From Luteimonas saliphila (GTDB taxonomy: Bacteria; Pseudomonadota; Gammaproteobacteria; Xanthomonadales; Xanthomonadaceae), in contig NZ_JAETWA010000026.1 of assembly GCF_016774335.1 (NCBI RefSeq), positions 149,900 through 213,899 of the forward strand: a DNA stretch of 64,000 nucleotides, written 5' to 3'. The notes under the pieces are model-generated. The model saw only the letters and a program-made list of their open reading frames with translations. It did not search any database and was not told where the DNA came from. Position 1 is the stretch's first letter, and the number at the start of each line of letters is the position of its first letter. A program made the position numbers and the translations under genes. Positions 1 through 64,000 of the stretch are shown piece by piece.

Positions 1-2
1 TC

Positions 3-98
3 TGGCAATACGCCGCCTACGCGCGCCATCTGCCGGCGGAAGAGGAATTCGAATCGCTGCTCGGCGAGCTGTCACAACGCTTCGGGTGGGCGCGATGA
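3..98 (+). CDS. C-terminal end of a DUF4129-type protein (partial)
   Basis: Reading from base 3 gives 31 codons ending in TGA at 96-98, with the tail LLGELSQRFGWAR. The upstream part lies outside the window. The stop overlaps the ATG of the next gene (ATGA at 95-98), so the two are translationally coupled. In gammaproteobacteria a DUF4129 transglutaminase-associated membrane protein normally precedes DUF4350, MoxR and DUF58 genes, and that order is why I assign it. The fragment is too short to prove the family by itself. Confidence 0.5.
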   Translation, partial: WQYAAYARHLPAEEEFESLLGELSQRFGWAR

Positions 99-1215
99 AG
101 GGGCGCGTGCCGCGGGCCGCCCTGGCGCTGCTCGGACTGGTGTGCCTGGGCGTGCTGGTGGCGTGGTGGCTGCACCACTACGAGCGGGTCGAACGCACGG
201 TGCCGTTGCCGCCGGCCGGCGAGGCCGCCTACAACCCGCTGTATGCGCTGCGGCGCGCGCTGCAGGCCGACGGCGTGGCGGTGGATTCGCGACAGCGGCT
301 CGATCTGGCCGCGCACCCGCCTGACGCGCGCGACACGGTGCTGCTGCTCGGCGACCCGCGCACCCTCGCAGAACGCGAAGTCGACGCGTTGCTGACGTGG
401 ATGGATGCGGGCGGACACCTGATCGTGTCGACACCGCGCGGGCGCCGCCTGTCCGCGCCGCGGCCGTCCGACCTGCTGGCGCGGCTCGGCCTGGCGTTGC
501 TGCCCGGCGCCGGCGGCTGCGAGGCCTTCCAGGTTCCGGGGCAGGAGCGGCACGTGGAATTCTGCGGCGGTACGCGCTTCACCCTGCAGGGCATCGATCC
601 GCTGCTCTCGTGGGGCGACTTCGCCGACGGCTTCGTGTTCGCACGGCAGGCGTACGGGGCAGGCAGGGCCGACGTGCTGGCCTCGCTCGACTTCCTCGAG
701 AACGACAAGCTGTCGGAAGCGCCGCACGCGGCGCTGGCGCGGCAACTGCTCGAACCCAACTACGGCCGCGGCACCATCCACCTCGTCTACGCCGCGAACG
801 TGCCGCCCCTGTGGCGCCTGCTGCTGGAGCATGCGTGGATGGCATGGGCGCCGCTGCTGCTGGCGCTGCTGGCCTGGCTGTGGATGCGCCTGCAGCGGGT
901 CGGTCCGGCGATGCCGCCGCCGGCACAGGCGCGGCGCTCGCTGCTCGAGCACGTGCAGGCCAGCGGCGAGCACCTGCGTCGCTACGGTCGTGCGTCGCTG
1001 CTGCACGCGGCGATGCGCGATGCCTTCCTCGACCGCCTGCGCCGACGCGACCCGTTCGCCGCGGCGCTGGACGGCGTCGCCCGCGCCGAGGCGATCGCCG
1101 CGCGCACCGGCCTGTCCGCACCCGACATCGAACACGCGCTGCGTTCCCCGCGCCCGCGCGACGGCAACGACTTCCGCCTGCGGGTGGCCCGACTCATCGA
1201 AATGAGAAGACGACT

Positions 1216-1219
<4 letters not shown>
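95..1219 (+). CDS. DUF4350 domain membrane protein
   Basis: A 374-residue protein with one membrane segment near residues 8-25, a soluble domain, and a second hydrophobic segment near residues 250-270 (WAPLLLALLAWLW), followed by a basic cytoplasmic tail. The soluble part resembles a Rossmann-like DUF4350 domain, which in these operons sits between a DUF4129 protein and a MoxR ATPase. I chose ATG 95 because it overlaps the upstream stop; an in-frame GTG lies at 86. Its own TGA (1217-1219) overlaps the moxR start, again as ATGA. The exact function is unknown. Such operons are linked to MoxR/VWA chaperone systems that act on envelope or metal-cofactor proteins. Confidence 0.82.
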
Positions 1220-2201
<982 letters not shown>

Positions 2202-2205
<4 letters not shown>

Positions 2206-3557
2206 GCCCCACGCCCGTCCGCCGCCGTTTCCTGCCGCGCCCGGCGCCCGCGCTGGTCGCCTGCGCCGTGGTCTGGGGGTTGCTCGGCGCGGCGACCAGC
2301 ATCGGCTGGCTGCCGGCGTGGGCGTGGACGATCGCGGGCGCTGCGCTGGCGACGCTGGCGCTCGCCGACCTCGTCGTGCTGTGGCGCAGCGGCGTGCCGG
2401 ATGTCTCGCGCAGCGTGCCCGAGGCGTTGGCGCTGGGGATCGAGCGCGAGGTGCGGCTGCACCTGGAGCCGGGCGCGCGCGGCGTGCGCGTGGACGTGCA
2501 CGACCTGCATCCCGGCGGCTGGGACGTGAGCGGCCTGCCGCGGCGCCTGGCGCTGGACCCAGGCCTGGTGTCGAGCGTCGGCTACCGGCTGCGGCCCAAC
2601 GCGCGCGGCGCCTTCATGTTCGACGGCGTGCACCTGGTGCTGCATTCGCCGCTGCGGCTGTGGCGACGGCTGTGCCTGGCGGGCGCAGCACAGCGCGTGC
2701 GCGTGTTCCCGGACTTCGCGCCGCTGGCGAAGTTCGCGCTGGTCAGCGCCGAGCAGGCCTCGCGGATGATGGGCGCGCACGTGCGGCGCCGGCGCGGCGA
2801 GGGCACCGACTTCCACCAGATGCGCGAATACCGGGTCGGCGACAGCCTGCGCCAGATCGACTGGAAGGCGACCTCGCGCGCGCGCAAGCTCATCTCGCGC
2901 GAGTACCAGGACGAGAAGAACCAGCAGCTGGTGGTGGTGCTCGACACCGGCCGCCGCATGCTGGCGCGCGACCCGGCGCCCGCGAAGGCAGGCGACGCGC
3001 TGGCGCATTTCGACCACGCGCTCGACGCCTCGCTGCTGGTGGCCTACCTGGCGTTGCGCCAGGGCGACGCCGTCGGCCTGTTCGCGACCGGCGGCGAGCG
3101 TCGCTGGGTGCCGCCGCGACGCGGCATGGCCGCGATCGACACCCTGCTGCGCGCCAGCTACGACCTGCAGCCGCAGCCGGTGGCGACCGACTACCTCGCC
3201 GCCGCCACCGAACTGTCGCTGCGCCAGCGCCGTCGCGGCCTGCTGATGCTGGTGACCAACCTGCGCGACGAGGACATCGAAGACGTGCTGGCCGCGGTGC
3301 GCATGCTGCAGAAGCGGCACCTGGTAGTGGTGGCCTCGCTGCGCGAGCGCGCGCTCGACGAGGTGCTCGAGCAGGAGGTGCACGACATCTCCGCCGCCGT
3401 GCGCGCCGGCGCCACCGCGCGCTACCTCGCCCAGCGCGCCGCCGCGCACGACGCCCTGCGCCGCCATCGCGTGACGGTGCTGGACGTGACCGCGGCGCAG
3501 CTGCCCGCGGCGCTTGTCGAACGCTACCTGGCGATCAAGCGCGAAGGGTTGCTGTAG
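2202..3557 (+). CDS. DUF58 (VWA-like) membrane-anchored protein
   Basis: A 451-residue protein starting at a GTG that overlaps the moxR stop. Two hydrophobic segments near residues 13-60 anchor it. The central DUF58 signature is clear: GTDFHQMREYRVGD followed by RQIDWKATSRARKL, with VVVLDTGRRM as the start of a VWA-like fold. DUF58 proteins are the usual MoxR partners. The gene closes the operon; the DNA after its TAG is a repeat-rich spacer with no recognisable terminator hairpin. Confidence 0.9.
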
Positions 3558-3591
3558 ACGGGATCGACAGGCCGGTGGTGCGTGAAGCAGA

Positions 3592-3777
3592 TTTCTCCCT
3601 TCGGTCGAAATGACAGGTATGGTTGCGAGGACAGGTGGGTCTAACGGAAGGGGTAGGTCGACGGACAGGTACGTCGACGGACTGGTCGAAAGGACAGGTC
3701 GGGGTTCAACGGTCAGGTTCGGTCGAAATGGCGGGATCAGGCGTTCCCCCTGTGTCATTTCGACCGGAGGGAGAAAT
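3592..3777. repeat. Inverted pair of TTTCTCCC...GGTCGAAATGACA repeats with GACAGGT units
   Basis: One full copy lies at 3592-3615 (TTTCTCCCT, CGGTCGAAATGACA). A full copy in opposite orientation lies at 3753-3777, and a partial copy at 3719-3730. Between them the heptamer GACAGGT recurs at 3612, 3630, 3664 and 3693. No gene is present from 3558 to 3832 apart from this material. The copies match those downstream of the GIY-YIG gene (4120-4213). Such short palindromic intergenic repeats resemble REP-like or MITE-like elements. I see no transposase. Confidence 0.75.
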
Positions 3778-3832
3778 CCCGCCCGCAGCCTGCTAGCGTC
3801 CGGATCGACGGAAAGGTTCAAGGAGGAACCGC

Positions 3833-4141
3833 ATGCCCGGAGAGCACCGCTATTTCGTCTATATCCTCACCAACCGCACCCGCAAGGTCATGTACATCGG
3901 CATGACCAGCGATCTCGTCCGGCGGCTGCATGAACACCGCACGCACGCGGTCCCGGGATTCACGGCCAGGTATCGCGTGGACACGCTGGTCTACTTCGAG
4001 GAGACCAGCGACGTGCTCGCGGCGCTCGGGCGCGAGAAGCAGATCAAGAAGTGGCGACGCGAGAAGAAGGACGCGCTGGTGGCGTCGATGAATCCGGATT
4101 GGCGCAACCTGGGGCTGGATTTCTCCCTACGGTCGAAATGA
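3833..4141 (+). CDS. GIY-YIG nuclease superfamily protein
   Basis: A 102-residue single-domain protein of the UvrC N-terminal/YhbQ-like GIY-YIG family. The motif appears as FVYIL and then MYIGMTSDLVRRLHEHR; GREKQIKKWRR follows, as in YhbQ relatives. An AGGAGG-like ribosome site (AAGGAGGAACCGC) precedes the ATG. The last codons (DFSLRSK and the TGA) lie inside an intergenic repeat copy at 4120-4143, so the C-terminus is supplied by the repeat. The gene is isolated, with inverted repeat copies on both sides. Its cellular role is unknown, and nuclease activity is inferred from the family. Confidence 0.85.
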   Translation: MPGEHRYFVYILTNRTRKVMYIGMTSDLVRRLHEHRTHAVPGFTARYRVDTLVYFEETSDVLAALGREKQIKKWRREKKDALVASMNPDWRNLGLDFSLRSK

Positions 4142-4213
4142 CAGTACCTACGGTCGAAATGACAGCGCCGGGCATTCCCGTCCCGTTTGTCATTTCGACC
4201 GAAGGGAGAAATC
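4120..4213. repeat. Second cluster of the same intergenic repeat
   Basis: A full copy lies at 4120-4143 (TTTCTCCCTACGGTCGAAAT then GACA). A partial copy lies at 4148-4164, and a full copy in inverted orientation at 4188-4213. The first copy supplies the last codons and stop of the GIY-YIG gene. The inverted copies could form a long hairpin in RNA, so they may also act as a terminator between the convergent GIY-YIG and aroE genes. Confidence 0.75.
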
Positions 4214-4282
4214 TCCTGTCAGCAGCCAGCAGCCAGCAGCGTCCGGCTCCGCATTATCAGCGCGATCGCCCCCGAACCGCCT

Positions 4283-5125
4283 TCAGTCCGCCGTCACCAG
4301 CGCCGCATGGCGTGCGTGCAGCTCTTCGTAGACCGCATCGGTGTGCGGGCGCACGCCGTGCCACAGGGCGAAGCTCTCCGCAGCCTGTTCGACCAGCATG
4401 CCGAGGCCGTCGATCGCCTCGTGCGCGCCGTTGGCGCGGGCCCAGGCCAGGAACGGGATCGCAGCCTCGCCGTAGCTCAGGTCGACCGCCGCGCTGCGCG
4501 AGCCCAGCAGCGACATCGGCAGGCGCGGGGTGCGCCCGTCGCGGCCGGCCGAAGTGGCGTTGATCAGCAGGCCGAACTCGCCGAGCGACGGCAGGTCGGC
4601 GAGGTAACGCGCATGCACGCGCCCGGGTTGGCCCAGGGTATCGGCCAGCGCGTCGGCGCGTTCGGGCGTGCGGTTGACGATGAACAGGTCGCCGATGCCG
4701 GCATCGAGCAGCGACGGCGCGATCCCGCGTGCGGCGCCGCCGGCACCGATCAGCAGGGTGCGGCGCTGGCGCAGGTCCAGGCCCCGGCGCTCGGTGAGGT
4801 CGCGCACCAGCCCGGCACCGTCGGTGTTGTCGCCGTGCCACTGGCCTTCGATGCGGGCCAGGGTGTTCACCGCGCCGGCGCGGCGCGCGCGTTCGGTGGT
4901 GGTCGCGCTCAGCGCGAAGGCCGATTCCTTCAGCGGCAGGGTCACGTTGGCGCCGACCCCGCCGGCCGCGGCGAAGGCCTCCAGCGCGTCGAAGAAGGTG
5001 TCGTGGGTCGCGTCGATCGCCTCGTAGCGCAGCGCGATCCCGGTCTGGCGGCCGAACGCGGCATGGATGTGCGGCGAAAGCGTGTGCGCGACGGGATGGC
5101 CGAAGACCGCGTACTGGCTGCTCAT
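4283..5125 (-). CDS. aroE: Shikimate dehydrogenase (NADP+)
   Basis: A 280-residue enzyme that reduces 3-dehydroshikimate to shikimate in the chorismate pathway. The shikimate-binding LSPHIH stretch (residues 16-21), catalytic Lys66 in NVTLPLKE and Asp102 in GDNTDGAGL are present. The NADP site shows GAGGAARG and NRTPERA. The length is normal. It stands alone on the minus strand, 57 bases from the GNAT gene. Chorismate is also the substrate of the chorismatase 2 kb away, but nothing indicates co-transcription. Confidence 0.96.
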
Positions 5126-5182
5126 GACGCACCGATTCCCTTGCGTGGACCCCGGTCGGAGTCTACCCGGACCGCGGCCGCT

Positions 5183-6858
<1,676 letters not shown>

Positions 6859-7107
6859 CTAGATCAGGCCGCCGCCCAGGCCCAGCCGCCAGATCGCCAC
6901 GAAGATGACGATGCCGTTGATCACCAGCCCGGCCTTGGCCCGGCCGCGTCGCCCGGTGCGGGTGAACAGCAGGCCGATCGCAGCGAGGATCGCGCCCACC
7001 GCGGCGAAGGGAATCAGCAACCAGTTGGTGATGCCGACCAGCGGGATCAGCGCGAGGATCATCCAGATCATCGTCAAGATGCCCCAGACCAGGCTGATCA
7101 TTCCCAT
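6859..7107 (-). CDS. Small two- or three-helix membrane protein
   Basis: An 82-residue protein, almost entirely hydrophobic. There are helices near residues 4-24, 27-47 and 62-80, and a basic loop (RTGRRGRAK) between the second and third. A near-perfect AGGAGG ribosome site sits 6 bases before the ATG. It resembles small DUF4190/YqaE-like membrane proteins but I cannot name a family. It lies alone between hemB and the pigment cluster on the minus strand. Confidence 0.75.
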   Translation of the reverse strand: MGMISLVWGILTMIWMILALIPLVGITNWLLIPFAAVGAILAAIGLLFTRTGRRGRAKAGLVINGIVIFVAIWRLGLGGGLI

Positions 7108-7220
7108 GGTGTCCTCCTGTACCGGGCCGGATGGCCCACGCGTCGTAGACGGACCATGCGGCGCGGACGTGACCGTTGCAAGCGGCCGCGCCAGCGGCGG
7201 TGCCGGGCTGGCGCGACGCA

Positions 7221-8252
7221 TCAGCCGGCGTCGTGCACGCCGTCGATCTCGATCGCCAGTTCGCGGCGGCAGATCGCGGCATGCAGGAGGATCCGCGGCA
7301 CGCGGTCGCCGAAGCGGGCATCGAGCGCGGCGGCGACCAGCGGCAGGTCGTCGAGGTCGCGCACGTACACCTTCAGCCGGGTTCCGGCGCCGAACTGCGC
7401 GGGCATCGCGGGTTGGCGCGCGCGGGCTGCGCTGAGCAGGGCGTCGAAGTTGGCGAAGGTCTCGTCGAGCTGGGCCAGCAGTGCGCCCGCATGCTGCGAG
7501 GCGTGCCCGACCACGGCCGCGGTCCCCGACAGCAGCAGCGGCATCGCGCCGCCGGGCGGTGGCAGCATCGCGCGGGCGAAGCTCGGCGGCTGTGGCCCGT
7601 ATTCGCGCGGATAGCGATAGGCGCTGACCTGGCGCGGATTCTCCACCGGCGTGCCCGGTTCGCGCGACGCAAGCCAGTAGATCTGGACGGTGCGGGCATC
7701 GTCGCAGCGCCCGATCGCGGTGGCCGCGGGCAGGGCGCTGGCGTCGAAGTCGCCCAGGCCGCGCGCGCGGCCGATGCAGAAGCGGCGGTAGCGCTCGGTA
7801 TCGCCGTCGCCCAGGGTGATCGCGTCGAGGTAGTTCCAGACCCGCAGCAGGTGCGGGTAGTCGCTGCCGCCGACGAATCGCGTCAGCGTGCGGTACGCGT
7901 GTTCCGCGGCCAGCAGGATGCCGCTGTTGTCGCCGTCGCCGGTGTGGCCGGCCGGCTCGTCGACCTCGATCGCGCCGAACAGCAGCTGGCCGTCGCACGA
8001 CCACGCGATCTCGCCGTCGCGCCCGCTGTCCACCGGCGCCAGCGCATGCCAGACCTCCACTTTCGCCTCGCCGTGCGGCTGCAGCGGCACCCGCAGGTAG
8101 CGCGGGTCGTCCAGGCGGGGCGCCTGCTCGCCGAAGCCGAGCACCGCCAGCACGTCGGCGCGTGACAGCAGTTCCGACACGCCGGCGGCGTCGACGTACT
8201 CCACGCGCAGGCGCGGCGGCAGGCGCGGCGGCAGCGGCGCGGGACGGCTCAC
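7221..8252 (-). CDS. xanB2: XanB2-like chorismatase (3-/4-hydroxybenzoate synthase)
   Basis: A 343-residue protein of the FkbO/Hyg5/XanB2 chorismatase family. It splits chorismate to hydroxybenzoates and pyruvate; in Xanthomonas these feed the xanthomonadin starter unit and ubiquinone. Family features include DYPHLLRVWNYLDAI, YRRFCIGRARGLGDF, the Y-W-L-A-S stretch, and the C-terminal ILLHAAICRRELAIEIDG. I use the GTG at 8252, which overlaps the stop of the upstream flavoprotein (GTGA), so the two minus-strand genes are coupled. The gene lies at one edge of the pigment cluster. Confidence 0.87.
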   Translation of the reverse strand: MSRPAPLPPRLPPRLRVEYVDAAGVSELLSRADVLAVLGFGEQAPRLDDPRYLRVPLQPHGEAKVEVWHALAPVDSGRDGEIAWSCDGQLLFGAIEVDEPAGHTGDGDNSGILLAAEHAYRTLTRFVGGSDYPHLLRVWNYLDAITLGDGDTERYRRFCIGRARGLGDFDASALPAATAIGRCDDARTVQIYWLASREPGTPVENPRQVSAYRYPREYGPQPPSFARAMLPPPGGAMPLLLSGTAAVVGHASQHAGALLAQLDETFANFDALLSAARARQPAMPAQFGAGTRLKVYVRDLDDLPLVAAALDARFGDRVPRILLHAAICRRELAIEIDGVHDAG

Positions 8253-9622
8253 GGGCTCCCCTCGTGCAGGGTGTCGCCGGCGAACGAGGCCCGGACCTGG
8301 CGGCGGCGGTCGCGCCAGCCGCGCAGCGCCCGTGGCGCGATCGCGACCGCGTTGAGCGCATACACCAGCCGGAACAGGTACAGCCGCCAGTGCACCCGGC
8401 GGTTGTCGAACACGTCGCCGGCCAGCATCGAGATCACCGCCTGCTCCAGCTGCCAGTCGTTGCGCGGCGCGGCGAACAGGCGCCGCATCACCGGCGTGTT
8501 GAAGCGATGGATGAACCAGCTGAAGTGGCGCAGGCCGCGTTCGAGCCGTGCCTGCATCGCCCGCTGCAGGGCGGCCTCGCGCGCGGGCTCGCGCAGCGCG
8601 CCGTCGACCACCGCGGCCGCCTGGCGCGCGCCGTCCATCGCCAGGTACACACCGGAGGAGAAGATCGGGTCGACGAAGGCGTAGGCATCGCCGACCAGGA
8701 TCCAGCCGGGGCCGGCCATGCGCGTGGCGCCGTAGGAATAGTTGCCGGTGGCATGCACCGGCGCCACGCGCTGCGCGCCCTGCATCCGCGCCCACACCCC
8801 CGGATTGGACTGCAGGGTGCGCATCAGCAGGGTCTCGTTGTCGATGCGCCCGCCGCCGTCGTTGCGCTGCCGCAGGTATTCGGGGAAGCACACCGCGCCC
8901 ACGCTCATGACGTCGTCGGGCAGCGGGATCAGCCAGAACCAGCCCTGGTCGAAGCGCGCGACGGTGATGTTGCCCGCGTCCGCGCCCGGGTGGCGGGCGA
9001 CCCCGCGGAAATGGCTGAACAGCGCCGCCGACTGGTGCTTCGGATCCCTGCGCTTGAGCTTGCGGCTGTTGGCCAGGAAGGTGTCGCGGCCGCTGGCGTC
9101 GACCACGTAGCGCGGACGCCACTGCCGGCGCGCGCCGTCGGCAAGCACGGCCTCGACCCGGTCCGGGCGCCCGTGGTGGCCGAACGCCACCTCGACCACC
9201 CGCGCGCGTTCGCGTGCGTCGACCCCGCTGGCGCGCGCATGGTCGAACAGCAGCGCGTCGAACCGGTCGCGGCGCACGTGCACGGCGTAGTCGTGACCCG
9301 GCTCCAGCGCCCGGGTGAAATGGATGACGTGGTGCCCACCGTCCGCCTCCTGCAGCGGGAAGTCGGCGCCCGGCTTGTGCACCCCGATCGCGCGCACCTG
9401 CTCGAGCACCCCGAGCTCGGCGAGAATCGGCATGTTCATCGGCAACAGCGACTCGCCGATGTGGAAGCGCGGATGCGCGTCCTTTTCCAGCAGCACCACC
9501 CGCCAGCCGCGACGCGCCAGCAGGGTGGCCGCCGTGCTGCCGGCCGGGCCGCCGCCGACGACCACGACGTCGCAGTCCTCGGGTCCGGTCGGGATGCTGG
9601 CGGGCGGGTCGGGGCTGGCCAT
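8249..9622 (-). CDS. FAD-dependent halogenase-like oxidoreductase of the pigment cluster
   Basis: A 457-residue flavoprotein. The FAD site is GGGPAGS (residues 23-29), followed by HIGESLLP. It carries the flavin-halogenase signature W-x-W-x-I-P as WFWLIP (228-233), and FSSG at 321-324 in DPIFSSGVYLA, the segment that holds halide in phenolic-type halogenases. Xanthomonadins are brominated aryl polyenes, so this is a good candidate for the brominating enzyme; that role is inferred. I start at MASPDPP (9622); an in-frame ATG lies at 9658. The gene is coupled to the chorismatase gene and divergent from the ACP gene. Confidence 0.82.
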   Translation of the reverse strand: MASPDPPASIPTGPEDCDVVVVGGGPAGSTAATLLARRGWRVVLLEKDAHPRFHIGESLLPMNMPILAELGVLEQVRAIGVHKPGADFPLQEADGGHHVIHFTRALEPGHDYAVHVRRDRFDALLFDHARASGVDARERARVVEVAFGHHGRPDRVEAVLADGARRQWRPRYVVDASGRDTFLANSRKLKRRDPKHQSAALFSHFRGVARHPGADAGNITVARFDQGWFWLIPLPDDVMSVGAVCFPEYLRQRNDGGGRIDNETLLMRTLQSNPGVWARMQGAQRVAPVHATGNYSYGATRMAGPGWILVGDAYAFVDPIFSSGVYLAMDGARQAAAVVDGALREPAREAALQRAMQARLERGLRHFSWFIHRFNTPVMRRLFAAPRNDWQLEQAVISMLAGDVFDNRRVHWRLYLFRLVYALNAVAIAPRALRGWRDRRRQVRASFAGDTLHEGSP

Positions 9623-9789
9623 CCGGTTGCGTCTGGGCGGGCATGAACGGGTGCGCATGATAGCGGACGCCCGGCACCGGTCCGGCGGCGGGCGGAGCGG
9701 AGGCCGCACTTTCCTGAACGGACCGGCGCGCTTGCGAACGGCGACGCGATGCACGATGGTTGCGGGTCCTGTCCGAAGCCGCCGCTGCC

Positions 9790-10059
9790 ATGCCCGAGCA
9801 AACCGATGCCGAACGCGAACTCGCCGAACTGCTGGTCGAGAGCCTGAACCTGGACGGGGTGGCCGCGGCCGACATCGATCCGGAGGCGCCGCTGTTCAAT
9901 GCCGGGCTGGGGCTGGACTCGATCGACGCGCTGGAACTGGCGTTGGCGGTCAGCAAGCGCTATGGATTCCAGCTGCGTTCGGACAACGACGAGAACCGGC
10001 GCATCTTCGCTTCGCTGCGGGCGCTGTCCGGGCACGTCCAGCAGCACCGGACGACCTGA
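9790..10059 (+). CDS. Acyl carrier protein of the aryl polyene cluster
   Basis: An 89-residue ACP with the phosphopantetheine-attachment serine in GLGLDSIDALELAL. It would carry the growing polyene chain. I start at MPEQTDAER (9790); the open frame extends 10 codons further upstream without a ribosome site. It is the first gene of a plus-strand run that continues through the exporter. Only one ACP is present in the window, while E. coli-type aryl polyene clusters have two. Confidence 0.9.
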   Translation: MPEQTDAERELAELLVESLNLDGVAAADIDPEAPLFNAGLGLDSIDALELALAVSKRYGFQLRSDNDENRRIFASLRALSGHVQQHRTT

Positions 10060-10063
10060 CGAC

Positions 10064-10747
10064 TTGATCCTCGCCCTGCAGATCGCGCTGGCGGTGGCCT
10101 ACGCGTTGCTCGCGCACGGCGCCAGCGCGGGCGGCGACGCGCGCCTGGCGCTGGCGGCATTGCTGGTGCTGGTGGCGCTGGTGCTGGCGCCGCCGCTGCT
10201 GCGGCTGCGGCCGTGGGCGTTCGCGCTGGCGGCGGTGTCGTCCGCGGCGGCGTGGTGGCTGTACCGGCAGGGGCTGGCCACGCTGCCGCTGCTGGTGGTG
10301 CCGGTGGTGTTCGTGGCGCTGGTGGCCTGGGTGTTCGGGCGCAGCCTGCAGCGGGGGCGGGTGCCGCTGATCACCCGGATCGTGTCCGGGCTCGACGGCG
10401 TGCCGCCCGAGCGGTTACCGGCCGACGTGGCCGCCTATGCGCGCGGGCTGACCGCACTCTGGGCCGGGGTGCTGGTGCTGCTGGGGGTGGCCAACCTGGT
10501 CCTGGCGCTGATTGCCAGCCCCGGCGGGCTGCTGGCCCAGGTCGGCATCGCCTCGCCGTGGCCGATTACCCCCGAGCAATGGTCCTGGCTGGCGAACGTG
10601 CTGGGCTACGGCGTGGTCGGCGGGTTCTTCGTGCTCGAATTCCAGTGGCGGCGCTACCGGTTTCCCGAGCGCCACCATGGCTTCGTCGGTTTCCTGCGCC
10701 GTCTCGGCGGGCTGGGACCGGCGTTCTGGCGCGATTTCCTGCGATGA
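10064..10747 (+). CDS. COG4648-like membrane protein of the aryl polyene cluster
   Basis: A 227-residue integral membrane protein with about six hydrophobic helices. The C-terminal motif FFVLEFQWRRYRFPERHHGFVGFLRR is near-diagnostic in position and charge. Homologues lie next to the ACP genes in most aryl polyene clusters (ApeG position). Their role is unknown, possibly scaffolding at the membrane. Translation probably starts at the TTG at 10064, four bases after the ACP stop, since no ATG precedes the first helix. Its stop overlaps an ATG (10744) in frame with the next gene. Confidence 0.8.
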   Translation: MILALQIALAVAYALLAHGASAGGDARLALAALLVLVALVLAPPLLRLRPWAFALAAVSSAAAWWLYRQGLATLPLLVVPVVFVALVAWVFGRSLQRGRVPLITRIVSGLDGVPPERLPADVAAYARGLTALWAGVLVLLGVANLVLALIASPGGLLAQVGIASPWPITPEQWSWLANVLGYGVVGGFFVLEFQWRRYRFPERHHGFVGFLRRLGGLGPAFWRDFLR

Positions 10748-10872
10748 GCCCGCCGGATGCCCGGGCCGGGGCGGCTTCAGGCGGGCGTGCGCAGCCCGAC
10801 GGTATCCTGTGCGACGAACAACCGGGGTCGATGTCCCGAAGGGACGCGGGACGTGCGGGGGCAGGACGCGTG

Positions 10873-11598
10873 ATGTGGCGGCTGTACAACACCATCCAGT
10901 TCGCGTTCACGCTGGCCTGGACGGCGGGCTGGATCACGCTGGCGCTGCTGATGCGGCCGTTTTCGGGCCCGCAGGCGCGGCTGCCGCTGCGCATGGCCGC
11001 GCGCTGCTGGGCGCCGGGCCTGCTGTGGGGCGCCGGCGCGCGACTGCAGGTGGACGGGCAGGAGCGCGTCGACTGGTCCAGGCCCTGCCTGTTCGTCGCC
11101 AACCACCAGTCGGTGATCGACATCTGCGCGCTGTTCCGCGCGATTCCGGTGCCGCTGCGCTTCCTGCTCAAGGAGGAGATGAAGCAGGTGCCGTTCGTGG
11201 GCTGGTACGCCCGCGCCACCGGGATGCTGTTCATCGTCCGCGACAACGCGCGTGCCGGCGCGCTGTTCCGGCGCGAGGCGGCGGCGCTGCTGGCGCGGGG
11301 GCAGAGCCTGTGCCTGTTCCCCGAGGGCACCCGCAGCCGCAGCGGCGAGGTGGCGCCGTTCAAGGCCGGCTCGCTGCAGGCAGCGATCGACGCCGGGGTC
11401 GCCGTGGTGCCGGTGGCGCTGCACGGCGCCGGCCGGGTACTGCCGGTGGACGGCTTCTTCCGGGTGCGGCCGGGCACGATCCGGGTCCGCTTCGGCACCC
11501 CGCTGCCGGTGCGCGACGAGGGTCGGCCGGTGGCGCGCCAGGCGCTCGCCGACCGCGCGCAGGCGCAGGTGACGGCGATGCTGCGGGACCTGGAGTGA
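10873..11598 (+). CDS. PlsC-like 1-acyltransferase of the pigment cluster
   Basis: A 241-residue acyltransferase. Block I is FVANHQSVIDICAL (the H-x4-D variant, here HQSVID) and block III is LCLFPEGTRSRSG. An N-terminal membrane helix (residues 6-28) precedes the domain. In aryl polyene clusters such enzymes attach the polyene to a glycerol or sugar lipid. I chose ATG 10873. An in-frame ATG at 10744, overlapping the previous stop, would add 43 low-complexity residues and cannot be excluded. Downstream spacing to the dehydratase gene is five bases. Confidence 0.87.
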   Translation: MWRLYNTIQFAFTLAWTAGWITLALLMRPFSGPQARLPLRMAARCWAPGLLWGAGARLQVDGQERVDWSRPCLFVANHQSVIDICALFRAIPVPLRFLLKEEMKQVPFVGWYARATGMLFIVRDNARAGALFRREAAALLARGQSLCLFPEGTRSRSGEVAPFKAGSLQAAIDAGVAVVPVALHGAGRVLPVDGFFRVRPGTIRVRFGTPLPVRDEGRPVARQALADRAQAQVTAMLRDLE

Positions 11599-11603
11599 GC
11601 GGC

Positions 11604-11906
11604 ATGGAATTCGTGATCGATCCCGGCCATCCCGCGCTGCCCGGGCATTTCCCCGGTCGCCCGGTGGTGCCGGGGGTGGTCGTGCTCGACCGCGTGATCG
11701 CAGCGATCGAACGCGCGGCCGGTCCGCTGCCGCCGCTGCGGCTGCCGCAGGTCAAGTTCCTGCAGCCGCTGCTACCGGGCGAGCGGGCGCGGATCGAGTT
11801 CGAACCCTCGGCACCGGCCCCGGCCGCGCGCTGGCGGTTCCGGGTGCTGCGCGGGGAGGCGACCATCGCCAGCGGCGAGATCGTCGCCGAGGCGGCGCCG
11901 GCGTGA
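11604..11906 (+). CDS. FabZ/FabA-like 3-hydroxyacyl-ACP dehydratase, short hotdog protein
   Basis: A 100-residue single hotdog domain with the dehydratase signature HPALPGHFPGRPVVPGVVVLD, in which the histidine of GHFPG is catalytic. It would remove water from 3-hydroxyacyl intermediates to build the conjugated double bonds. GGAG lies eight bases before the ATG at 11604. A GTG at 11595 overlapping the previous stop is an alternative start. It ends overlapping the GTG of the next gene. Confidence 0.87.
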   Translation: MEFVIDPGHPALPGHFPGRPVVPGVVVLDRVIAAIERAAGPLPPLRLPQVKFLQPLLPGERARIEFEPSAPAPAARWRFRVLRGEATIASGEIVAEAAPA

Positions 11907-12916
11907 GCGTGGACTGGAAACAGCGCCCCGAGGGCGGCGGCCGGGTCGCGCTGTGGCTGATCCGCGCGGTCGCCTGCCACGGCGGGCGCACGCTCGCGCG
12001 CCTGCTGCTGTACCCGACGACGCTGTATTTCCTGCTGCGGCGCGGCCCGGAACGCCGCGCCTCGATCGCCTTCCTCGACCGCGCGCTGGGCCGGCCGGCG
12101 CGGCTGCTCGACGGCGCCCGCCACGTGCACACCTTCGCCTCGACCATCCTCGATCGATTGTTCCTGCTCGATGGCAGGGAAAACCGCTTCCGCATCGACG
12201 TGCGCGGGATCGACGCGCTGGCGACGAAGGTCGATGAGGGCCGCGGCGTGTTGCTGTTCGGATCGCACCTGGGCAGCTTCGAAGCGATGCGCGCGCTCTC
12301 GCGCCATCGTCCCGGCCTGAAGCTGCGGGTGGTGCTGGACAAGGCGCACAGCAAGGCACTGACGCAGATGCTCGACGCGCTGGCCCCGGAGATCGCCGCC
12401 GGCGTGATCGACGCCAGCCAGGACGGCCCGGCGCTGATGCTGCAGATCCAGCAGGCCGCGGCGGAGGGCGCGCTGGTCGCGCTGCTGGTCGACCGCAGCC
12501 TGCCGGGGCAGCCGACGGTACAGGCGTCGTTCTTCGGCGAGCCGGCGCCGTTCCCGCTGGCGCCGTGGCAGATGGCGGCGGTGCTCAAGCTGCCGATCGT
12601 GCTCGGTTTCGGCCTGTATCGCGGCGGCAATCGCTACGAGCTGGTGTTCGAGCCCTGCAGCGACGGCATCGACCTGCCGCGTGGGCGCCGCAACGGGGCG
12701 CTCGGGGCGCTTATCCGCGGTTACGCCGCGCGGCTGGAACATCATGCCCGGCAGGCACCCTACAACTGGTTCAACTTCTACGACTTCTGGCATGTCGACC
12801 CATCCGCTCAACAACCCGAACCCGCCGCCTCCGGCGATCCGCAAGCGCTGGCGCTGGCTGCCGGCGTGCCTGCTCGCGATCGCGCCGTCGGCGTGGGCGC
12901 AGGCCGGCCCCGATAG
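11903..12916 (+). CDS. LpxL/HtrB-type lipid acyltransferase
   Basis: A 337-residue member of the lysophospholipid/lipid A acyltransferase (LPLAT) family, starting at a GTG that overlaps the previous stop. The catalytic H-x4-E/D-type block is visible as FGSHLGSFEAMRAL, and the substrate block as LLVDRSLPGQPTV. The domain ends around YNWFNFYDFWHVD. The last roughly 43 residues (rich in Ala, Pro and Gln) overlap the signal-peptide region of the next gene over 125 bases and have no family equivalent. It probably acylates the pigment's lipid anchor in the inner membrane. Confidence 0.86.
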   Translation: MSVDWKQRPEGGGRVALWLIRAVACHGGRTLARLLLYPTTLYFLLRRGPERRASIAFLDRALGRPARLLDGARHVHTFASTILDRLFLLDGRENRFRIDVRGIDALATKVDEGRGVLLFGSHLGSFEAMRALSRHRPGLKLRVVLDKAHSKALTQMLDALAPEIAAGVIDASQDGPALMLQIQQAAAEGALVALLVDRSLPGQPTVQASFFGEPAPFPLAPWQMAAVLKLPIVLGFGLYRGGNRYELVFEPCSDGIDLPRGRRNGALGALIRGYAARLEHHARQAPYNWFNFYDFWHVDPSAQQPEPAASGDPQALALAAGVPARDRAVGVGAGRPR

Positions 12917-13481
12917 CGATGCGATCCTGCGTGCGCTGGCGCGACCGGTGCCGGCGGCCACGCCGTTCGTCGAGGTGCGCGATTCGCCGATGCTGAAGAG
13001 CCCGCTGCGGCTGGAAGGCGAGTACCGCCGTCCCGATGCCGGCACCCTGGTGCGCGAAGTGCGCACGCCCTACGCCGAGACCACCACCCTCCGCGGCGAC
13101 GAGGCGACGCTCGCCCGTGCCGGCAAGCCCGAACGCCGCTTCTCGCTGTCGCGCGCGCCCGAACTGGCGGCGCTGCAGAGCAGCTTCGGCGCGCTGCTGG
13201 CCGGCGATGCCACTGCCTTGCGCGAGCACTACACGCTCGACGCGCAGGGCACGCGCGAACGCTGGGCGCTGCGCCTGGTGCCGCGCGATCCGAAGCTCGC
13301 CGCGCGCCTGCGCGACCTGGTCCTGCACGGACGCGGCGACGAACTGCGCTGCATCGTGACCACGCCGGCGAAGGGCGATCCGCAGCGCACGCTGATGGCC
13401 TCGGCCGCGCAGGCCGCGACCCGCGCCGGCGACGCCGCCGACATCGCGGCGCTGTGCCGGAACGGCGATATCGCAGGATGA
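12792..13481 (+). CDS. LolA-like periplasmic carrier of the aryl polyene cluster
   Basis: A 229-residue secreted protein. The N-terminus has a basic stretch (RKRWRW) and a hydrophobic core ending PSAWAQA, a plausible signal peptide cut near residue 37. The rest fits the LolA-like family found in aryl polyene clusters, which is thought to carry the lipid-linked polyene through the periplasm. The start lies inside the upstream acyltransferase gene (125-base overlap). Its stop overlaps the ATG of the exporter gene (ATGA), which supports joint function. Confidence 0.83.
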   Translation: MSTHPLNNPNPPPPAIRKRWRWLPACLLAIAPSAWAQAGPDSDAILRALARPVPAATPFVEVRDSPMLKSPLRLEGEYRRPDAGTLVREVRTPYAETTTLRGDEATLARAGKPERRFSLSRAPELAALQSSFGALLAGDATALREHYTLDAQGTRERWALRLVPRDPKLAARLRDLVLHGRGDELRCIVTTPAKGDPQRTLMASAAQAATRAGDAADIAALCRNGDIAG

Positions 13482-15859
13482 GCGCACGCGCGCGCCTGGG
13501 CTGGGCGCTGGCGTGGCTGGGCCTGTTGCTGGCCGCGGGTGCGTGGCTGTCGCAGTCGCTGACGTTCAGCGGCGACCTGCGCCGCTTCCTGCCCGACGCG
13601 CGCACGCCCGAACAGAAGCTGCTGATCGACGAACTCGGCGAAGGCCCGGGTTCGCGCCTGCTGCTGCTCGCCCTGTCCGGCGCCGACGTGGAAACCCTGG
13701 CCGCGCAGTCGCTGGCGATGCGCGACGCGCTCGCCATGGATGCGCGCTTCGTGTTCGTCGCCAACGGCGCCAGCGTCGGGCTCGAGGCGATCCCCGAGCG
13801 GCTGCGCCCGTATCGCTACCTGCTTTCGCCCACCCTCGACACCCAGCCGCTGGATGAGGAATTCCTGCGCGGCGAACTCGACGCGCGCGTGCAGGACCTG
13901 GGGTCGCCCGCCGCCGACCTGGTCGAGCCGCTGCTGGCCTCCGATCCGACGCTCGAGATGCTCAAGCTCGCCGAAGCCTGGCTGCCGGCGCACGCGCCGC
14001 AGATCCTGCACGAGGCGTGGTTCGATCGCGCCGGGGAGCAGGCCCTGCTGCTGGTCGAGACGCGCGCGGCCGGCTTCGATCCCGACGGCCAGCGCGAGGC
14101 CGTCGATGCGGTCGGGGCCGCGTTCGCCGCCGCGCGTGGCGACGCCTCGTCGGTGCTCGAAATCAGCGGCCCTGGCGCATTCGCCGACGAGATCGGCACG
14201 CGCACCGCGCGCGAGGCGCGCTGGATCGGCACAGTGGACAGCATCGGCCTGATTCTCCTGCTGCTGGTCGCCTACCGCAGCTGGAAGATCCCGCTGCTGG
14301 GCGTGCTGCCGCTGGCCAGCGCCGGCCTCGCCGGCCTGATCACGCTGGTGCTGCTGTTTGGCGACCGCGTGCACGGCATCACCATCGCCTTCGGTTTCAC
14401 CCTGATCGGCGTGGTCCAGGACTATCCGATCCACTTCTTCAGCCACCAGCGCGCCGGCCTCTCGCCGTGGCGCAGCGTGCGCGCGCTGTGGCCGGCGCTG
14501 GCGACCGGCGTGGTCGCGACCTGTATCGCCTACCTGACCTTCCTGTTCTCGGGCGTCGATGGTCTGCGCCAGCTCGCGGTGTTCACCATCGTCGCGCTCG
14601 CCACCGCGGCGCTGTGCACGCGCTATGCGCTGCCCGGGCTGATCGATCCGGGACGGCGCGACATCGCGCACTCGCCGCGGCTGCAGGCCCTTTGGCAGTG
14701 GATCGAACGGCTGCCGCGCCCGCGCGGGTCGCTGCTGCTGGTCGCACTGGCGTCGCTGGCGGTGGTCGCATTCAGCCCGAGTGCGTTCTGGCAGAACGAC
14801 CTGTCCAGGCTCACCCCCGTACCGGAACCGCTGCTGCAGCGCGACGCGCAACTGCGCGAGGAGCTCGGCGCGCCGGACGTGCGCTACGTGCTCACCCTGC
14901 AGGCGGCCGACGCGCAGGCCGCGCTGGCCGGCAGCGAGCGGCTGCGCCCCGCGCTCGATGAACTGGTGGCGCAGGGCGCGATCGACGGCTACGACCTGGC
15001 CGCGCGCTACCTGCCGAGCGCGGCGGTGCAGCGCGCGCGCCAACAGGCGCTGCCGGCGCCGGACGCGCTGCGCGAAGCGCTCGATGCCGCACTCGCCGAT
15101 TCGCCGTTCCGCGGCGATGTCTTCGAGGACTTCGTCGCCGACGTCGCGGCCGCCCGCACCGCGCCGCCGCTGCAGCCGCGCGACCTCGACGGCTCGCCGC
15201 TCGCGACCAGCGTCGCCGGCCTGCTGATCGAGGGCGAGCGGCACGCGACCGCGCTGGTCTCGCTCAGCGGCCTGCAGGACGTCGCCGCGGTGGCGCGGGT
15301 CGCCGAGGCCCACGACGCGCGCCTGCTCGACATGAAGCAGGCGTCCGAGTCGCTGGTCGCCGACTACCGCACGCGCGTGCTGGGCGCGCTCGCCCTGGCC
15401 GCGCTGGCGCTGGTGGCGACGGTCTGGATCGCGCTGCGCGCGCCGGGACGCGTGGCGCGCGTGCTGCTGCCGATGGCGCTGACCACGCTGCTGGTGCTCG
15501 CGGTGCTGCGCGGGTCGGGGGTCGAGCTCAACCTGTTCCACCTGGTGTCGCTGATCCTCGCCGCCGGCCTCGGCCTCGACTACGCGCTGTTCTTCGAACA
15601 TGCCGGCGAGGACCGCGACGACCAGCTGCGCACGCTGCACGCGGTGATCGTCTGCAGCCTGATGACCCTGCTGGTGTTCAGCCTGCTGGCGCTGTCGTCG
15701 ATCCCGGTGCTGCGCGCGATCGGCAGCACGGTCGCGCTCGGGGTGCTGTTCAACTTCGTGCTGGCGCTGCTGGTCGCGCGTGCTCCCGTCGGCGCGGTTC
15801 CGGCGGAGATCCCCCCGCCTGGCGGCGAGTCCGCGGCTTCGGGGCGCGATCGCGGCTGA
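13478..15859 (+). CDS. MMPL/RND family exporter
   Basis: A 793-residue transporter with the duplicated RND architecture: a first helix (residues 8-27), a large periplasmic loop, a five- or six-helix bundle (about 250-400), a second loop, and a C-terminal bundle (about 640-780). Sterol-sensing-like features such as GFTLIGVVQDYPIHFF and LGLDYALFFEH mark the two bundles. It is the expected exporter of the polyene or its lipid. The final codons (ASGRDRG) run into a REP-like hairpin at 15846-15878, so the C-terminus is partly repeat-encoded. Confidence 0.9.
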   Translation: MSARARLGWALAWLGLLLAAGAWLSQSLTFSGDLRRFLPDARTPEQKLLIDELGEGPGSRLLLLALSGADVETLAAQSLAMRDALAMDARFVFVANGASVGLEAIPERLRPYRYLLSPTLDTQPLDEEFLRGELDARVQDLGSPAADLVEPLLASDPTLEMLKLAEAWLPAHAPQILHEAWFDRAGEQALLLVETRAAGFDPDGQREAVDAVGAAFAAARGDASSVLEISGPGAFADEIGTRTAREARWIGTVDSIGLILLLLVAYRSWKIPLLGVLPLASAGLAGLITLVLLFGDRVHGITIAFGFTLIGVVQDYPIHFFSHQRAGLSPWRSVRALWPALATGVVATCIAYLTFLFSGVDGLRQLAVFTIVALATAALCTRYALPGLIDPGRRDIAHSPRLQALWQWIERLPRPRGSLLLVALASLAVVAFSPSAFWQNDLSRLTPVPEPLLQRDAQLREELGAPDVRYVLTLQAADAQAALAGSERLRPALDELVAQGAIDGYDLAARYLPSAAVQRARQQALPAPDALREALDAALADSPFRGDVFEDFVADVAAARTAPPLQPRDLDGSPLATSVAGLLIEGERHATALVSLSGLQDVAAVARVAEAHDARLLDMKQASESLVADYRTRVLGALALAALALVATVWIALRAPGRVARVLLPMALTTLLVLAVLRGSGVELNLFHLVSLILAAGLGLDYALFFEHAGEDRDDQLRTLHAVIVCSLMTLLVFSLLALSSIPVLRAIGSTVALGVLFNFVLALLVARAPVGAVPAEIPPPGGESAASGRDRG

Positions 15860-15878
15860 AGCCGCTCCTACAATCTGC
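15846..15878. repeat. REP-like hairpin at the end of the exporter gene
   Basis: The stem is GCGGC-TGAA-GCCGC at 15852-15865, followed by TCCTACAATCTGC. The exporter's stop codon (15857-15859) falls in the loop. The same element occurs in opposite orientation at 31393-31406. Such hairpins are typical intergenic repeats in Xanthomonadaceae and Pseudomonas genomes. Here it may also modulate read-through into the next dehydratase gene. Confidence 0.65.
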
Positions 15879-15904
15879 AAGGGCGTCGGGGAGGATCGAA
15901 GGGC

Positions 15905-16333
15905 ATGATCGGACGCGGGGAGATCGAGGCGCTGGTCCCGCACAAGCATGCGATGTGCCTGTGGGACGAAGTGCTGCACTGGGACGCGCAGCGCATCCGC
16001 CTGCGCGCGGCGAACCATCGCGATCGCACGCACCCGCTGCGCAGCGACGGCATGCTGCGCGCGCTGCACCTGGGCGAGTACGGCGCCCAGGCGATGGCGG
16101 TGCACGGCGGCCTGCTGGCGCGCGCCTCGGGCGGTGCGGCGCGGCCGGGCATGCTGGTGGCGCTGCGCGACCTGCGCCTGCATGTCGTGCGCATCGACGC
16201 GCTGCCCGGTGCGATCGAATGCGACGCCGAACAGCTCGCCGCGGGCGAGGCCAGCCAGCAGTACGCGTTCCGCATCCGCCACGACGACGTTGTGCTCGCC
16301 ACGGGCCGCGCCACGGTGATGCTCGGCGCGTAG
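15905..16333 (+). CDS. 3-hydroxyacyl-ACP dehydratase (COG4706-like), second hotdog protein
   Basis: A 142-residue hotdog-fold protein beginning IEALVPHKHAMCLWDEVL, the 'PHK/R-x-x-M' opening shared by ApeP-type dehydratases of aryl polyene clusters. HLGEYGAQAMAVHGGLLA holds the conserved Glu/Tyr/Ala-rich core. It would cooperate with the short FabZ-like enzyme and the ketoreductase in each elongation cycle. GGGGAGG lies 15 to 9 bases before the ATG. It is separated from the exporter by the REP hairpin. Confidence 0.87.
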   Translation: MIGRGEIEALVPHKHAMCLWDEVLHWDAQRIRLRAANHRDRTHPLRSDGMLRALHLGEYGAQAMAVHGGLLARASGGAARPGMLVALRDLRLHVVRIDALPGAIECDAEQLAAGEASQQYAFRIRHDDVVLATGRATVMLGA

Positions 16334-16431
16334 GCGCGCCGGGCAGCACGAGACTGCGCCGCTTGCGGATGACCGACACGCCGGGTTGACCGCAACGCCG
16401 CATAATCGGGCTTTCTCCCACTGGACATGAA

Positions 16432-17151
16432 ATGAGACGAGCACTCGTCACCGGCGGCAGCGGCGACCTGGGCGGAGCGATCTGCCGGCGGCTCGCGGCC
16501 GGCCACTGGCACGTGATCGTGCACGCCAACGCCAACCGCGCCCGCGCCGAGGCGGTGGTGGCGCAGATCCGCGACTGCGGCGGCAGCGCCGAACCGATCG
16601 CGTTCGACGTCGCCGACGCCGAGGTCGCGGGCGCGGCCGTCGAGGGGCTGCTGGCCGGCGGCGCGATCCAGGCCGTGGTCAACAATGCCGGCATCCACGA
16701 CGACGCGCCGATGGCGGGCATGTCCACGGAGCAGTGGCGGCGCGTGATCGATGTCTCGCTGCACGGGTTCTTCCACGTCACCCAGCCGCTGCTGTTGCCG
16801 ATGGCGCGGATGCGCTGGGGTCGCATCGTCAGCGTATCGAGCGTGGCGGCCGTGCTCGGCAATCGCGGTCAGAGCAACTACGCCGCGGCGAAGGCCGCGC
16901 TGCACGGTGCGACCAAGTCGCTCGCGCGCGAGATGGGCTCGCGCGGCATCACCGCCAACGTGGTCGCCCCCGGGGTGATCGCCGGCGGCATGGCCGATGC
17001 CGCGTTTCCCGAGGAGCGGGTCAAGCAGGTGGTGCCCGCCGGGCGCGCCGGCACGCCGGACGAGGTCGCGGCCCTCGTCGCGTTCCTGTGCTCGGACGAC
17101 GCCGGATACATCAACGGCCAGGTCGTCGGCATCGACGGTGGCATGAGCTGA
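16432..17151 (+). CDS. 3-oxoacyl-ACP reductase, FabG-type SDR
   Basis: A 239-residue short-chain dehydrogenase. The cofactor loop is ALVTGGSGDLGGAI, VNNAG follows, and the catalytic Ser-Tyr-Lys triad is seen in VSVSSVAAVLGNRG and NYAAAKAALHG. It ends IDGGMS, as FabG proteins do. It should reduce the 3-keto intermediate during polyene extension. The 98 bases before it contain CATAAT (16401-16406), a possible -10 element, so it may have its own promoter. Confidence 0.93.
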   Translation: MRRALVTGGSGDLGGAICRRLAAGHWHVIVHANANRARAEAVVAQIRDCGGSAEPIAFDVADAEVAGAAVEGLLAGGAIQAVVNNAGIHDDAPMAGMSTEQWRRVIDVSLHGFFHVTQPLLLPMARMRWGRIVSVSSVAAVLGNRGQSNYAAAKAALHGATKSLAREMGSRGITANVVAPGVIAGGMADAAFPEERVKQVVPAGRAGTPDEVAALVAFLCSDDAGYINGQVVGIDGGMS

Positions 17152-17179
17152 CCGCGCACCGCGCGGCGGGAGGCGATCC

Positions 17180-17599
17180 ATGGCGAAGACGGCCAAGACC
17201 CGGCCGGAAGCGGCGAGCGTGGCCGGGTTCCTCGCCTCGTTGCCCGATGCGCAGCGCCGCGGCGATGCCGAAGCCGTGCTGCGGTTGATGCAGGCCGCCA
17301 CCGGCTGCGAAGCGGTGATGTGGGGGGCGGGCATCGTCGGTTTCGACCGCTACCGCTACCGGTACGACAGCGGCCACGAAGGCGAAGCGCCGATCGTCGT
17401 TCTCGCCGCGCAGGCAGGCGCTGGTGCTGTACGTCATGTCCGGCTTCGCCGGGTACGACGCGCGCTGGCCAGGTTGGGCCGGCACTCGACCGGCAAGTCC
17501 TGCCTGTACCTCAAGCGGCTGTCCGATGTGGATGTGGGTGTGCTGGAGGAACTGGTGCGGGCCTCGGTGGCGGAGATGCGCCGTCGCCACCCCGGGTGA
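17180..17599 (+). CDS. DUF1801 protein with two compensating frameshifts
   Basis: A continuous 139-codon frame. Its N-terminus (TRPEAASVAGFLASLPDA, MWGAGIVGFDRYRYRYDSG) and C-terminus (LARLGRHSTGKSCLYLKRL and on) fit the DUF1801 (YdhG/YjbR-like) family. The middle does not: between about 17399 and 17464 the family sequence (FSPRRQALVLYVMSGFAGYDA) is encoded in the +1-shifted frame. Two nucleotides appear to be missing near 17399 and one near 17464, so the frame recovers. Either these are two indels in the assembly or the protein has about 20 scrambled residues. It has no evident link to pigment synthesis. Confidence 0.7.
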   Translation: MAKTAKTRPEAASVAGFLASLPDAQRRGDAEAVLRLMQAATGCEAVMWGAGIVGFDRYRYRYDSGHEGEAPIVVLAAQAGAGAVRHVRLRRVRRALARLGRHSTGKSCLYLKRLSDVDVGVLEELVRASVAEMRRRHPG

Positions 17600-17675
17600 G
17601 GCGCCGCGACGCCGGATCGCGCGCCGTTCACGAAGACGGGCGGATCATGGCCCGATTCCAACGGGAGTCGCCGCC

Positions 17676-18155
17676 ATGCGCCGCTTCGCCATCCCAGGCC
17701 TGCTCGCCGCCATCGTGCTGCTGGCCGCCTGCTCCACCTCGCACGTGCTCACCGGGACCCCGCGTCCGCCGATCGACCCGGCGCAGGTGCGCCTGTACTA
17801 CGGCCCGCCGGCCGGCGGCTTCGAGGAGATCGCGCGTCTGGAAGTCCAGAGCGGCGCGTTCACCTACGGCGAACAGAACAAGACCGAATCGGTGCTGCGC
17901 AAGCTCCGCGAACAGGCCGCGCGCCTCGGCGCCAACGGCATCCTGTTCCAGGGCACGGCCGACGGCCACGGCGGTGGCGGCGTCAGCGTCGGCGGCGGCG
18001 GTGGCCGCGTCGGCGGCAGCAGCTTCTCGGGCGTCGGGGTCGGCGTGAACATCTCGCCGCAGCAGAAGTACGCCAACGGCATCGCGATTTGGGTGCCGAA
18101 CCCGCCGCCGGTCGAAGCGGCCCCCGAGGCGCCTGCCACGCCCGCGACGCCGTAG
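17676..18155 (+). CDS. Lipoprotein with a glycine-rich segment
   Basis: A 159-residue predicted lipoprotein: residues 1-18 are a signal sequence ending LLAA before Cys19. The middle (EIARLEVQSGAFTYGEQNKT, LREQAARLGANGILFQG) resembles small conserved proteobacterial lipoproteins of unknown function with a metal- or DUF4156-like fold. A glycine- and serine-rich run (about residues 95-120) and a Pro/Ala tail follow. It is convergent with the next flavoprotein gene. I do not assign a role in the pigment pathway. Confidence 0.75.
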   Translation: MRRFAIPGLLAAIVLLAACSTSHVLTGTPRPPIDPAQVRLYYGPPAGGFEEIARLEVQSGAFTYGEQNKTESVLRKLREQAARLGANGILFQGTADGHGGGGVSVGGGGGRVGGSSFSGVGVGVNISPQQKYANGIAIWVPNPPPVEAAPEAPATPATP

Positions 18156-18213
18156 GTCCTTGCGCGCGCGCCGCGTGCGCGGCACGCCCGTCAAGCGCCT
18201 GCGAGGCGGGATA

Positions 18214-19851
18214 TCAGGCGGCCTCGCCCTGTTGCGCGTACCAGTCGAGCGACAGTGAGGCGGCTCCGGCCGGGCGGCCGGCGAGCAGCGCGTCGAGGCC
18301 GAAGTCGTCGATGGCCGGGTGGTCGGCGCGCGCGCGCTGCAGCAGTTCCGCTGCAAGGGCATGCATGCGCGCGACGTTGTCGCCGATGCGGGCGAGGAAC
18401 GCCGGGGTGTCGAGCGTGTCGGACAGGGCCCGGTTCATGTCGCGGAACCAGTCGATGCGGAACTGGTCGAGCAGGCGCGGGGACGGGGTCTCGCGGCCCT
18501 CGTTGCGCCGCCCCCATTCGCGCAGCAGCGGCTGCATCGCCAGGTTCAGCGCGCTGGCCTGCTCGAACAGCGGGCGCAGGCGGCCCAGAGTGGCGAGGTC
18601 GGTCAGCCGGCCGGCGAAGAACAGCGGCGCCAGCAGCGACCAGTAGTAGGTGTAGTCCCAGATCACCTTCAGCGGCATGACCCGCTCGTCGCCGAACAGC
18701 GGGTACTGGTCCTGGTACAGGGGCAGGGTGTTCTCGTAGAAGGACAGGTACAGCTGCTCGTAGAGCGCGACGTAGGGCTCGAACGCGTTGCCGGCCGCGT
18801 CCTTCGCGATCAGGTCGCAGAGATAGGTGTTGCAGATCGCGATGAAGTCGCTGCCGGGCGAGTAGAACGGATCCAGGAACACGCCGGCCTCGCCCGTCGT
18901 GGCCCAGCGCCGGGTGGAGAACACCTGCCTGGCGCCGTAGGAGAAGTGCCGCAGGAACAGGAAATCCTGCAGGGCGTGTTCGCCCTGGTCGAGGCCGGCG
19001 GCCACCTGTGGCTGGTGCCGGCGCAGCCAGTCCATCGCCTTGGCGTGGGTGTTCATCGTCTCCAGCGGATGCATCTTCGCGTCGCAGACGATGCCCAGCG
19101 AATGCGCGCCGCAGGCCAGCGGGATCAGCCAGAACCAGTAGCCGGGCCCGCACATGTGGTTGGTCGAGCGCCAGCGGTCGGGCGGATCGCAGCGCTGCAG
19201 CCAGGCCGGGTCGCAGGACCACGTGTTCGGGTCGACGAAGCCGTCGACCCGCCACCACACCGCGTTGGCATCGTGGTCGTTGGGCATCGCCAGGTCGAGC
19301 TTGCGCTTGAGCAGGCCGGCGCGGCCGCTGGCGTCCACCACCCAGCGGCAGTGCAGCGCTTGCGTCGCGTCTTCCTGCTCGATCGTCACCACGTGTGCTT
19401 CGTCGCCTTCCGCAAGCTCGAGCCCGCGCACCACCGCGCCGTCGCGGAAATCGACGCCGAGTGCGCGGACGCGCTCGCCGAGGAAGTTCTCGAAACGGCC
19501 GCGGTCGATCTGCCACGAGGGCGTCGGCAGCAGCTGGCTCACGCCCAGTTCGGTGCAGTCGTCGATCGCATGGCTGCCCTCGGAGAAGAAGAAGCGGAAG
19601 CCGAACTTGCGGATCTGCTCGGTTTCCAGGTGTTCGCGCAGTCCGAGCACGTCGGCGAAGTAATGCGCGCCGATCTCGACCGTGGACTCGCCGACCTTGA
19701 ACGCGCCCTCGCGCACCGGGTGCCCGCGGCGCTCGACGACGGTCACCGACAGCGACGGCACGGATTGGCGCAGCTGCAGCGCCAGGGTCAGGCCGGCCAG
19801 ACCGCCACCGAGGATGGCGACGTCGGTGCGGAGCGCGGGGAGTCGGGACAT
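18214..19851 (-). CDS. FAD-dependent halogenase-like oxidoreductase, second in the pigment cluster
   Basis: A 545-residue flavoprotein with GGGLAG at residues 15-20, FKVGEST (51-57) and WFWLIP at 239-244, the W-x-W-x-I-P signature of flavin halogenases. The halide-loop equivalent reads DPFYSPGSDF, which differs from the FSSG of the first enzyme, so it may be a hydroxylase or desaturase rather than a halogenase. The C-terminal 150 residues are helical and unlike typical monooxygenases. Homologues occur in xanthomonadin clusters. It stands first of a minus-strand group whose other members end just downstream. Confidence 0.8.
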   Translation of the reverse strand: MSRLPALRTDVAILGGGLAGLTLALQLRQSVPSLSVTVVERRGHPVREGAFKVGESTVEIGAHYFADVLGLREHLETEQIRKFGFRFFFSEGSHAIDDCTELGVSQLLPTPSWQIDRGRFENFLGERVRALGVDFRDGAVVRGLELAEGDEAHVVTIEQEDATQALHCRWVVDASGRAGLLKRKLDLAMPNDHDANAVWWRVDGFVDPNTWSCDPAWLQRCDPPDRWRSTNHMCGPGYWFWLIPLACGAHSLGIVCDAKMHPLETMNTHAKAMDWLRRHQPQVAAGLDQGEHALQDFLFLRHFSYGARQVFSTRRWATTGEAGVFLDPFYSPGSDFIAICNTYLCDLIAKDAAGNAFEPYVALYEQLYLSFYENTLPLYQDQYPLFGDERVMPLKVIWDYTYYWSLLAPLFFAGRLTDLATLGRLRPLFEQASALNLAMQPLLREWGRRNEGRETPSPRLLDQFRIDWFRDMNRALSDTLDTPAFLARIGDNVARMHALAAELLQRARADHPAIDDFGLDALLAGRPAGAASLSLDWYAQQGEAA

Positions 19852-19885
19852 GGCGCCTCGTGGGCGGCGGGCGGGGACTGCGAGA

Positions 19886-20719
19886 CTACCGCACGCGACC
19901 GGCGAGGGCGTTCACGGCCGCACCGGTCGCATCGACCGATGCGTCCGGGTCGAAGATCACCGGCGGCCGCGCGCGCGCGCGCCGGTACTGGCGCAGCAGG
20001 TGGCCCTGCGCGACCACCTGGCCGACCACGTGGGCGGTGATGCGGTAGAGGTCGCGGAACAGGCGGAAGTGGCTGTGGCGGAACTGCTCGTCCGATCCCG
20101 CGACCGCGTAGCGCGTTTCCACCGGCACCGAGACCACGCCGTAGCCGAGCCGGCGCGCCGCCGAGATCAGGATCTGCGCCTCGAACACGAAGCCCTCGCC
20201 GGGCACGTCGCCGAGCGCGACCACCGGAGCCGGATACAGCCGCTGCCCGCTCTGGCTGTCGAGCAGGCGGAAGCCGCAGGCCCAGGCGATGCCCCAGTCG
20301 CCGAAGTCGTTGCCCAGACGGCGGTACCAGGGCTGGGTGTCGCGCTTGCGCAGGCGCGCGCCGTTGACGACGTTGCGCGGACGCGCGTTCGCCGCGGCGA
20401 TCAGGCGCGGGATGTCCGCGGCACGGTGCTGGCCGTCGCCGTCCATCGTGACCACTGCGGCCATGCCGCGCCGCAACGCCTCGGCAAAGCCGGTGCGCAG
20501 CGCCTGGCCCTTGCCCGAGCGGTGCGGATGGCGCAGCAGGGTCGCCGGCAGCGCGGACACGATCGCGGCGGTGTCGTCGTCGGAGCCGTCGTCGACCACG
20601 ATCACCAAGTCGGCATGCGCCAGCGCTTCCTCGACCACGCCGCGGATGCGCAGCGCCTCGTCGAGCGCCGGGATCACCACCGCCACGTTGCCGCGATGCA
20701 GGGTCGGTTGCTCAGCCAT
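19886..20719 (-). CDS. Family 2 glycosyltransferase of the pigment cluster
   Basis: A 277-residue GT-A enzyme of the dolichol-phosphate-mannose-synthase type. VVIPALDEALRI opens the domain, VVDDGSDDDT binds nucleotide-sugar, and MDGDGQH is the D-x-D metal motif. There is no clear membrane helix at the C-terminus. It probably glycosylates the lipid anchor of the polyene. Its ATG at 20719 lies eight bases inside the upstream chain-length-factor gene, so the two are coupled. Confidence 0.9.
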   Translation of the reverse strand: MAEQPTLHRGNVAVVIPALDEALRIRGVVEEALAHADLVIVVDDGSDDDTAAIVSALPATLLRHPHRSGKGQALRTGFAEALRRGMAAVVTMDGDGQHRAADIPRLIAAANARPRNVVNGARLRKRDTQPWYRRLGNDFGDWGIAWACGFRLLDSQSGQRLYPAPVVALGDVPGEGFVFEAQILISAARRLGYGVVSVPVETRYAVAGSDEQFRHSHFRLFRDLYRITAHVVGQVVAQGHLLRQYRRARARPPVIFDPDASVDATGAAVNALAGRVR

Positions 20720-21491
20720 GCGCGATGTCCAGCGCCAGCGAGCGGCCCGGTCCGGCGGGCAGCATCGCGTGGAGCCCGCCGCCCGCCAATGCGTCGAACA
20801 GCGGCAGCATCGGCGCCATCGCATTGGCCTGCGCGCGCATGGCCAGCGGGCCGCTGCCCGTGGCCGCGTCGCCGTCGCGCAGGGCCGCCGACAGGCGCGG
20901 CCCGGCGCCGTCGCGCGTGAGTACCAGGGCCGCACCGAGCAGGCCTTCGCTGCGGGTCATCGTCGACAGCAGGCCGGACGCGGACGTGTCGTAGCCGACC
21001 AGCAGCACCGCCTCGGCGTCGGTCGCCAGCTGCACCATCGCCTCGAGCAGCCCCTGCGCGAAGGTGGCGCGATACGCGCTGATCGCGGTGGTCGTGCGCA
21101 TGCAGCCGCTGCCGATGGTCCAGTAGCCGGCGGCGGCGTTGTGCACCGAGTTATGGAACTTCGTCGGCGAGATCTCGGTGGGCGCGCGCGCCAGCGTTTC
21201 GCACATGTAATCCATGATCCCCAGGTCGCCGTGGGTCGAGGCGAACACCGAGGGCAGCGTCGCGGGATCGCGCGCGGCGTCGCGGCAGGCGGCCAGCGCG
21301 ACCTCGAGCGCGACCAGCACCGACGGCGGCGCGCGACGGCGCTCGTTCGGTGCGAGCAGCTGCGGTGCCGGCCGCGTCGCCGGCTCCTGCGGCAGCGCAC
21401 GGCCGGTCGTGAAAGCGCGCGCGGCCGCCCAGTCGGGCAGGCCATCGCTCCAGTAGCCGATGCCGGCGATGCTCGCGGACAGCACGCTCAC
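20712..21491 (-). CDS. Ketosynthase-like chain-length-factor protein
   Basis: A 259-residue protein of the beta-ketoacyl synthase N-terminal family (Ketoacyl-synt_2) that aryl polyene clusters encode beside a full ketosynthase. FHNSVHNAAAGYW and TTTAISAYRATFAQGLLEA mark the family. There is no active-site cysteine of the TACSS type. It should pair with the true ketosynthase and set polyene length. The GTG start at 21491 overlaps the ketosynthase stop (GTGA). Confidence 0.86.
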   Translation of the reverse strand: MSVLSASIAGIGYWSDGLPDWAAARAFTTGRALPQEPATRPAPQLLAPNERRRAPPSVLVALEVALAACRDAARDPATLPSVFASTHGDLGIMDYMCETLARAPTEISPTKFHNSVHNAAAGYWTIGSGCMRTTTAISAYRATFAQGLLEAMVQLATDAEAVLLVGYDTSASGLLSTMTRSEGLLGAALVLTRDGAGPRLSAALRDGDAATGSGPLAMRAQANAMAPMLPLFDALAGGGLHAMLPAGPGRSLALDIAHG

Positions 21492-22693
21492 GCGTCGCCG
21501 CCTCTGCCGAACACCAGCGAGCAGTTGTTGCCGCCGAAGCCGAACGAATTGTTCATCGCGAACGCGATCGCGCGCTGCGCATTGTCGAAGCGGATCTGCG
21601 GACCGCAGCCGGGATCGGGCGCGGCGCTGTTGAGGATGCCCGGCAACAGCCCGTCGCGCAGCGCGAGCAGCGCGAACACCGACTCGACGATGCCCGCGGC
21701 GCCGAGCGTGTGCCCGGTCCAGCCCTTGGTCGAACTCGCGTGCAGCGTGTCCGGGAACATGTCGGCCACCGCACGCGCCTCGATCGCATCGTTGGCCGGC
21801 GTCGAGGTGCCGTGCAGGTTGAGGTAGCCGACCTGCGCGGCGTCGATGCCTGCGCGCGCCAGCGCATCGCGCATCGCCAGGCTCGCACCCAGGCCCTGCG
21901 GATGCGGAGCGGACATGTGGTGCGCATCGCTGGATTCGCCGTAGCCGCGCAGTTGCAGCGGCGCGTCCTCGCCGGACGCCAGCCGTTCGAGCACGGCAAA
22001 GCCGCCGGCCTCGCCCAGCGACAGTCCGTCGCGTTCCGCGTCGAACGGCCGGCACGGCTGCGCCGATACCAGGCCGAGCGCGTTGAAGCCGAACAGCACG
22101 CTGCCGCACAGCGTGTCCACGCCGCCGACCAGCGCCGCGTCGACGACGCCGGTGTGGATCAGCCGCGCCGCCTGCGCGAACACCTTGGCGCTCGACGAGC
22201 ATGCGGTGGCCACCGTCACGCACGGCCCGCGCAGGCCGGTGGCGTGCTGCAGGAAGTCGCCCAGCGAATGCGGGGTGTGCACGATCGACCGCTGCAGGTC
22301 GGCGGGCATGCACGGCGAGCCGCCGGCGTCGGTGCCGGCGCGGGCGTAGCCTTCCTCGCTGGCACCGATGCTGGAGGTCGAGGTGCCGACGACCAGCGCG
22401 ATCCGCTCCGCGCCATGGCGCTTCTCCAGCGCCGCCAGCGCCGCCAGCACGCCGTCGTGCTGCAGCGCCAGCCAGGCGAGGCGGTTGTTGCGGCACTCCC
22501 ACTTCGCCAGGGCGGAGGGCAGGGGGCTGTCCTCGAGGCCGTCGACGCGTCCGATCCAGGTCGGCAGTGGCGATGCGCCGAAATCGTTGCGACGCAGTCC
22601 GCCGCGCCGGGCAGCCAGCGCCGCGGCCTGCGCCGCAGTCCCCCGGCCCACCGCCGTGGTGGCGGTGAACGCACGCAGGGCGACTGGGGGCAT
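21488..22693 (-). CDS. Beta-ketoacyl-ACP synthase (FabF-like) for polyene extension
   Basis: A 401-residue ketosynthase with an intact triad: Cys165 in VATACSSSAK, His294 in HGTSTPAND and His328 in KGWTGHTLGAAG. It ends with the usual NNSFGFGGNN glycine loop. It condenses malonyl-ACP onto the growing aryl polyene. I start at MPPVALRAF; the 117 bases upstream, shared with the divergent ydcF-like gene, should hold the promoter for this minus-strand group. Confidence 0.93.
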   Translation of the reverse strand: MPPVALRAFTATTAVGRGTAAQAAALAARRGGLRRNDFGASPLPTWIGRVDGLEDSPLPSALAKWECRNNRLAWLALQHDGVLAALAALEKRHGAERIALVVGTSTSSIGASEEGYARAGTDAGGSPCMPADLQRSIVHTPHSLGDFLQHATGLRGPCVTVATACSSSAKVFAQAARLIHTGVVDAALVGGVDTLCGSVLFGFNALGLVSAQPCRPFDAERDGLSLGEAGGFAVLERLASGEDAPLQLRGYGESSDAHHMSAPHPQGLGASLAMRDALARAGIDAAQVGYLNLHGTSTPANDAIEARAVADMFPDTLHASSTKGWTGHTLGAAGIVESVFALLALRDGLLPGILNSAAPDPGCGPQIRFDNAQRAIAFAMNNSFGFGGNNCSLVFGRGGDA

Positions 22694-22810
22694 CGGGGGC
22701 GGCGGGGACGGCTGGGGCACGCAAGGGGTCCGGGTCGGGGGCGCCGAGTATAGCGAGGCGCCGGTGAGGCTAGACTTCGCATTCCCGACCGTGTCGACGG
22801 AAGCTGCCGC

Positions 22811-23512
22811 GTGTCCCGTTCGCGCCTTGCGCACCAGGTCGGCCTGCTGGCCGACCGCGACATCCTGCATTCGCTCGCGGTCGCGGCGGCGGCCTGCGCG
22901 GCCAGTGGTGGCCTGCTCTACCTGGGCTACCTGGCGCATGTGCTGCGCGTCGCGCGGTCGGCGCCCTGCGAACCGGCGGACGGGCACAGCGTGCTGCTGT
23001 TCGGCAAGCACGCACCCCGAGGCAGGCCGGATGCGGATTTCAGCGCACGCCTGGCGCGTGCGGCCGCGCTGTGGTCGGCGCGACCCCCGCAGCGGATGCT
23101 GCTGCTGGGCGGCGGACCGGACGGGGGGCCGAGCGAGGCCGCGCTCGCGTGCAGCGCGCTGGTGCGCATGGGCGTTCCCGCCGATGCGCCGCTGGTGCTG
23201 GAAGACCGCTCCCGGGATACCCTGCAGAACCTGCGCAACGCCCGGGCCCTGCTCGAACGCGATCGCGACAGCGTCGACCCGCCGCGCCCCGTCACCCTGC
23301 TGAGCAGCCGCTACCACCTGGCGCGCTGCGCGCTGTTCGCGCGCAACCTTGGCCTGCGCTGGGAGCTGTGCGCGGCGGAGCCGACGTTCTCGTGGCGACC
23401 CGCGACGCTGTGGCGCCTCGCTGGCGAGGCGGCCTACGTGTGCTGGGTGGACGTCGGGACGCGCTGGGCGCGCCTGATCGGCCACCAGCGGATGCTCGCG
23501 CGGATCAGCTGA
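22811..23512 (+). CDS. YdcF/ElyC-like DUF218 membrane protein
   Basis: A 233-residue protein starting at GTG, with one N-terminal membrane helix (residues 22-44) and a DUF218 domain: SVLLFGKHAP, LLLGGGPDGGPSEA, LEDRSRDTLQNLRNAR, and VTLLSSRYHLARC. DUF218 proteins such as SanA and ElyC influence envelope integrity or undecaprenyl-carrier metabolism. It is divergent from the ketosynthase and convergent with the peptidase gene, so it is probably separate from the pigment operon. Confidence 0.88.
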   Translation: MSRSRLAHQVGLLADRDILHSLAVAAAACAASGGLLYLGYLAHVLRVARSAPCEPADGHSVLLFGKHAPRGRPDADFSARLARAAALWSARPPQRMLLLGGGPDGGPSEAALACSALVRMGVPADAPLVLEDRSRDTLQNLRNARALLERDRDSVDPPRPVTLLSSRYHLARCALFARNLGLRWELCAAEPTFSWRPATLWRLAGEAAYVCWVDVGTRWARLIGHQRMLARIS

Positions 23513-23539
23513 CGGCGTCCGTCCGGCAACGGGCGATCC

Positions 23540-25975
<2,436 letters not shown>

Positions 25976-25983
25976 GCGATTCG

Positions 25984-26697
25984 TCAGCGTTTCGGCTCGA
26001 TGCCGAACAGCAGCCTCTTCTCTTCGTCGCCCATCGGCTTGCCGGCCTCCGGATTCACCTGCTTCGCCAGCGCATACGCGCGCTGCGTGGCCGGTCGTAC
26101 CGCGATCGCGGCATGCCAGCGCCGAATCTCGGGATAGGGCGCCATGTCGATGGGGGCCTTGTCGTACGCGTTGACCCACGGGTAGATGGCCATGTCGGCG
26201 ATCGTGTACCCGTCGCCGGCGACGAAGGCGCGTCCGGAAAGACGCCTGTCGAGCACGCCCAGCAGCCGGTTCGCCTCGTTGGCGTAGCGCGTCTTGGCGT
26301 AGGCGATGTCTTCCGGCGCGTAGACGTGGAAGTGGCCGTACTGCCCGGTCATCGGGCCGAGGCCGCCCATCTGCCACATCAGCCATTGGTTGACCTCGAC
26401 CTTGCGGCGCACGTCGTCGCCGAAGAAGCGCCCGGTCCGGTTGGCGAGATAGAGCAGGATCGCGCCGGATTCGAACACGCTGATCGGCGCGCCGCCGTCG
26501 ACCGGCGCGTGGTCGACGATCGCGGGCATCTTGTTGTTGGGCGAGATCGCGAGGAAATCCGCCTCGAACTGGTCGCCCTTGCCGATGTCGACAGGCCGGA
26601 TCGCGTACTCGAGCTTCGCCCCGGCCTCGGCGAGCTCCTCAAGCAGCAGCGTGACCTTGTGCCCGTTGGGCGTCGGCCAGTAGTACAGATCGATCAT
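25984..26697 (-). CDS. Glutathione S-transferase / disulfide reductase, YfcG-like
   Basis: A 237-residue nu-class GST. The thioredoxin-fold N-terminus begins IDLYYWPTPNGHKVTLLLEEL with the TPNG-x-K motif of YfcG/YghU, which act as glutathione-dependent disulfide reductases. ISPNNKMPAIVD and FESGAILLYLANR hold the cis-Pro and glutathione sites. The C-terminal all-helical domain is complete. I start at MIDLYYW (26697); 20 more in-frame codons upstream look non-coding. Confidence 0.93.
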   Translation of the reverse strand: MIDLYYWPTPNGHKVTLLLEELAEAGAKLEYAIRPVDIGKGDQFEADFLAISPNNKMPAIVDHAPVDGGAPISVFESGAILLYLANRTGRFFGDDVRRKVEVNQWLMWQMGGLGPMTGQYGHFHVYAPEDIAYAKTRYANEANRLLGVLDRRLSGRAFVAGDGYTIADMAIYPWVNAYDKAPIDMAPYPEIRRWHAAIAVRPATQRAYALAKQVNPEAGKPMGDEEKRLLFGIEPKR

Positions 26698-26792
26698 GGC
26701 GGCGTTCCTGGTGCGGGGAGCCGCCAGTCTATGCGTCGGCGACACGACGGACCGCACCGGTGGCGGTCCGCTGTGTTGCGTATCGTCGGGGC

Positions 26793-29606
26793 TCAGAGCG
26801 CGTAGCGGAACCCGACCATGTACTGGCGTCCGTACTCGGTGTACTCCTCGGGGAAGAACAGGCCCGTCCCGGTGCTCTCGCTGACCTCGGTGCGGAAGGG
26901 CTCGTTGGTGAGGTTGTTGACCTGGAGCAGCAGCGACAGGCCCGTCAGCGGGCTGCGCTCCGGAAAGTCGTAGCCCAGTTGCAGGTCCAGGGTGCGTTCG
27001 CTGAGGGTGAAGCGGTACTGGCGCTGGCCGAACAGCGAGCTGTACTCTCCGCGGTAGCCGTCGCGGTAGCGCTGGCTCAGACGTGCGGAAAAGCCGTGCT
27101 TCTCGTAGTACACGGTGGCGTTGGCGACGATCTTCGACAGCCCCGGGATGGTGTCGGTGCCGGCGGAGTCGTCGTTGGGGTCGGGATCGATCGAGGATTC
27201 GGTGTAGGACACGTTGAGCAGCGCGCCGAAACCGTCCAGCGCGGAATGGAGGGCATCGCCGGAGATCGCCCCGCTCAGCTCCACGCCGCGCATGTAGCCG
27301 CCGGTGCCGTTGGCCCAGGTGCTGTAGTTGCCGTAGTCCGAGATCGGGGTCTGCCCGTCAGGGTCGTAAGCGCTGAAATCCCAGTCCGGAAAGTTCTGGC
27401 GGTAGATGTAGGTTTCCAGGTCCTTGTAGAAGAGCGCCAGGCCCACGTAGCTGCCCTCGCCGAAGTAGCGTTCGAGCGACAGGTCGTAGGCGGACGCGCG
27501 ATACGGCTCGAGCGTGGGGTTGCCGCCGCTGCCCGACCAGACGAACGGCGCGGTGGTGCTGACCGCGGCGCTGCTGTCGGCGCTGAGGTAGTTGATCGGC
27601 GGGCGCATCAGCGTCTTCGCCGCGCCGAAGCGGACCGCCCAGCCGCCGCCGAACTCGGTCACCAGGTTCATGCTCGGCAGGATGTCGCCGTAGCTGGTGC
27701 CCAGCGTCTGCGAGCCGACCACGGTCTCGTTGTTGGCATTGAAGCCGGTGGACTGCTGCTCGGTACGGATGTACTGCACGCCGACGTTTCCGCGCACGCG
27801 CACCTTGTCGCTCACGTCGATATCGAGGTTGGCCTTGGCGTAGAAGGTCTTCACCGTTTCCTCGACGACGAAATCCTTGCGCAGGTCGTCGTTGCTCTCG
27901 CTGACGTAGACGTCGTAATAGCGACCGAGCAGTTGGCGCGGGTCGAAGCTCAGCAGGCTGCCCATGCCGACGAAGCCCAGCGATGCGGGCGAATGGAGCA
28001 GCGACGGATCGACCAGCGTCGGCGCTCGCTCGTCGGGCAGGTCGGCGAAGTAGACCGTCGCCACCTTCTCCTTGGTGCGGCGGTTGTAGTTGAAGCCGAC
28101 ATCGTAGCTACGCAGGAAGTCGGAGGATTCGACCAGCCGGTTCAGCTCGACCCGCCCGGCCTTGATCGTGTCCTTCTGGAACGAATCCTCCATGCGTCCG
28201 TCGTGACCCCAGTTCTGCGGATCGCTCAGGTAGACCGCGGCGGGATCCGACATGTCCGGCAGCGCGTAACGGTTGAACCCGGATTCCGGCCGGATATCGA
28301 AGCCGATGCTCTGGCCGCCCAGCCGGCCCGCGTACAGTTCCAGCACCGACTGCTCGCGCTCGGCGCGGGAGTAGCTCAGGTCGGTGCTGAGGGTGTAGAC
28401 CTCGCCGAAGCGGAGGGTGTTCGCCCACCCGACCGAGAGCAGCGTGTCTTCGCGCCGGTTGTCGTCGTTGCGCACGACCGGCTGCACGCCTTCGAGCGTG
28501 CCGCTGGTCACCACCGGGTAGCCTTCGAACGGCGTGGTCTGCGCGCCGGAGTACGACACGCCGCCGCCCGGCGCCCACGGGTCGTTGCTCCACATCGTGC
28601 CGTGCATCACCTCGTCCTGCTCGAAGCGGGAGTAGTAGGCATCGAGGATGCTGTGAAAGGCGTCGCTGGGCTTGAACTCGAGCACGCCCATCACGCCGTC
28701 GCGCTGCAGGTCGCGCGATTTCACCCAGCCTTCCGATCCCTGCAGCGCGATCGCGTTGGCGGGGCGTCCGGGCTGCTCCGGGTCGCCCCAGTCCACCGCA
28801 TCCATGTCCGCCCACCACCAGGCCTTGTAGTGCTCCTCCTGGAATGGCGAGTTGATGCGCGCCACACCCAGCGCGAGGCCGACGGTATCGTCGGCGAACT
28901 GGTCGACGTACGAAGCGCTGGCGCGGTAGCCCTTGTCGCTGCCGTCGTCGCTGAGGCCGCCCAGCGAATTCGCCTCGTACTGGCCGCCGAACACGATGCG
29001 GCGCTCGCCGAGGCTCAGCGGCCGGATCGTCTGCAGGTCGACTGTGCCCGACAGGCCCTGGCCGATCAACGAGGCGTCGGGCGTCTTGTAGACGGTCACC
29101 GCGTTGATCAGCTCCGCCGGATACTGGTCGAACTCGACGCCGCGGCTGTCGCCGGTGCTGACCTGTTCGCGGCCGTTGAGCAGGGTGCCGGCGAACTGCT
29201 CGGACATGCCACGGATGTTGATGACCTGCGAGCGGCCGTCGACGCGCTGCGTCGCCAGGCCCGGCAGCCGCGAGATCGAATCGGCGATGCTGACGTCGGG
29301 CAGCTTGCCGATGTCCTCGGCGCTGATCGCCTCGACGATCGAGGTCGACTCGGCCTTGGTTTCCACCGAGGTCGCGATGCTGCGGCGGATGCCGGTGACG
29401 CGGACCGCGTCGAGCTGGGTCGGCTGCTGCGCGGCCGGCGTCGGCGGTGGCTCTTCCTGCTGCTGCGCGTCCTGCGCGTACGCGACGGCCGAACAGGCGA
29501 TGGCCGCGAGGCAGCCGAGGACGAGTCGGTGGCGTCGCGGTGCGCGCGGGTTCGGCGACGACACGGCATAAACGAAAAGGCCGGATGATGAAACGTGCAT
29601 TAGCAT
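26793..29606 (-). CDS. TonB-dependent receptor 1 (carbohydrate type)
   Basis: A 937-residue outer-membrane receptor. A long signal peptide ends AVAYA. The plug domain starts at LDAVRVTGIRRSIATS and continues with AEDIGKLPDVSIADSISRLP and NIRGMSEQFAGTLLNGRE. The 22-strand barrel ends GRQYMVGFRYAL with the C-terminal aromatic/hydrophobic pattern. A GGAGAGGG ribosome site lies just before two in-frame ATGs (29606, 29600); the second has more usual spacing. A LacI-type operator (29623-29636) overlaps the predicted transcription start. Divergent from the GH30 gene, it probably imports an oligosaccharide released by GH30/GH3. Confidence 0.92.
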   Translation of the reverse strand: MLMHVSSSGLFVYAVSSPNPRAPRRHRLVLGCLAAIACSAVAYAQDAQQQEEPPPTPAAQQPTQLDAVRVTGIRRSIATSVETKAESTSIVEAISAEDIGKLPDVSIADSISRLPGLATQRVDGRSQVINIRGMSEQFAGTLLNGREQVSTGDSRGVEFDQYPAELINAVTVYKTPDASLIGQGLSGTVDLQTIRPLSLGERRIVFGGQYEANSLGGLSDDGSDKGYRASASYVDQFADDTVGLALGVARINSPFQEEHYKAWWWADMDAVDWGDPEQPGRPANAIALQGSEGWVKSRDLQRDGVMGVLEFKPSDAFHSILDAYYSRFEQDEVMHGTMWSNDPWAPGGGVSYSGAQTTPFEGYPVVTSGTLEGVQPVVRNDDNRREDTLLSVGWANTLRFGEVYTLSTDLSYSRAEREQSVLELYAGRLGGQSIGFDIRPESGFNRYALPDMSDPAAVYLSDPQNWGHDGRMEDSFQKDTIKAGRVELNRLVESSDFLRSYDVGFNYNRRTKEKVATVYFADLPDERAPTLVDPSLLHSPASLGFVGMGSLLSFDPRQLLGRYYDVYVSESNDDLRKDFVVEETVKTFYAKANLDIDVSDKVRVRGNVGVQYIRTEQQSTGFNANNETVVGSQTLGTSYGDILPSMNLVTEFGGGWAVRFGAAKTLMRPPINYLSADSSAAVSTTAPFVWSGSGGNPTLEPYRASAYDLSLERYFGEGSYVGLALFYKDLETYIYRQNFPDWDFSAYDPDGQTPISDYGNYSTWANGTGGYMRGVELSGAISGDALHSALDGFGALLNVSYTESSIDPDPNDDSAGTDTIPGLSKIVANATVYYEKHGFSARLSQRYRDGYRGEYSSLFGQRQYRFTLSERTLDLQLGYDFPERSPLTGLSLLLQVNNLTNEPFRTEVSESTGTGLFFPEEYTEYGRQYMVGFRYAL

Positions 29607-29622
29607 TCCCTCTCCAAGGAAC

Positions 29623-29636
29623 TGACAGCGTTGTCG
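29623..29636. promoter_or_regulatory. LacI-type operator A (TGACAGCGTTGTCG)
   Basis: A 14-bp near-palindrome matching operators at 34304, 35946 and 45279. It lies 17 bases upstream of the TBDR1 ATG, over the predicted -10/+1 region, where a bound repressor would block transcription. Its outer base pair and one inner pair are imperfect. A half-site (TTGACAACGC on the minus strand) lies at 29653-29661. Confidence 0.65.
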
Positions 29637-29661
29637 TAGCGATGTGCCGCTGCGTTGTCAA
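29633..29661 (-). promoter_or_regulatory. Candidate sigma-70 promoter for TBDR1
   Basis: On the minus strand a perfect TTGACA (29661-29656) is followed by 17 bases and TACGAC (29638-29633), a poor -10. The expected start is near 29626. The operator overlaps the -10 and start, consistent with repression. Confidence 0.4.
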
Positions 29662-29786
29662 CGCAATTCGATGGAGCCATCAGCATGTCGCCTTTCGACA
29701 AATCGTTACATCGCGTTACATGGTTCCGTTCAGCAGCAGGCATTGCGATGCAGCATGCAGGTTGCGCGCCGGCGGAGCGCATTGCG

Positions 29787-31226
29787 ATGCTGTTGCGAAG
29801 CGCGGTTCTGGCATGTTACGCGTGCCTGCCCGTCGCATGCGCGACGCCGTCCGGTGGGCCGACGCCGGATGCCGGCCTCGTCGAGGTCTGGACCACGACC
29901 GCCGACCGCCGGCTGGCCCTGTCTCCTTCGACGCTGGCGACCACGGCTGCCGATGGCGCCGGCGTGGACATCGAGGTCGACGCCCGGACCCGCCACCAGC
30001 GCATGCTCGGATTCGGGGCCTCGATCACGGACTCGTCCGCATGGCTGATCCGCCATCGCATGGGTGAAGCGCAGCGCGAGGCCCTTCTGCGCGAGCTGTT
30101 CGGCCGCGACGGCGATGGCGTCGGCTTCGAATTCGTGCGGTTGACGATCGGCGCCTCGGACTTCTCGCGCAGCCACTACAGCCTCGACGATCCGCCGGAC
30201 GGCGCTCCGGACCTGGAGCTGCGCCATTTCAGCATCGCGCCGAATCTCGAAGACGTGGTGCCGGTAACGCGCCAGGCGCTGGCGATCAACCCGGAACTCA
30301 GGGTCATGGCCTCGCCGTGGAGCGCGCCGGCGTGGATGAAGGACAGCGGCTCGCTGGTCAAGGGCCGCCTGTTGCCGCGGTACTACGATGCGTTCGCGCG
30401 CTACCTGCTGCGCTATGTCGACGCCTACGCCGACGAAGGCATCCCGATCTTCGCACTGACGGTGCAGAACGAACCGGACCACGAGCCGGAAGACTATCCC
30501 GGCATGCGCTTCAACGCGCCCGAGCGCGCGCGCTTCATCGGCGACCACCTCGGCCCGCTGCGCGACCGCCGTCGCCCGCACCTGCAGATCTTCGACTGGG
30601 ATCACAACTGGGACAAGCCGCAGGAGCCGCTCGCGGTGCTGGCCGATCCCGCCGCGTCGAAACACGTGTCCGCCGTCGCCTGGCACTGCTACGGCGGACA
30701 CGTGTCGGCGCAGGCGCCGGTGCGCGACGCGTTCCCGGACAAGGACGTCTACATGACCGAGTGCTCCGGCGGCGACTGGGAGCCGGTGCGCAGCGGCGGG
30801 CTGACGCTGCAGGCGCGCACGCTGGTCATCGGCACAACGCGCCACTGGGCGCGCGGCGTACTGTTCTGGAACCTCGCACTCGACGAGAACGGCGAGCCGC
30901 ACGCCGGCGGCTGCGACACCTGCCGCGGCATCGTCACCATCGACTCCATGACCGGCGCGGTGACGCGGACCGACGACTACTACGCACTGGCCCACGCCAG
31001 CCGCTTCGTGCGCCGCGACGCCTGGCGGATCGCCTCCACGGACACCGACGACGGGATCGACAACGTCGCCTTCGAGAACGTCGACGACGGCTCGCGCGTG
31101 CTGGTCGCCAGCAATTCAGGCGATGCACCGCGGACGATCACGGTCGGCGACGGGGGACGGACCTTCGCGTACACGATGCCGGCCAAGAGCGTGGCGACGT
31201 TCCGCTGGCATCCGGGGGGCCACTAG
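29787..31226 (+). CDS. GH30 family glycoside hydrolase, lipoprotein
   Basis: A 479-residue GH30 enzyme of the glucosylceramidase / beta-1,6-glucanase type. Catalytic acid/base Glu229 lies in TVQNEPDHEPEDYPGM and nucleophile Glu325 in YMTECSGGDW. A signal sequence with a lipobox-like LPVAC places Cys18 as lipid anchor. The C-terminal beta domain (about 400-479) is the usual GH30 side domain. The 12-mer GCATTGCGATGC occurs at 29740-29751 and 29779-29790, each containing an in-frame ATG (29748, 29787); I prefer the second because it directly begins the signal peptide. It is divergent from TBDR1 and probably shares operator A. Confidence 0.9.
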   Translation: MLLRSAVLACYACLPVACATPSGGPTPDAGLVEVWTTTADRRLALSPSTLATTAADGAGVDIEVDARTRHQRMLGFGASITDSSAWLIRHRMGEAQREALLRELFGRDGDGVGFEFVRLTIGASDFSRSHYSLDDPPDGAPDLELRHFSIAPNLEDVVPVTRQALAINPELRVMASPWSAPAWMKDSGSLVKGRLLPRYYDAFARYLLRYVDAYADEGIPIFALTVQNEPDHEPEDYPGMRFNAPERARFIGDHLGPLRDRRRPHLQIFDWDHNWDKPQEPLAVLADPAASKHVSAVAWHCYGGHVSAQAPVRDAFPDKDVYMTECSGGDWEPVRSGGLTLQARTLVIGTTRHWARGVLFWNLALDENGEPHAGGCDTCRGIVTIDSMTGAVTRTDDYYALAHASRFVRRDAWRIASTDTDDGIDNVAFENVDDGSRVLVASNSGDAPRTITVGDGGRTFAYTMPAKSVATFRWHPGGH

Positions 31227-31389
31227 CATGATGTCCCGCAGGCCCGCTCGCTCCCGCCTGTCGTCATCTCGAGCGTGGCGAGCGATCCCCGTTCGCGGAT
31301 TGATCCGCTCTCACCAGCGCCCGCGGGAGATGGTGAAAGCTCTCGGCTTTGTCGGGGGAACAGTCATCCATTGATTCGGCCCTCATCCC

Positions 31390-31466
31390 GTAGCGGCTTC
31401 AGCCGCGAACGCACGTTCGACGGGGCCGTGCAGCGATCGCGTCCGGAGGCGCTCCTGCAATCTGCG
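31390..31466. repeat. REP-like element
   Basis: The stem GCGGC-TTCA-GCCGC at 31393-31406 is the reverse-orientation partner of the hairpin at 15852-15865. Further on, CTCCTGCAATCTGC (about 31452) repeats the CTCCTACAATCTGC flank seen there. It is noncoding. Confidence 0.6.
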
Positions 31467-31589
31467 GGCCGGAGCAGTAGGGCGAGCGGCACGGGCAGAT
31501 CCCTCGCTGCGCTCGGGACGACACACTCGGGCACCCGGGTTGGCTGAACAATCCCTTCGTGCAGCCCGCATGCCAAAGCAGTGGCCCGG

Positions 31590-31633
31590 AACAAAAGACC
31601 GGGACGGCCGATCAACCGATCGGCACGTCCCGG
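31590..31633 (-). terminator. Rho-independent terminator of the GH3 gene
   Basis: On the minus strand, 13 bases after the GH3 stop, a stem of 15 to 16 pairs with one bulged T and a GGTT loop is formed by 31633-31618 and 31613-31599. It is followed by TCTTTTGTT. The geometry is classical. Confidence 0.8.
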
Positions 31634-31645
31634 CGGAGGAAGCCT

Positions 31646-34240
31646 TCAGTTCGTCGGGCAGTCGAGCTTGTGGTCGAAGTCGGTGCTGGCGGTGACGCGG
31701 GTCAGTGCAATCCGGCTGCCGGCGCCCGCGGTCAGCTCGAACGGCACGTCGAGCCTGCCCGTGTCCGCGCCATGCAGGCGCAGGCACTTCAGCGGCACGG
31801 CCACGCGCGTCCATTCGCCGCGCGGCAGGTTCGCCAGCGTTTGGCCGATCTCCACCTCGCCGCGGCAGCCTTCGCCGCAGCCGGCCGACAGCGTCGTCTT
31901 GCCGTCTGCGGGCGGCGCATCGACACGCAGCGTCGCGACCACCAGCACGTCGCCGTTGGTCTCGCGGGTCAGGTCCAGCGCCTCGTTGGACAGCAGTTGC
32001 ACGGTGGCGTTGCCGGTCCACGCGAACAGGCGCGCGCCTTCCTGCACCTCGTGATTGACGGCGCTCATCTCCAGCGAACCGTCGCCGGTCTTCGCCGCCG
32101 GGTGCACGACGTCCATGGCGGTGCCGTCCGCGCCGACCAGGCGCAGGGTGAAGCCCGTGGTCGGCACGCCGCGTTCGAACCAGGTATTGCCGGAGGCTGC
32201 GTCAGCGTCGATGCCTGCGTCCTCCGGCAGCGCGGCGAGATCGCCGTTGTCGGCATAGGTCAGGCCGTGGCCGAAGGCGAACAGCGGGTCGTAGCCGGCC
32301 TGGCCGTGGTTGTTGGCGTACTGGTCCGCGCGCCGCGGCCAGGAGAAGCTCAGCTTGCCCTTGAAATCGTGTTGCGGCTTGCCGTCGGCGCCCTGCAGCA
32401 GCACGTCGGCGACGCCGCCGCCCTCCGAACCGGGCAGCCATGCGGCGACGAAGGCGTCGGCGGCGTTGATTTCGCGGTTGAGCCACAACGGACGGCCGCT
32501 GAGGAACACCGCGACCACCGGGATGCCGTCGGCCTTGAGCTTGCGGATCAGCTCGAGGTCGCCGGACTTGCCCGACTTGAACATCAGGTTCGACAGGTCG
32601 CCCTGGAACTCGGCGTAGGGCTCCTCACCGAACGCCACGATCGCGACATCCGGCTTGCGCGTATACGCGCCGTCGACCGCCAGTTCGGCGCGACCGCCGG
32701 CCGCGTCGACCTGGGCCTTCACACCTTCCCAGATCGAATCGGCGTTGGGATAGTCCGCGCGGGTGGTGCCATCGCCCTGCCAGGTCAGCGTCCAGCCGCC
32801 GGACTGCTTGCTGAGGTTGTCGGCGCCGTCGCCCGCGACCAGCACGCTCGACTTCGGCGACAGCGGCAGGATCCCGCCCTGGTTCTTCAGCAGCACCAGC
32901 GATTCGCGCACCGCGCGGCGCGCGACCTCGCGGTGTTCCGGCGCGCCGAGCAGTTCGAACCTGCCGCCGAGCGCTCGTTCGGAGGGCTTGGGCTTCTCGA
33001 ACAGGTTGGCGCGGAACTTCACCCGCAGGATGCGGCGCACCGCGTCGTCGAGGCGCTCCGTCGGCAGCGTGCCCGACTTCACGTGCGCGAGCGTGGACTC
33101 GTACATCCCCTTCCAGCTGTCGGGTGCCATCGCCATGTCGAGGCCGGCGTTGAAGGTCTGGGCGCAGTCGGTGTTGCTGCAGCCGCGCACCTGACCGTGG
33201 CCGTTCCAGTCGCCGACGATGAAGCCGCCGAAGTTCATCCGCCCCTTCAGCACGTCGGTGAGCAGCGGCTTGTGGCCGTGCATCTTCTCGCCGTGGAAGC
33301 TGTTGTAGGACGCCATCACCGCCTGTGCGCCGGCCGCGATCGACGGCACGTAACCGGCGGCGTGGATGTCGCGCAGTTGCGCCTCGCTCACCACGGTGTC
33401 GCCCTGGTCCTTGCCGTTGCCGGTGCCGCCGTCGCCCAGGTAGTGCTTGACCGAGCTCATCACGTGGTGGTCGTCGAGGAACTCGGGGGTGCCGGGCTTG
33501 CCCTGCAGGCCCTCGACGAACACGCCGGCGTAGCTGGCGACCAGTTCCGGATTCTCCGAATAGCCTTCGTAGGCGCGGCCCCAGCGGTCGTCCTGCGGCA
33601 CCGCGACGGTGGGCGCGAAGGTCCATTCCATGCCGGTGGTGCGGGTCTCGATCGCGGTGATGCGCGCGATCTCCCTCAGCAGTTCCGGGTTGCGGGTCGC
33701 ACCGAGGCCGATGTTGTGCGGGAACAGCGTGGCGCCGACGATGTTGCTCTGGCCGTGCATGGCGTCGATGCCCCAGATCACCGGGATCGCCTTGCCACCG
33801 CCGCTGGTGTCCATCGAGGCTTCCCAGAACGCGTCCGCCAGGGCCAGCCATTCCTCCGGACTGGCGTTGTACTTGCCGCCGGGATCGGAACCGCCGCCCG
33901 CCAGGATCGAGCCGAGCCGGTACTTGCGCACGTCGTCGGGGGTGATGCTGCCGATGTCGCCCTGGATGATCTGCCCGACCTTTTCCTCCACCGTCATCGA
34001 GGCGAGCAGCGCATCGACCTTCCGTTCCAGGTCCGCGTCGTCGGCGAACGGCCACGCAGGTTGCGGCCAGTTCGCCGGGTCGACGGAAGCCGTCGCCGCA
34101 TCTGCGGCCGAGGCGTCGGCGGGACTCGCAGCACCGGTTCCGGCGGCCGGGCGGTCGCCGCTGCATGCGCCCAGCAGCAGCGCGGCGGCGAGGCCGGCGC
34201 CCAGGCGCGAGAAGGTCGGGAAGGCGCGGGGTGTGCTCAT
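31646..34240 (-). CDS. GH3 family beta-glucosidase / exo-glucanase, lipoprotein
   Basis: An 864-residue GH3 enzyme. The lipobox LLGAC gives Cys26 as anchor after a signal helix, and a low-complexity linker (about 30-55) follows. Nucleophile Asp344 lies in GFIVGDWNGHG, and the conserved Lys-His pair in SSVKHYLGDGGT. The second GH3 domain and a C-terminal beta-sandwich extension (about 680-864, with KTTLSAGCGEGCRG) match ExoP-type exo-1,3/1,4-beta-glucanases. It should release glucose or cellobiose-like units at the cell surface. Operator B lies 64 bases upstream and a strong terminator follows, so the gene is a single transcription unit divergent from lacI. Confidence 0.94.
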   Translation of the reverse strand: MSTPRAFPTFSRLGAGLAAALLLGACSGDRPAAGTGAASPADASAADAATASVDPANWPQPAWPFADDADLERKVDALLASMTVEEKVGQIIQGDIGSITPDDVRKYRLGSILAGGGSDPGGKYNASPEEWLALADAFWEASMDTSGGGKAIPVIWGIDAMHGQSNIVGATLFPHNIGLGATRNPELLREIARITAIETRTTGMEWTFAPTVAVPQDDRWGRAYEGYSENPELVASYAGVFVEGLQGKPGTPEFLDDHHVMSSVKHYLGDGGTGNGKDQGDTVVSEAQLRDIHAAGYVPSIAAGAQAVMASYNSFHGEKMHGHKPLLTDVLKGRMNFGGFIVGDWNGHGQVRGCSNTDCAQTFNAGLDMAMAPDSWKGMYESTLAHVKSGTLPTERLDDAVRRILRVKFRANLFEKPKPSERALGGRFELLGAPEHREVARRAVRESLVLLKNQGGILPLSPKSSVLVAGDGADNLSKQSGGWTLTWQGDGTTRADYPNADSIWEGVKAQVDAAGGRAELAVDGAYTRKPDVAIVAFGEEPYAEFQGDLSNLMFKSGKSGDLELIRKLKADGIPVVAVFLSGRPLWLNREINAADAFVAAWLPGSEGGGVADVLLQGADGKPQHDFKGKLSFSWPRRADQYANNHGQAGYDPLFAFGHGLTYADNGDLAALPEDAGIDADAASGNTWFERGVPTTGFTLRLVGADGTAMDVVHPAAKTGDGSLEMSAVNHEVQEGARLFAWTGNATVQLLSNEALDLTRETNGDVLVVATLRVDAPPADGKTTLSAGCGEGCRGEVEIGQTLANLPRGEWTRVAVPLKCLRLHGADTGRLDVPFELTAGAGSRIALTRVTASTDFDHKLDCPTN

Positions 34241-34303
34241 GGAGGCGGTTCCGTGGGTTCGAAGTATCGGCGGTCGAGCAGCACGCAATGGCGCGTCGCC
34301 GCA

Positions 34304-34317
34304 TGACAGCGTTGTCA
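34304..34317. promoter_or_regulatory. LacI-type operator B (TGACAGCGTTGTCA)
   Basis: A 14-bp sequence with six of seven palindromic pairs. It lies in the 274-bp region between GH3 and the LacI gene, 64 bases from the GH3 ATG and 198 from the LacI ATG. It could control both. Confidence 0.7.
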
Positions 34318-34514
34318 GAATGTGCACCATACCCGGTCTGCGCCGACGAAGCTTGTTGCACAGCACAAGCGGGATCGCGCGTCCGGGAGGCTGGCGAATG
34401 GCACCGCAAGGCAAGGCGGCGGGCGACCCGTGCATGTCTATTCCAGGCCCCGGGACCGGGAACGACGGCGCTCTGGCAGAATCCGCAGGCTTCGCGGACA
34501 GGACCGGCAGACCC

Positions 34515-35525
34515 ATGGCGCGTGTGCGGATCGAGGATGTGGCGGCGGAAGCGGGCGTGTCGATGAAGACCGTCTCGCGCGTGCTCAACGAGGAGCCCAA
34601 CGTCTCCGAGGCGACCCGCGAGCGCGTGCGCGCGGTGGTCGAGCGCCTGCAGTACCGCCCGCATCCATCGGCGCGCGTGCTCGCCGGACGCAAGTCGTAC
34701 CTGGTGGCGATGCTGTACGACAACCCGTCGAGCAACTACCTGATGGAGGTCGAGCTCGGCGTGCTCGACGCCTGCCAGGCGCAGCACTACAACCTGATGC
34801 TGGCGCCGCTGGTCTACGACGCCAAGGACATCGTCTCCAAGGTCGAGTCGCTGGTGCTGCAGTCGCGTCTGGATGGCGTGGTGCTGACCCCGCCGATCAC
34901 CGACGACGCCGCGCTGCTCGCGCGCCTGGACGAGCTCGACATCCCCTGGTCGAGCATCTCGCCGACCGAGTCCAACCGCCGTATCGGCGTGGTAGTCGAC
35001 GAGCGCAGCGCGGTCAGTGAGATGATCGCGCACCTGGTCTCGCTCGGGCACACGCGCATCGCCCACATCAAGGGCCATGCCGCGCATGGCGCGAGCGCAT
35101 GGCGACTGGCCGGCTACCGCGACGGACTGGCGCAGGCCGGCCTCGACCCCGACGAATCGCTGGTGGTGCAGGGCGAGTTCTCCTACGACTCCGGCTTCGC
35201 CGCCGCCAACCGCCTGCTCGACCTGCCCGATCCGCCGACCGCGATCTTCGCCGCCAACGACGACATGGCGGCCGGCGCAATCGGCGCGATCTGCGAACGC
35301 GGGCTGTCGGTACCCAGGCACGTGTCGGTGTGCGGCTTCGACGACACCCCGATCGCCCGCCACATCTATCCGACCCTGACCACCGTGCGCCAGCCGACCC
35401 GCGAGATGGGGCGTCTGGCCGGGCTGGAACTGCTCAAGGCGATCCGCGATCGCGACGAGGGCGGACTGGTGACGGTGCCCTACACGCTGCAACTGCGGCG
35501 TTCCACTGGTCCCAGGCGGAACTGA
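34515..35525 (+). CDS. LacI-family transcriptional repressor
   Basis: A 336-residue regulator. The N-terminal helix-turn-helix is [20 protein letters not shown], and the hinge helix region is [15 protein letters not shown]. The periplasmic-binding-like sensor domain ends [14 protein letters not shown]. The [10 protein letters not shown] hinge is standard for LacI proteins that bind palindromes with a central CG. It lies between GH3 and TBDR2, and four similar palindromes front the neighbouring sugar genes, so it is the probable local regulator, relieved by a sugar ligand. The ATG at 34515 has no strong ribosome site. Confidence 0.93.
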
Positions 35526-35944
35526 GAGCCGCCTCGCCGCCGGGCAGGGCGCCCATTGCCGGGTTCGATCCGCTCGACCGCATCGCGCGGCTTCGGCAGA
35601 GGCGACTGGCCAGCACGCGGCAGAGGCGCGTACGCGCGCCGACCGCGACGACACGACCAACGCGATGAACTCTAAGGAATGCAACGCGCCGACCTGACGC
35701 TTTTTGTCTGTCGCATCGATCCGGCCTGACGAGCGCAGCCTGCGGTCGCGCCGGAATGCTCCCGTCCTCATCGCCCCCGTCTGCAGCGTGCCGTGCAAGC
35801 GTGCAGGCGCCGTGCGCGAGCCTGTACGCGGTCACACGCGACATCACACGACACGCAAGCGCCATGAATTGACCCGCGCATGACGTACTTGGGCTGCGCA
35901 AATGCAGTGCTCGAAAAGGTTAGCGGTACCACTCCAATTGGCGG

Positions 35945-35973
35945 TTGACAACGCTGTCAGCTTCAATCCTAAT
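35945..35973 (+). promoter_or_regulatory. TBDR2 promoter
   Basis: TTGACA (35945-35950), a 17-base spacer and CCTAAT (35968-35973) form a fair sigma-70 promoter, with the start expected near 35980. The operator covers the -35 box and the spacer. Confidence 0.6.
35946..35959. promoter_or_regulatory. LacI-type operator C (TGACAACGCTGTCA)
   Basis: A 14-bp near-palindrome (six of seven pairs), the exact reverse complement of operator B. It overlaps the -35 box of the TBDR2 promoter, so repressor binding would exclude RNA polymerase. Confidence 0.72.
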
Positions 35974-36047
35974 GCCCGCGCCCGACGCTTGTTCGCGGCA
36001 TCACAACTCGACTCGCTTTCGTGACGACCTTGGGAGAGGGAAGGTTC

Positions 36048-39026
36048 ATGAAATACACGCACGCAGCGCCCAAGCGGCGCCTGTTGACGTCCGCGCTGCT
36101 TCTCGCGCTGGCTCCGCCGCTCGCGGCACAAACCGTCGAAGACACGCCCCCGTCTGCGTCCGCCGCGCAAGCGGAGGATCCAAACACGCTCGACGCGATC
36201 GTCGTCACCGGCATCCGCGCGAGCCTGGAATCGTCGATGAACCTCAAGCGCGATTCGCAGGGCGTGGTCGACGGCATCGTCGCCGAGGACATCGGCAAGT
36301 TCCCCGACACCAACCTGGCCGAATCGCTGCAGCGCATCAGCGGCGTCTCGATCGACCGCACCTCGAGCGGTGAGGGGTCCAAGGTGACCGTCCGCGGCCT
36401 CGGTCCCGACTACAACCTGGTCCTGCTCAATGGCCGGCAGATGCCGGCATCGAACCTCGGTCCGGGCGGTGCCGGCGCGTCCACCTCGCGCTCGTTCGAC
36501 TTCGCCAACCTCGCCTCCGAGTCGATCTCGGCGGTTGAGGTGTACAAGACGGGCCGCGCCGACCACCCGACCGGTGGCATCGGCGCGACCATCAACGTGC
36601 GCACGGCGCGCCCGCTGGAAGCCGAGCCGGTCGTCAGCGTCGGTTTGAAATCGGTCTACGACGAATCCAACCAGCGTCTGCCGCGGACCTTGCAGGGCAG
36701 CGACTTCAGCGGCGAGATGTCCGGCATCTTCAGCCAGACCTACGCCGACGGCCGCTTCGGCATCGCGCTAGCCGGCAGCATCCAGGAGCGCAACTCGGGT
36801 TTCAACCAGGCCTCGGTGGCGGATGGCTGGCTGACGTTCCTGGGCGACGACGCCAACAGCTGGCAGCGCCTGCCGCTGCCGGGCGAGTCGTACTACGACC
36901 GGGTCGAGAACCGGCCCGGACTGGACGATCTCTACGCACGGCCGCAGAACACCGGCTACAGCGTCAACGGCGTCCAGCGCCAGCGCACCAACGGCATGGT
37001 CACCCTGCAGTGGGCACCGACCGACAACGTCACCACGACGCTGGACTACAACTACATCGAGAACAAGGTGCAGCAACAGCGCAGCGAGCTCTCGGTGTGG
37101 TTCAACTACGGGCCCGGCGACAGTTCCTGGACCGATGGCCCGGTCGCGGCACCGATCGTCTACTCCGAGGACATGACCGGCTCGGACCTGTCGATGGGCG
37201 GCATGCAGCTCGCCACGCGCACCAAGGGCGACTCGCTCGGCTTCAACGTCGAGTGGGAGGTCAATGACGCGCTCGCCCTCGACTTCGACTACCATCGCTC
37301 GGACTCCGAATCGAAGCCTGACAGCCCGCTGGGCTCGGCCGGCGTGCTCGGCGTCGCGGCCTTCATCCGTGGAACGACGACCGTCGACTACAGCGGCGAG
37401 ATCCCGATCGTCAACGTGCAACTGCCCGACGGCATCAGCCAGGTCGAGGCCTCGCAGGCCGTCGTGACCGGGTCGGTATTCCAGAACAGCTACAACAAAT
37501 CCGAGGTCGAGCAGTTCCAGGGCAGCGGCCGCTTCGAGTTCGGCGATTACTCCGGGCTCGACTTCGGCGTGTCGCTGACCGAGGTGCGCAACCGCTCGGC
37601 AGCCGCCGTGATGCAGCAGGACAGCTGGGGCGGCGCCGGTACCCCGGCGGACTACGACGACAGCATCTGGTACGCGGACAACATGTCGCGCTACTTCGAG
37701 GCCTTCGGCAACAGCGGCAACCCGATGTGGACCGACCGCTTCCTTGTGTTCGATTTCGAGCGTCTGCGCCAGGCCGCGATCGCCACCACCGGCTGCACCG
37801 GCTGCTACGAGATGCCGCAGGAATTCACGGACGACATGCGCACGACCGAGAAGTCGAAGAGCGCCTACCTGCAGTGGAGTTCGACCTTCGGCGACGCGAT
37901 GCCGCTGCACGTGGCGCTGGGCGTGCGCTACGAAGAGACGGAAGTGGAATCGGACGCGCTGGTTCGCGTCGGCGAAACCATCACCTGGGTCGCGGCCAAC
38001 GAGCTGTACGTCGACTACGCGGCCGAGCGCGAGTTCTCGCGCGCGACAGGCAAGTACGACTACCTCCTGCCCAATCTCGACCTGAAGCTCGACATCAGCG
38101 AGGACATGGTGCTGCGCGGCAGCTACAGCCAGACCATCGGCCGGCCGGGCTGGGGCGCGATCCGCGGCGGCCAGCAGCTGGCGAACGTGGTCCGCATCAA
38201 CGGCGGCGACGGCAGCCGCGGCGATCCGTCACTGGAACCGCTGAAGTCGGACAACTACGATCTGTCCTTCGAGTGGTACTACGGTGGAGGCAGCTACTTC
38301 TCCGTCGGTTACTTCCGCAAGGACATCAAGAACTTCATCAGCGACACCATCGTCCGCGAGGAACCGTTCGCGCTGCGCACACCTGTGGGCGGCGCGTACT
38401 GGAACAATGCCCTCGCAGCAGGCTGCCTGGCGACGGACGGCGACTGCATCCGCAACTACATCTTCGCCAACCACGCGGGCGATCCCGGCGTCGACGTCGC
38501 GGCCGGTACGATCACCGGCCAGCCGGGCGATCCGATCGCGGGGTTCAACATCTCCGTGCCCGCCAACCAGCGTTCCGACAAGGTGGACGGTTGGGAGTTC
38601 AACGTCCAGCACCTGTTCGGCGACAGCGGTTTCGGCGTGGCGGCGAACTACACCATGGTGGACTCGGGGTTGACGTTCGACGACACCAGCCTCGGCGAAC
38701 AGTACCCGATGGTGGGCCTGAGCGACTCGGCGAACCTGGTGGCGTTCTACGACGCGAATAACTGGCAGGTGCGTGCGGCCTACAACTGGCGCGACGAGTT
38801 CTTCAGCGGCGTCGGAGGGCAGGGGCCCAACCCGAACTACGTCGAGGAATACGGCCAGCTGGACGTCAACGTCAGCTACCAGGTGTCGGAGAACCTGATC
38901 CTGAGCCTGGAAGGGATCAACCTCACCGACGAGACGATGCGCACCCACGCCCGTCACGAAAACATGGTGCGGTTCGCTACCCAGACCGGCCCTCGCTACA
39001 TGTTCGGGGTGCGCTACAAGTTCTGA
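36048..39026 (+). CDS. TonB-dependent receptor 2 (carbohydrate type)
   Basis: A 992-residue outer-membrane receptor. The signal peptide ends PPLAAQ. The plug carries LDAIVVTGIRASLESS, AEDIGKFPDTNLAESLQRIS and TVRGLGPDYNLVLLNGRQ, the signature of the Xanthomonas/Caulobacter oligosaccharide TBDR subfamily. The barrel ends GPRYMFGVRYKF with terminal Phe. GGGAGAGGG precedes the ATG by seven bases; an in-frame ATG-less extension to 36021 is unlikely to be used. It begins a run with SapC, cupin and halogenase genes downstream, partly separated by a weak hairpin (39067-39090). Confidence 0.93.
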   Translation: MKYTHAAPKRRLLTSALLLALAPPLAAQTVEDTPPSASAAQAEDPNTLDAIVVTGIRASLESSMNLKRDSQGVVDGIVAEDIGKFPDTNLAESLQRISGVSIDRTSSGEGSKVTVRGLGPDYNLVLLNGRQMPASNLGPGGAGASTSRSFDFANLASESISAVEVYKTGRADHPTGGIGATINVRTARPLEAEPVVSVGLKSVYDESNQRLPRTLQGSDFSGEMSGIFSQTYADGRFGIALAGSIQERNSGFNQASVADGWLTFLGDDANSWQRLPLPGESYYDRVENRPGLDDLYARPQNTGYSVNGVQRQRTNGMVTLQWAPTDNVTTTLDYNYIENKVQQQRSELSVWFNYGPGDSSWTDGPVAAPIVYSEDMTGSDLSMGGMQLATRTKGDSLGFNVEWEVNDALALDFDYHRSDSESKPDSPLGSAGVLGVAAFIRGTTTVDYSGEIPIVNVQLPDGISQVEASQAVVTGSVFQNSYNKSEVEQFQGSGRFEFGDYSGLDFGVSLTEVRNRSAAAVMQQDSWGGAGTPADYDDSIWYADNMSRYFEAFGNSGNPMWTDRFLVFDFERLRQAAIATTGCTGCYEMPQEFTDDMRTTEKSKSAYLQWSSTFGDAMPLHVALGVRYEETEVESDALVRVGETITWVAANELYVDYAAEREFSRATGKYDYLLPNLDLKLDISEDMVLRGSYSQTIGRPGWGAIRGGQQLANVVRINGGDGSRGDPSLEPLKSDNYDLSFEWYYGGGSYFSVGYFRKDIKNFISDTIVREEPFALRTPVGGAYWNNALAAGCLATDGDCIRNYIFANHAGDPGVDVAAGTITGQPGDPIAGFNISVPANQRSDKVDGWEFNVQHLFGDSGFGVAANYTMVDSGLTFDDTSLGEQYPMVGLSDSANLVAFYDANNWQVRAAYNWRDEFFSGVGGQGPNPNYVEEYGQLDVNVSYQVSENLILSLEGINLTDETMRTHARHENMVRFATQTGPRYMFGVRYKF

Positions 39027-39066
39027 CCACGGGTCCGTGCGGCGCGAGCGGTACGTCGCGGGAAAA

Positions 39067-39097
39067 GGGCCGGTGGATCGCCACTGGCCCGTTCCTT
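39067..39097 (+). terminator. Weak terminator-like hairpin after TBDR2
   Basis: A 10-bp stem with one G-U pair (39067-39076 with 39081-39090), an ATCG loop and the imperfect U-rich tail GTTCCTTT. It is probably a partial terminator that lowers expression of the SapC genes relative to the receptor. Confidence 0.5.
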
Positions 39098-39163
39098 TCC
39101 CCGCGCCGCCCGATCGGGCACGATGGCCGCACGCCGGATCCGGAGCGCGAGGCGCGCCAGCCG

Positions 39164-39880
39164 ATGAGTCAACACGTCCTGCTCAACAATGTCGACCACC
39201 GCGGGCTGCGGGTGCGTACCGGACATGGCGCGCACCTCGGCGACGCGGTGATGTGCGCGCTGACGTTCCCCGACGAGTTCCGCAACGTCCAGGCGCACTA
39301 CCCGATCGTATTCCGCCGCGATGCGGCCGGCGGCTTCCAGCCGCTGGCGCTGTTCGGGCTGCGCGAGGGCAGCAACCTGTTCCTGGACGGCGATCGCTGG
39401 GATGCGGCATACATCCCCCTGTCGATGCAGCGTCATCCCTTCCTGATCGGCATCTCGGGTGGGGAGCGGCTGGTCCACGTCGATCTCGCGCACCCGCGCG
39501 TCTGCCAGGCCAGCGAGGACGACGGGGAAGCACTGTTCGTCGCGCACGGCGGCACCACCGCATTGCTGGATCGGGCGAGTGCGGTCCTGCTCGCGTTGCA
39601 CGATGGCATCGTCGCGACGCCGGCCTTCTTCGATTCGCTGGAGCAACATGCCTTGCTGGAGCCGTTCGTACTGGACGTGCGCCTCGACGATGGCACGGAA
39701 CACCGCCTGGCCGGGTTCCACACCCTCGACGAGGACCGCCTGCAGGCGCTGGACGGCGCGGCGCTGGAGCAGCTCTCGCGGGACGGACACCTGCTGCCGA
39801 TCTACATGGTGATCGCCTCGGTGTCGCGCTTGCGCGACCTCATCGATCGCACCAACCGGCGCCATGCTGACGGCCGCTGA
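39164..39880 (+). CDS. SapC family protein 1
   Basis: A 238-residue SapC-like protein. Typical features are NVDHRGLRVRTGHGA near the start, FPDEFRNVQAHYPIVFRRD, and NLFLDGDRWDAAYIP. The family is named for a Campylobacter S-layer gene, but its biochemical function is unknown. No signal peptide is visible. It recurs in Xanthomonadaceae and Caulobacter downstream of sugar TBDRs, together with the cupin-like and halogenase-like genes found here. It overlaps the cupin gene by 17 bases, which indicates coupled translation. Confidence 0.9.
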   Translation: MSQHVLLNNVDHRGLRVRTGHGAHLGDAVMCALTFPDEFRNVQAHYPIVFRRDAAGGFQPLALFGLREGSNLFLDGDRWDAAYIPLSMQRHPFLIGISGGERLVHVDLAHPRVCQASEDDGEALFVAHGGTTALLDRASAVLLALHDGIVATPAFFDSLEQHALLEPFVLDVRLDDGTEHRLAGFHTLDEDRLQALDGAALEQLSRDGHLLPIYMVIASVSRLRDLIDRTNRRHADGR

Positions 39881-40880
39881 GCCCATCGCCGAGGTCGCGG
39901 GCGCGGATCCAGGCGCGCTTTCCGACGATTTGCTGCATGGCCATCGCCCCGCGGTCCTGCGTGGCCTGGCCCGCGATTGGCCACTGGTGCGCGCCGGTCG
40001 CGCGTCGCCGGGTGCGGCGATCGACTACCTCAAGCGCTTCGACCACGGCACGATGCCGGTCGCGGCCACGGTGGCGCCACCGGAGGCCGGCGGGCGCGTG
40101 TTCTACAACGCCGACATGACGGACTTCAATTTCCGTCGCGAGCAGGTGCCGCTTGCGGTCGCGCTGGATACGCTGCGCAAGTACGCCGACGTCGCGGCGC
40201 CGCCGGCGATCTACGTCGCCTCGACCACGATCGATACCTTCCTGCCCGGCTTCCGCGCCGAGAACGATATCGCCCTGCACGGACGCGACCCGCTGGCCAG
40301 CATCTGGATCGGCAATCGCACCCGCATCGCCGCGCACCAGGACCTGCCGCACAACCTCGCCTGCGTCGCGGTCGGGCGCCGGCGGGTGACGCTGTTCCCG
40401 CCCGACCAGCTCGCCAACCTCTATGTCGGTCCGCTCGATTTCACGCCCGCCGGTCAGCCGGTGAGCCTGGTCGATTTCGCCGCGCCAGACCTCGCACGCT
40501 TCCCGCGCTTCGCCGAAGCGATGCGGCACGCGCAGGTCGCCGAACTCGGACCCGGCGACGCGGTCTTCATCCCGAGCATGTGGTGGCACCACATGGAGGC
40601 GCTTGAGTCGTTCAACGTGCTGGTCAACTACTGGTGGCGCGACGTGCCGGCTTGGATGGACACGCCGATGAACACGCTGATGTACGCGATCATGACCCTG
40701 CGCGAGCTGCCGCCGGAGCAGCGCGAGACCTGGCAGGAAGTGTTCCGTCATTACGTATTCGAACCGGGCGAAGCGACCGCCGGGCACATTCCCGAACATG
40801 CGCGGCGCGTGCTGGACCCGCTCGACGAATCCCGCGCCCGCGACCTGCGCGCGCGCCTGTTGCAACGACTGAACCGCTGA
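39864..40880 (+). CDS. Cupin-like (JmjC/Cupin_8) protein 1, candidate Fe(II)/2OG oxygenase
   Basis: A 338-residue cytoplasmic protein. The cupin metal motif H-x-D is HQD in IAAHQDLPHNLACV, and a distal His lies in IPSMWWHHMEALESFNVLVNYWW. GRRRVTLFPPDQ between them is typical of FIH-like hydroxylases. The family is often annotated 'cupin-like domain'; some literature uses 'Pass1-related'. The substrate is unknown; a protein or small-molecule hydroxylase is plausible. It lies between SapC1 (17-base overlap) and halogenase 1 (10-base gap). Confidence 0.87.
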   Translation: MLTAAEPIAEVAGADPGALSDDLLHGHRPAVLRGLARDWPLVRAGRASPGAAIDYLKRFDHGTMPVAATVAPPEAGGRVFYNADMTDFNFRREQVPLAVALDTLRKYADVAAPPAIYVASTTIDTFLPGFRAENDIALHGRDPLASIWIGNRTRIAAHQDLPHNLACVAVGRRRVTLFPPDQLANLYVGPLDFTPAGQPVSLVDFAAPDLARFPRFAEAMRHAQVAELGPGDAVFIPSMWWHHMEALESFNVLVNYWWRDVPAWMDTPMNTLMYAIMTLRELPPEQRETWQEVFRHYVFEPGEATAGHIPEHARRVLDPLDESRARDLRARLLQRLNR

Positions 40881-40890
40881 GGAGCACACC

Positions 40891-42414
40891 GTGGGCGGCG
40901 AGACGAACGATTTTCCCGCAAGCCAGGTCCGCCGCGTGGTGATCGCCGGCGGCGGCACCGCCGGCTGGATGGCGGCGGCGGCGCTGTCGCGCACCCTGGG
41001 CAAGGTGCTCGACATCACCCTGGTCGAGTCCGAGGAAATCGGCACCGTCGGCGTGGGCGAGGCGACGATCCCGACCCTGGTCACCTTCCACCGCCTGCTC
41101 GACATCAAGGAGCCCGAGTACATGGCCGCGGTGCAGGGCACGGTCAAGCTCGGCATCTCGTTCGAGAACTGGCTCGACATCGGCCACCGCTACATCCATT
41201 CGTTCGGCACCAGCGGCAAGGACCACTGGTCGGCCGGGTTCCAGCACTTCTGGCTGCGCGGTCGCGAGCTGGGCATCGCCAGCGGATACGAGGACTACTG
41301 CGTCGAACTGCAGGCCGGCCTGCACGACAGGTTCGCGCACCTGCCCAACAACGGCATCAACTACGCCTACCACATGGACGCGGCGCTGTATGCGCGCTAC
41401 CTGCGCCGTTTCAGCGAGGGATTCGGCGTGCGCCGCGTCGAGGGCAGGATCGTCGAGGTCGAGACGGATCCGGGCTCCGGCTTCATCACCGCGCTGAAGC
41501 TCGAGAAAGGATCGACGATCGAGGGCGACCTGTTCATCGACTGCACCGGCTTCCGCGCGCTGCTGATCGGGCAGGCGCTGGGCGTGGGCTACGAGGACTG
41601 GTCGCACTGGCTGTTCAACGACAGCGCGCTGGCTACGCAGACCACCGCGGTGCGCGATGCGGTGCCCTACACGCGCGCGATCGCGGGCGACGCCGGCTGG
41701 CAGTGGCGGATCCCGCTGCAGCACCGGGTCGGCAACGGCATCGTCTATTCCAGCCGCCATCTCGACGATGAAGAGGCGAAGGCACAGTTCCTGTCCAGCG
41801 TCGAGGGCGAGATCATCAAGCAGCCGTGGCCGGTGCGGTTCCGGCCCGGCCAGCGCCACCGCTGCTGGGAACGCAACTGCATCGCCCTGGGCCTAGCCGG
41901 CAGCTTCATCGAGCCGCTGGAATCGACCACGATCCACCTGATCCAGCGCGGCATCGTGCGCCTGTTGCAGTCGTTTCCGCAGCAGGTGACCCGGGTCGCG
42001 ATCGACGAGTACAACGCGCGCCTGGACGAGGAGATCCAGCACGTGCGCGATTTTGTTGTCCTGCATTACCACCTGAGCAACCGGCGCGACACGCCGTACT
42101 GGCGCGAGATCGCGGAGATGGAGATCCCGGCGACGCTGCGCCACCGGATCGAGCTGTTCCGCGAGACCGGCATCGTCTTCCACGTGCCGGGCGAACTGTT
42201 CTGGGAGAACTCCTGGGTACAGGTGATGCTCGGGCAGGGCGTCGTGCCACGTCGCCACCATCCCACCGCGGACGTCATGCAGCCCGAAGACCTCAGGCGC
42301 TTCCTCGACGACATCCGCACCCGGGTCCTGGGCACCGCCCGGCAGTTGCCCGCGCACATGGACTACATGCGCAGCTACGCCCCGGCGCAGCGTCCGTCGA
42401 CCGGGCCAGCCTAG
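40891..42414 (+). CDS. Flavin-dependent tryptophan-halogenase-like protein 1
   Basis: A 507-residue halogenase homologue. FAD site GGGTAGW (residues 20-26), catalytic-lysine equivalent Lys86 in TVKLGISFENW, signature WQWRIP (270-275), and Glu344 in EPLESTTIHL, where the PrnA-type glutamate and chloride loop lie. The Gly after Thr in PrnA is Thr347 here, a difference in the halide pocket. It starts at GTG with GAGGAG upstream. Third gene of the SapC1 module. Its TAG shares the CTAG tetranucleotide with the stop of the convergent antiporter. Xanthomonas relatives have been reported to prefer bromination. Confidence 0.9.
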   Translation: MGGETNDFPASQVRRVVIAGGGTAGWMAAAALSRTLGKVLDITLVESEEIGTVGVGEATIPTLVTFHRLLDIKEPEYMAAVQGTVKLGISFENWLDIGHRYIHSFGTSGKDHWSAGFQHFWLRGRELGIASGYEDYCVELQAGLHDRFAHLPNNGINYAYHMDAALYARYLRRFSEGFGVRRVEGRIVEVETDPGSGFITALKLEKGSTIEGDLFIDCTGFRALLIGQALGVGYEDWSHWLFNDSALATQTTAVRDAVPYTRAIAGDAGWQWRIPLQHRVGNGIVYSSRHLDDEEAKAQFLSSVEGEIIKQPWPVRFRPGQRHRCWERNCIALGLAGSFIEPLESTTIHLIQRGIVRLLQSFPQQVTRVAIDEYNARLDEEIQHVRDFVVLHYHLSNRRDTPYWREIAEMEIPATLRHRIELFRETGIVFHVPGELFWENSWVQVMLGQGVVPRRHHPTADVMQPEDLRRFLDDIRTRVLGTARQLPAHMDYMRSYAPAQRPSTGPA

Positions 42415-43649
42415 GCCGAGCCGCGACGCAGGCCGCTTCCCCGGTCCCCCGTGGACACCTGCATCAGCGCCCGCAGCTTCGGCGTCACCATGGGAAGCGT
42501 CAGCATCGTGCTCGCGACCGCCATCAGCAGCAGCGCGGTGAAGGTTTCGCTGGTGATGATCCGCTTGTCGAGCAGGATGTTGGCGAAGATGATCATGATC
42601 AGGGCCTTGGTCTGCAGTAGCCAGCCGATGATCGAGGCTTCGCCCGGATTCCAGCCGAGCATGCGCCCGGCCATGCGCACGCCGGCCAGCTTGCCGGCGA
42701 CCGAGGCGAACAGCAGGGCGCCAGCGGCCAGGAAGACCGCGCTGCCACCGACGTCCCATGACGTGCGCAATCCGGTGCTGAGGAAGAACACCGGCATCAC
42801 CACCAGCAGCACGTGGTGGCGCAGCAGGTCCATCGCTTCCTGCTCGAACCATTCCGCGTCCATCACCACGCCGGCGAGGAACGCGCCGACCATGAAGTGC
42901 AGGCCGGCCCAGTCGGCGCCGAAAGCGCAGATCGCGAGCCAGACCAGCATCACGTACCAGCGGTCGCGCGCCGGGATGGCGCGCATGAGCCTGCGGAACG
43001 CGATGCAGGCCAGGCCGAACGCGAGGAGGAACGCCGCCTGCCGACCGATGCGTTCCCAGTCCATCAGCACCAGGGCCAGCACGCCCCAGATCGCGATGTC
43101 GTCCAGGCTGGCGTAGCGCAGGATGCGCTGGCCCATCGGCGCGCGCAGGATGTCGAGCTTCTCCATGAGCAGGATCAGGATCGGCAGCGCGGTCACCGCG
43201 CAGGCCATGCCGACGCCGACGACGAACTGCCAGGGCAGGCCCTCGCTGCCGATCCAGCCGTCGAAACCAAGCATGCCCATCGCCACCGCGGCGCCTGCCG
43301 CCAGGGGAACGCCGAGTGCGAGTCCCGCGGTCACGCCGGTTTCGCGGCGGTTCTCCCAGGCCTTGCGCACGTCCAGCTCGACGCCCGCGATCATCACGAA
43401 CAGCATCACGGCCCACCACGCCACGCCGTTGAGCGCGGTGATCACGTCGGGGTTGAACACCGTCGCGTGCAGCTCCGGCAACGCCTTGCCGAGCACGCCG
43501 GGCCCCAGCAGGATGCCGGCGATGATCTGCACCACCACCAGTGGTGCCCAGTAGTCGGTGCGGCACAGGCGCCACACCAGGTAGGGCACGGCGAAGATGA
43601 TCGCCATCGCGATCAGGAACAGTTCGGTGGTCGTGATCGCGTGCTGCAT
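42411..43649 (-). CDS. CPA2-type cation:proton antiporter
   Basis: A 412-residue membrane protein with about 12 hydrophobic helices and the Na+/H+ exchanger (KefB/NhaS-like) layout: VVVQIIAGILLGPGVLG at helix 2, ELDVRKAWENRR after helix 3, and PVFFLSTGLRTS before the C-terminal helices. No RCK/TrkA domain is attached. It follows the sugar transporter by 25 bases on the same strand, so it is probably co-transcribed with it and subject to the same operator. The ion is unknown. Confidence 0.88.
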   Translation of the reverse strand: MQHAITTTELFLIAMAIIFAVPYLVWRLCRTDYWAPLVVVQIIAGILLGPGVLGKALPELHATVFNPDVITALNGVAWWAVMLFVMIAGVELDVRKAWENRRETGVTAGLALGVPLAAGAAVAMGMLGFDGWIGSEGLPWQFVVGVGMACAVTALPILILLMEKLDILRAPMGQRILRYASLDDIAIWGVLALVLMDWERIGRQAAFLLAFGLACIAFRRLMRAIPARDRWYVMLVWLAICAFGADWAGLHFMVGAFLAGVVMDAEWFEQEAMDLLRHHVLLVVMPVFFLSTGLRTSWDVGGSAVFLAAGALLFASVAGKLAGVRMAGRMLGWNPGEASIIGWLLQTKALIMIIFANILLDKRIITSETFTALLLMAVASTMLTLPMVTPKLRALMQVSTGDRGSGLRRGSA

Positions 43650-43674
43650 CGTGCGGCGGGTGGGACAGGGGGCG

Positions 43675-45123
43675 TCAGTGTCCTGCCTGCGCCGTCAGCC
43701 TGTCGAGGTCGATGCCCTGCCGGCGCAGGATCCCGGGCGCGCGCGCGGCGTAGAGCGCGAGGTAGGCGAAGCACACCACACCGACCACGAAGCTCATGTG
43801 GATGCTGGTCACGTCGGCCAGCCAGCCCTGCAGCCAGCTGACGACGCCGCCGCCCATGATCATCATGATCAGCAGGCTACTGCCCTGGTTGGTGTTGCGC
43901 CCCAGGCCGGTGATCGCCAGGGCGAAGATGCAGGGCCACATCGTGCTGCAGAACAGGCCGACGCTGATGAAGGCGACGATGCTGGCCTTGCCGCTGGTGA
44001 ACATGCCGATCAGCAGCGCGGCGATGCCGCACAGCGAGAAGATCAGCAGCATGCGCGCCGGGTTGCCGCGGCTGGCGAAGGTCGCGCCGATCATCAGCAC
44101 GATCACCAGCGAGTAGCCCAGGAACTGGGTGATCTCGTGCCGGGCGATCGCATTCACCGCCAGGAACACGCCGAATGCGACATAGGGCAGCAGGACCGTG
44201 AGCATCCGCCGGGCGTTCATGCCGACCTCGAACGCACCGGCCGCGCCGGCCCAGCGCCCGATCATCAGGCTCGCCCAGTACAGTGACACGTAGGGCGCGA
44301 GCTGGGACGTCGGGATGCCGAGGTCTTCCTCGAGGTAGGCGGGAAGGTTGGCGATGGTCGAGACCTCGACGCCCACATAGAGGAAGATCGCCACCATGCC
44401 CAGCACCAGTTGCGGATAGGCGAATGCGGACTTCTTGTGGACCAGCTTGTTCGCGTCCTCGGCCTCGTCCTCGGCCAGCGCGTCGAGGTCGATATGGTTG
44501 GGCACCGGCGAGAACTTCAGGAACACCGCCACCAGCACGAACGCCGCGCCCAGCACCAGGTAGGGCGTCTTGACGCTCTCGATGCTGGCCTCGGTGCCGC
44601 CCGCCATCACGCTGCCGAAGATCGCGAAGCTGACCAGCAGCGGGCCGATGGTAGTGCCGAAGTTGTTGACGCCGCCGGCCAGCGTCAGTCGCTGCGCGCC
44701 GGTGGCCGGATTGCCCATCACGATCGCCAGCGGGTTGGCTGCGATCTGCTGCAGCGAAAAGCCCAGTCCGACGATGAACAGCCCCGACAGCATCAGCCCG
44801 AACGATCCTGCGTTCGCGGCCGGGTAGAACAGCAGCGAGCCCATCGCCGAGATCAGCAACCCCAGGCAGATGCCGTTCTTGTAGCCGATTCGGTTGAGCA
44901 CATCGGCGCCGATCAGGCGCGAGGTGAAGAAGTAGACCAGCGAGCCGACGGTATAGGCGACGTAGAAGGCCAGCGCCACGTACATGCTCTGCTGCTGCGA
45001 CAGGTGGAACGCGTTCTTGAAGACCGGGATCAGGATGTCGTTGCTGGCGGCGACGAAGCCCCAGAAGAAGAACACGGTGACCAGCACAGCGAACTGGGAC
45101 CAACGGGTCTGGTGGGTGGTCAT
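43675..45123 (-). CDS. Sugar:H+ symporter, FucP/GluP-type MFS
   Basis: A 482-residue MFS protein with 12 helices. FFFWGFVAASNDILIPVFK at the start and GFSLQQIAANPLAIVMGNP match the FHS family (FucP, GlcP, NagP). A charged loop between helices 6 and 7 (DALAEDEAEDANKLVHKK) is usual. It should import a monosaccharide or disaccharide from the periplasm after GH3 action. A perfect LacI palindrome (operator D) lies 156 bases upstream, tying it to the regulon. It is divergent from the YqhA-like gene. Confidence 0.9.
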   Translation of the reverse strand: MTTHQTRWSQFAVLVTVFFFWGFVAASNDILIPVFKNAFHLSQQQSMYVALAFYVAYTVGSLVYFFTSRLIGADVLNRIGYKNGICLGLLISAMGSLLFYPAANAGSFGLMLSGLFIVGLGFSLQQIAANPLAIVMGNPATGAQRLTLAGGVNNFGTTIGPLLVSFAIFGSVMAGGTEASIESVKTPYLVLGAAFVLVAVFLKFSPVPNHIDLDALAEDEAEDANKLVHKKSAFAYPQLVLGMVAIFLYVGVEVSTIANLPAYLEEDLGIPTSQLAPYVSLYWASLMIGRWAGAAGAFEVGMNARRMLTVLLPYVAFGVFLAVNAIARHEITQFLGYSLVIVLMIGATFASRGNPARMLLIFSLCGIAALLIGMFTSGKASIVAFISVGLFCSTMWPCIFALAITGLGRNTNQGSSLLIMMIMGGGVVSWLQGWLADVTSIHMSFVVGVVCFAYLALYAARAPGILRRQGIDLDRLTAQAGH

Positions 45124-45278
45124 GGGCCTGCCGTATGCGAAGTGGGGATCCGGTGAACAAGTGGCGGCGGCCGGGAAGTCCCGACCGCCGCCGGCCCCGC
45201 GCGGACGGCGGCCTGCGACCCGCCTCTCCTCGCGTCGCGGCGCCGAACCCCGGTGCAGGGACGCTTGTACAGGGGTCG

Positions 45279-45292
45279 TGACAACGTTGTCA
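45279..45292. promoter_or_regulatory. LacI-type operator D (TGACAACGTTGTCA)
   Basis: A perfect 14-bp palindrome, the best match to the consensus of the four sites. On the minus strand it is preceded by TT to give TTGACA, a -35 box pointing to the MFS gene, though no good -10 lies at 17 bases. It stands in the 351-bp divergent region (45124-45474), in which I see nothing else of note. Confidence 0.75.
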
Positions 45293-45474
45293 AATTTCCC
45301 CTGCGGCGCGGTCATCCGCGTGTGCAACCCGATCAATCTCCGGCGTTTTGTTTGCGACGCAGCATCGGTCCTGCGCTGCCCCGGGACGGCGCCCGTACTC
45401 GCGCCGACGCGGTCCGCTTGGCAGCCCGGCGACGCCTCGCTAACCTCCGCGCTCCGCCAGCCGCAGCGATCCCG

Positions 45475-46128
45475 ATGCCCCCGACCGCCAATCCCGCCCC
45501 GCGCCTGCCGCCGCTCGCCTACGTGATCTTCGGGTCGCGCTGGCTGCAGTTGCCGCTCTATCTCGGCCTGATCGTGGCGCAGGGCGTCTACGTGTTCCTG
45601 TTCGTCAAGGAACTGTGGCATCTGGTGCACGGTGCCAACAGCCTCACCGAACAGGGCATCATGCTGCTGGTGCTGGGCCTGATCGACGTGGTGATGATCT
45701 CCAACCTGCTGGTGATGGTGATCGTCGGCGGCTACGAAACCTTCGTCTCGCGCCTGGGCCTGCAGAACCACCCCGACCAGCCGGAATGGCTGAGCCACGT
45801 CAACGCCAGCGTGCTCAAGGTGAAGCTGGCGATGGCGATCATCGGCATCTCCTCGATCCACCTGCTCAAGACCTTCATCGCCGCCGGCGAGGTGGGATTG
45901 CCGGTATGCGGCAGCACGGAGTACATCGCGGCCATGGTCACCCATGCCGGGGCCGTCGCCGAGGGACTGGCACTGGCCGAACCGATCTGCACCAAGGTCA
46001 CTTCCGCCGGGGTGATGTGGCAGTCGATCATCCATGGCGCCTTCATCCTGTCGGCGATCGGTATCGCTTACACCGACAAGCTGATGACCGGCAGCAGCGC
46101 CAAACGCGAGCACGCGGGCGCGCACTGA
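45475..46128 (+). CDS. UPF0114/YqhA-like membrane protein (TIGR00645)
   Basis: A 217-residue protein with four hydrophobic helices. [20 protein letters not shown] opens helix 1 and [19 protein letters not shown] marks helix 3; the C-terminal stretch [16 protein letters not shown] is conserved in the family. Function is unknown. It is divergent from the MFS transporter and has no visible link to sugar use. Confidence 0.88.
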
Positions 46129-46782
46129 GTCGCGGGTTTCGGGGCAGGGGCCCGGCAGCGCCGACCGACGGGCGGACGGGCAGCCCGACGCGGAGCCTCC
46201 GTTGCCCGCGCGACGGACCGGTGACCTGAGGGCGGACGTTCAACGCGCCAAGCGTCGGCATTCGATGCGCGCGGGCGCGACCCGTTCCGGGGTTTCTGCC
46301 GCGCACTCCGCGTGGCGAGACAGCGGTTTCCGGGGCAACGATCCCGCTATCAGGCGCTTGCGGGCCCGTTGCTGCACCGCAAAGTGACACCCCGCATAAC
46401 GACATGTTATCAATTCGGCGCGCTGATGTTAGCGCTAACAAAAACTATAAGGGCAGGGAAGCGTGCCGGTCTCGTGAAACACAGCGGGTCGAAAGTCCGA
46501 CGGAGTGGCTCAATGCCGCGTCCGGTACGGGTGATGGCCCGATGGATGAGAGCGTCGGTTGACGGTTGTTGATTCGCGGGGCCGATCCGGCACCGCGGTC
46601 GCCTGGAGGAAGGCGGCATCGAAGTGATTCCTACTGAAGTCATGAATAACGGGGAGGGCAGTCGGATGAAATTGTGCAGATTTTTGAAGTCCCGCACTGG
46701 CGCGGATGGCGGGCGAAGCTCGCCGCCAGACGCTAGCGACATGCTTTTCTTCGCTCACATCCAGTGCTGAGGACATAATTCC
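46129..46782. other. Long intergenic region and TBDR3 leader
   Basis: No gene is supported in these 654 bases. The promoter and operator lie at 46423-46451; if that is the only promoter, TBDR3 has a leader of about 325 bases. AGGA lies near 46770, in front of the ATG at 46783. I see no known riboswitch fold. Confidence 0.6.
46423..46451 (+). promoter_or_regulatory. TBDR3 promoter with embedded LacI-type palindrome TGTTAGCGCTAACA
   Basis: A perfect 14-bp palindrome occupies 46427-46440. TATAAG (46446-46451) forms a -10, and CTGATG (46423-46428) is a weak -35 at 17 bases. The palindrome therefore sits in the spacer, the ideal place for a repressor. Its half-site (TGTTAGC) differs from the TGACAnC operators of the other sugar genes, so a different LacI-family protein, not encoded in this window, is expected. 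Confidence 0.65.
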
Positions 46783-49700
46783 ATGAACCACAAGTTGAAA
46801 GGTTTGAAGTCGAAGGCGATGTTCACCTTCGTCGGGGGCATGCTGGTCATCAACCCCGCATTCGCGCAGGATCCTGCGCCGCAGCAACCCGCAACGCAGC
46901 AGACGCAGGCCGCCACGGACGATGCGTCCACGCTCGACACGGTCGTCGTCACCGGCCTGCGCAACAGCCTCGAGAACTCGATGGGGATCAAGCGCGACAC
47001 CTCCGGTGTCGTCGATGCGATCAGCGCCGAGGACATCGGCAAGTTCCCGGACACCAACCTGGCCGAGTCGCTGCAGCGCATCACCGGCATCTCGATCGAA
47101 CGCCGCAACGGCGAAGGCGCGCAGATCACCGCGCGTGGCTTCGGCCCCGGCTACAACATGGTCACGCTCAACGGCCGCCAGATCCCGGGCGCGGACGCGT
47201 TCGGCAACGGCGACTCCGTCATCGGCGGTACCGGCGCCGGCACCCGCGGCTTCAACTTCGCCCAACTCGCATCGGAAGCAGTGAGCGGAATCACGGTCTA
47301 CAAGACCGGCCGCGCCGACGTTCCGAGTGGCGGCATCGGCGCCACGGTCGACATCCTGACCAACCGGCCGCTGAACCTCCCCGCGGGCCTGACGCTCAAC
47401 GCTGGCCTCAAGGCCGGTTCCGACCAGTCGCAGGTCATCGGCGACAGCATCACACCGGAAATGTCGTCGATCATCAGCTTCGCCAGCGACGACAAGCGCT
47501 GGGGCGCCAGCCTGAGCACCAGCTTCCAGCAGCGCAAGGGCGGCGACATCCAGGCGACCGAGAACGAATGGCGCGTGCAGCGCTGGAACGGCGCGCCGTC
47601 GGGTTGGGGCAACCGGGTCGAGGTCGTGAACGCGCCGACGGCAGGCTCGCTGTACGCGATGCCCGCGGACCTGCGTTACGCGTTCTCGAACTTCGAGCGC
47701 CAGCGCGTCAATGCCCAGGGCGTGCTGCAGTTCGCACCGACCGATGCGGTCACCCTGACCCTCGACTACACCCATTCGTCCAATGAGATCTCCGAGGACC
47801 GCGGCGAGATGACGCAGTGGCTCCAGCAGGGACCGTTCACGCGCATCGAGTTCGACACCAACGGCCCGGTCGCTACGCCGACTTACATCCGCGAGATCGT
47901 GGAAACCAAGGACTTCGGCTACGAGCAGCAACGCAACGAGCAGAAGTACAAGCTCGACTCGATCGGCTTCAACGCCACCTGGCAGGTGACCGACCGCTTC
48001 AGTCTGGAATTCGACGGCCACAGCACCAAGAACAAGAGCCTGCCCAACGACCCGATCACGGGCGCCAGCTCGACGGCGTTCTCGTTCGCCGGCACCAGCG
48101 CCTGCCAGTCGGCCGGTGGCCCGTACTGCGGCGGCAACTGGGCGCAGGAATACTGGTTCAACACCGGCCTTCCGATCATGGCCCGGACCTGGTATCCGGA
48201 ATCGCCGAATTCGGACGACGCGTTCAACAACGTCAACGGTGTGGTGAATCCGGCGTTCCCGCCGGAGCAGGTGGGCACACAGATCCAGCGCATCTGGTAC
48301 TCGCGCCAGGACAGCAAGATCGAGCAGGGCCGGATCGACGGTGCGTTCGACTTCGACAATGGGCGCTTGTCGTTCGGCGTCGATTCGTCGAAGGTGTCGA
48401 TGCGTCGTCTGACCTCGAACGACAATCAGCAGGTGCTCGGCAACTGGAGCGTCGACAACGTCGGCGAGGAGCCCGGGTTCCAGAACCTGATCCGCCCGAT
48501 CAACATCGCGGGCCTGTTCGACGACTTCAGCACCAATGGCGCCCCGCAGAATGCGTGGTGGGGGAACGCCAGTCAGCTGGCGGCGTGGGCCACCGGCTTC
48601 TATGGCACCCCGTCGAACTTCAACGGCCAGTACAACAACGACAACCTGATCGAGGAGAAGACCAGCGCCGCCTATGTGCAGTACGAGTTCGACGGCGAAC
48701 TGGGCTCCATGCCGTTCAACCTCGTGCTGGGTGCACGGTACGAGCAGACCGATCTGACGTCCGTGTCGTCCCTGCAGGTACCGCAGTCGATCAACTGGAA
48801 CGGCGACAATGACTTTGCCATCACCCCGTCCGCCGAGCAGCAGCCGTTCGCGGAGGAGGCCGAATACAATTACTGGCTGCCGAACCTCGATTTCAGCATG
48901 GACTTCACCAACAGCCTGAAGGGCCGCGTTTCGCTCAGCCGGACGATCGCGCGCGCGCCTTATGGCAACCTCTACTCCGGCCCGACCGCCAACGCGCCCA
49001 ACGGCTCGGTTCTGCTTGGCTTCCGTGCAACCGGCAACGCGCAGAATCCGCGCCTGCTGCCACTGGAATCCGACAACCTCGACGTGGCGCTGGAGTGGTA
49101 CTTCGCCCCGGCCAGCTACATCTCGCTCACGTACTTCGACAAGCGCGTGAACAACTTCATCGGCAACAGCCAGGTGCAGGAGAACCTGTACGGCCTGCGT
49201 GACCCCACCGGCGGGCCGGACGCCCAGGCCGCGCTCGCGTTCCTCAACAGCCCCGAGTGCGACGCGCAGGTCGCCGCAAACGGCGGTGGTGGCGTGAACG
49301 CTTGCCTTGACAATCCGGTGGCTCTGTTCACCGCGATTGCCCTCCTGCGTAACGCCGATGCAACCGGCGGTCTCGCGGCCTACACCGGCACCCAGACCCA
49401 GTTCGAGCAGATGGAACAGCTCGTGCGCCAGCCGGGTCGCGCGATCATCGGCGAGCCCGACGACCCGCTGTACATGTTCAACGTCAACCGCCCGCTCAAC
49501 CAGCAGAAGGCCAAGATCGACGGCTTCGAGCTGGGCAGCCAGTACTTCTTCGGCGACAGCGGCTTCGGCATCCAGGTCAACTACACCAAGGTCAACGGGG
49601 ATGTCGGGATCGATGATGGAGCGGCACCTGGCGTCAACCAGTTCGCGCTGACCGGGCTGAGCGACACCGCCAACGCCGTCTTCATGTACGAGAAGTACGG

Positions 49701-49968
49701 CTGGACCGCGCGACTGGCCTGGAACTGGCGTGACGAGTACCTGTTCGCGGCCAACCAGCAGGCGGCGACCAACCCGTTCTACGTCGAGGAATACCAGCAG
49801 TGGGATCTGAGCATCACCAAGCAGCTGGACGACAACTGGGCGGTGGGCTTCGAGGCGATCAACCTGACGGGCGAGGATGTCCGCTGGCGTTCGCGCAACG
49901 AACTCCAGATGGTGCGGCTGGTTGACCAGAGCCCGCGCTACATGGCAGCGATCCGCTACACCTTCTGA
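46783..49968 (+). CDS. TonB-dependent receptor 3 (carbohydrate type)
   Basis: A 1061-residue receptor. The signal peptide ends NPAFAQ. The plug contains LDTVVVTGLRNSLENS, AEDIGKFPDTNLAESLQRIT and TARGFGPGYNMVTLNGRQ; the barrel ends SPRYMAAIRYTF. It belongs to the same subfamily as TBDR2. Inserts rich in Cys/Gly (SACQSAGGPYCGGNW and PECDAQVAANGGGG) are likely extracellular loops. A strong terminator follows at 50007-50036, so the receptor is largely a single transcript. A SapC-cupin-halogenase set follows, as after TBDR2. Confidence 0.94.
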   Translation: MNHKLKGLKSKAMFTFVGGMLVINPAFAQDPAPQQPATQQTQAATDDASTLDTVVVTGLRNSLENSMGIKRDTSGVVDAISAEDIGKFPDTNLAESLQRITGISIERRNGEGAQITARGFGPGYNMVTLNGRQIPGADAFGNGDSVIGGTGAGTRGFNFAQLASEAVSGITVYKTGRADVPSGGIGATVDILTNRPLNLPAGLTLNAGLKAGSDQSQVIGDSITPEMSSIISFASDDKRWGASLSTSFQQRKGGDIQATENEWRVQRWNGAPSGWGNRVEVVNAPTAGSLYAMPADLRYAFSNFERQRVNAQGVLQFAPTDAVTLTLDYTHSSNEISEDRGEMTQWLQQGPFTRIEFDTNGPVATPTYIREIVETKDFGYEQQRNEQKYKLDSIGFNATWQVTDRFSLEFDGHSTKNKSLPNDPITGASSTAFSFAGTSACQSAGGPYCGGNWAQEYWFNTGLPIMARTWYPESPNSDDAFNNVNGVVNPAFPPEQVGTQIQRIWYSRQDSKIEQGRIDGAFDFDNGRLSFGVDSSKVSMRRLTSNDNQQVLGNWSVDNVGEEPGFQNLIRPINIAGLFDDFSTNGAPQNAWWGNASQLAAWATGFYGTPSNFNGQYNNDNLIEEKTSAAYVQYEFDGELGSMPFNLVLGARYEQTDLTSVSSLQVPQSINWNGDNDFAITPSAEQQPFAEEAEYNYWLPNLDFSMDFTNSLKGRVSLSRTIARAPYGNLYSGPTANAPNGSVLLGFRATGNAQNPRLLPLESDNLDVALEWYFAPASYISLTYFDKRVNNFIGNSQVQENLYGLRDPTGGPDAQAALAFLNSPECDAQVAANGGGGVNACLDNPVALFTAIALLRNADATGGLAAYTGTQTQFEQMEQLVRQPGRAIIGEPDDPLYMFNVNRPLNQQKAKIDGFELGSQYFFGDSGFGIQVNYTKVNGDVGIDDGAAPGVNQFALTGLSDTANAVFMYEKYGWTARLAWNWRDEYLFAANQQAATNPFYVEEYQQWDLSITKQLDDNWAVGFEAINLTGEDVRWRSRNELQMVRLVDQSPRYMAAIRYTF

Positions 49969-50006
49969 CGCCGAACCTCTCCAAGGCCCAGATGGTGTGA
50001 AGGGTG

Positions 50007-50036
50007 GGGCCGCTGCGCGCGCAGCGGCCCTTTTTT
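50007..50036 (+). terminator. Rho-independent terminator after TBDR3
   Basis: A perfect 10-bp stem (GGGCCGCTGC with GCAGCGGCCC), a GCGC loop and six T residues, 38 bases after the receptor stop. Confidence 0.92.
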
Positions 50037-50168
50037 ATGAGTCTCACGTGCCTCGATTTCCGCATGCGGGACGGGCATGATGGGCGTGAGCCGCGGCTTG
50101 CACGGCGCGATGCCACTTCAATTCACGGGCGCGCCGGAACACCCGCTGCGACCGCTGCCGGGACCGAC

Positions 50169-50924
50169 ATGGCGCGATACGAACTGCTCGACAACGTAGC
50201 CCACAAGGACCTGCGCGTGGTCACGCGCTTCGGCGCAGGGGTGGCCGATCCCGCCGGCCTGGTCCCCGCCTGGCCGACCGAATTCGCCGAACTGCAGCGC
50301 GAATACCCGATCTTCCTGCGCAAGGAGGAGGGCGGTGACGGCTTTCACGCCGTCGCCCTGCTGGGCTTCGACGCCGGCGAGAACCTGTACCTGGACGGCG
50401 AGCGCTGGAACGCCACCTACCTGCCCGGCGCCATCGCGCGCGGCCCGTTCCTGATCGGTTTTCAGGAGCAGATGCAGGACGGGGCGCTGCGGCACGAACC
50501 GGTGATCCATGTCGACCTCGATCACCCGCGCGTCTCGCGCGACGGGCAAGGAGTGGCCGTGTTCCTGCCCAAGGGCGGCCACAGCCCCTACCTCGAACAC
50601 GTGATCACGGTGCTCAAGGGCATCCACGACGGCACCGAAGCGGGCCGCGCGATGTACGCATCGCTCGACGCGCTCGGGCTGATCCAGCCGCTGGAGCTGG
50701 ACCTGCGCTTCGACGACGCCCATGGCGCGCGCCTCACCGGCCTGCATGGCGTCGATCGCGAGCGCCTGGCCGCGCTGGATGCGGAGCAGTTGCACGGCCT
50801 GCACCGCGCCGGGCTGCTCGAGGGCGTGTACCTGATGCTGTCCTCGCTCTACAACATGCGCCACCTGATCGCGGAGAAGCAGCGGCGGCTGCGGGCGCAG
50901 GCCGAGGCGGAACGGGCCGGCTGA
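50169..50924 (+). CDS. SapC family protein 2
   Basis: A 251-residue SapC-like protein starting MARYELLDNVAHKDLRV. It shares PTEFAELQREYPIFLRK, ENLYLDGERWNATYLPG and VIHVDLDHPRVS with SapC1 and is clearly a paralogue. The open frame extends in frame to an ATG at 50037, directly after the terminator, but that stretch looks non-coding. It opens a second module: cupin 2 follows after five bases. The separate transcript needs its own promoter in 50037-50168, which I could not identify. Confidence 0.9.
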   Translation: MARYELLDNVAHKDLRVVTRFGAGVADPAGLVPAWPTEFAELQREYPIFLRKEEGGDGFHAVALLGFDAGENLYLDGERWNATYLPGAIARGPFLIGFQEQMQDGALRHEPVIHVDLDHPRVSRDGQGVAVFLPKGGHSPYLEHVITVLKGIHDGTEAGRAMYASLDALGLIQPLELDLRFDDAHGARLTGLHGVDRERLAALDAEQLHGLHRAGLLEGVYLMLSSLYNMRHLIAEKQRRLRAQAEAERAG

Positions 50925-50929
50925 CCGCG

Positions 50930-51952
50930 ATGGCCGGATCGCCCGCCCCGGTGCGCGAACTCGACGGCTGCCGTGCCGACGCGCTGCCGCTGCAGGCGCT
51001 GCTGGAGGGCGGCGAACCGGTGCTGCTGAAGGGCATCGCCGCCGACTGGAGCCTGGTCGAGGCCGGCCGGGAATCGCCGCAGGCGGCGATGGCGCACCTG
51101 CTAGCGCATTACAACGGCCGGCCGCTGCCCTACTCGTGGGGCCCGCCGGAGACGGCCGGGCGTCCGTTCTACACCGCCGATTTCACCCGGCTCAACACGC
51201 AGGCGCTGCGCGGCACGCTGGACGCGGTGCTGGACGAGATCGCCGCGCACCTGGACGATCCGCAGCCACCGACCCATTACGTGGCCTCGGTGCCGGTCGA
51301 CAGCGTGCTGCCGGGCCTGCGCGCGCGCAACGATTTGGATTTCGCCGCGCACGGTGTCGACGCCCCGCCGGCGATCTGGATCGGCAACCGTATCACCGCC
51401 TCCTGCCACTACGACGCGCCGGACAATATCGCCTGCTGCGCGGTCGGCCGGCGCCGCTTCACCCTGTTCCCGCCGGGGCAGATCCACAGCCTCTATCCGG
51501 GACCGCTGGATCCCACGCCGGGCGGCCAGGCGGTGAGCGTGGTCGACTTCGACGCGCCGGACTTCGAGCGTTATCCGCGCTTCCGCGAGGCGCTCGGGCA
51601 CGCGCGCAGCGTGCTGCTGGAACCCGGGGATGCGATCTTCATCCCCAGCATGTGGTGGCACCACGTGCAGGGGCTGGAACCGTTCAACGTGCTGGTCAAT
51701 TACTGGTGGAGCAGCATGCCGGCGTGGATCCCCACCCCGATGCACGCGCTCTACCACGCCATGTGGTCGATCCGCGACCGGCCCGAGCGCGAGAAACAGG
51801 CCTGGCGCGAGGTGTTCGACCATTATGTCTTCGGCCCCGCGGAGCGCGCGGGCGAACACCTGCCGGAGCCGGCGCGCAAGGCGCTGGCGCCGATCGACGA
51901 GAGCATGGCGCGCCAGCTGCGCGCCTGGCTGATCGCCAGGCTCAATCGCTGA
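50930..51952 (+). CDS. Cupin-like (JmjC/Cupin_8) protein 2, candidate Fe(II)/2OG oxygenase
   Basis: A 340-residue paralogue of cupin 1. The metal motif is HYD in ITASCHYDAPDNIACC, with distal His in IPSMWWHHVQGLEPFNVLVNYWW and the shared GRRRFTLFPPGQ. The two cupins keep the same HxD...H metal set, so both should bind iron. It is placed between SapC2 and halogenase 2 with short gaps. The substrate is unknown. Confidence 0.88.
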   Translation: MAGSPAPVRELDGCRADALPLQALLEGGEPVLLKGIAADWSLVEAGRESPQAAMAHLLAHYNGRPLPYSWGPPETAGRPFYTADFTRLNTQALRGTLDAVLDEIAAHLDDPQPPTHYVASVPVDSVLPGLRARNDLDFAAHGVDAPPAIWIGNRITASCHYDAPDNIACCAVGRRRFTLFPPGQIHSLYPGPLDPTPGGQAVSVVDFDAPDFERYPRFREALGHARSVLLEPGDAIFIPSMWWHHVQGLEPFNVLVNYWWSSMPAWIPTPMHALYHAMWSIRDRPEREKQAWREVFDHYVFGPAERAGEHLPEPARKALAPIDESMARQLRAWLIARLNR

Positions 51953-51972
51953 GCTGCGCGCCGGGAGGGCAC

Positions 51973-53553
51973 ATGGGGACATCGAGGGTGCGCAAGGTGG
52001 TCATCGTCGGGGGTGGGACCGCCGGCTGGCTGGCCGCCGCCGTGTTGGCCCACCAGTTCCGCGACCTGCTGGAGATCACCCTGGTCGAGTCCGAGCAGAT
52101 CGGCACGATCGGCGTCGGCGAATCCACGATTCCGCCGATCCGGCGCCTGCACCAGCTGCTGCAGATCGACGAACGCGAGTTCATGCGCGCCACGTCGGCC
52201 AGCTTCAAGCTGTCGATTTCGTTCGAGGACTGGCTGCGGCCGGGCCGGCAGTTCTTCCATCCCTTCGGATTCACCGGGATGGGGACCTGGGCATGCGAGT
52301 TCCACCATTTCTGGCTGGCCGCGCAGAGCCGGGGCATTCAGACCGCGCTCGCCGAATTCAGCCTGGAGGCGGTGGCTTCGCGCGAACGGCGCTTCCTGCT
52401 GTCCGGACAGCGCGAAGCCGGCGCGGGCGAATGGACGACACGCTTGGCGCGCTCGTCGGGCCAGGCCGAGCTGACCTATGCCTACCACCTGGACGCCGGC
52501 CTGTATGCGCGTTTCCTGCGGCGCTTCGCGGAAGGTTTCGGGCTGCGGCGTGTCGAGGGTCGGATCGCCGAGGTGGCGTTGCACCCGGAGTCGGGCTTCG
52601 TCGAATCGCTGCGGCTCGACGATGGACGCAGCATCGATGGCGACCTGTTCATCGATTGCAGCGGTTTCAGGGGGCTACTGATCGAGCAGGCGCTCCAGAC
52701 CGGCTACGAGGACTGGACCCACTGGCTTCCCTGCGACCGCGCGGTGGCGCTGCAGACCCGGCTCGAAGGGCCTGCGGTGCCGTACACGCGCGCGATCGCG
52801 CACGAAGCCGGGTGGCGCTGGCAGATTCCGCTCCAGCACCGCATCGGCAACGGCTGGGTGTATTCGAGCCGGCACATGTCCGACGACGAGGCGCGCCGGC
52901 GCCTGCTGCGCGAAGCCAGCGGAACGCCGGTCCGCGATCCGGTGGTCGTGCCGTTCACGACCGGCCGGCGGCGCCTGGCGTGGAACCGGAACGTGGTGGC
53001 GATGGGCCTGTCGAGCGGCTTCGTCGAACCGCTGGAATCGACCAGCATCCACATGATCGCCGCCGCCGCGGTGCGCCTGGTGCAGATGTTCCCGATGGAA
53101 GGGATCGCCCCGGAGATGGTCGAGCGCTACAACGCCATCAGCCGCCACGAGATGGAGGACGTGCGCGACTTCATCATCCTGCACTACCACGCCAATGCAC
53201 GCGACGAGCCGCTGTGGCGCGAGTGCCGGGAGATGGTGGTGCCCGATTCGCTGGCGGAGCGCATCGCGCTGTTCCGCGAGCGCGCCCATGTCTGGCAGGA
53301 CGAGGGCGACCTGTTCCGGACGGACTCCTGGCTGCACGTGATGCTGGGGCAGGGCATCGCACCGCGCCAGTTCCATCCGCTCGCGCTGGCGCTGCCCGAA
53401 AACGAGATCCGGCGCCTGTTCGATGCGGTGCGCCAGCCGATCCGCAGTGCGGTGCAGGCGATGCCGCCGCATCCGGAGTTTGTCCGCCACTACTGCCCCG
53501 CGGATGCGTCGGTGTGGCCGGCGCCAGCAGCGCCCACGAAGGTGGACGCATGA
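51973..53553 (+). CDS. Flavin-dependent tryptophan-halogenase-like protein 2
   Basis: A 526-residue halogenase homologue. FAD motif GGGTAGW (13-19), Lys79 in SFKLSISFEDW at the position of PrnA Lys79, signature WRWQIP (281-286), and Glu355 in EPLESTSIHM. The residue after Thr357 is Ser where PrnA has Gly. HHFWLAAQS and NAISRHEMEDVRDFIILHYHA are family features. GGGAGGGC precedes the ATG. It is followed 60 bases later by a closely related paralogue, so the pair arose by tandem duplication. All catalytic residues are present. Confidence 0.9.
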   Translation: MGTSRVRKVVIVGGGTAGWLAAAVLAHQFRDLLEITLVESEQIGTIGVGESTIPPIRRLHQLLQIDEREFMRATSASFKLSISFEDWLRPGRQFFHPFGFTGMGTWACEFHHFWLAAQSRGIQTALAEFSLEAVASRERRFLLSGQREAGAGEWTTRLARSSGQAELTYAYHLDAGLYARFLRRFAEGFGLRRVEGRIAEVALHPESGFVESLRLDDGRSIDGDLFIDCSGFRGLLIEQALQTGYEDWTHWLPCDRAVALQTRLEGPAVPYTRAIAHEAGWRWQIPLQHRIGNGWVYSSRHMSDDEARRRLLREASGTPVRDPVVVPFTTGRRRLAWNRNVVAMGLSSGFVEPLESTSIHMIAAAAVRLVQMFPMEGIAPEMVERYNAISRHEMEDVRDFIILHYHANARDEPLWRECREMVVPDSLAERIALFRERAHVWQDEGDLFRTDSWLHVMLGQGIAPRQFHPLALALPENEIRRLFDAVRQPIRSAVQAMPPHPEFVRHYCPADASVWPAPAAPTKVDA

Positions 53554-53613
53554 GGCGCGTGGCGTTCCGCCGCGGCGCAGAAGCAGCAGAGCATTGACCA
53601 GGGAGAGGAAGCG

Positions 53614-55254
53614 TTGGACGAAGTGAAGCGCGGGATCCGCAAGGTGGTGATCGCCGGTGGCGGCACGGCGGGCTGGGTGGCGGCGTGCGCGCTGACCCAC
53701 CAGTTCCGCGACCTGCTCGAGGTGACCCTGGTGGAGTCCGAACAGATCGGCACCGTGGGCGTGGGCGAATCGACGATCCCCACCATCCGCACCTTCCACC
53801 GCCTGCTCGGGATCGACGAGCGCGAGTTCATGAGTTCGGTGGCCGCGAGCTTCAAGCTCTCGATCTCGTTCGAAAACTGGCTGCGCCCCGGGCAACGCTA
53901 TATCCATCCCTTCGGCCTGACCGGGCTGGGCACCTGGGCCTGCGAGTTCCACCACTTCTGGCTCGACAGCCTGCGCCGCGGCATGACCTCCGAACTGGGC
54001 GACTTCTGCCTGGAGACGGTGGCCTCGCGGGTGGACCGTTTTTCTCTGCCGGGCCACCAAGTGGGCGGCGCGCAGCAGTGGTCGACGCGCTGGACGAACC
54101 AGGGCATGGCACCGGAGCGGCTGGAGGTCAACTATGCCTACCACTTCGATGCCGGGCTCTACGCGGCATACATGCGCGAGCGCGCCGAGCGCCAGGGCTT
54201 GGTGCGCATCGAGGGCAAGATCCAGCAGGTGCGCCAGCACCCGGGGACCGGCTACGTCGAGGCGCTGGTGCTGGAGAACGGCACCGTGCTGGAAGGCGAC
54301 CTGTTCATCGACTGCACCGGCGGCCGCGCGGTGCTCAGCGAGCAGGCGCTGGGCACCGGCTACGAGGACTGGAACCACTGGCTGCCGAGCAACCGGGCGG
54401 TGGCGCTGCAGACCGAGGCCGACGGCCCGGCGGTGCCCTACACCCGCGCCATCGCGCACGAGGCCGGCTGGCACTGGAAGATCGCGCTGCAGCACCGGAT
54501 CGGCTGCGGCATCGTGTTCTCCGACGCGCACATGTCCGACGACGCGGCGACCGCCAGGCTGCTCGCCGAGAATCCCGCGAAACCACTCCGCGACCCCTGG
54601 ATCATCCCGTTCCGCACCGGGCGCCGGCGCAAGGCCTGGAACAAGAACGTGATCGCGCTGGGCCTGGCCAGCGGCTTCATTGAGCCGCTGGAGTCGACCA
54701 GCATCCACCTCACCCTGAGCGGGGTGGCGCGGCTGCTGAAGCTGTTCCCGGCCGACGGCATCGACGAGTCGATGGTGCAGCGCTACAACGACATCAGCCG
54801 CGCCGAGATGGAGCACGTGCGCGACTTCATCATCCTGCACTACCACCTCAACCAGCGCGACGAACCGATGTGGCGACAGGTGCGGCACATGGAACTGCCG
54901 GCCGACCTCGCCCACCGCATTCAGATGTTCCGCGACCGCGCGCACGTGCTGCAGGGCGAGGACGAGCTGTTCCGGATCGATTCGTGGACCCACTGCATGC
55001 TGGGCCAGGGCGTGGTGCCCACGACGCACCATCCGCTGACCCGCGCGCTGCCCGACGATGCGATGCAGCGCCTGTTCGACGGCATCCGCCAGCCTATCGA
55101 GCGCACGGTGGCGGCGATGCCGAGCCACCAGCAGTTCCTCGACAGCTACTGCAAGGCACCGCCCTCGGCCTGGGAACTGATGTACGAAAGGGCGCGCGCG
55201 CATGCGCGGGTGACCGGCACGATCGCGGGCGTGGACGGCGGGCTGGCCCGGTGA
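53614..55254 (+). CDS. Flavin-dependent tryptophan-halogenase-like protein 3 (altered signature)
   Basis: A 546-residue paralogue of halogenase 2. GGGTAGW (15-21), Lys81 in SFKLSISFENW and Glu360 in EPLESTSIHL are kept, but the WxWxIP signature reads WHWKIA (286-291), with Ala replacing Pro. The start is TTG at 53614 with a strong GGGAGAGG site eight bases upstream, and no better start exists. Overall conservation suggests function rather than decay; it may be a subfunctionalised enzyme. It is followed after seven bases by the DUF6445 gene. Confidence 0.88.
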   Translation: MDEVKRGIRKVVIAGGGTAGWVAACALTHQFRDLLEVTLVESEQIGTVGVGESTIPTIRTFHRLLGIDEREFMSSVAASFKLSISFENWLRPGQRYIHPFGLTGLGTWACEFHHFWLDSLRRGMTSELGDFCLETVASRVDRFSLPGHQVGGAQQWSTRWTNQGMAPERLEVNYAYHFDAGLYAAYMRERAERQGLVRIEGKIQQVRQHPGTGYVEALVLENGTVLEGDLFIDCTGGRAVLSEQALGTGYEDWNHWLPSNRAVALQTEADGPAVPYTRAIAHEAGWHWKIALQHRIGCGIVFSDAHMSDDAATARLLAENPAKPLRDPWIIPFRTGRRRKAWNKNVIALGLASGFIEPLESTSIHLTLSGVARLLKLFPADGIDESMVQRYNDISRAEMEHVRDFIILHYHLNQRDEPMWRQVRHMELPADLAHRIQMFRDRAHVLQGEDELFRIDSWTHCMLGQGVVPTTHHPLTRALPDDAMQRLFDGIRQPIERTVAAMPSHQQFLDSYCKAPPSAWELMYERARAHARVTGTIAGVDGGLAR

Positions 55255-55261
55255 GACCGCG

Positions 55262-55960
55262 GTGCTGATCCAGACGCATCCCGGCCTGCGGCTGCAGGCG
55301 CGTCGTATCGGCGTCGAGGGCGCGCCGCTGCTGGTCATCGACCAGGCGGTGGCCGACCCCGACCGGCTGGTGCGCAAGGCCGCGCGCGGCCACTTCACCG
55401 CGCAGGGCGCGATGTTCCCCGGGCTGCGCATCCGCGCGCCGCTCTCATACGAGGTGTTCCTGGAGCAGCTGATCCGGCCGCTGCTGGCCGAGCATTTCGG
55501 CCTGCCGGCGAGGGCGCGCTTCGCCTTCCCCATGTGCCACTACTCGCTGGTCACCCTGCCGCCAGAGCGGCTGGCGTTCCTGCAGCGCGTTCCGCACATC
55601 GATTCTGTACAGGGCAACGGCTTGGCCACCGTGCACTACCTGTTCCGCGCCGACTGGGGCGGCACCGCGTTCTACCGCCACCGCGCGACCGGGTTCGAGT
55701 CGGTCGACGAGTCCCGCAGCCTGGCCTACTTCTCTGCGCTCGAGCAGGAGAGCGGGCGCGAGGATGCGACCGATGGCTACATCCGCGGCGATTCGCCGCT
55801 GTTCGAGCGTGTCGACGCGGTCGAAGGCGTGTTCAACCGCCTGGTCGTGTACCGGCGCAATTCACTGCATTCGGGCGACATCGACAATGCCCGCATCCCG
55901 CCCGCCGATGCGCTGACCGGGCGGCTGTCGATCAACAGTTTCATCGACGTCGTCGCCTGA
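55262..55960 (+). CDS. DUF6445 protein, predicted 2OG-Fe(II) oxygenase fold
   Basis: A 232-residue protein starting at GTG (55262). It shows a prolyl-hydroxylase-like metal set: H-x-D in VPHIDSVQGNGLATVHYLF, a distal His in NSLHSGDI, and a downstream Arg in LTGRLSINSFID that could bind 2-oxoglutarate. It is the last gene of the SapC2 module; homologues travel with SapC/halogenase genes. The family assignment is from memory, and the metal set is my reading of the sequence. The substrate is unknown. Confidence 0.75.
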   Translation: MLIQTHPGLRLQARRIGVEGAPLLVIDQAVADPDRLVRKAARGHFTAQGAMFPGLRIRAPLSYEVFLEQLIRPLLAEHFGLPARARFAFPMCHYSLVTLPPERLAFLQRVPHIDSVQGNGLATVHYLFRADWGGTAFYRHRATGFESVDESRSLAYFSALEQESGREDATDGYIRGDSPLFERVDAVEGVFNRLVVYRRNSLHSGDIDNARIPPADALTGRLSINSFIDVVA

Positions 55961-56005
55961 ACGCGGCGCCGTGGCACGTCGCGGAGGGTGCGACGCCCGG
56001 TCGCG

Positions 56006-56011
56006 TAAAAT
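56006..56011 (+). promoter_or_regulatory. TAAAAT -10-like box six bases before the uvrD ATG
   Basis: TAAAAT at 56006-56011 lies six bases before the ATG at 56018, with no ribosome site between. Initiation at the ATG itself would give a leaderless mRNA. polA has the same geometry (TAGAAT, six bases, ATG). Confidence 0.45.
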
Positions 56012-56017
56012 GCGGCG

Positions 56018-58198
56018 ATGGATGTTTCCCACCTGATCGACGGGCTCAACCCGGCCCAGCGCGAAGCCGTGACCGCCCCGCCGGGGCACTACCTGGTCCT
56101 CGCCGGAGCCGGCAGCGGCAAGACCCGCGTCCTCACCCATCGCATCGCCTGGCTGAACGAGGTGGTCGGAGTGCCGGTGCACGGCATCTTCGCCGTCACC
56201 TTCACCAACAAGGCCGCCGGCGAGATGCGCCACCGCGCAGATGCGCTGCTGCGGCACGGTTCGCGCGGGCTGTGGATCGGCACCTTCCACGGCCTCGCGC
56301 ACCGCCTGCTGCGCCTGCACTGGCAGGACGCGAAACTGCCCGAGGGCTTCCAGATCCTCGACAGCGACGACCAGCTGCGCCTGGTCAAGCGCGTGGTGCA
56401 GCAGCTGGAGTTCGACGAGGCGCGCTTCCCGCCGCGGCAGATCGCCTGGTGGATCAACGCGCAGAAGGACGAGGGCCGCCGGCCGCAGCACATCCAGTCG
56501 GCCGGCGACGAGTGGTCGCAGGTGATGCTGAAGAGCTACGCGCTGTACCAGGAGCGCTGCGACCGCGCCGGGCTGGTGGATTTCGCCGAGATCCTGCTGC
56601 GCGCGCACGAGCTACTGCGCGACACGCCCGCGCTGCTGGCGCACTACCGCCAGCGCTTCGGCCAGCTGCTGGTCGACGAGTTCCAGGACACCAACGGCGT
56701 GCAGTACGGCTTCGTGCGGTTGCTGGCCGGCGACACCGGCCAGGTGTTCGTGGTCGGCGACGACGACCAGTCGATCTACGGCTGGCGCGGCGCCAAGGTC
56801 GAGAACATGCAGCGCTTCCTGCGCGACTATCCGGGCGCCCACACCATCCGCCTGGAGCAGAACTACCGCTCCAGCGCGAACATCCTGGGCGCGGCCAACG
56901 CGGTGATCGCGCACAACCCCGATCGCCTGGGCAAGCAGCTGTGGACCGACAGCGGCGAAGGCGAGCCGATCGATCTGTACGCGGCCTACAACGAGATCGA
57001 CGAAGCGCGCTTCGTGGTCGAGCGCATCGCGCAGTGGGTGCAGGGCGGCGGCAGTCATGGCGACTGCGCGGTGCTCTACCGCAGCAACGCCCAGTCGCGC
57101 GCGTTCGAGGAGACCCTGCTGGCCGAGCAGGTGCCCTACCGGGTCTACGGCGGCGTGCGCTTCTTCGAGCGCGCGGAAGTGAAGGACACCCTGGCCTATC
57201 TGCGGCTGGTGGCCAACCGGGCCGACGACGCGGCGTTCGAGCGCGCGGTCAACACCCCCACGCGCGGCATCGGCGATCGCACGCTCGACGAGGTGCGGCG
57301 CGAGGCGCGTGCGGCGGCCGTCTCGTTGTGGCAGGCCTCGCTGCGCGTGCAGCAGGGCAATGCGCTGGCCGGTCGCGCGCGCAACGCGCTGGCCACGTTC
57401 CACGCGCTGGTCGACGCGATCGCGGGCGAGGTGGCCGAGCTGCCGCTGAAGGACAAGATCGACCACGTCCTGCTGCGCTCGGGCCTGCGCGTGCACTACA
57501 CCAACGAATCCAAGGGCGCGGCCGATTCGCGCGTGGACAACCTCGACGAGCTGGTCTCGGTGGCCTCGCGCTTCGTCAAGGGCGACGAGGAGGATGCGGC
57601 GCAACTGTCGGAGCTGGTCGCGTTCCTCGCCTACGCCGCGCTCGAGGCCGGCGAGGGCCAGGCGCAGGCCGGCGAGGACGGCGTGCAGCTGATGAGCCTG
57701 CACAGTGCCAAGGGCCTGGAGTTCCCGCTGGTGTTCCTGGCCGGCATGGAGGAAGGCCTGTTCCCGAACGCGCGCTCGATCGAGGAGAGCGGGCGGCTGG
57801 AGGAGGAACGGCGCCTGGCCTACGTCGGCATCACCCGCGCGCGGCAGAAGCTGGTGCTCAGCTATGCCGAGTCGCGGCGCCTGCACGGCCAGGACATGTA
57901 CGGCGTGCCGTCGCGCTTCCTGCGGGAAATTCCGTCATCGTTGCTGCACGAGGTGCGGCCGCGGGTGCAGGTGTCGCGCCCGGCGTTCGCGCCGCGCCCG
58001 CGCCGCGACTGGGGCCATGCGTCGCTGGAGGAATCGCCCGGATTGAAGCTCGGCCAGAACGTCGCCCATGCGAAGTTCGGCTCCGGCGTGGTCACCGACA
58101 TCGAGGGCAGCGGCGCGCATGCGCGGGTGCAGGTGAACTTCGACGATGCCGGTTCGAAGTGGCTGGTGCTGGCGTACGCCAACCTGACGCCCGCGTAG
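56018..58198 (+). CDS. uvrD: DNA helicase II (UvrD)
   Basis: A 726-residue SF1A helicase for nucleotide-excision and mismatch repair. Q-motif LNPAQREAV, Walker A GAGSGKT (30-36), Ia TFTNKAAGEM, DEFQDT (220-225), GDDDQSIYGWRGA, QNYRSS, and YVGITRAR are all present. The C-terminal tail ends with a Tudor-like RNA-polymerase-binding segment (GQNVAHAKFGSGVV...), which separates UvrD from Rep. Transcription may start at the ATG (see the TAAAAT box). It is convergent with a small conserved gene. Confidence 0.95.
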   Translation: MDVSHLIDGLNPAQREAVTAPPGHYLVLAGAGSGKTRVLTHRIAWLNEVVGVPVHGIFAVTFTNKAAGEMRHRADALLRHGSRGLWIGTFHGLAHRLLRLHWQDAKLPEGFQILDSDDQLRLVKRVVQQLEFDEARFPPRQIAWWINAQKDEGRRPQHIQSAGDEWSQVMLKSYALYQERCDRAGLVDFAEILLRAHELLRDTPALLAHYRQRFGQLLVDEFQDTNGVQYGFVRLLAGDTGQVFVVGDDDQSIYGWRGAKVENMQRFLRDYPGAHTIRLEQNYRSSANILGAANAVIAHNPDRLGKQLWTDSGEGEPIDLYAAYNEIDEARFVVERIAQWVQGGGSHGDCAVLYRSNAQSRAFEETLLAEQVPYRVYGGVRFFERAEVKDTLAYLRLVANRADDAAFERAVNTPTRGIGDRTLDEVRREARAAAVSLWQASLRVQQGNALAGRARNALATFHALVDAIAGEVAELPLKDKIDHVLLRSGLRVHYTNESKGAADSRVDNLDELVSVASRFVKGDEEDAAQLSELVAFLAYAALEAGEGQAQAGEDGVQLMSLHSAKGLEFPLVFLAGMEEGLFPNARSIEESGRLEEERRLAYVGITRARQKLVLSYAESRRLHGQDMYGVPSRFLREIPSSLLHEVRPRVQVSRPAFAPRPRRDWGHASLEESPGLKLGQNVAHAKFGSGVVTDIEGSGAHARVQVNFDDAGSKWLVLAYANLTPA

Positions 58199-58448
58199 GC
58201 GAACGTCTGCTCCTGCCGCAGCACCGGTCGGCGGTGCGCGGTGCGCACGTGGGCCGCCAGGAGACAATCCTCGCTGCAAGCACCGACCCGGGACCGCGCG
58301 GCTGCCCAGGCACGTGCCGCATCGTGCCGGCGGTCGGATCCGGGGCGGGATGCGCACGCAGCCGGAGCCCTGCATGTAATGGCGCACGACGGGAGAACGG
58401 GCGCGCGCTGCTGGATCGTCGAACTCGCGCCCGCACCCCTGTAGGGCG

Positions 58449-58691
58449 TCAATCGCGGATGGGGAAGTCGGGCTCCTCCAGCGTGCCGTCCCCGCGCAGC
58501 ACGGCATGGCGCTTGCCCTCGCGATCGATCACCACCGGGATCGGCTCTTGGAACATCGACCGACGCACGAACCTCAGCGTCCAGCGGAACTGTTCCAGCG
58601 TCTCCAGCGCCGTCAGTTGCGCCGGCGTCAGCCCGGCGCGCAGTGCGGCCGGATCCCCGGGCTGCTGGCTGCGTCGCTCGCGTCCGTACAT
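58449..58691 (-). CDS. Conserved small protein of Xanthomonadaceae
   Basis: An 80-residue soluble protein with LTALETLEQFRWTLRFVRR in the middle and PVVIDREGKRHAVLRGDGTL near the end. I recall similar small proteins in Xanthomonas, with high conservation of the LETLEQFRW and FVRR motifs, but no function is known. It starts at the ATG at 58691; the longer frame upstream (to 59900) is a shadow of gnd. It is convergent with uvrD. The spacers on either side (58199-58448 and 58692-58931) show nothing recognisable. Confidence 0.7.
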   Translation of the reverse strand: MYGRERRSQQPGDPAALRAGLTPAQLTALETLEQFRWTLRFVRRSMFQEPIPVVIDREGKRHAVLRGDGTLEEPDFPIRD

Positions 58692-58931
58692 GCCGCGGTC
58701 CCGGGTGGTGACATCGCGTCGAGTGTGACGCGACGCGCCTGCAGGTCGCGTGAAACGCGGGGCGGTGGCGTGGCGCGCGCGCTCGGGCGTGTGGTGGCGT
58801 ACGCCGTCCCCCGGACCGGTGCATCGGGCCGCATGCATGGGATGCACAGGTTGCCGGATGGAACCACGGGCAGGCAGCGCATCGTGCATCATGCGCCGTA
58901 GGCGATCGGCGGATGCGATGAGGAGCAAGCC

Positions 58932-59861
58932 ATGCAGGTGGGCATGATCGGACTGGGTCGCATGGGCGCGAACATGGCGCAGCGGCTGCAGCAGGGTGGA
59001 CACGAGGCGCTCGGGTACGATCCGGTGCCGGAAGCGCGCGCGCAACTGGCGGCGGAAGGCGTCGAGTCCGTCGACACACTGGAGGCGCTGGCGCAGGCGC
59101 TCCAGGCCCCGCGCGTGCTGTGGATGATGGTGCCGGCGGGCGCGCCGGTGGATGCCACGATCTCGGCCCTGCAGCCGCTGCTCGCTCCCGGCGACATCGT
59201 GATCGACGGCGGCAACTCGTTCTACAAGGACAGCCAGCGTCGCGCGGACGCGTTGCGCGGGCAGGGCATCGCCTACCTCGACGTCGGCACCAGTGGCGGC
59301 GTCTGGGGCCTGACCGAGGGTTACAGCCTGATGGTCGGTGGCGATGCCGGGGCCTCGGCCCGCCTGTCGCCCCTGTTCGAGGCGCTCGCGCCGGCGCCGG
59401 ACCGCGGCTGGGGCCACGTGGGGCCCAGCGGCGCGGGCCATTACGCCAAGATGATCCACAACGGCATCGAGTACGGAATGATGCAGGCCTACGCCGAGGG
59501 CTTCGCGATCCTGCAGCGTCGCGCCGACCTGGTGCCGGACATCGCCGGCCTCGCCGAACTCTGGCGCCACGGCAGCGTGGTGCGGTCGTGGCTGCTGGAT
59601 CTCACCGCGCAGGCGCTGGCGGGCAACCCGGGGCTCGACGGCATCGCGCCCTACGTCCCCGATTCCGGCGAGGGACGCTGGACGGTGGCCGAAGCGATCG
59701 AACTCGACGTGGCCGCACCGGTGATCACCCAGTCGCTGATCGAACGCCTGCGCTCGCGCGACGGCGAGGCGTTCGCGGACAAGCTGCTGTCGGCGATGCG
59801 CGGCGCCTTCGGCGGCCATGGCGTGAAACCGGCCGGGCCGGCCGGGCCGGGCGCGACGTGA
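58932..59861 (+). CDS. gnd: 6-phosphogluconate dehydrogenase, short (GndA-like) type
   Basis: A 309-residue enzyme that oxidatively decarboxylates 6-phosphogluconate to ribulose 5-phosphate. The Rossmann site is GMIGLGRMGAN, IDGGNSFYKDS and LDVGTSGGVWGL follow, and catalytic GPSGAGHYAKMIHNGIEYG is intact. The short form (about 300 rather than 470 residues) is the NAD(P)-dependent class found in many bacteria and lacks the long C-terminal dimer domain. AGGAG lies eight bases before the ATG. Confidence 0.93.
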   Translation: MQVGMIGLGRMGANMAQRLQQGGHEALGYDPVPEARAQLAAEGVESVDTLEALAQALQAPRVLWMMVPAGAPVDATISALQPLLAPGDIVIDGGNSFYKDSQRRADALRGQGIAYLDVGTSGGVWGLTEGYSLMVGGDAGASARLSPLFEALAPAPDRGWGHVGPSGAGHYAKMIHNGIEYGMMQAYAEGFAILQRRADLVPDIAGLAELWRHGSVVRSWLLDLTAQALAGNPGLDGIAPYVPDSGEGRWTVAEAIELDVAAPVITQSLIERLRSRDGEAFADKLLSAMRGAFGGHGVKPAGPAGPGAT

Positions 59862-59942
59862 GCGCGGATTGAGCAGGATCAAGGCGCCGCGGCCGCGCAC
59901 GTGGCGTCATGGACGCGGACCGCAACCGCTTCGAGGTGTTCC

Positions 59943-60392
59943 ATGTATACGCATCTGCTGATCGCGACCGACGGCTCCGAACTGGCCGGCAAGGGCGTCG
60001 ACGCCGGGCTCGCGCTGGCTGCGGCGCTGGGGGCGAAGGCCACCCTGGTGACGGTGTCGGAGCCCTGGCAGGACCCGCTGCCGGGCGATCCCTCGGGGCT
60101 GGCGCTGTCGTTCGAACTGCGCGAGGAGCAGCGCAGGGCGCAGGCGGCCGGCGCCGAACGGATCATCGCGCAGGCGCGAACCCGGGCCGAGCGGGCGGGA
60201 GTGGCGCTGGAGGGCGTGTACGTGCCCGAACGGATGCCGGACGAGGCGATCCTGGAGACGGCGCAACAGCGCGGCGCGGACCTGATCGTGATGGCCTCGC
60301 ACGGCCACCGGGGCCTGCGCAAGCTGCTGCTCGGCAGCCAGACCCAGTCGGTGGCCAGCCGCAGCACGGTGCCGGTGCTGGTGGTGCGCTGA
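59943..60392 (+). CDS. Universal stress protein (UspA family)
   Basis: A 149-residue Usp domain. It begins HLLIATDGSELAGKGVD and ends ASHGHRGLRKLLLGSQTQS...VPVLVVR, the nucleotide-binding glycine loop of ATP-binding Usp proteins. The start at 59943 lacks a strong ribosome site. Its stop is only nine bases from the end of the convergent Gfo/Idh gene. Its specific stress role is unknown. Confidence 0.93.
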   Translation: MYTHLLIATDGSELAGKGVDAGLALAAALGAKATLVTVSEPWQDPLPGDPSGLALSFELREEQRRAQAAGAERIIAQARTRAERAGVALEGVYVPERMPDEAILETAQQRGADLIVMASHGHRGLRKLLLGSQTQSVASRSTVPVLVVR

Positions 60393-60401
60393 TCCGGGCG
60401 G

Positions 60402-61442
60402 TCAGCCGGGTGCGATCGCGCGCCCGCCGGCGGCGCTTTCCAGGCCCGCTTCGAGCACGCGCATCACGTCCAGCGCCTGGGTGGCGGTGACCGGCGCTTC
60501 CCCGCGCCCCAGGATCGCGTCGCGCATCGCGGCGTAGCAGGCGCGATAGTCGCCGCGAGGCCCTTCGAACGTGCGCGACACCGGCGCGTCGTCGACGATC
60601 GTGGTCAGGATCCCGGGCTGCCGATCGTGCCCCCAACCCGGCGCCCCCGGAGCGATGCCCTCGCGCAGCGCCGCCTCCTGCGGGTCGAGCCCGTGCTTGA
60701 CGAAACTGCCGCCCGTGCCGTGGGCGGCGAAGCGCGGCCCGTTCGCCGCCACCAGCGCGCCCGCGTGCAGCACCACCCGCAGGCGCCCGTAGCGCAGCAC
60801 GACGTGGAAGAAATCGTCCACCACCGCGTCCGCGCGCTGCGCGGCGATGTCGGCCTGGATCGCGTCCGGCATGCCGAACAGCTGCAGCGCCTGGTCGACC
60901 AGGTGCGGCCCCAGGTCGAACCACAGCCCGGCGCCCGCGCCCGCGCGTTCGCGCCAGCGGTCGGGGACCTGCGGGCGGAAACGGTCGAAGTGGGAGTGCA
61001 GTTCGACCAGATCCCCGAGCGCGCCCTCGTCGATCAGCGCCCGCAACGCCAGGAAGTCCGCGTCCCAGCGTCGGTTCTGGAACACGCTGGCGATGCGGTC
61101 GGCGCGCTGTGCGGCCGCCACCACGCGACGGGCTTCTTCCAGCGTCGTGGTGAACGGCTTGTCCACGATGACGTGGCGGCCGGTCTCCAGCGCGGCGATG
61201 GCCAGCGGCGCGTGCACGGCGTTGGGCGCGGCAATGACGACGAGGTCGATGGCGTCGTCCGCGAAGGCGGTTGCCGGGTCTGCGGCCACGTGCGCTCCGG
61301 GCAGGGCGGCGAGCACCTTGTCGGCATCGGACGACACCACGGTGTGCAGGCGCAGGCCGGCCGTGTGGCTGATCAGCGGGGCATGGAAGACGCGGCCGAC
61401 ATAGCCGTAGCCGACCAGCGCCACGTTCAGCGAATCCGCCAT
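60402..61442 (-). CDS. Gfo/Idh/MocA family oxidoreductase
   Basis: A 346-residue NAD(P)-dependent oxidoreductase. The cofactor loop is VALVGYGYVGRVFHAPLI, and the catalytic Lys lies in VDKPFTTTLEEA, as in YhhX/YvaA-type members. The C-terminal sheet domain (LHSHFDRFRPQVPDRWRE, GGSFVKHGLDPQE) is complete. The substrate is unknown, usually a sugar or inositol. It follows the DUF2782 gene by 11 bases on the minus strand, so they may be co-transcribed. Confidence 0.92.
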   Translation of the reverse strand: MADSLNVALVGYGYVGRVFHAPLISHTAGLRLHTVVSSDADKVLAALPGAHVAADPATAFADDAIDLVVIAAPNAVHAPLAIAALETGRHVIVDKPFTTTLEEARRVVAAAQRADRIASVFQNRRWDADFLALRALIDEGALGDLVELHSHFDRFRPQVPDRWRERAGAGAGLWFDLGPHLVDQALQLFGMPDAIQADIAAQRADAVVDDFFHVVLRYGRLRVVLHAGALVAANGPRFAAHGTGGSFVKHGLDPQEAALREGIAPGAPGWGHDRQPGILTTIVDDAPVSRTFEGPRGDYRACYAAMRDAILGRGEAPVTATQALDVMRVLEAGLESAAGGRAIAPG

Positions 61443-61453
61443 TCCGGCGCGGG

Positions 61454-61747
61454 TTACCAGCCGAACAGCTTGAAATAGGTCTGTGGCGGGTCGTCGCCCT
61501 CGCGCGTGGACAGCACGCGGCCGTCGCGGACGTGCAGGTGGTAGCCCGGCCCGCGGGGCGGCTGCACATGCACCACCTGCAACTGCCCGCCGACGCGGTA
61601 CTCGGTGATGACGTCGCCGTTGGCTTCGGTGCGGACGTTCTCCACCGCGCCTTCGGGAATCTCGACGCCGGGCGCGGCCGGCGTGGTGGCGCAGGCGCCG
61701 ACGGCAAGCAGCAGCGGCAACAGCAGGACGGAGTGCGTGCGGCGCAT
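61454..61747 (-). CDS. DUF2782 lipoprotein
   Basis: A 97-residue secreted protein: signal helix ending LLAVGAC, giving a lipid-anchored Cys18. The short domain IPEGAVENVRTEANGDVITEYRVGG...YFKLFGW matches DUF2782, a gammaproteobacterial family often next to polA. I chose the ATG at 61747; the frame extends 10 codons further upstream but lacks a site. Function is unknown. Confidence 0.87.
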   Translation of the reverse strand: MRRTHSVLLLPLLLAVGACATTPAAPGVEIPEGAVENVRTEANGDVITEYRVGGQLQVVHVQPPRGPGYHLHVRDGRVLSTREGDDPPQTYFKLFGW

Positions 61748-62131
61748 GGGGGGCTCCCGGCATTCGTGGTACTTCATTATGCGCCCGTGCGAGTGGGGTC
61801 GGGGTGATGCGGTGGGGGCGGGCGGGATGGCGTGATTTGACGTCGATCACGCGTGGACGCGCGCTGGTCGGTGCGGCTTCGTCGGGCCTGGTCCAGGAAG
61901 GCCGGGGTGCGTTCGGCATCGCGGCTGCGTGGGAAAGCGATCGTGGACAGCGCGCGGATTAAAACCCGGCTGTTTCGCGCGTGTGGGCGCGTTTCGTCGT
62001 GCCGGCGGGCGGTGGAGGTGGGTCCGGGGCAAGGAGGCAAAGCCGTCGTGGTTCGACTTGCGTCACGCGTGGCGACGCGTTCGTGCGCGTGGCCTCGTCC
62101 GGTTTCGTTTTGCGCGGCGTAGAATCGGGCC
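61748..62131. other. Divergent intergenic region DUF2782 / polA
   Basis: No gene is supported. An imperfect direct repeat of about 40 bases begins TCACGCGTGG at 61847 and 62063. The polA -10-like box lies at 62120-62125. No ribosome site precedes polA. Confidence 0.55.
62120..62125 (+). promoter_or_regulatory. TAGAAT -10-like box six bases before the polA ATG
   Basis: TAGAAT (five of six consensus positions) lies six bases before the ATG at 62132, the same distance as in uvrD. This suggests a leaderless polA mRNA. No -35 element is recognisable. Confidence 0.5.
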
Positions 62132-64000
62132 ATGCCAAGACTCGTGCTGATCGACGGTTCGTCCTACCTGTTCCGCGCGTTCCATGCGCTGCCGCCGCTG
62201 ACCAATGCTGACGGCGAGCCGACCGGCGCGCTGTTCGGCGTGGTCAACATGCTGCGCGCGACGCTGAAGGAAGCGCCCGACTACGCCACCTTCGTCGTCG
62301 ACGCCAGCGGTCCGACCTTCCGCAACGAGCTGTATCCGGCCTACAAGGCCAACCGCCCGCCGATGCCGGACGACCTGCGCGCGCAGGTCGAGCCGATGTG
62401 CCGCATCGTCGAGGCGCTGGGCTTCACCATCCTGCGCGTGCCGGGCGTCGAGGCCGATGACGTGATCGGCACCCTGGCGCTGCAGGGCGCCGCCGATGGC
62501 ATCGACGTCACCATCTCCACCGGCGACAAGGATTTCGCGCAGCTGGTGCGGGTGCCGGTGTCGGGCAGCGGGCGCGTGGAGCTGGTCAACACCATGACCG
62601 GCAGCCGGATGGACAGCGACGAGGCGGTGATGGCGAAGTTCGGCGTGCGCGCCGCGCAGATCGTCGACATGCTGGCGTTGATGGGAGACAGCGTCGACAA
62701 CATCCCCGGGGTGCCCAAGTGCGGGCCCAAGACCGCGGCCAAGTGGCTGGCCGAGTACGGCACGCTCGATGGCGTGATCGCCAACGCCGATACGATCAAG
62801 GGCAAGATCGGCGAGAGCCTGCGCGAGGCGCTGCCGCAACTGCCGCTGAGCCGCACACTGGCGACGATCAGGACCGACGTCGCGCTCGAGGTCGCGCCGA
62901 CGGGGCTGCACCTGCGCCCGCGCGACGTCGACGCGCTGCGCGAACTCTACGCCCGATACGGCTTCAACCAGGCGCTGAAGGACCTCGACGGCAACGGTGT
63001 CGCCGGCGTGGCGGAAAAGGAGCCGGGCACTGCGCGCGGCAGCGGGCGCTACACCGCGCCGGTGGTGCAGGACGAGTCGCCTCTGGATGCCGCGCTCTCC
63101 GTGCCGGGCGTGTACGAGACGATCCTGACGCAGGCGCAACTGGACGACTGGCTGGTGAAACTGCGCGCGACGGGAGAATTCGCGTTCGACACCGAGACCG
63201 ACTCGCTCGACCCGATGCGCGCCAACCTCGTCGGCCTGAGCGTCGCGGTGGAGACGGGACACGCCGCCTACATTCCGCTCGCACACGATTATCCCGGTGC
63301 GCCGCAGCAGCTCGCCCGCGCCGCCGTCCTCGCCGCGCTGCGGCCGCTGCTCGAGGATCCGGCCGTGCGCAAGCTCGGCCAGCACGGCAAGTACGACCTG
63401 CACGTGCTGCGCCGCCACGGTGTCGACGTGCGCGGCTACGCAGACGACACCATGCTCGAGAGCTTCGTGCTGAACTCCGGCCAGCGCCACGACATGGATT
63501 CGCTGGCGCAGCGCCTGCTCGGTTACGAGACGATCCGCTACGAGGCCGTCGCCGGCAAGGGCAGCAAGCAGATCCCGTTCTCGCACGTCGCGATCGACGA
63601 CGCGACCCGCTACGCCGCCGAGGACGCCGACATCACCCTGCGCCTGCACCGCGTGCTGGCGCCGAAGCTCGCCGCCGAGCCCGCGCTCGAATGCGTCTAC
63701 CGCGGGATCGAGATGCCGCTGATGCCGGTGCTGGAACGGATCGAGGCCAATGGCGTCATGGTCGATGCCGAGGAACTGCGCCGCCAGACCGCCGACCTGT
63801 CGCGGCGCATGCTCGCCGCGCAGCAGAAGGCGACCGAACTGGCCGGGCGCACCTTCAACCTCGATTCGCCCAAGCAGCTGTGCGCCCTGCTGTTCGAGGA
63901 ACTGAAGCTGCCGGCGCTGGTGAAGACGCCCAAGGGCCAGCCCAGCACCAACGAGGAGGCGCTGGAGGCGATCGCCGACCAGCATGAACTGCCGCGCGTG
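62132..64000 (+). CDS. polA: DNA polymerase I, N-terminal 623 residues (runs off the window)
   Basis: The open frame continues to the window edge; full-length PolA is about 920 residues. The 5'-nuclease domain opens MPRLVLIDGSSYLFRAFHAL and includes GVEADDVIGTLA and MGDSVDNIPGVPKCGPKTAAKWL. The 3'-5' exonuclease domain keeps its metal residues (FAFDTETDSLDPM, GKYDLHVL and YAAEDADITLRL), so proofreading should be active. The polymerase domain begins near the end (FNLDSPKQL). It works in lagging-strand repair and excision repair. It is divergent from DUF2782. Confidence 0.96.
   Translation, partial: MPRLVLIDGSSYLFRAFHALPPLTNADGEPTGALFGVVNMLRATLKEAPDYATFVVDASGPTFRNELYPAYKANRPPMPDDLRAQVEPMCRIVEALGFTILRVPGVEADDVIGTLALQGAADGIDVTISTGDKDFAQLVRVPVSGSGRVELVNTMTGSRMDSDEAVMAKFGVRAAQIVDMLALMGDSVDNIPGVPKCGPKTAAKWLAEYGTLDGVIANADTIKGKIGESLREALPQLPLSRTLATIRTDVALEVAPTGLHLRPRDVDALRELYARYGFNQALKDLDGNGVAGVAEKEPGTARGSGRYTAPVVQDESPLDAALSVPGVYETILTQAQLDDWLVKLRATGEFAFDTETDSLDPMRANLVGLSVAVETGHAAYIPLAHDYPGAPQQLARAAVLAALRPLLEDPAVRKLGQHGKYDLHVLRRHGVDVRGYADDTMLESFVLNSGQRHDMDSLAQRLLGYETIRYEAVAGKGSKQIPFSHVAIDDATRYAAEDADITLRLHRVLAPKLAAEPALECVYRGIEMPLMPVLERIEANGVMVDAEELRRQTADLSRRMLAAQQKATELAGRTFNLDSPKQLCALLFEELKLPALVKTPKGQPSTNEEALEAIADQHELPRV

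Follow-up and report, generated by a model that had tools for sequence, protein, structure and literature searches.

The halogenases closest to those described here are Xcc4156 (6y1w) and BrvH (6frl), orphan brominating enzymes with solved structures, neither of which was found to accept free tryptophan (PMC7336383, PMC5945002). Xcc4156 has an open substrate site and was proposed to act on larger substrates, possibly peptides (PMC7336383), and BrvH brominates free indole at C3 with an activity so low that its authors doubted indole as the natural substrate (PMC5945002). These papers leave the native substrates unassigned and contain neither 'TonB' nor 'SapC', and the Xcc4156 paper lacks 'receptor' and 'operon' as well. 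A peptide substrate for Xcc4156-type halogenases has already been proposed in print; what differs here is the placement of the genes, as our halogenase hal1, which has the WxWxIP and EP[LI]EST regions in common with both enzymes, sits in a receptor-linked cassette. The CUT loci of Xanthomonas campestris group TonB-dependent receptor (TBDR) genes with regulator, glycosidase and transporter genes, as in the DNA analysed here (PMC1790865), and neither 'halogenase' nor 'SapC' occurs in the main text of that paper. A Sphingomonas exopolysaccharide screen reports one tryptophan halogenase gene without context (PMC11340318) and a metatranscriptome study discusses phage and Colwellia halogenases (PMC11337851), 'SapC' being absent from both. 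No published description of the cassette was found among the matches listed in the open-licence literature.

Two further groups of enzymes invite comparison. LodB, GoxB and QhpG mature protein-bound residues, and the idea of a flavin enzyme working on a protein before export is shared; however, our halogenases echo them only weakly (18–31 bits, far under the NCBIfam equivalog cut-offs of 240–400 bits), and hence are not members of these families. The nearest solved chains to the first cupin, cup1, are FIH, then JMJD5, then others including JMJD7 (PDB sequence matches), all three of which we take to be protein hydroxylases. The iron-site region of cup1 aligns with them, with FIH over residues 155–263 only, whereas the cupins of our locus are bacterial and receptor-linked. 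C2orf60, presumably the RNA hydroxylase TYW5, is also among the PDB matches.

The window, a stretch of 64,000 nucleotides from Luteimonas saliphila, carries two modules on its forward strand, and Pfam and NCBIfam profile matches bore out the gene order and coordinates given in an initial annotation. Module 1 comprises TBDR2 (36048–39026, TIGR01782 648 bits; the ORF opens with GTG at 36021, but ATG 36048 is the likelier start), SapC1 (39164–39880, PF07277 216 bits), a JmjC-type 2OG oxygenase of the Cupin_8 family (39864–40880, PF13621 233 bits; H158xD160...H242/243) and the halB-clade flavin halogenase hal1 (40891–42414, PF04820 617 bits). Immediately upstream of TBDR2 lies a LacI-family regulator (34500–35525, start approximate), recognised by Pfam LacI and Peripla_BP_3 in the C-terminal part (residues 308–633) of ORF 33609–35525, and a hairpin of 10 pairs (39067–39090) separates TBDR2 from SapC1. 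Module 2 comprises TBDR3 (46783–49968, TIGR01782 725 bits), with a hairpin of 11 pairs and a T-run immediately 3' of it (50006–50031), SapC2 (50169–50924, PF07277 208 bits), Cupin_8 2 (50930–51952, PF13621 228 bits; H160xD162...H244/245), hal2 (51973–53553, PF04820 631 bits), hal3 (53614–55254, PF04820 603 bits) and DUF6445 (55262–55960, PF20043 260 bits; H112xD114...H203), after which comes a UvrD helicase gene. Since homology begins at residue 62 of ORF 50004–50924 (match over residues 62–288), ATG 50169 is the likelier start of SapC2. The tight spacing claimed earlier holds between the enzymes (a 17-base overlap of SapC1 and cupin 1; 5, 20 and 7 bases in module 2) but not behind the receptors, where the gaps to SapC are long (137 bases in module 1 and about 200 in module 2 with the revised start). 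Terminator-like sites in the region (6) do not exceed shuffled sequence (mean 7.6). The whole genome encodes 2 SapC, 2 Cupin_8 and 5 full-length halogenases. Identity between the modules is 36% for the TBDRs, 40% for SapC, 51% for the cupins, 49% for hal1/hal2 and 50% for hal1/hal3, which rules out a recent tandem duplication and makes the modules old paralogues; hal2 and hal3 are 63% identical.

As the initial annotation had stated, six enzymes carry flavin or HxD motifs (GxGxxG in hal1–3, HxD...H in both cupins and DUF6445), and within the cassettes Pfam and NCBIfam detected no gene for an NRPS, a PKS or a precursor. Full-length PF04820 matches together with GxGxxG, the catalytic Lys (Lys79 in hal2) and the EPLEST Glu identify hal1–3 as predicted members of the flavin-dependent (Trp-type) halogenase family. 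The catalytic Lys and Glu are intact in 171/171 aligned halogenase rows; the WxWxIP motif reads WQWRIP in hal1 and WRWQIP in hal2, deviates to WHWKIA in hal3, and is replaced by WxWDIG, with EPLEAS, in the halA clade. Among solved structures hal1 matches Xcc4156 best (745 bits), followed by 9luq (530 bits) and BrvH (452 bits). Judged by its HxD...H motif, DUF6445 is probably also a 2OG-Fe(II) oxygenase; the protein additionally matches a PHROG 'minor coat protein' family (44 bits). No signal peptide was recognisable by eye on the cassette enzymes, and crude hydropathy failed to separate the halogenases from TBDR3.

Both SapC proteins match their profile over the full length, and SapC1 gave a high-confidence AF2 model (pLDDT 93.6) with no fold match in the PDB (best E 0.11); a sequence search likewise returned no solved homologue. 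The name presumably derives from an S-layer role. Distant SapC genes come after an ORF of 1000 aa or more on the same strand in 10/18 loci, against 7/84 background ORFs, and secretion genes are present at three such loci (L159, L165, L166). Class-wide co-occurrence of SapC with halogenases is weak (3/21 SapC genomes, p 0.04) because 18/20 class-level SapC stretches, L144–L146 left out, are of this distant kind without the cassette.

The initial annotation had suggested examining co-conservation across genomes, with mere chance adjacency to count as refutation; the modules proved to be widely kept, so this check did not refute it. A same-strand TBDR precedes the cassette in 66/72 SapC loci of other genomes; in five of the remaining six (L018, L035, L046, L050, L084) the contig begins within the cassette or shortly ahead of it, and L083 retains a sub-threshold TBDR piece. 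The most frequent form, TBDR-halA-SapC-Cupin_8-halB, accounts for 44/72 loci, and gene order is fixed across alpha-, beta- and gammaproteobacteria. A same-strand halogenase lies within 2.5 kb of 19/21 SapC genes in the family sample. Five gene trees built from 43 loci agree (tree-distance correlations of 0.893–0.955 for TBDR versus enzymes and 0.842–0.926 among enzymes; each of the values was reached in 0/500 permutations, with no housekeeping comparison included). Chance adjacency is thus ruled out by conserved order and strand, tree agreement and SapC-halogenase proximity. Conversely, 20 of the 21 receptors of the TBDR2/TBDR3 kind (E 1e-150; found in 19/151 genomes, including that of the window) adjoin SapC, Cupin_8, a halogenase or DUF6445. 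The initial annotation mentioned similar trios near sugar TBDRs as known in Xanthomonas and Caulobacter: the full trio occurs in Xanthomonas chitinilytica, while for Caulobacter vibrioides the result is that all three families are present in the genome as a whole.

That one cassette accompanies one kind of receptor across many bacteria suggests an enzymatic modification of the receptor or of something tied to it. The basis of this reading, namely gene set and order, co-inheritance with the receptor, intact catalytic motifs and spacing, is observed. We tentatively favour the receptor itself, at somewhat less than an even chance, as a precursor oxidatively modified before export, because a same-strand TBDR heads nearly every locus, the TBDR tree tracks the enzymes and almost all such receptors are enzyme-linked. 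Further reasons are that the linked receptors come from different subfamilies (TIGR01782 kinds, Oar-like), that the best PDB matches of cup1 are FIH and JMJD5, that distant SapC sits behind very long ORFs, some with secretion genes, and that peptide substrates were proposed for the hal1 relative Xcc4156 (PMC7336383). The cassette also loses parts one by one: Cupin_8 is gone in L039 and L074, five receptor-Cupin_8 pairs lack SapC and halogenase, and halogenase-only receptors occur. Separate sites on one polymer therefore fit better than a stepwise pathway. The median gap from the receptor to the next gene (93–95 bases) is wide beside the enzyme-enzyme medians (-14, 0 and +10), as fits an abundant client and scarce enzymes.

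From these observations we infer which protein is the client and which of its residues are modified, that the reaction is cytosolic, what SapC does, and the chemistry of halA and DUF6445. The receptor precursor would be met in the cytosol ahead of Sec export, where SapC would help in recognising or holding it; Cupin_8, joined by DUF6445 in loci that have it, would hydroxylate one or more side chains; halB would halogenate, and halA perhaps hydroxylate, Trp or Tyr; and the modified receptor would then be exported.

Both receptors exceed the curated TIGR01782 cut-off (310 bits) over their full length, and Foldseek matches of the TBDR2 model (pLDDT 82.7) are TonB-dependent receptors such as PirA, PfeA and FepA. 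Across 44 module receptors seven Trp are near-invariant, six of which (270, 281, 360, 536, 656, 923) map to predicted extracellular loops or strand ends in the secondary-structure string of the AF2 model, on a background of 11/17 TBDR2 Trp on that side anyway. The contrast set comprised 14 receptors: the window's genome supplied 12, and L013 and L014 the other 2. The six Trp checked (281, 360, 412, 536, 656, 923) are all kept in receptors without enzymes: the G169 receptor, with no adjacent enzyme, keeps 134/135 near-invariant columns including these Trp, and the G224 receptor, from a genome in which no halogenase reached E 1e-60, retains them and all 135/135 columns. Halogenation therefore does not maintain those Trp, and the residue test gives receptor modification no support. 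The earlier proposal, in which the modules act on the receptor or on something linked to it, thus gained from co-conservation and not from the residues, and we still infer the modification. Also against the receptor as client are the lack of recognisable signal peptides on enzymes whose presumed target acts in the outer membrane, the low LodB/GoxB/QhpG scores and C2orf60 among the cupin matches. Moreover, only 11 of the 27 SapC-free halogenase places examined (of 28 in the family) appear to lie in one operon with a TBDR; two more have a TBDR neighbour on the opposite strand, and four of those without one adjoin starch-degrading genes.

Flanking genes point to sugar uptake. LacI-type and GH3-type families flank 27/72 and 22/72 loci, respectively (each family labelled after a single representative), and GH16 and MFS families occur beside part of the loci as well; with the LacI gene beside TBDR2, these counts support the receptor-sugar link proposed initially. 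The window also carries the CUT-like features GH30 (29655–31226) and MFS (43675–46125). It is conceivable, though unlikely, that the receptor is an importer only and that the enzymes act after uptake on an aromatic part of the ligand, such as a phenolic ester on an oligosaccharide; these flanking families and the esterase domains in ORFs close to two halogenases (L220, L226) would fit. Sugars themselves are not aromatic, however. The same kind of halogenase adjoins starch genes (GH13, GH31, GH97, pullulanase), and starch has no aromatic group; the single-part losses also count against this route, as does the fact that none of the six recurrent flank families with a Pfam match is an aromatic-catabolism family (three representatives were unmatched and one unscanned).

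Most characterised flavin halogenases use small molecules, and the indole bromination by BrvH is of this type, so that the cassette might instead make a halogenated or hydroxylated signal, chelator or antimicrobial taken up or exported by the receptor. We regard this as distinctly unlikely, given that no NRPS, PKS or precursor was detected in the cassettes, that their tight packing leaves little room for a precursor peptide, and that indole itself was doubted as the BrvH substrate. A client encoded at another locus, namely a different protein or peptide of the surface or periplasm, with the receptor merely co-regulated, would suit the SapC genes behind very long, possibly exported ORFs, but is improbable in view of the close receptor adjacency, the tree agreement and the fact that each flank family occurs in at most 27/72 loci. 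That the flavin and 2OG proteins are passengers of sugar loci, detoxifying or tuning metabolism beside an unmodified receptor, accords with the SapC-free halogenases lacking an adjoining TBDR, some in starch loci, but is just as improbable against invariant catalytic residues and a gene order fixed across three classes.

In its boldest form, which we consider doubtful, the receptor-client reading describes a widespread proteobacterial system by which outer-membrane transporters receive halogen and hydroxyl groups on their side chains before they are exported, in which halB would brominate and halA hydroxylate Trp or Tyr on the extracellular face of a sugar receptor, and SapC would be a client-recognition factor of new fold serving giant surface proteins as well. 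If this were true, Xcc4156/BrvH-type halogenases would gain a natural substrate; if the receptor is the client, outer-membrane proteins would have a new modification route and SapC a role. Even with a small-molecule client, the recurring TBDR-halA-SapC-Cupin_8-halB unit makes the orphan-halogenase question directly testable, since it names a receptor, a likely regulator, a sugar context and the genes.

The initial annotation had proposed twice-repeated SapC, cupin and flavin halogenase genes beside TonB-dependent receptors (TBDRs), and both cassettes were present where it placed them, on the forward strand. Module 1 consists of TBDR2 (36048-39026), SapC1 (39164-39880), the Cupin_8 gene cupin1 (39864-40880) and hal1 (40891-42414), and module 2 of TBDR3 (46783-49968), SapC2, a Cupin_8 gene (50930-51952), hal2 (51973-53553), hal3 (53614-55254) and DUF6445 (55262-55960), after which comes a uvrD-type gene. 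The probable start of SapC2 is 50169 rather than 50004. Paralogous pairs of the two modules share 36-51% identity, which indicates that the repeat is old, and hal2 and hal3 form the closest pair (63%). The two modules are separated by genes on the opposite strand for a Na/H exchanger and an MFS transporter. A LacI regulator is encoded immediately 5' of TBDR2, and farther left are genes for a GH30 glycosidase and for a further receptor with a Plug domain. On the minus strand in the left third of the window, 8249-9754 and 18214-19851 encode flavoproteins that match FAD_binding_3 and, weakly, Trp_halogenase (98 and 61 bits); the two could be candidate members of an aryl-polyene (xanthomonadin-like) cluster. 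The genome holds two SapC, two Cupin_8 and five full-length halogenase genes, and 15 TIGR01782 receptors above cut-off. All five halogenases sit 3' of a TBDR. In addition to hal1, hal2 and hal3 (the last following hal2), there is one at L115, behind another TIGR01782 receptor and next to an N-acylglucosamine epimerase gene, and one at L116, where the receptor is Oar-like and has a CarboxypepD_reg domain.

Co-conservation across genomes, suggested earlier as a check, was upheld. A genome-collection scan with SapC1 as query, a sample biased toward its close relatives, gave 72 loci from Luteimonas, Lysobacter, Pseudoxanthomonas, Xanthomonas, Roseateles and other Burkholderiales, Sphingomonas, Novosphingobium, Parvularculaceae, Aestuariibacter and many gammaproteobacterial MAGs. 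Scored with profiles made from the window proteins, all elements lay on one strand. The layout was TBDR-hal-SapC-Cupin_8-hal in 44 loci and TBDR-SapC-Cupin_8-hal in 10, and in 2 others the latter was joined by an additional TBDR farther along; the remaining 16 were contig-end fragments or single variants such as L031 (with DUF6445), L060 (broken frames) and L080 (split TBDR). A TBDR was scored in 66 loci; five of the other six start at a contig end, and L083 retains a sub-threshold piece. Cupin_8 was absent from seven, five of them truncated by a contig end (L067, L075, L077, L079, L083) and two variant cassettes (L039, L074). DUF6445 lies between TBDR and halogenase in L031 and L265, both full cassettes, and in L255 and L256, and L222 and L227 read hal-DUF6445-TBDR. 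Among 40 family genomes, SapC occurred in 12 and halogenase (E 1e-60) in 22, including all 12 with SapC (Fisher p 1e-4); a halogenase on the same strand lay no more than 2.5 kb from 19 of 21 SapC genes, and 24 of the 52 halogenase places had a SapC within 3.6 kb. At class level (143 genomes) the link was weak (3/21 SapC genomes, p 0.04). The cassette is certain as a gene set. The pairing of its genes was not found in open-licence literature among the matches listed, and annotators have probably seen this neighbourhood.

The receptor behaves as a full member of this unit. Tree distances among TBDR, SapC, Cupin_8, halA and halB (halogenases upstream and downstream of SapC) correlated at 0.84-0.955 over 43 loci with all five, a level reached by 0 of 500 permutations for each pair; as the comparison had no housekeeping control, part of this is shared descent. 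A TBDR2 search of 151 genomes of the order (E 1e-150, up to five candidates scored per genome) gave 22 rows for 21 receptors, spread over 19 genomes with that of the window among them, and 20 of the 21 adjoin SapC, Cupin_8, halogenase or DUF6445. The sole exception, G169 of the same genus, retains a TBDR2 homologue (58% identity) at the syntenic locus, with no SapC1, cupin1 or hal1 match of its own behind it and without the window stretch carrying the exchanger (L262, G169 C1:303000-322500, against window 33300-57860); its module 2 is 77-86% identical to the window's, with one halogenase of the hal3 kind. This homologue shows 64-90% identity in the first 200 aligned residues and 44-70% beyond, as though the barrel had evolved rapidly or been swapped. 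In another genus, five genomes carry receptor-Cupin_8 with neither SapC nor halogenase alongside; four have one halogenase elsewhere, and G224 has none at E 1e-60.

Module receptors share seven near-invariant Trp, six at the extracellular side by model (pLDDT 82.7); at six of the seven positions, between 4 and 9 of 14 non-module receptors also have Trp. The Trp are retained in the G169 receptor, which has no adjacent enzyme, and in that of G224, which removes the simplest sequence support for receptor modification; such modification would stay compatible with this result. A loop segment at TBDR2 residues 781-841 (window about 38361-38543) also recurs among module receptors, marked by a Cys pair and a conserved CIRxYIF; 10-11 of the 14 contrast receptors have gaps at positions within it. 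With start codons set by rule and folding energies taken without shuffles, the gap from TBDR to the next gene had a median of 93-95 bases (58 pairs), its first 80 bases folding at about -40 to -43 kcal/mol, and the SapC/Cupin_8, hal/SapC and Cupin_8/hal gaps had medians of -14, 0 and +10, with 80 bases folding at -21 to -31. The window's two longest GC-rich hairpins occupy the TBDR-to-next-gene gaps; the total of terminator-like sites in the region was not above shuffles. From gap lengths, folding and hairpins, we read this layout as predicting high receptor and low enzyme expression.

In a halogenase alignment of 171 rows, a few of them duplicate copies of window genes, the catalytic Lys and Glu were kept throughout. 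WxWDI[GA] with EPLEAS or EPLESS characterized halA in 55/56 rows (the exception being an additional gene at L035), and WxWxIP with EP[LI]EST characterized halB in 64/64. With Ala in place of Ser next to the catalytic Glu, and with the Pro lost, we suspect a different chemistry in halA, perhaps hydroxylation. The window has the halB-type hal1 and two sister genes. The nearest solved relatives of hal1 are Xcc4156 (6y1w, 745 bits), 9luq (530) and BrvH (6frl, 452). According to the published reports (PMC7336383, PMC5945002), the Xcc enzymes and BrvH have no known native substrate, neither Xcc4156 nor BrvH accepts free tryptophan, and peptides are proposed as possible substrates on account of the open active site. 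The iron-site region of the cupin1 product can be aligned to FIH and JMJD5, and DUF6445 carries an HxD...H motif.

An AF2 model of SapC (54 sequences, pLDDT 93.6) gave a best Foldseek match in the PDB of only E 0.11, and sequence search found no solved homologue. Eighteen of 20 class-level SapC stretches were without the cassette, and in ten of the 18 (L157-L161, L163-L165, L169, L173) SapC was preceded on its own strand by an ORF of 1000 aa or more (1200-3140 aa), versus 7 of 84 other ORFs there (p 2e-5), three of the ten (L157, L158, L165) being in 66-69% GC DNA where chance long ORFs are commoner. A Pfam scan of four long ORFs (L160, L161, L163 and one in L159 that lies 3' of SapC) gave no match. 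From their size, their Gly/Thr/Asp-rich, almost Cys-free make-up and the adjoining secretion genes at L159 (OEP, HlyD), L165 and L166 (ShlB/POTRA), these ORFs possibly encode surface proteins. HMW1C and HlyC, cytosolic factors that act on exported giant proteins ahead of their secretion by modifying them, would offer an analogy.

Labelled through one representative apiece, the recurrent flank families of the 72 loci included LacI (27 loci), GH3 (22), EF-G (8), GH16 (6), peptidase S9 (6) and MFS (5); families whose representative had no match occurred in 15, 8 and 5 loci, and one more, unlabelled, in 5. SapC-free halogenases made up 28 of the 52 places in the family. Among the 27 examined, some on short contigs, nine came immediately after a same-strand TBDR, two read hal-DUF6445-TBDR, two had an adjoining TBDR on the opposite strand, and four (L220, L224, L228, L229) lay beside alpha-amylase, GH31, GH97 or pullulanase genes. 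This survey indicates that these flavin enzymes turn up repeatedly in sugar loci of differing chemistry, whether or not a receptor adjoins. Less probable readings, both to be taken seriously, are that the enzymes act on an imported ligand or that the cassette makes a small molecule, the latter slightly less probable than the former. The most economical reading, which we hold tentatively, is that the cassette's work concerns the receptor: the SapC cassette keeps a receptor at its side across subfamilies and partial forms, and polypeptide clients are suggested by the open halogenase site, by the family of the hydroxylase and by the genes that accompany SapC elsewhere.
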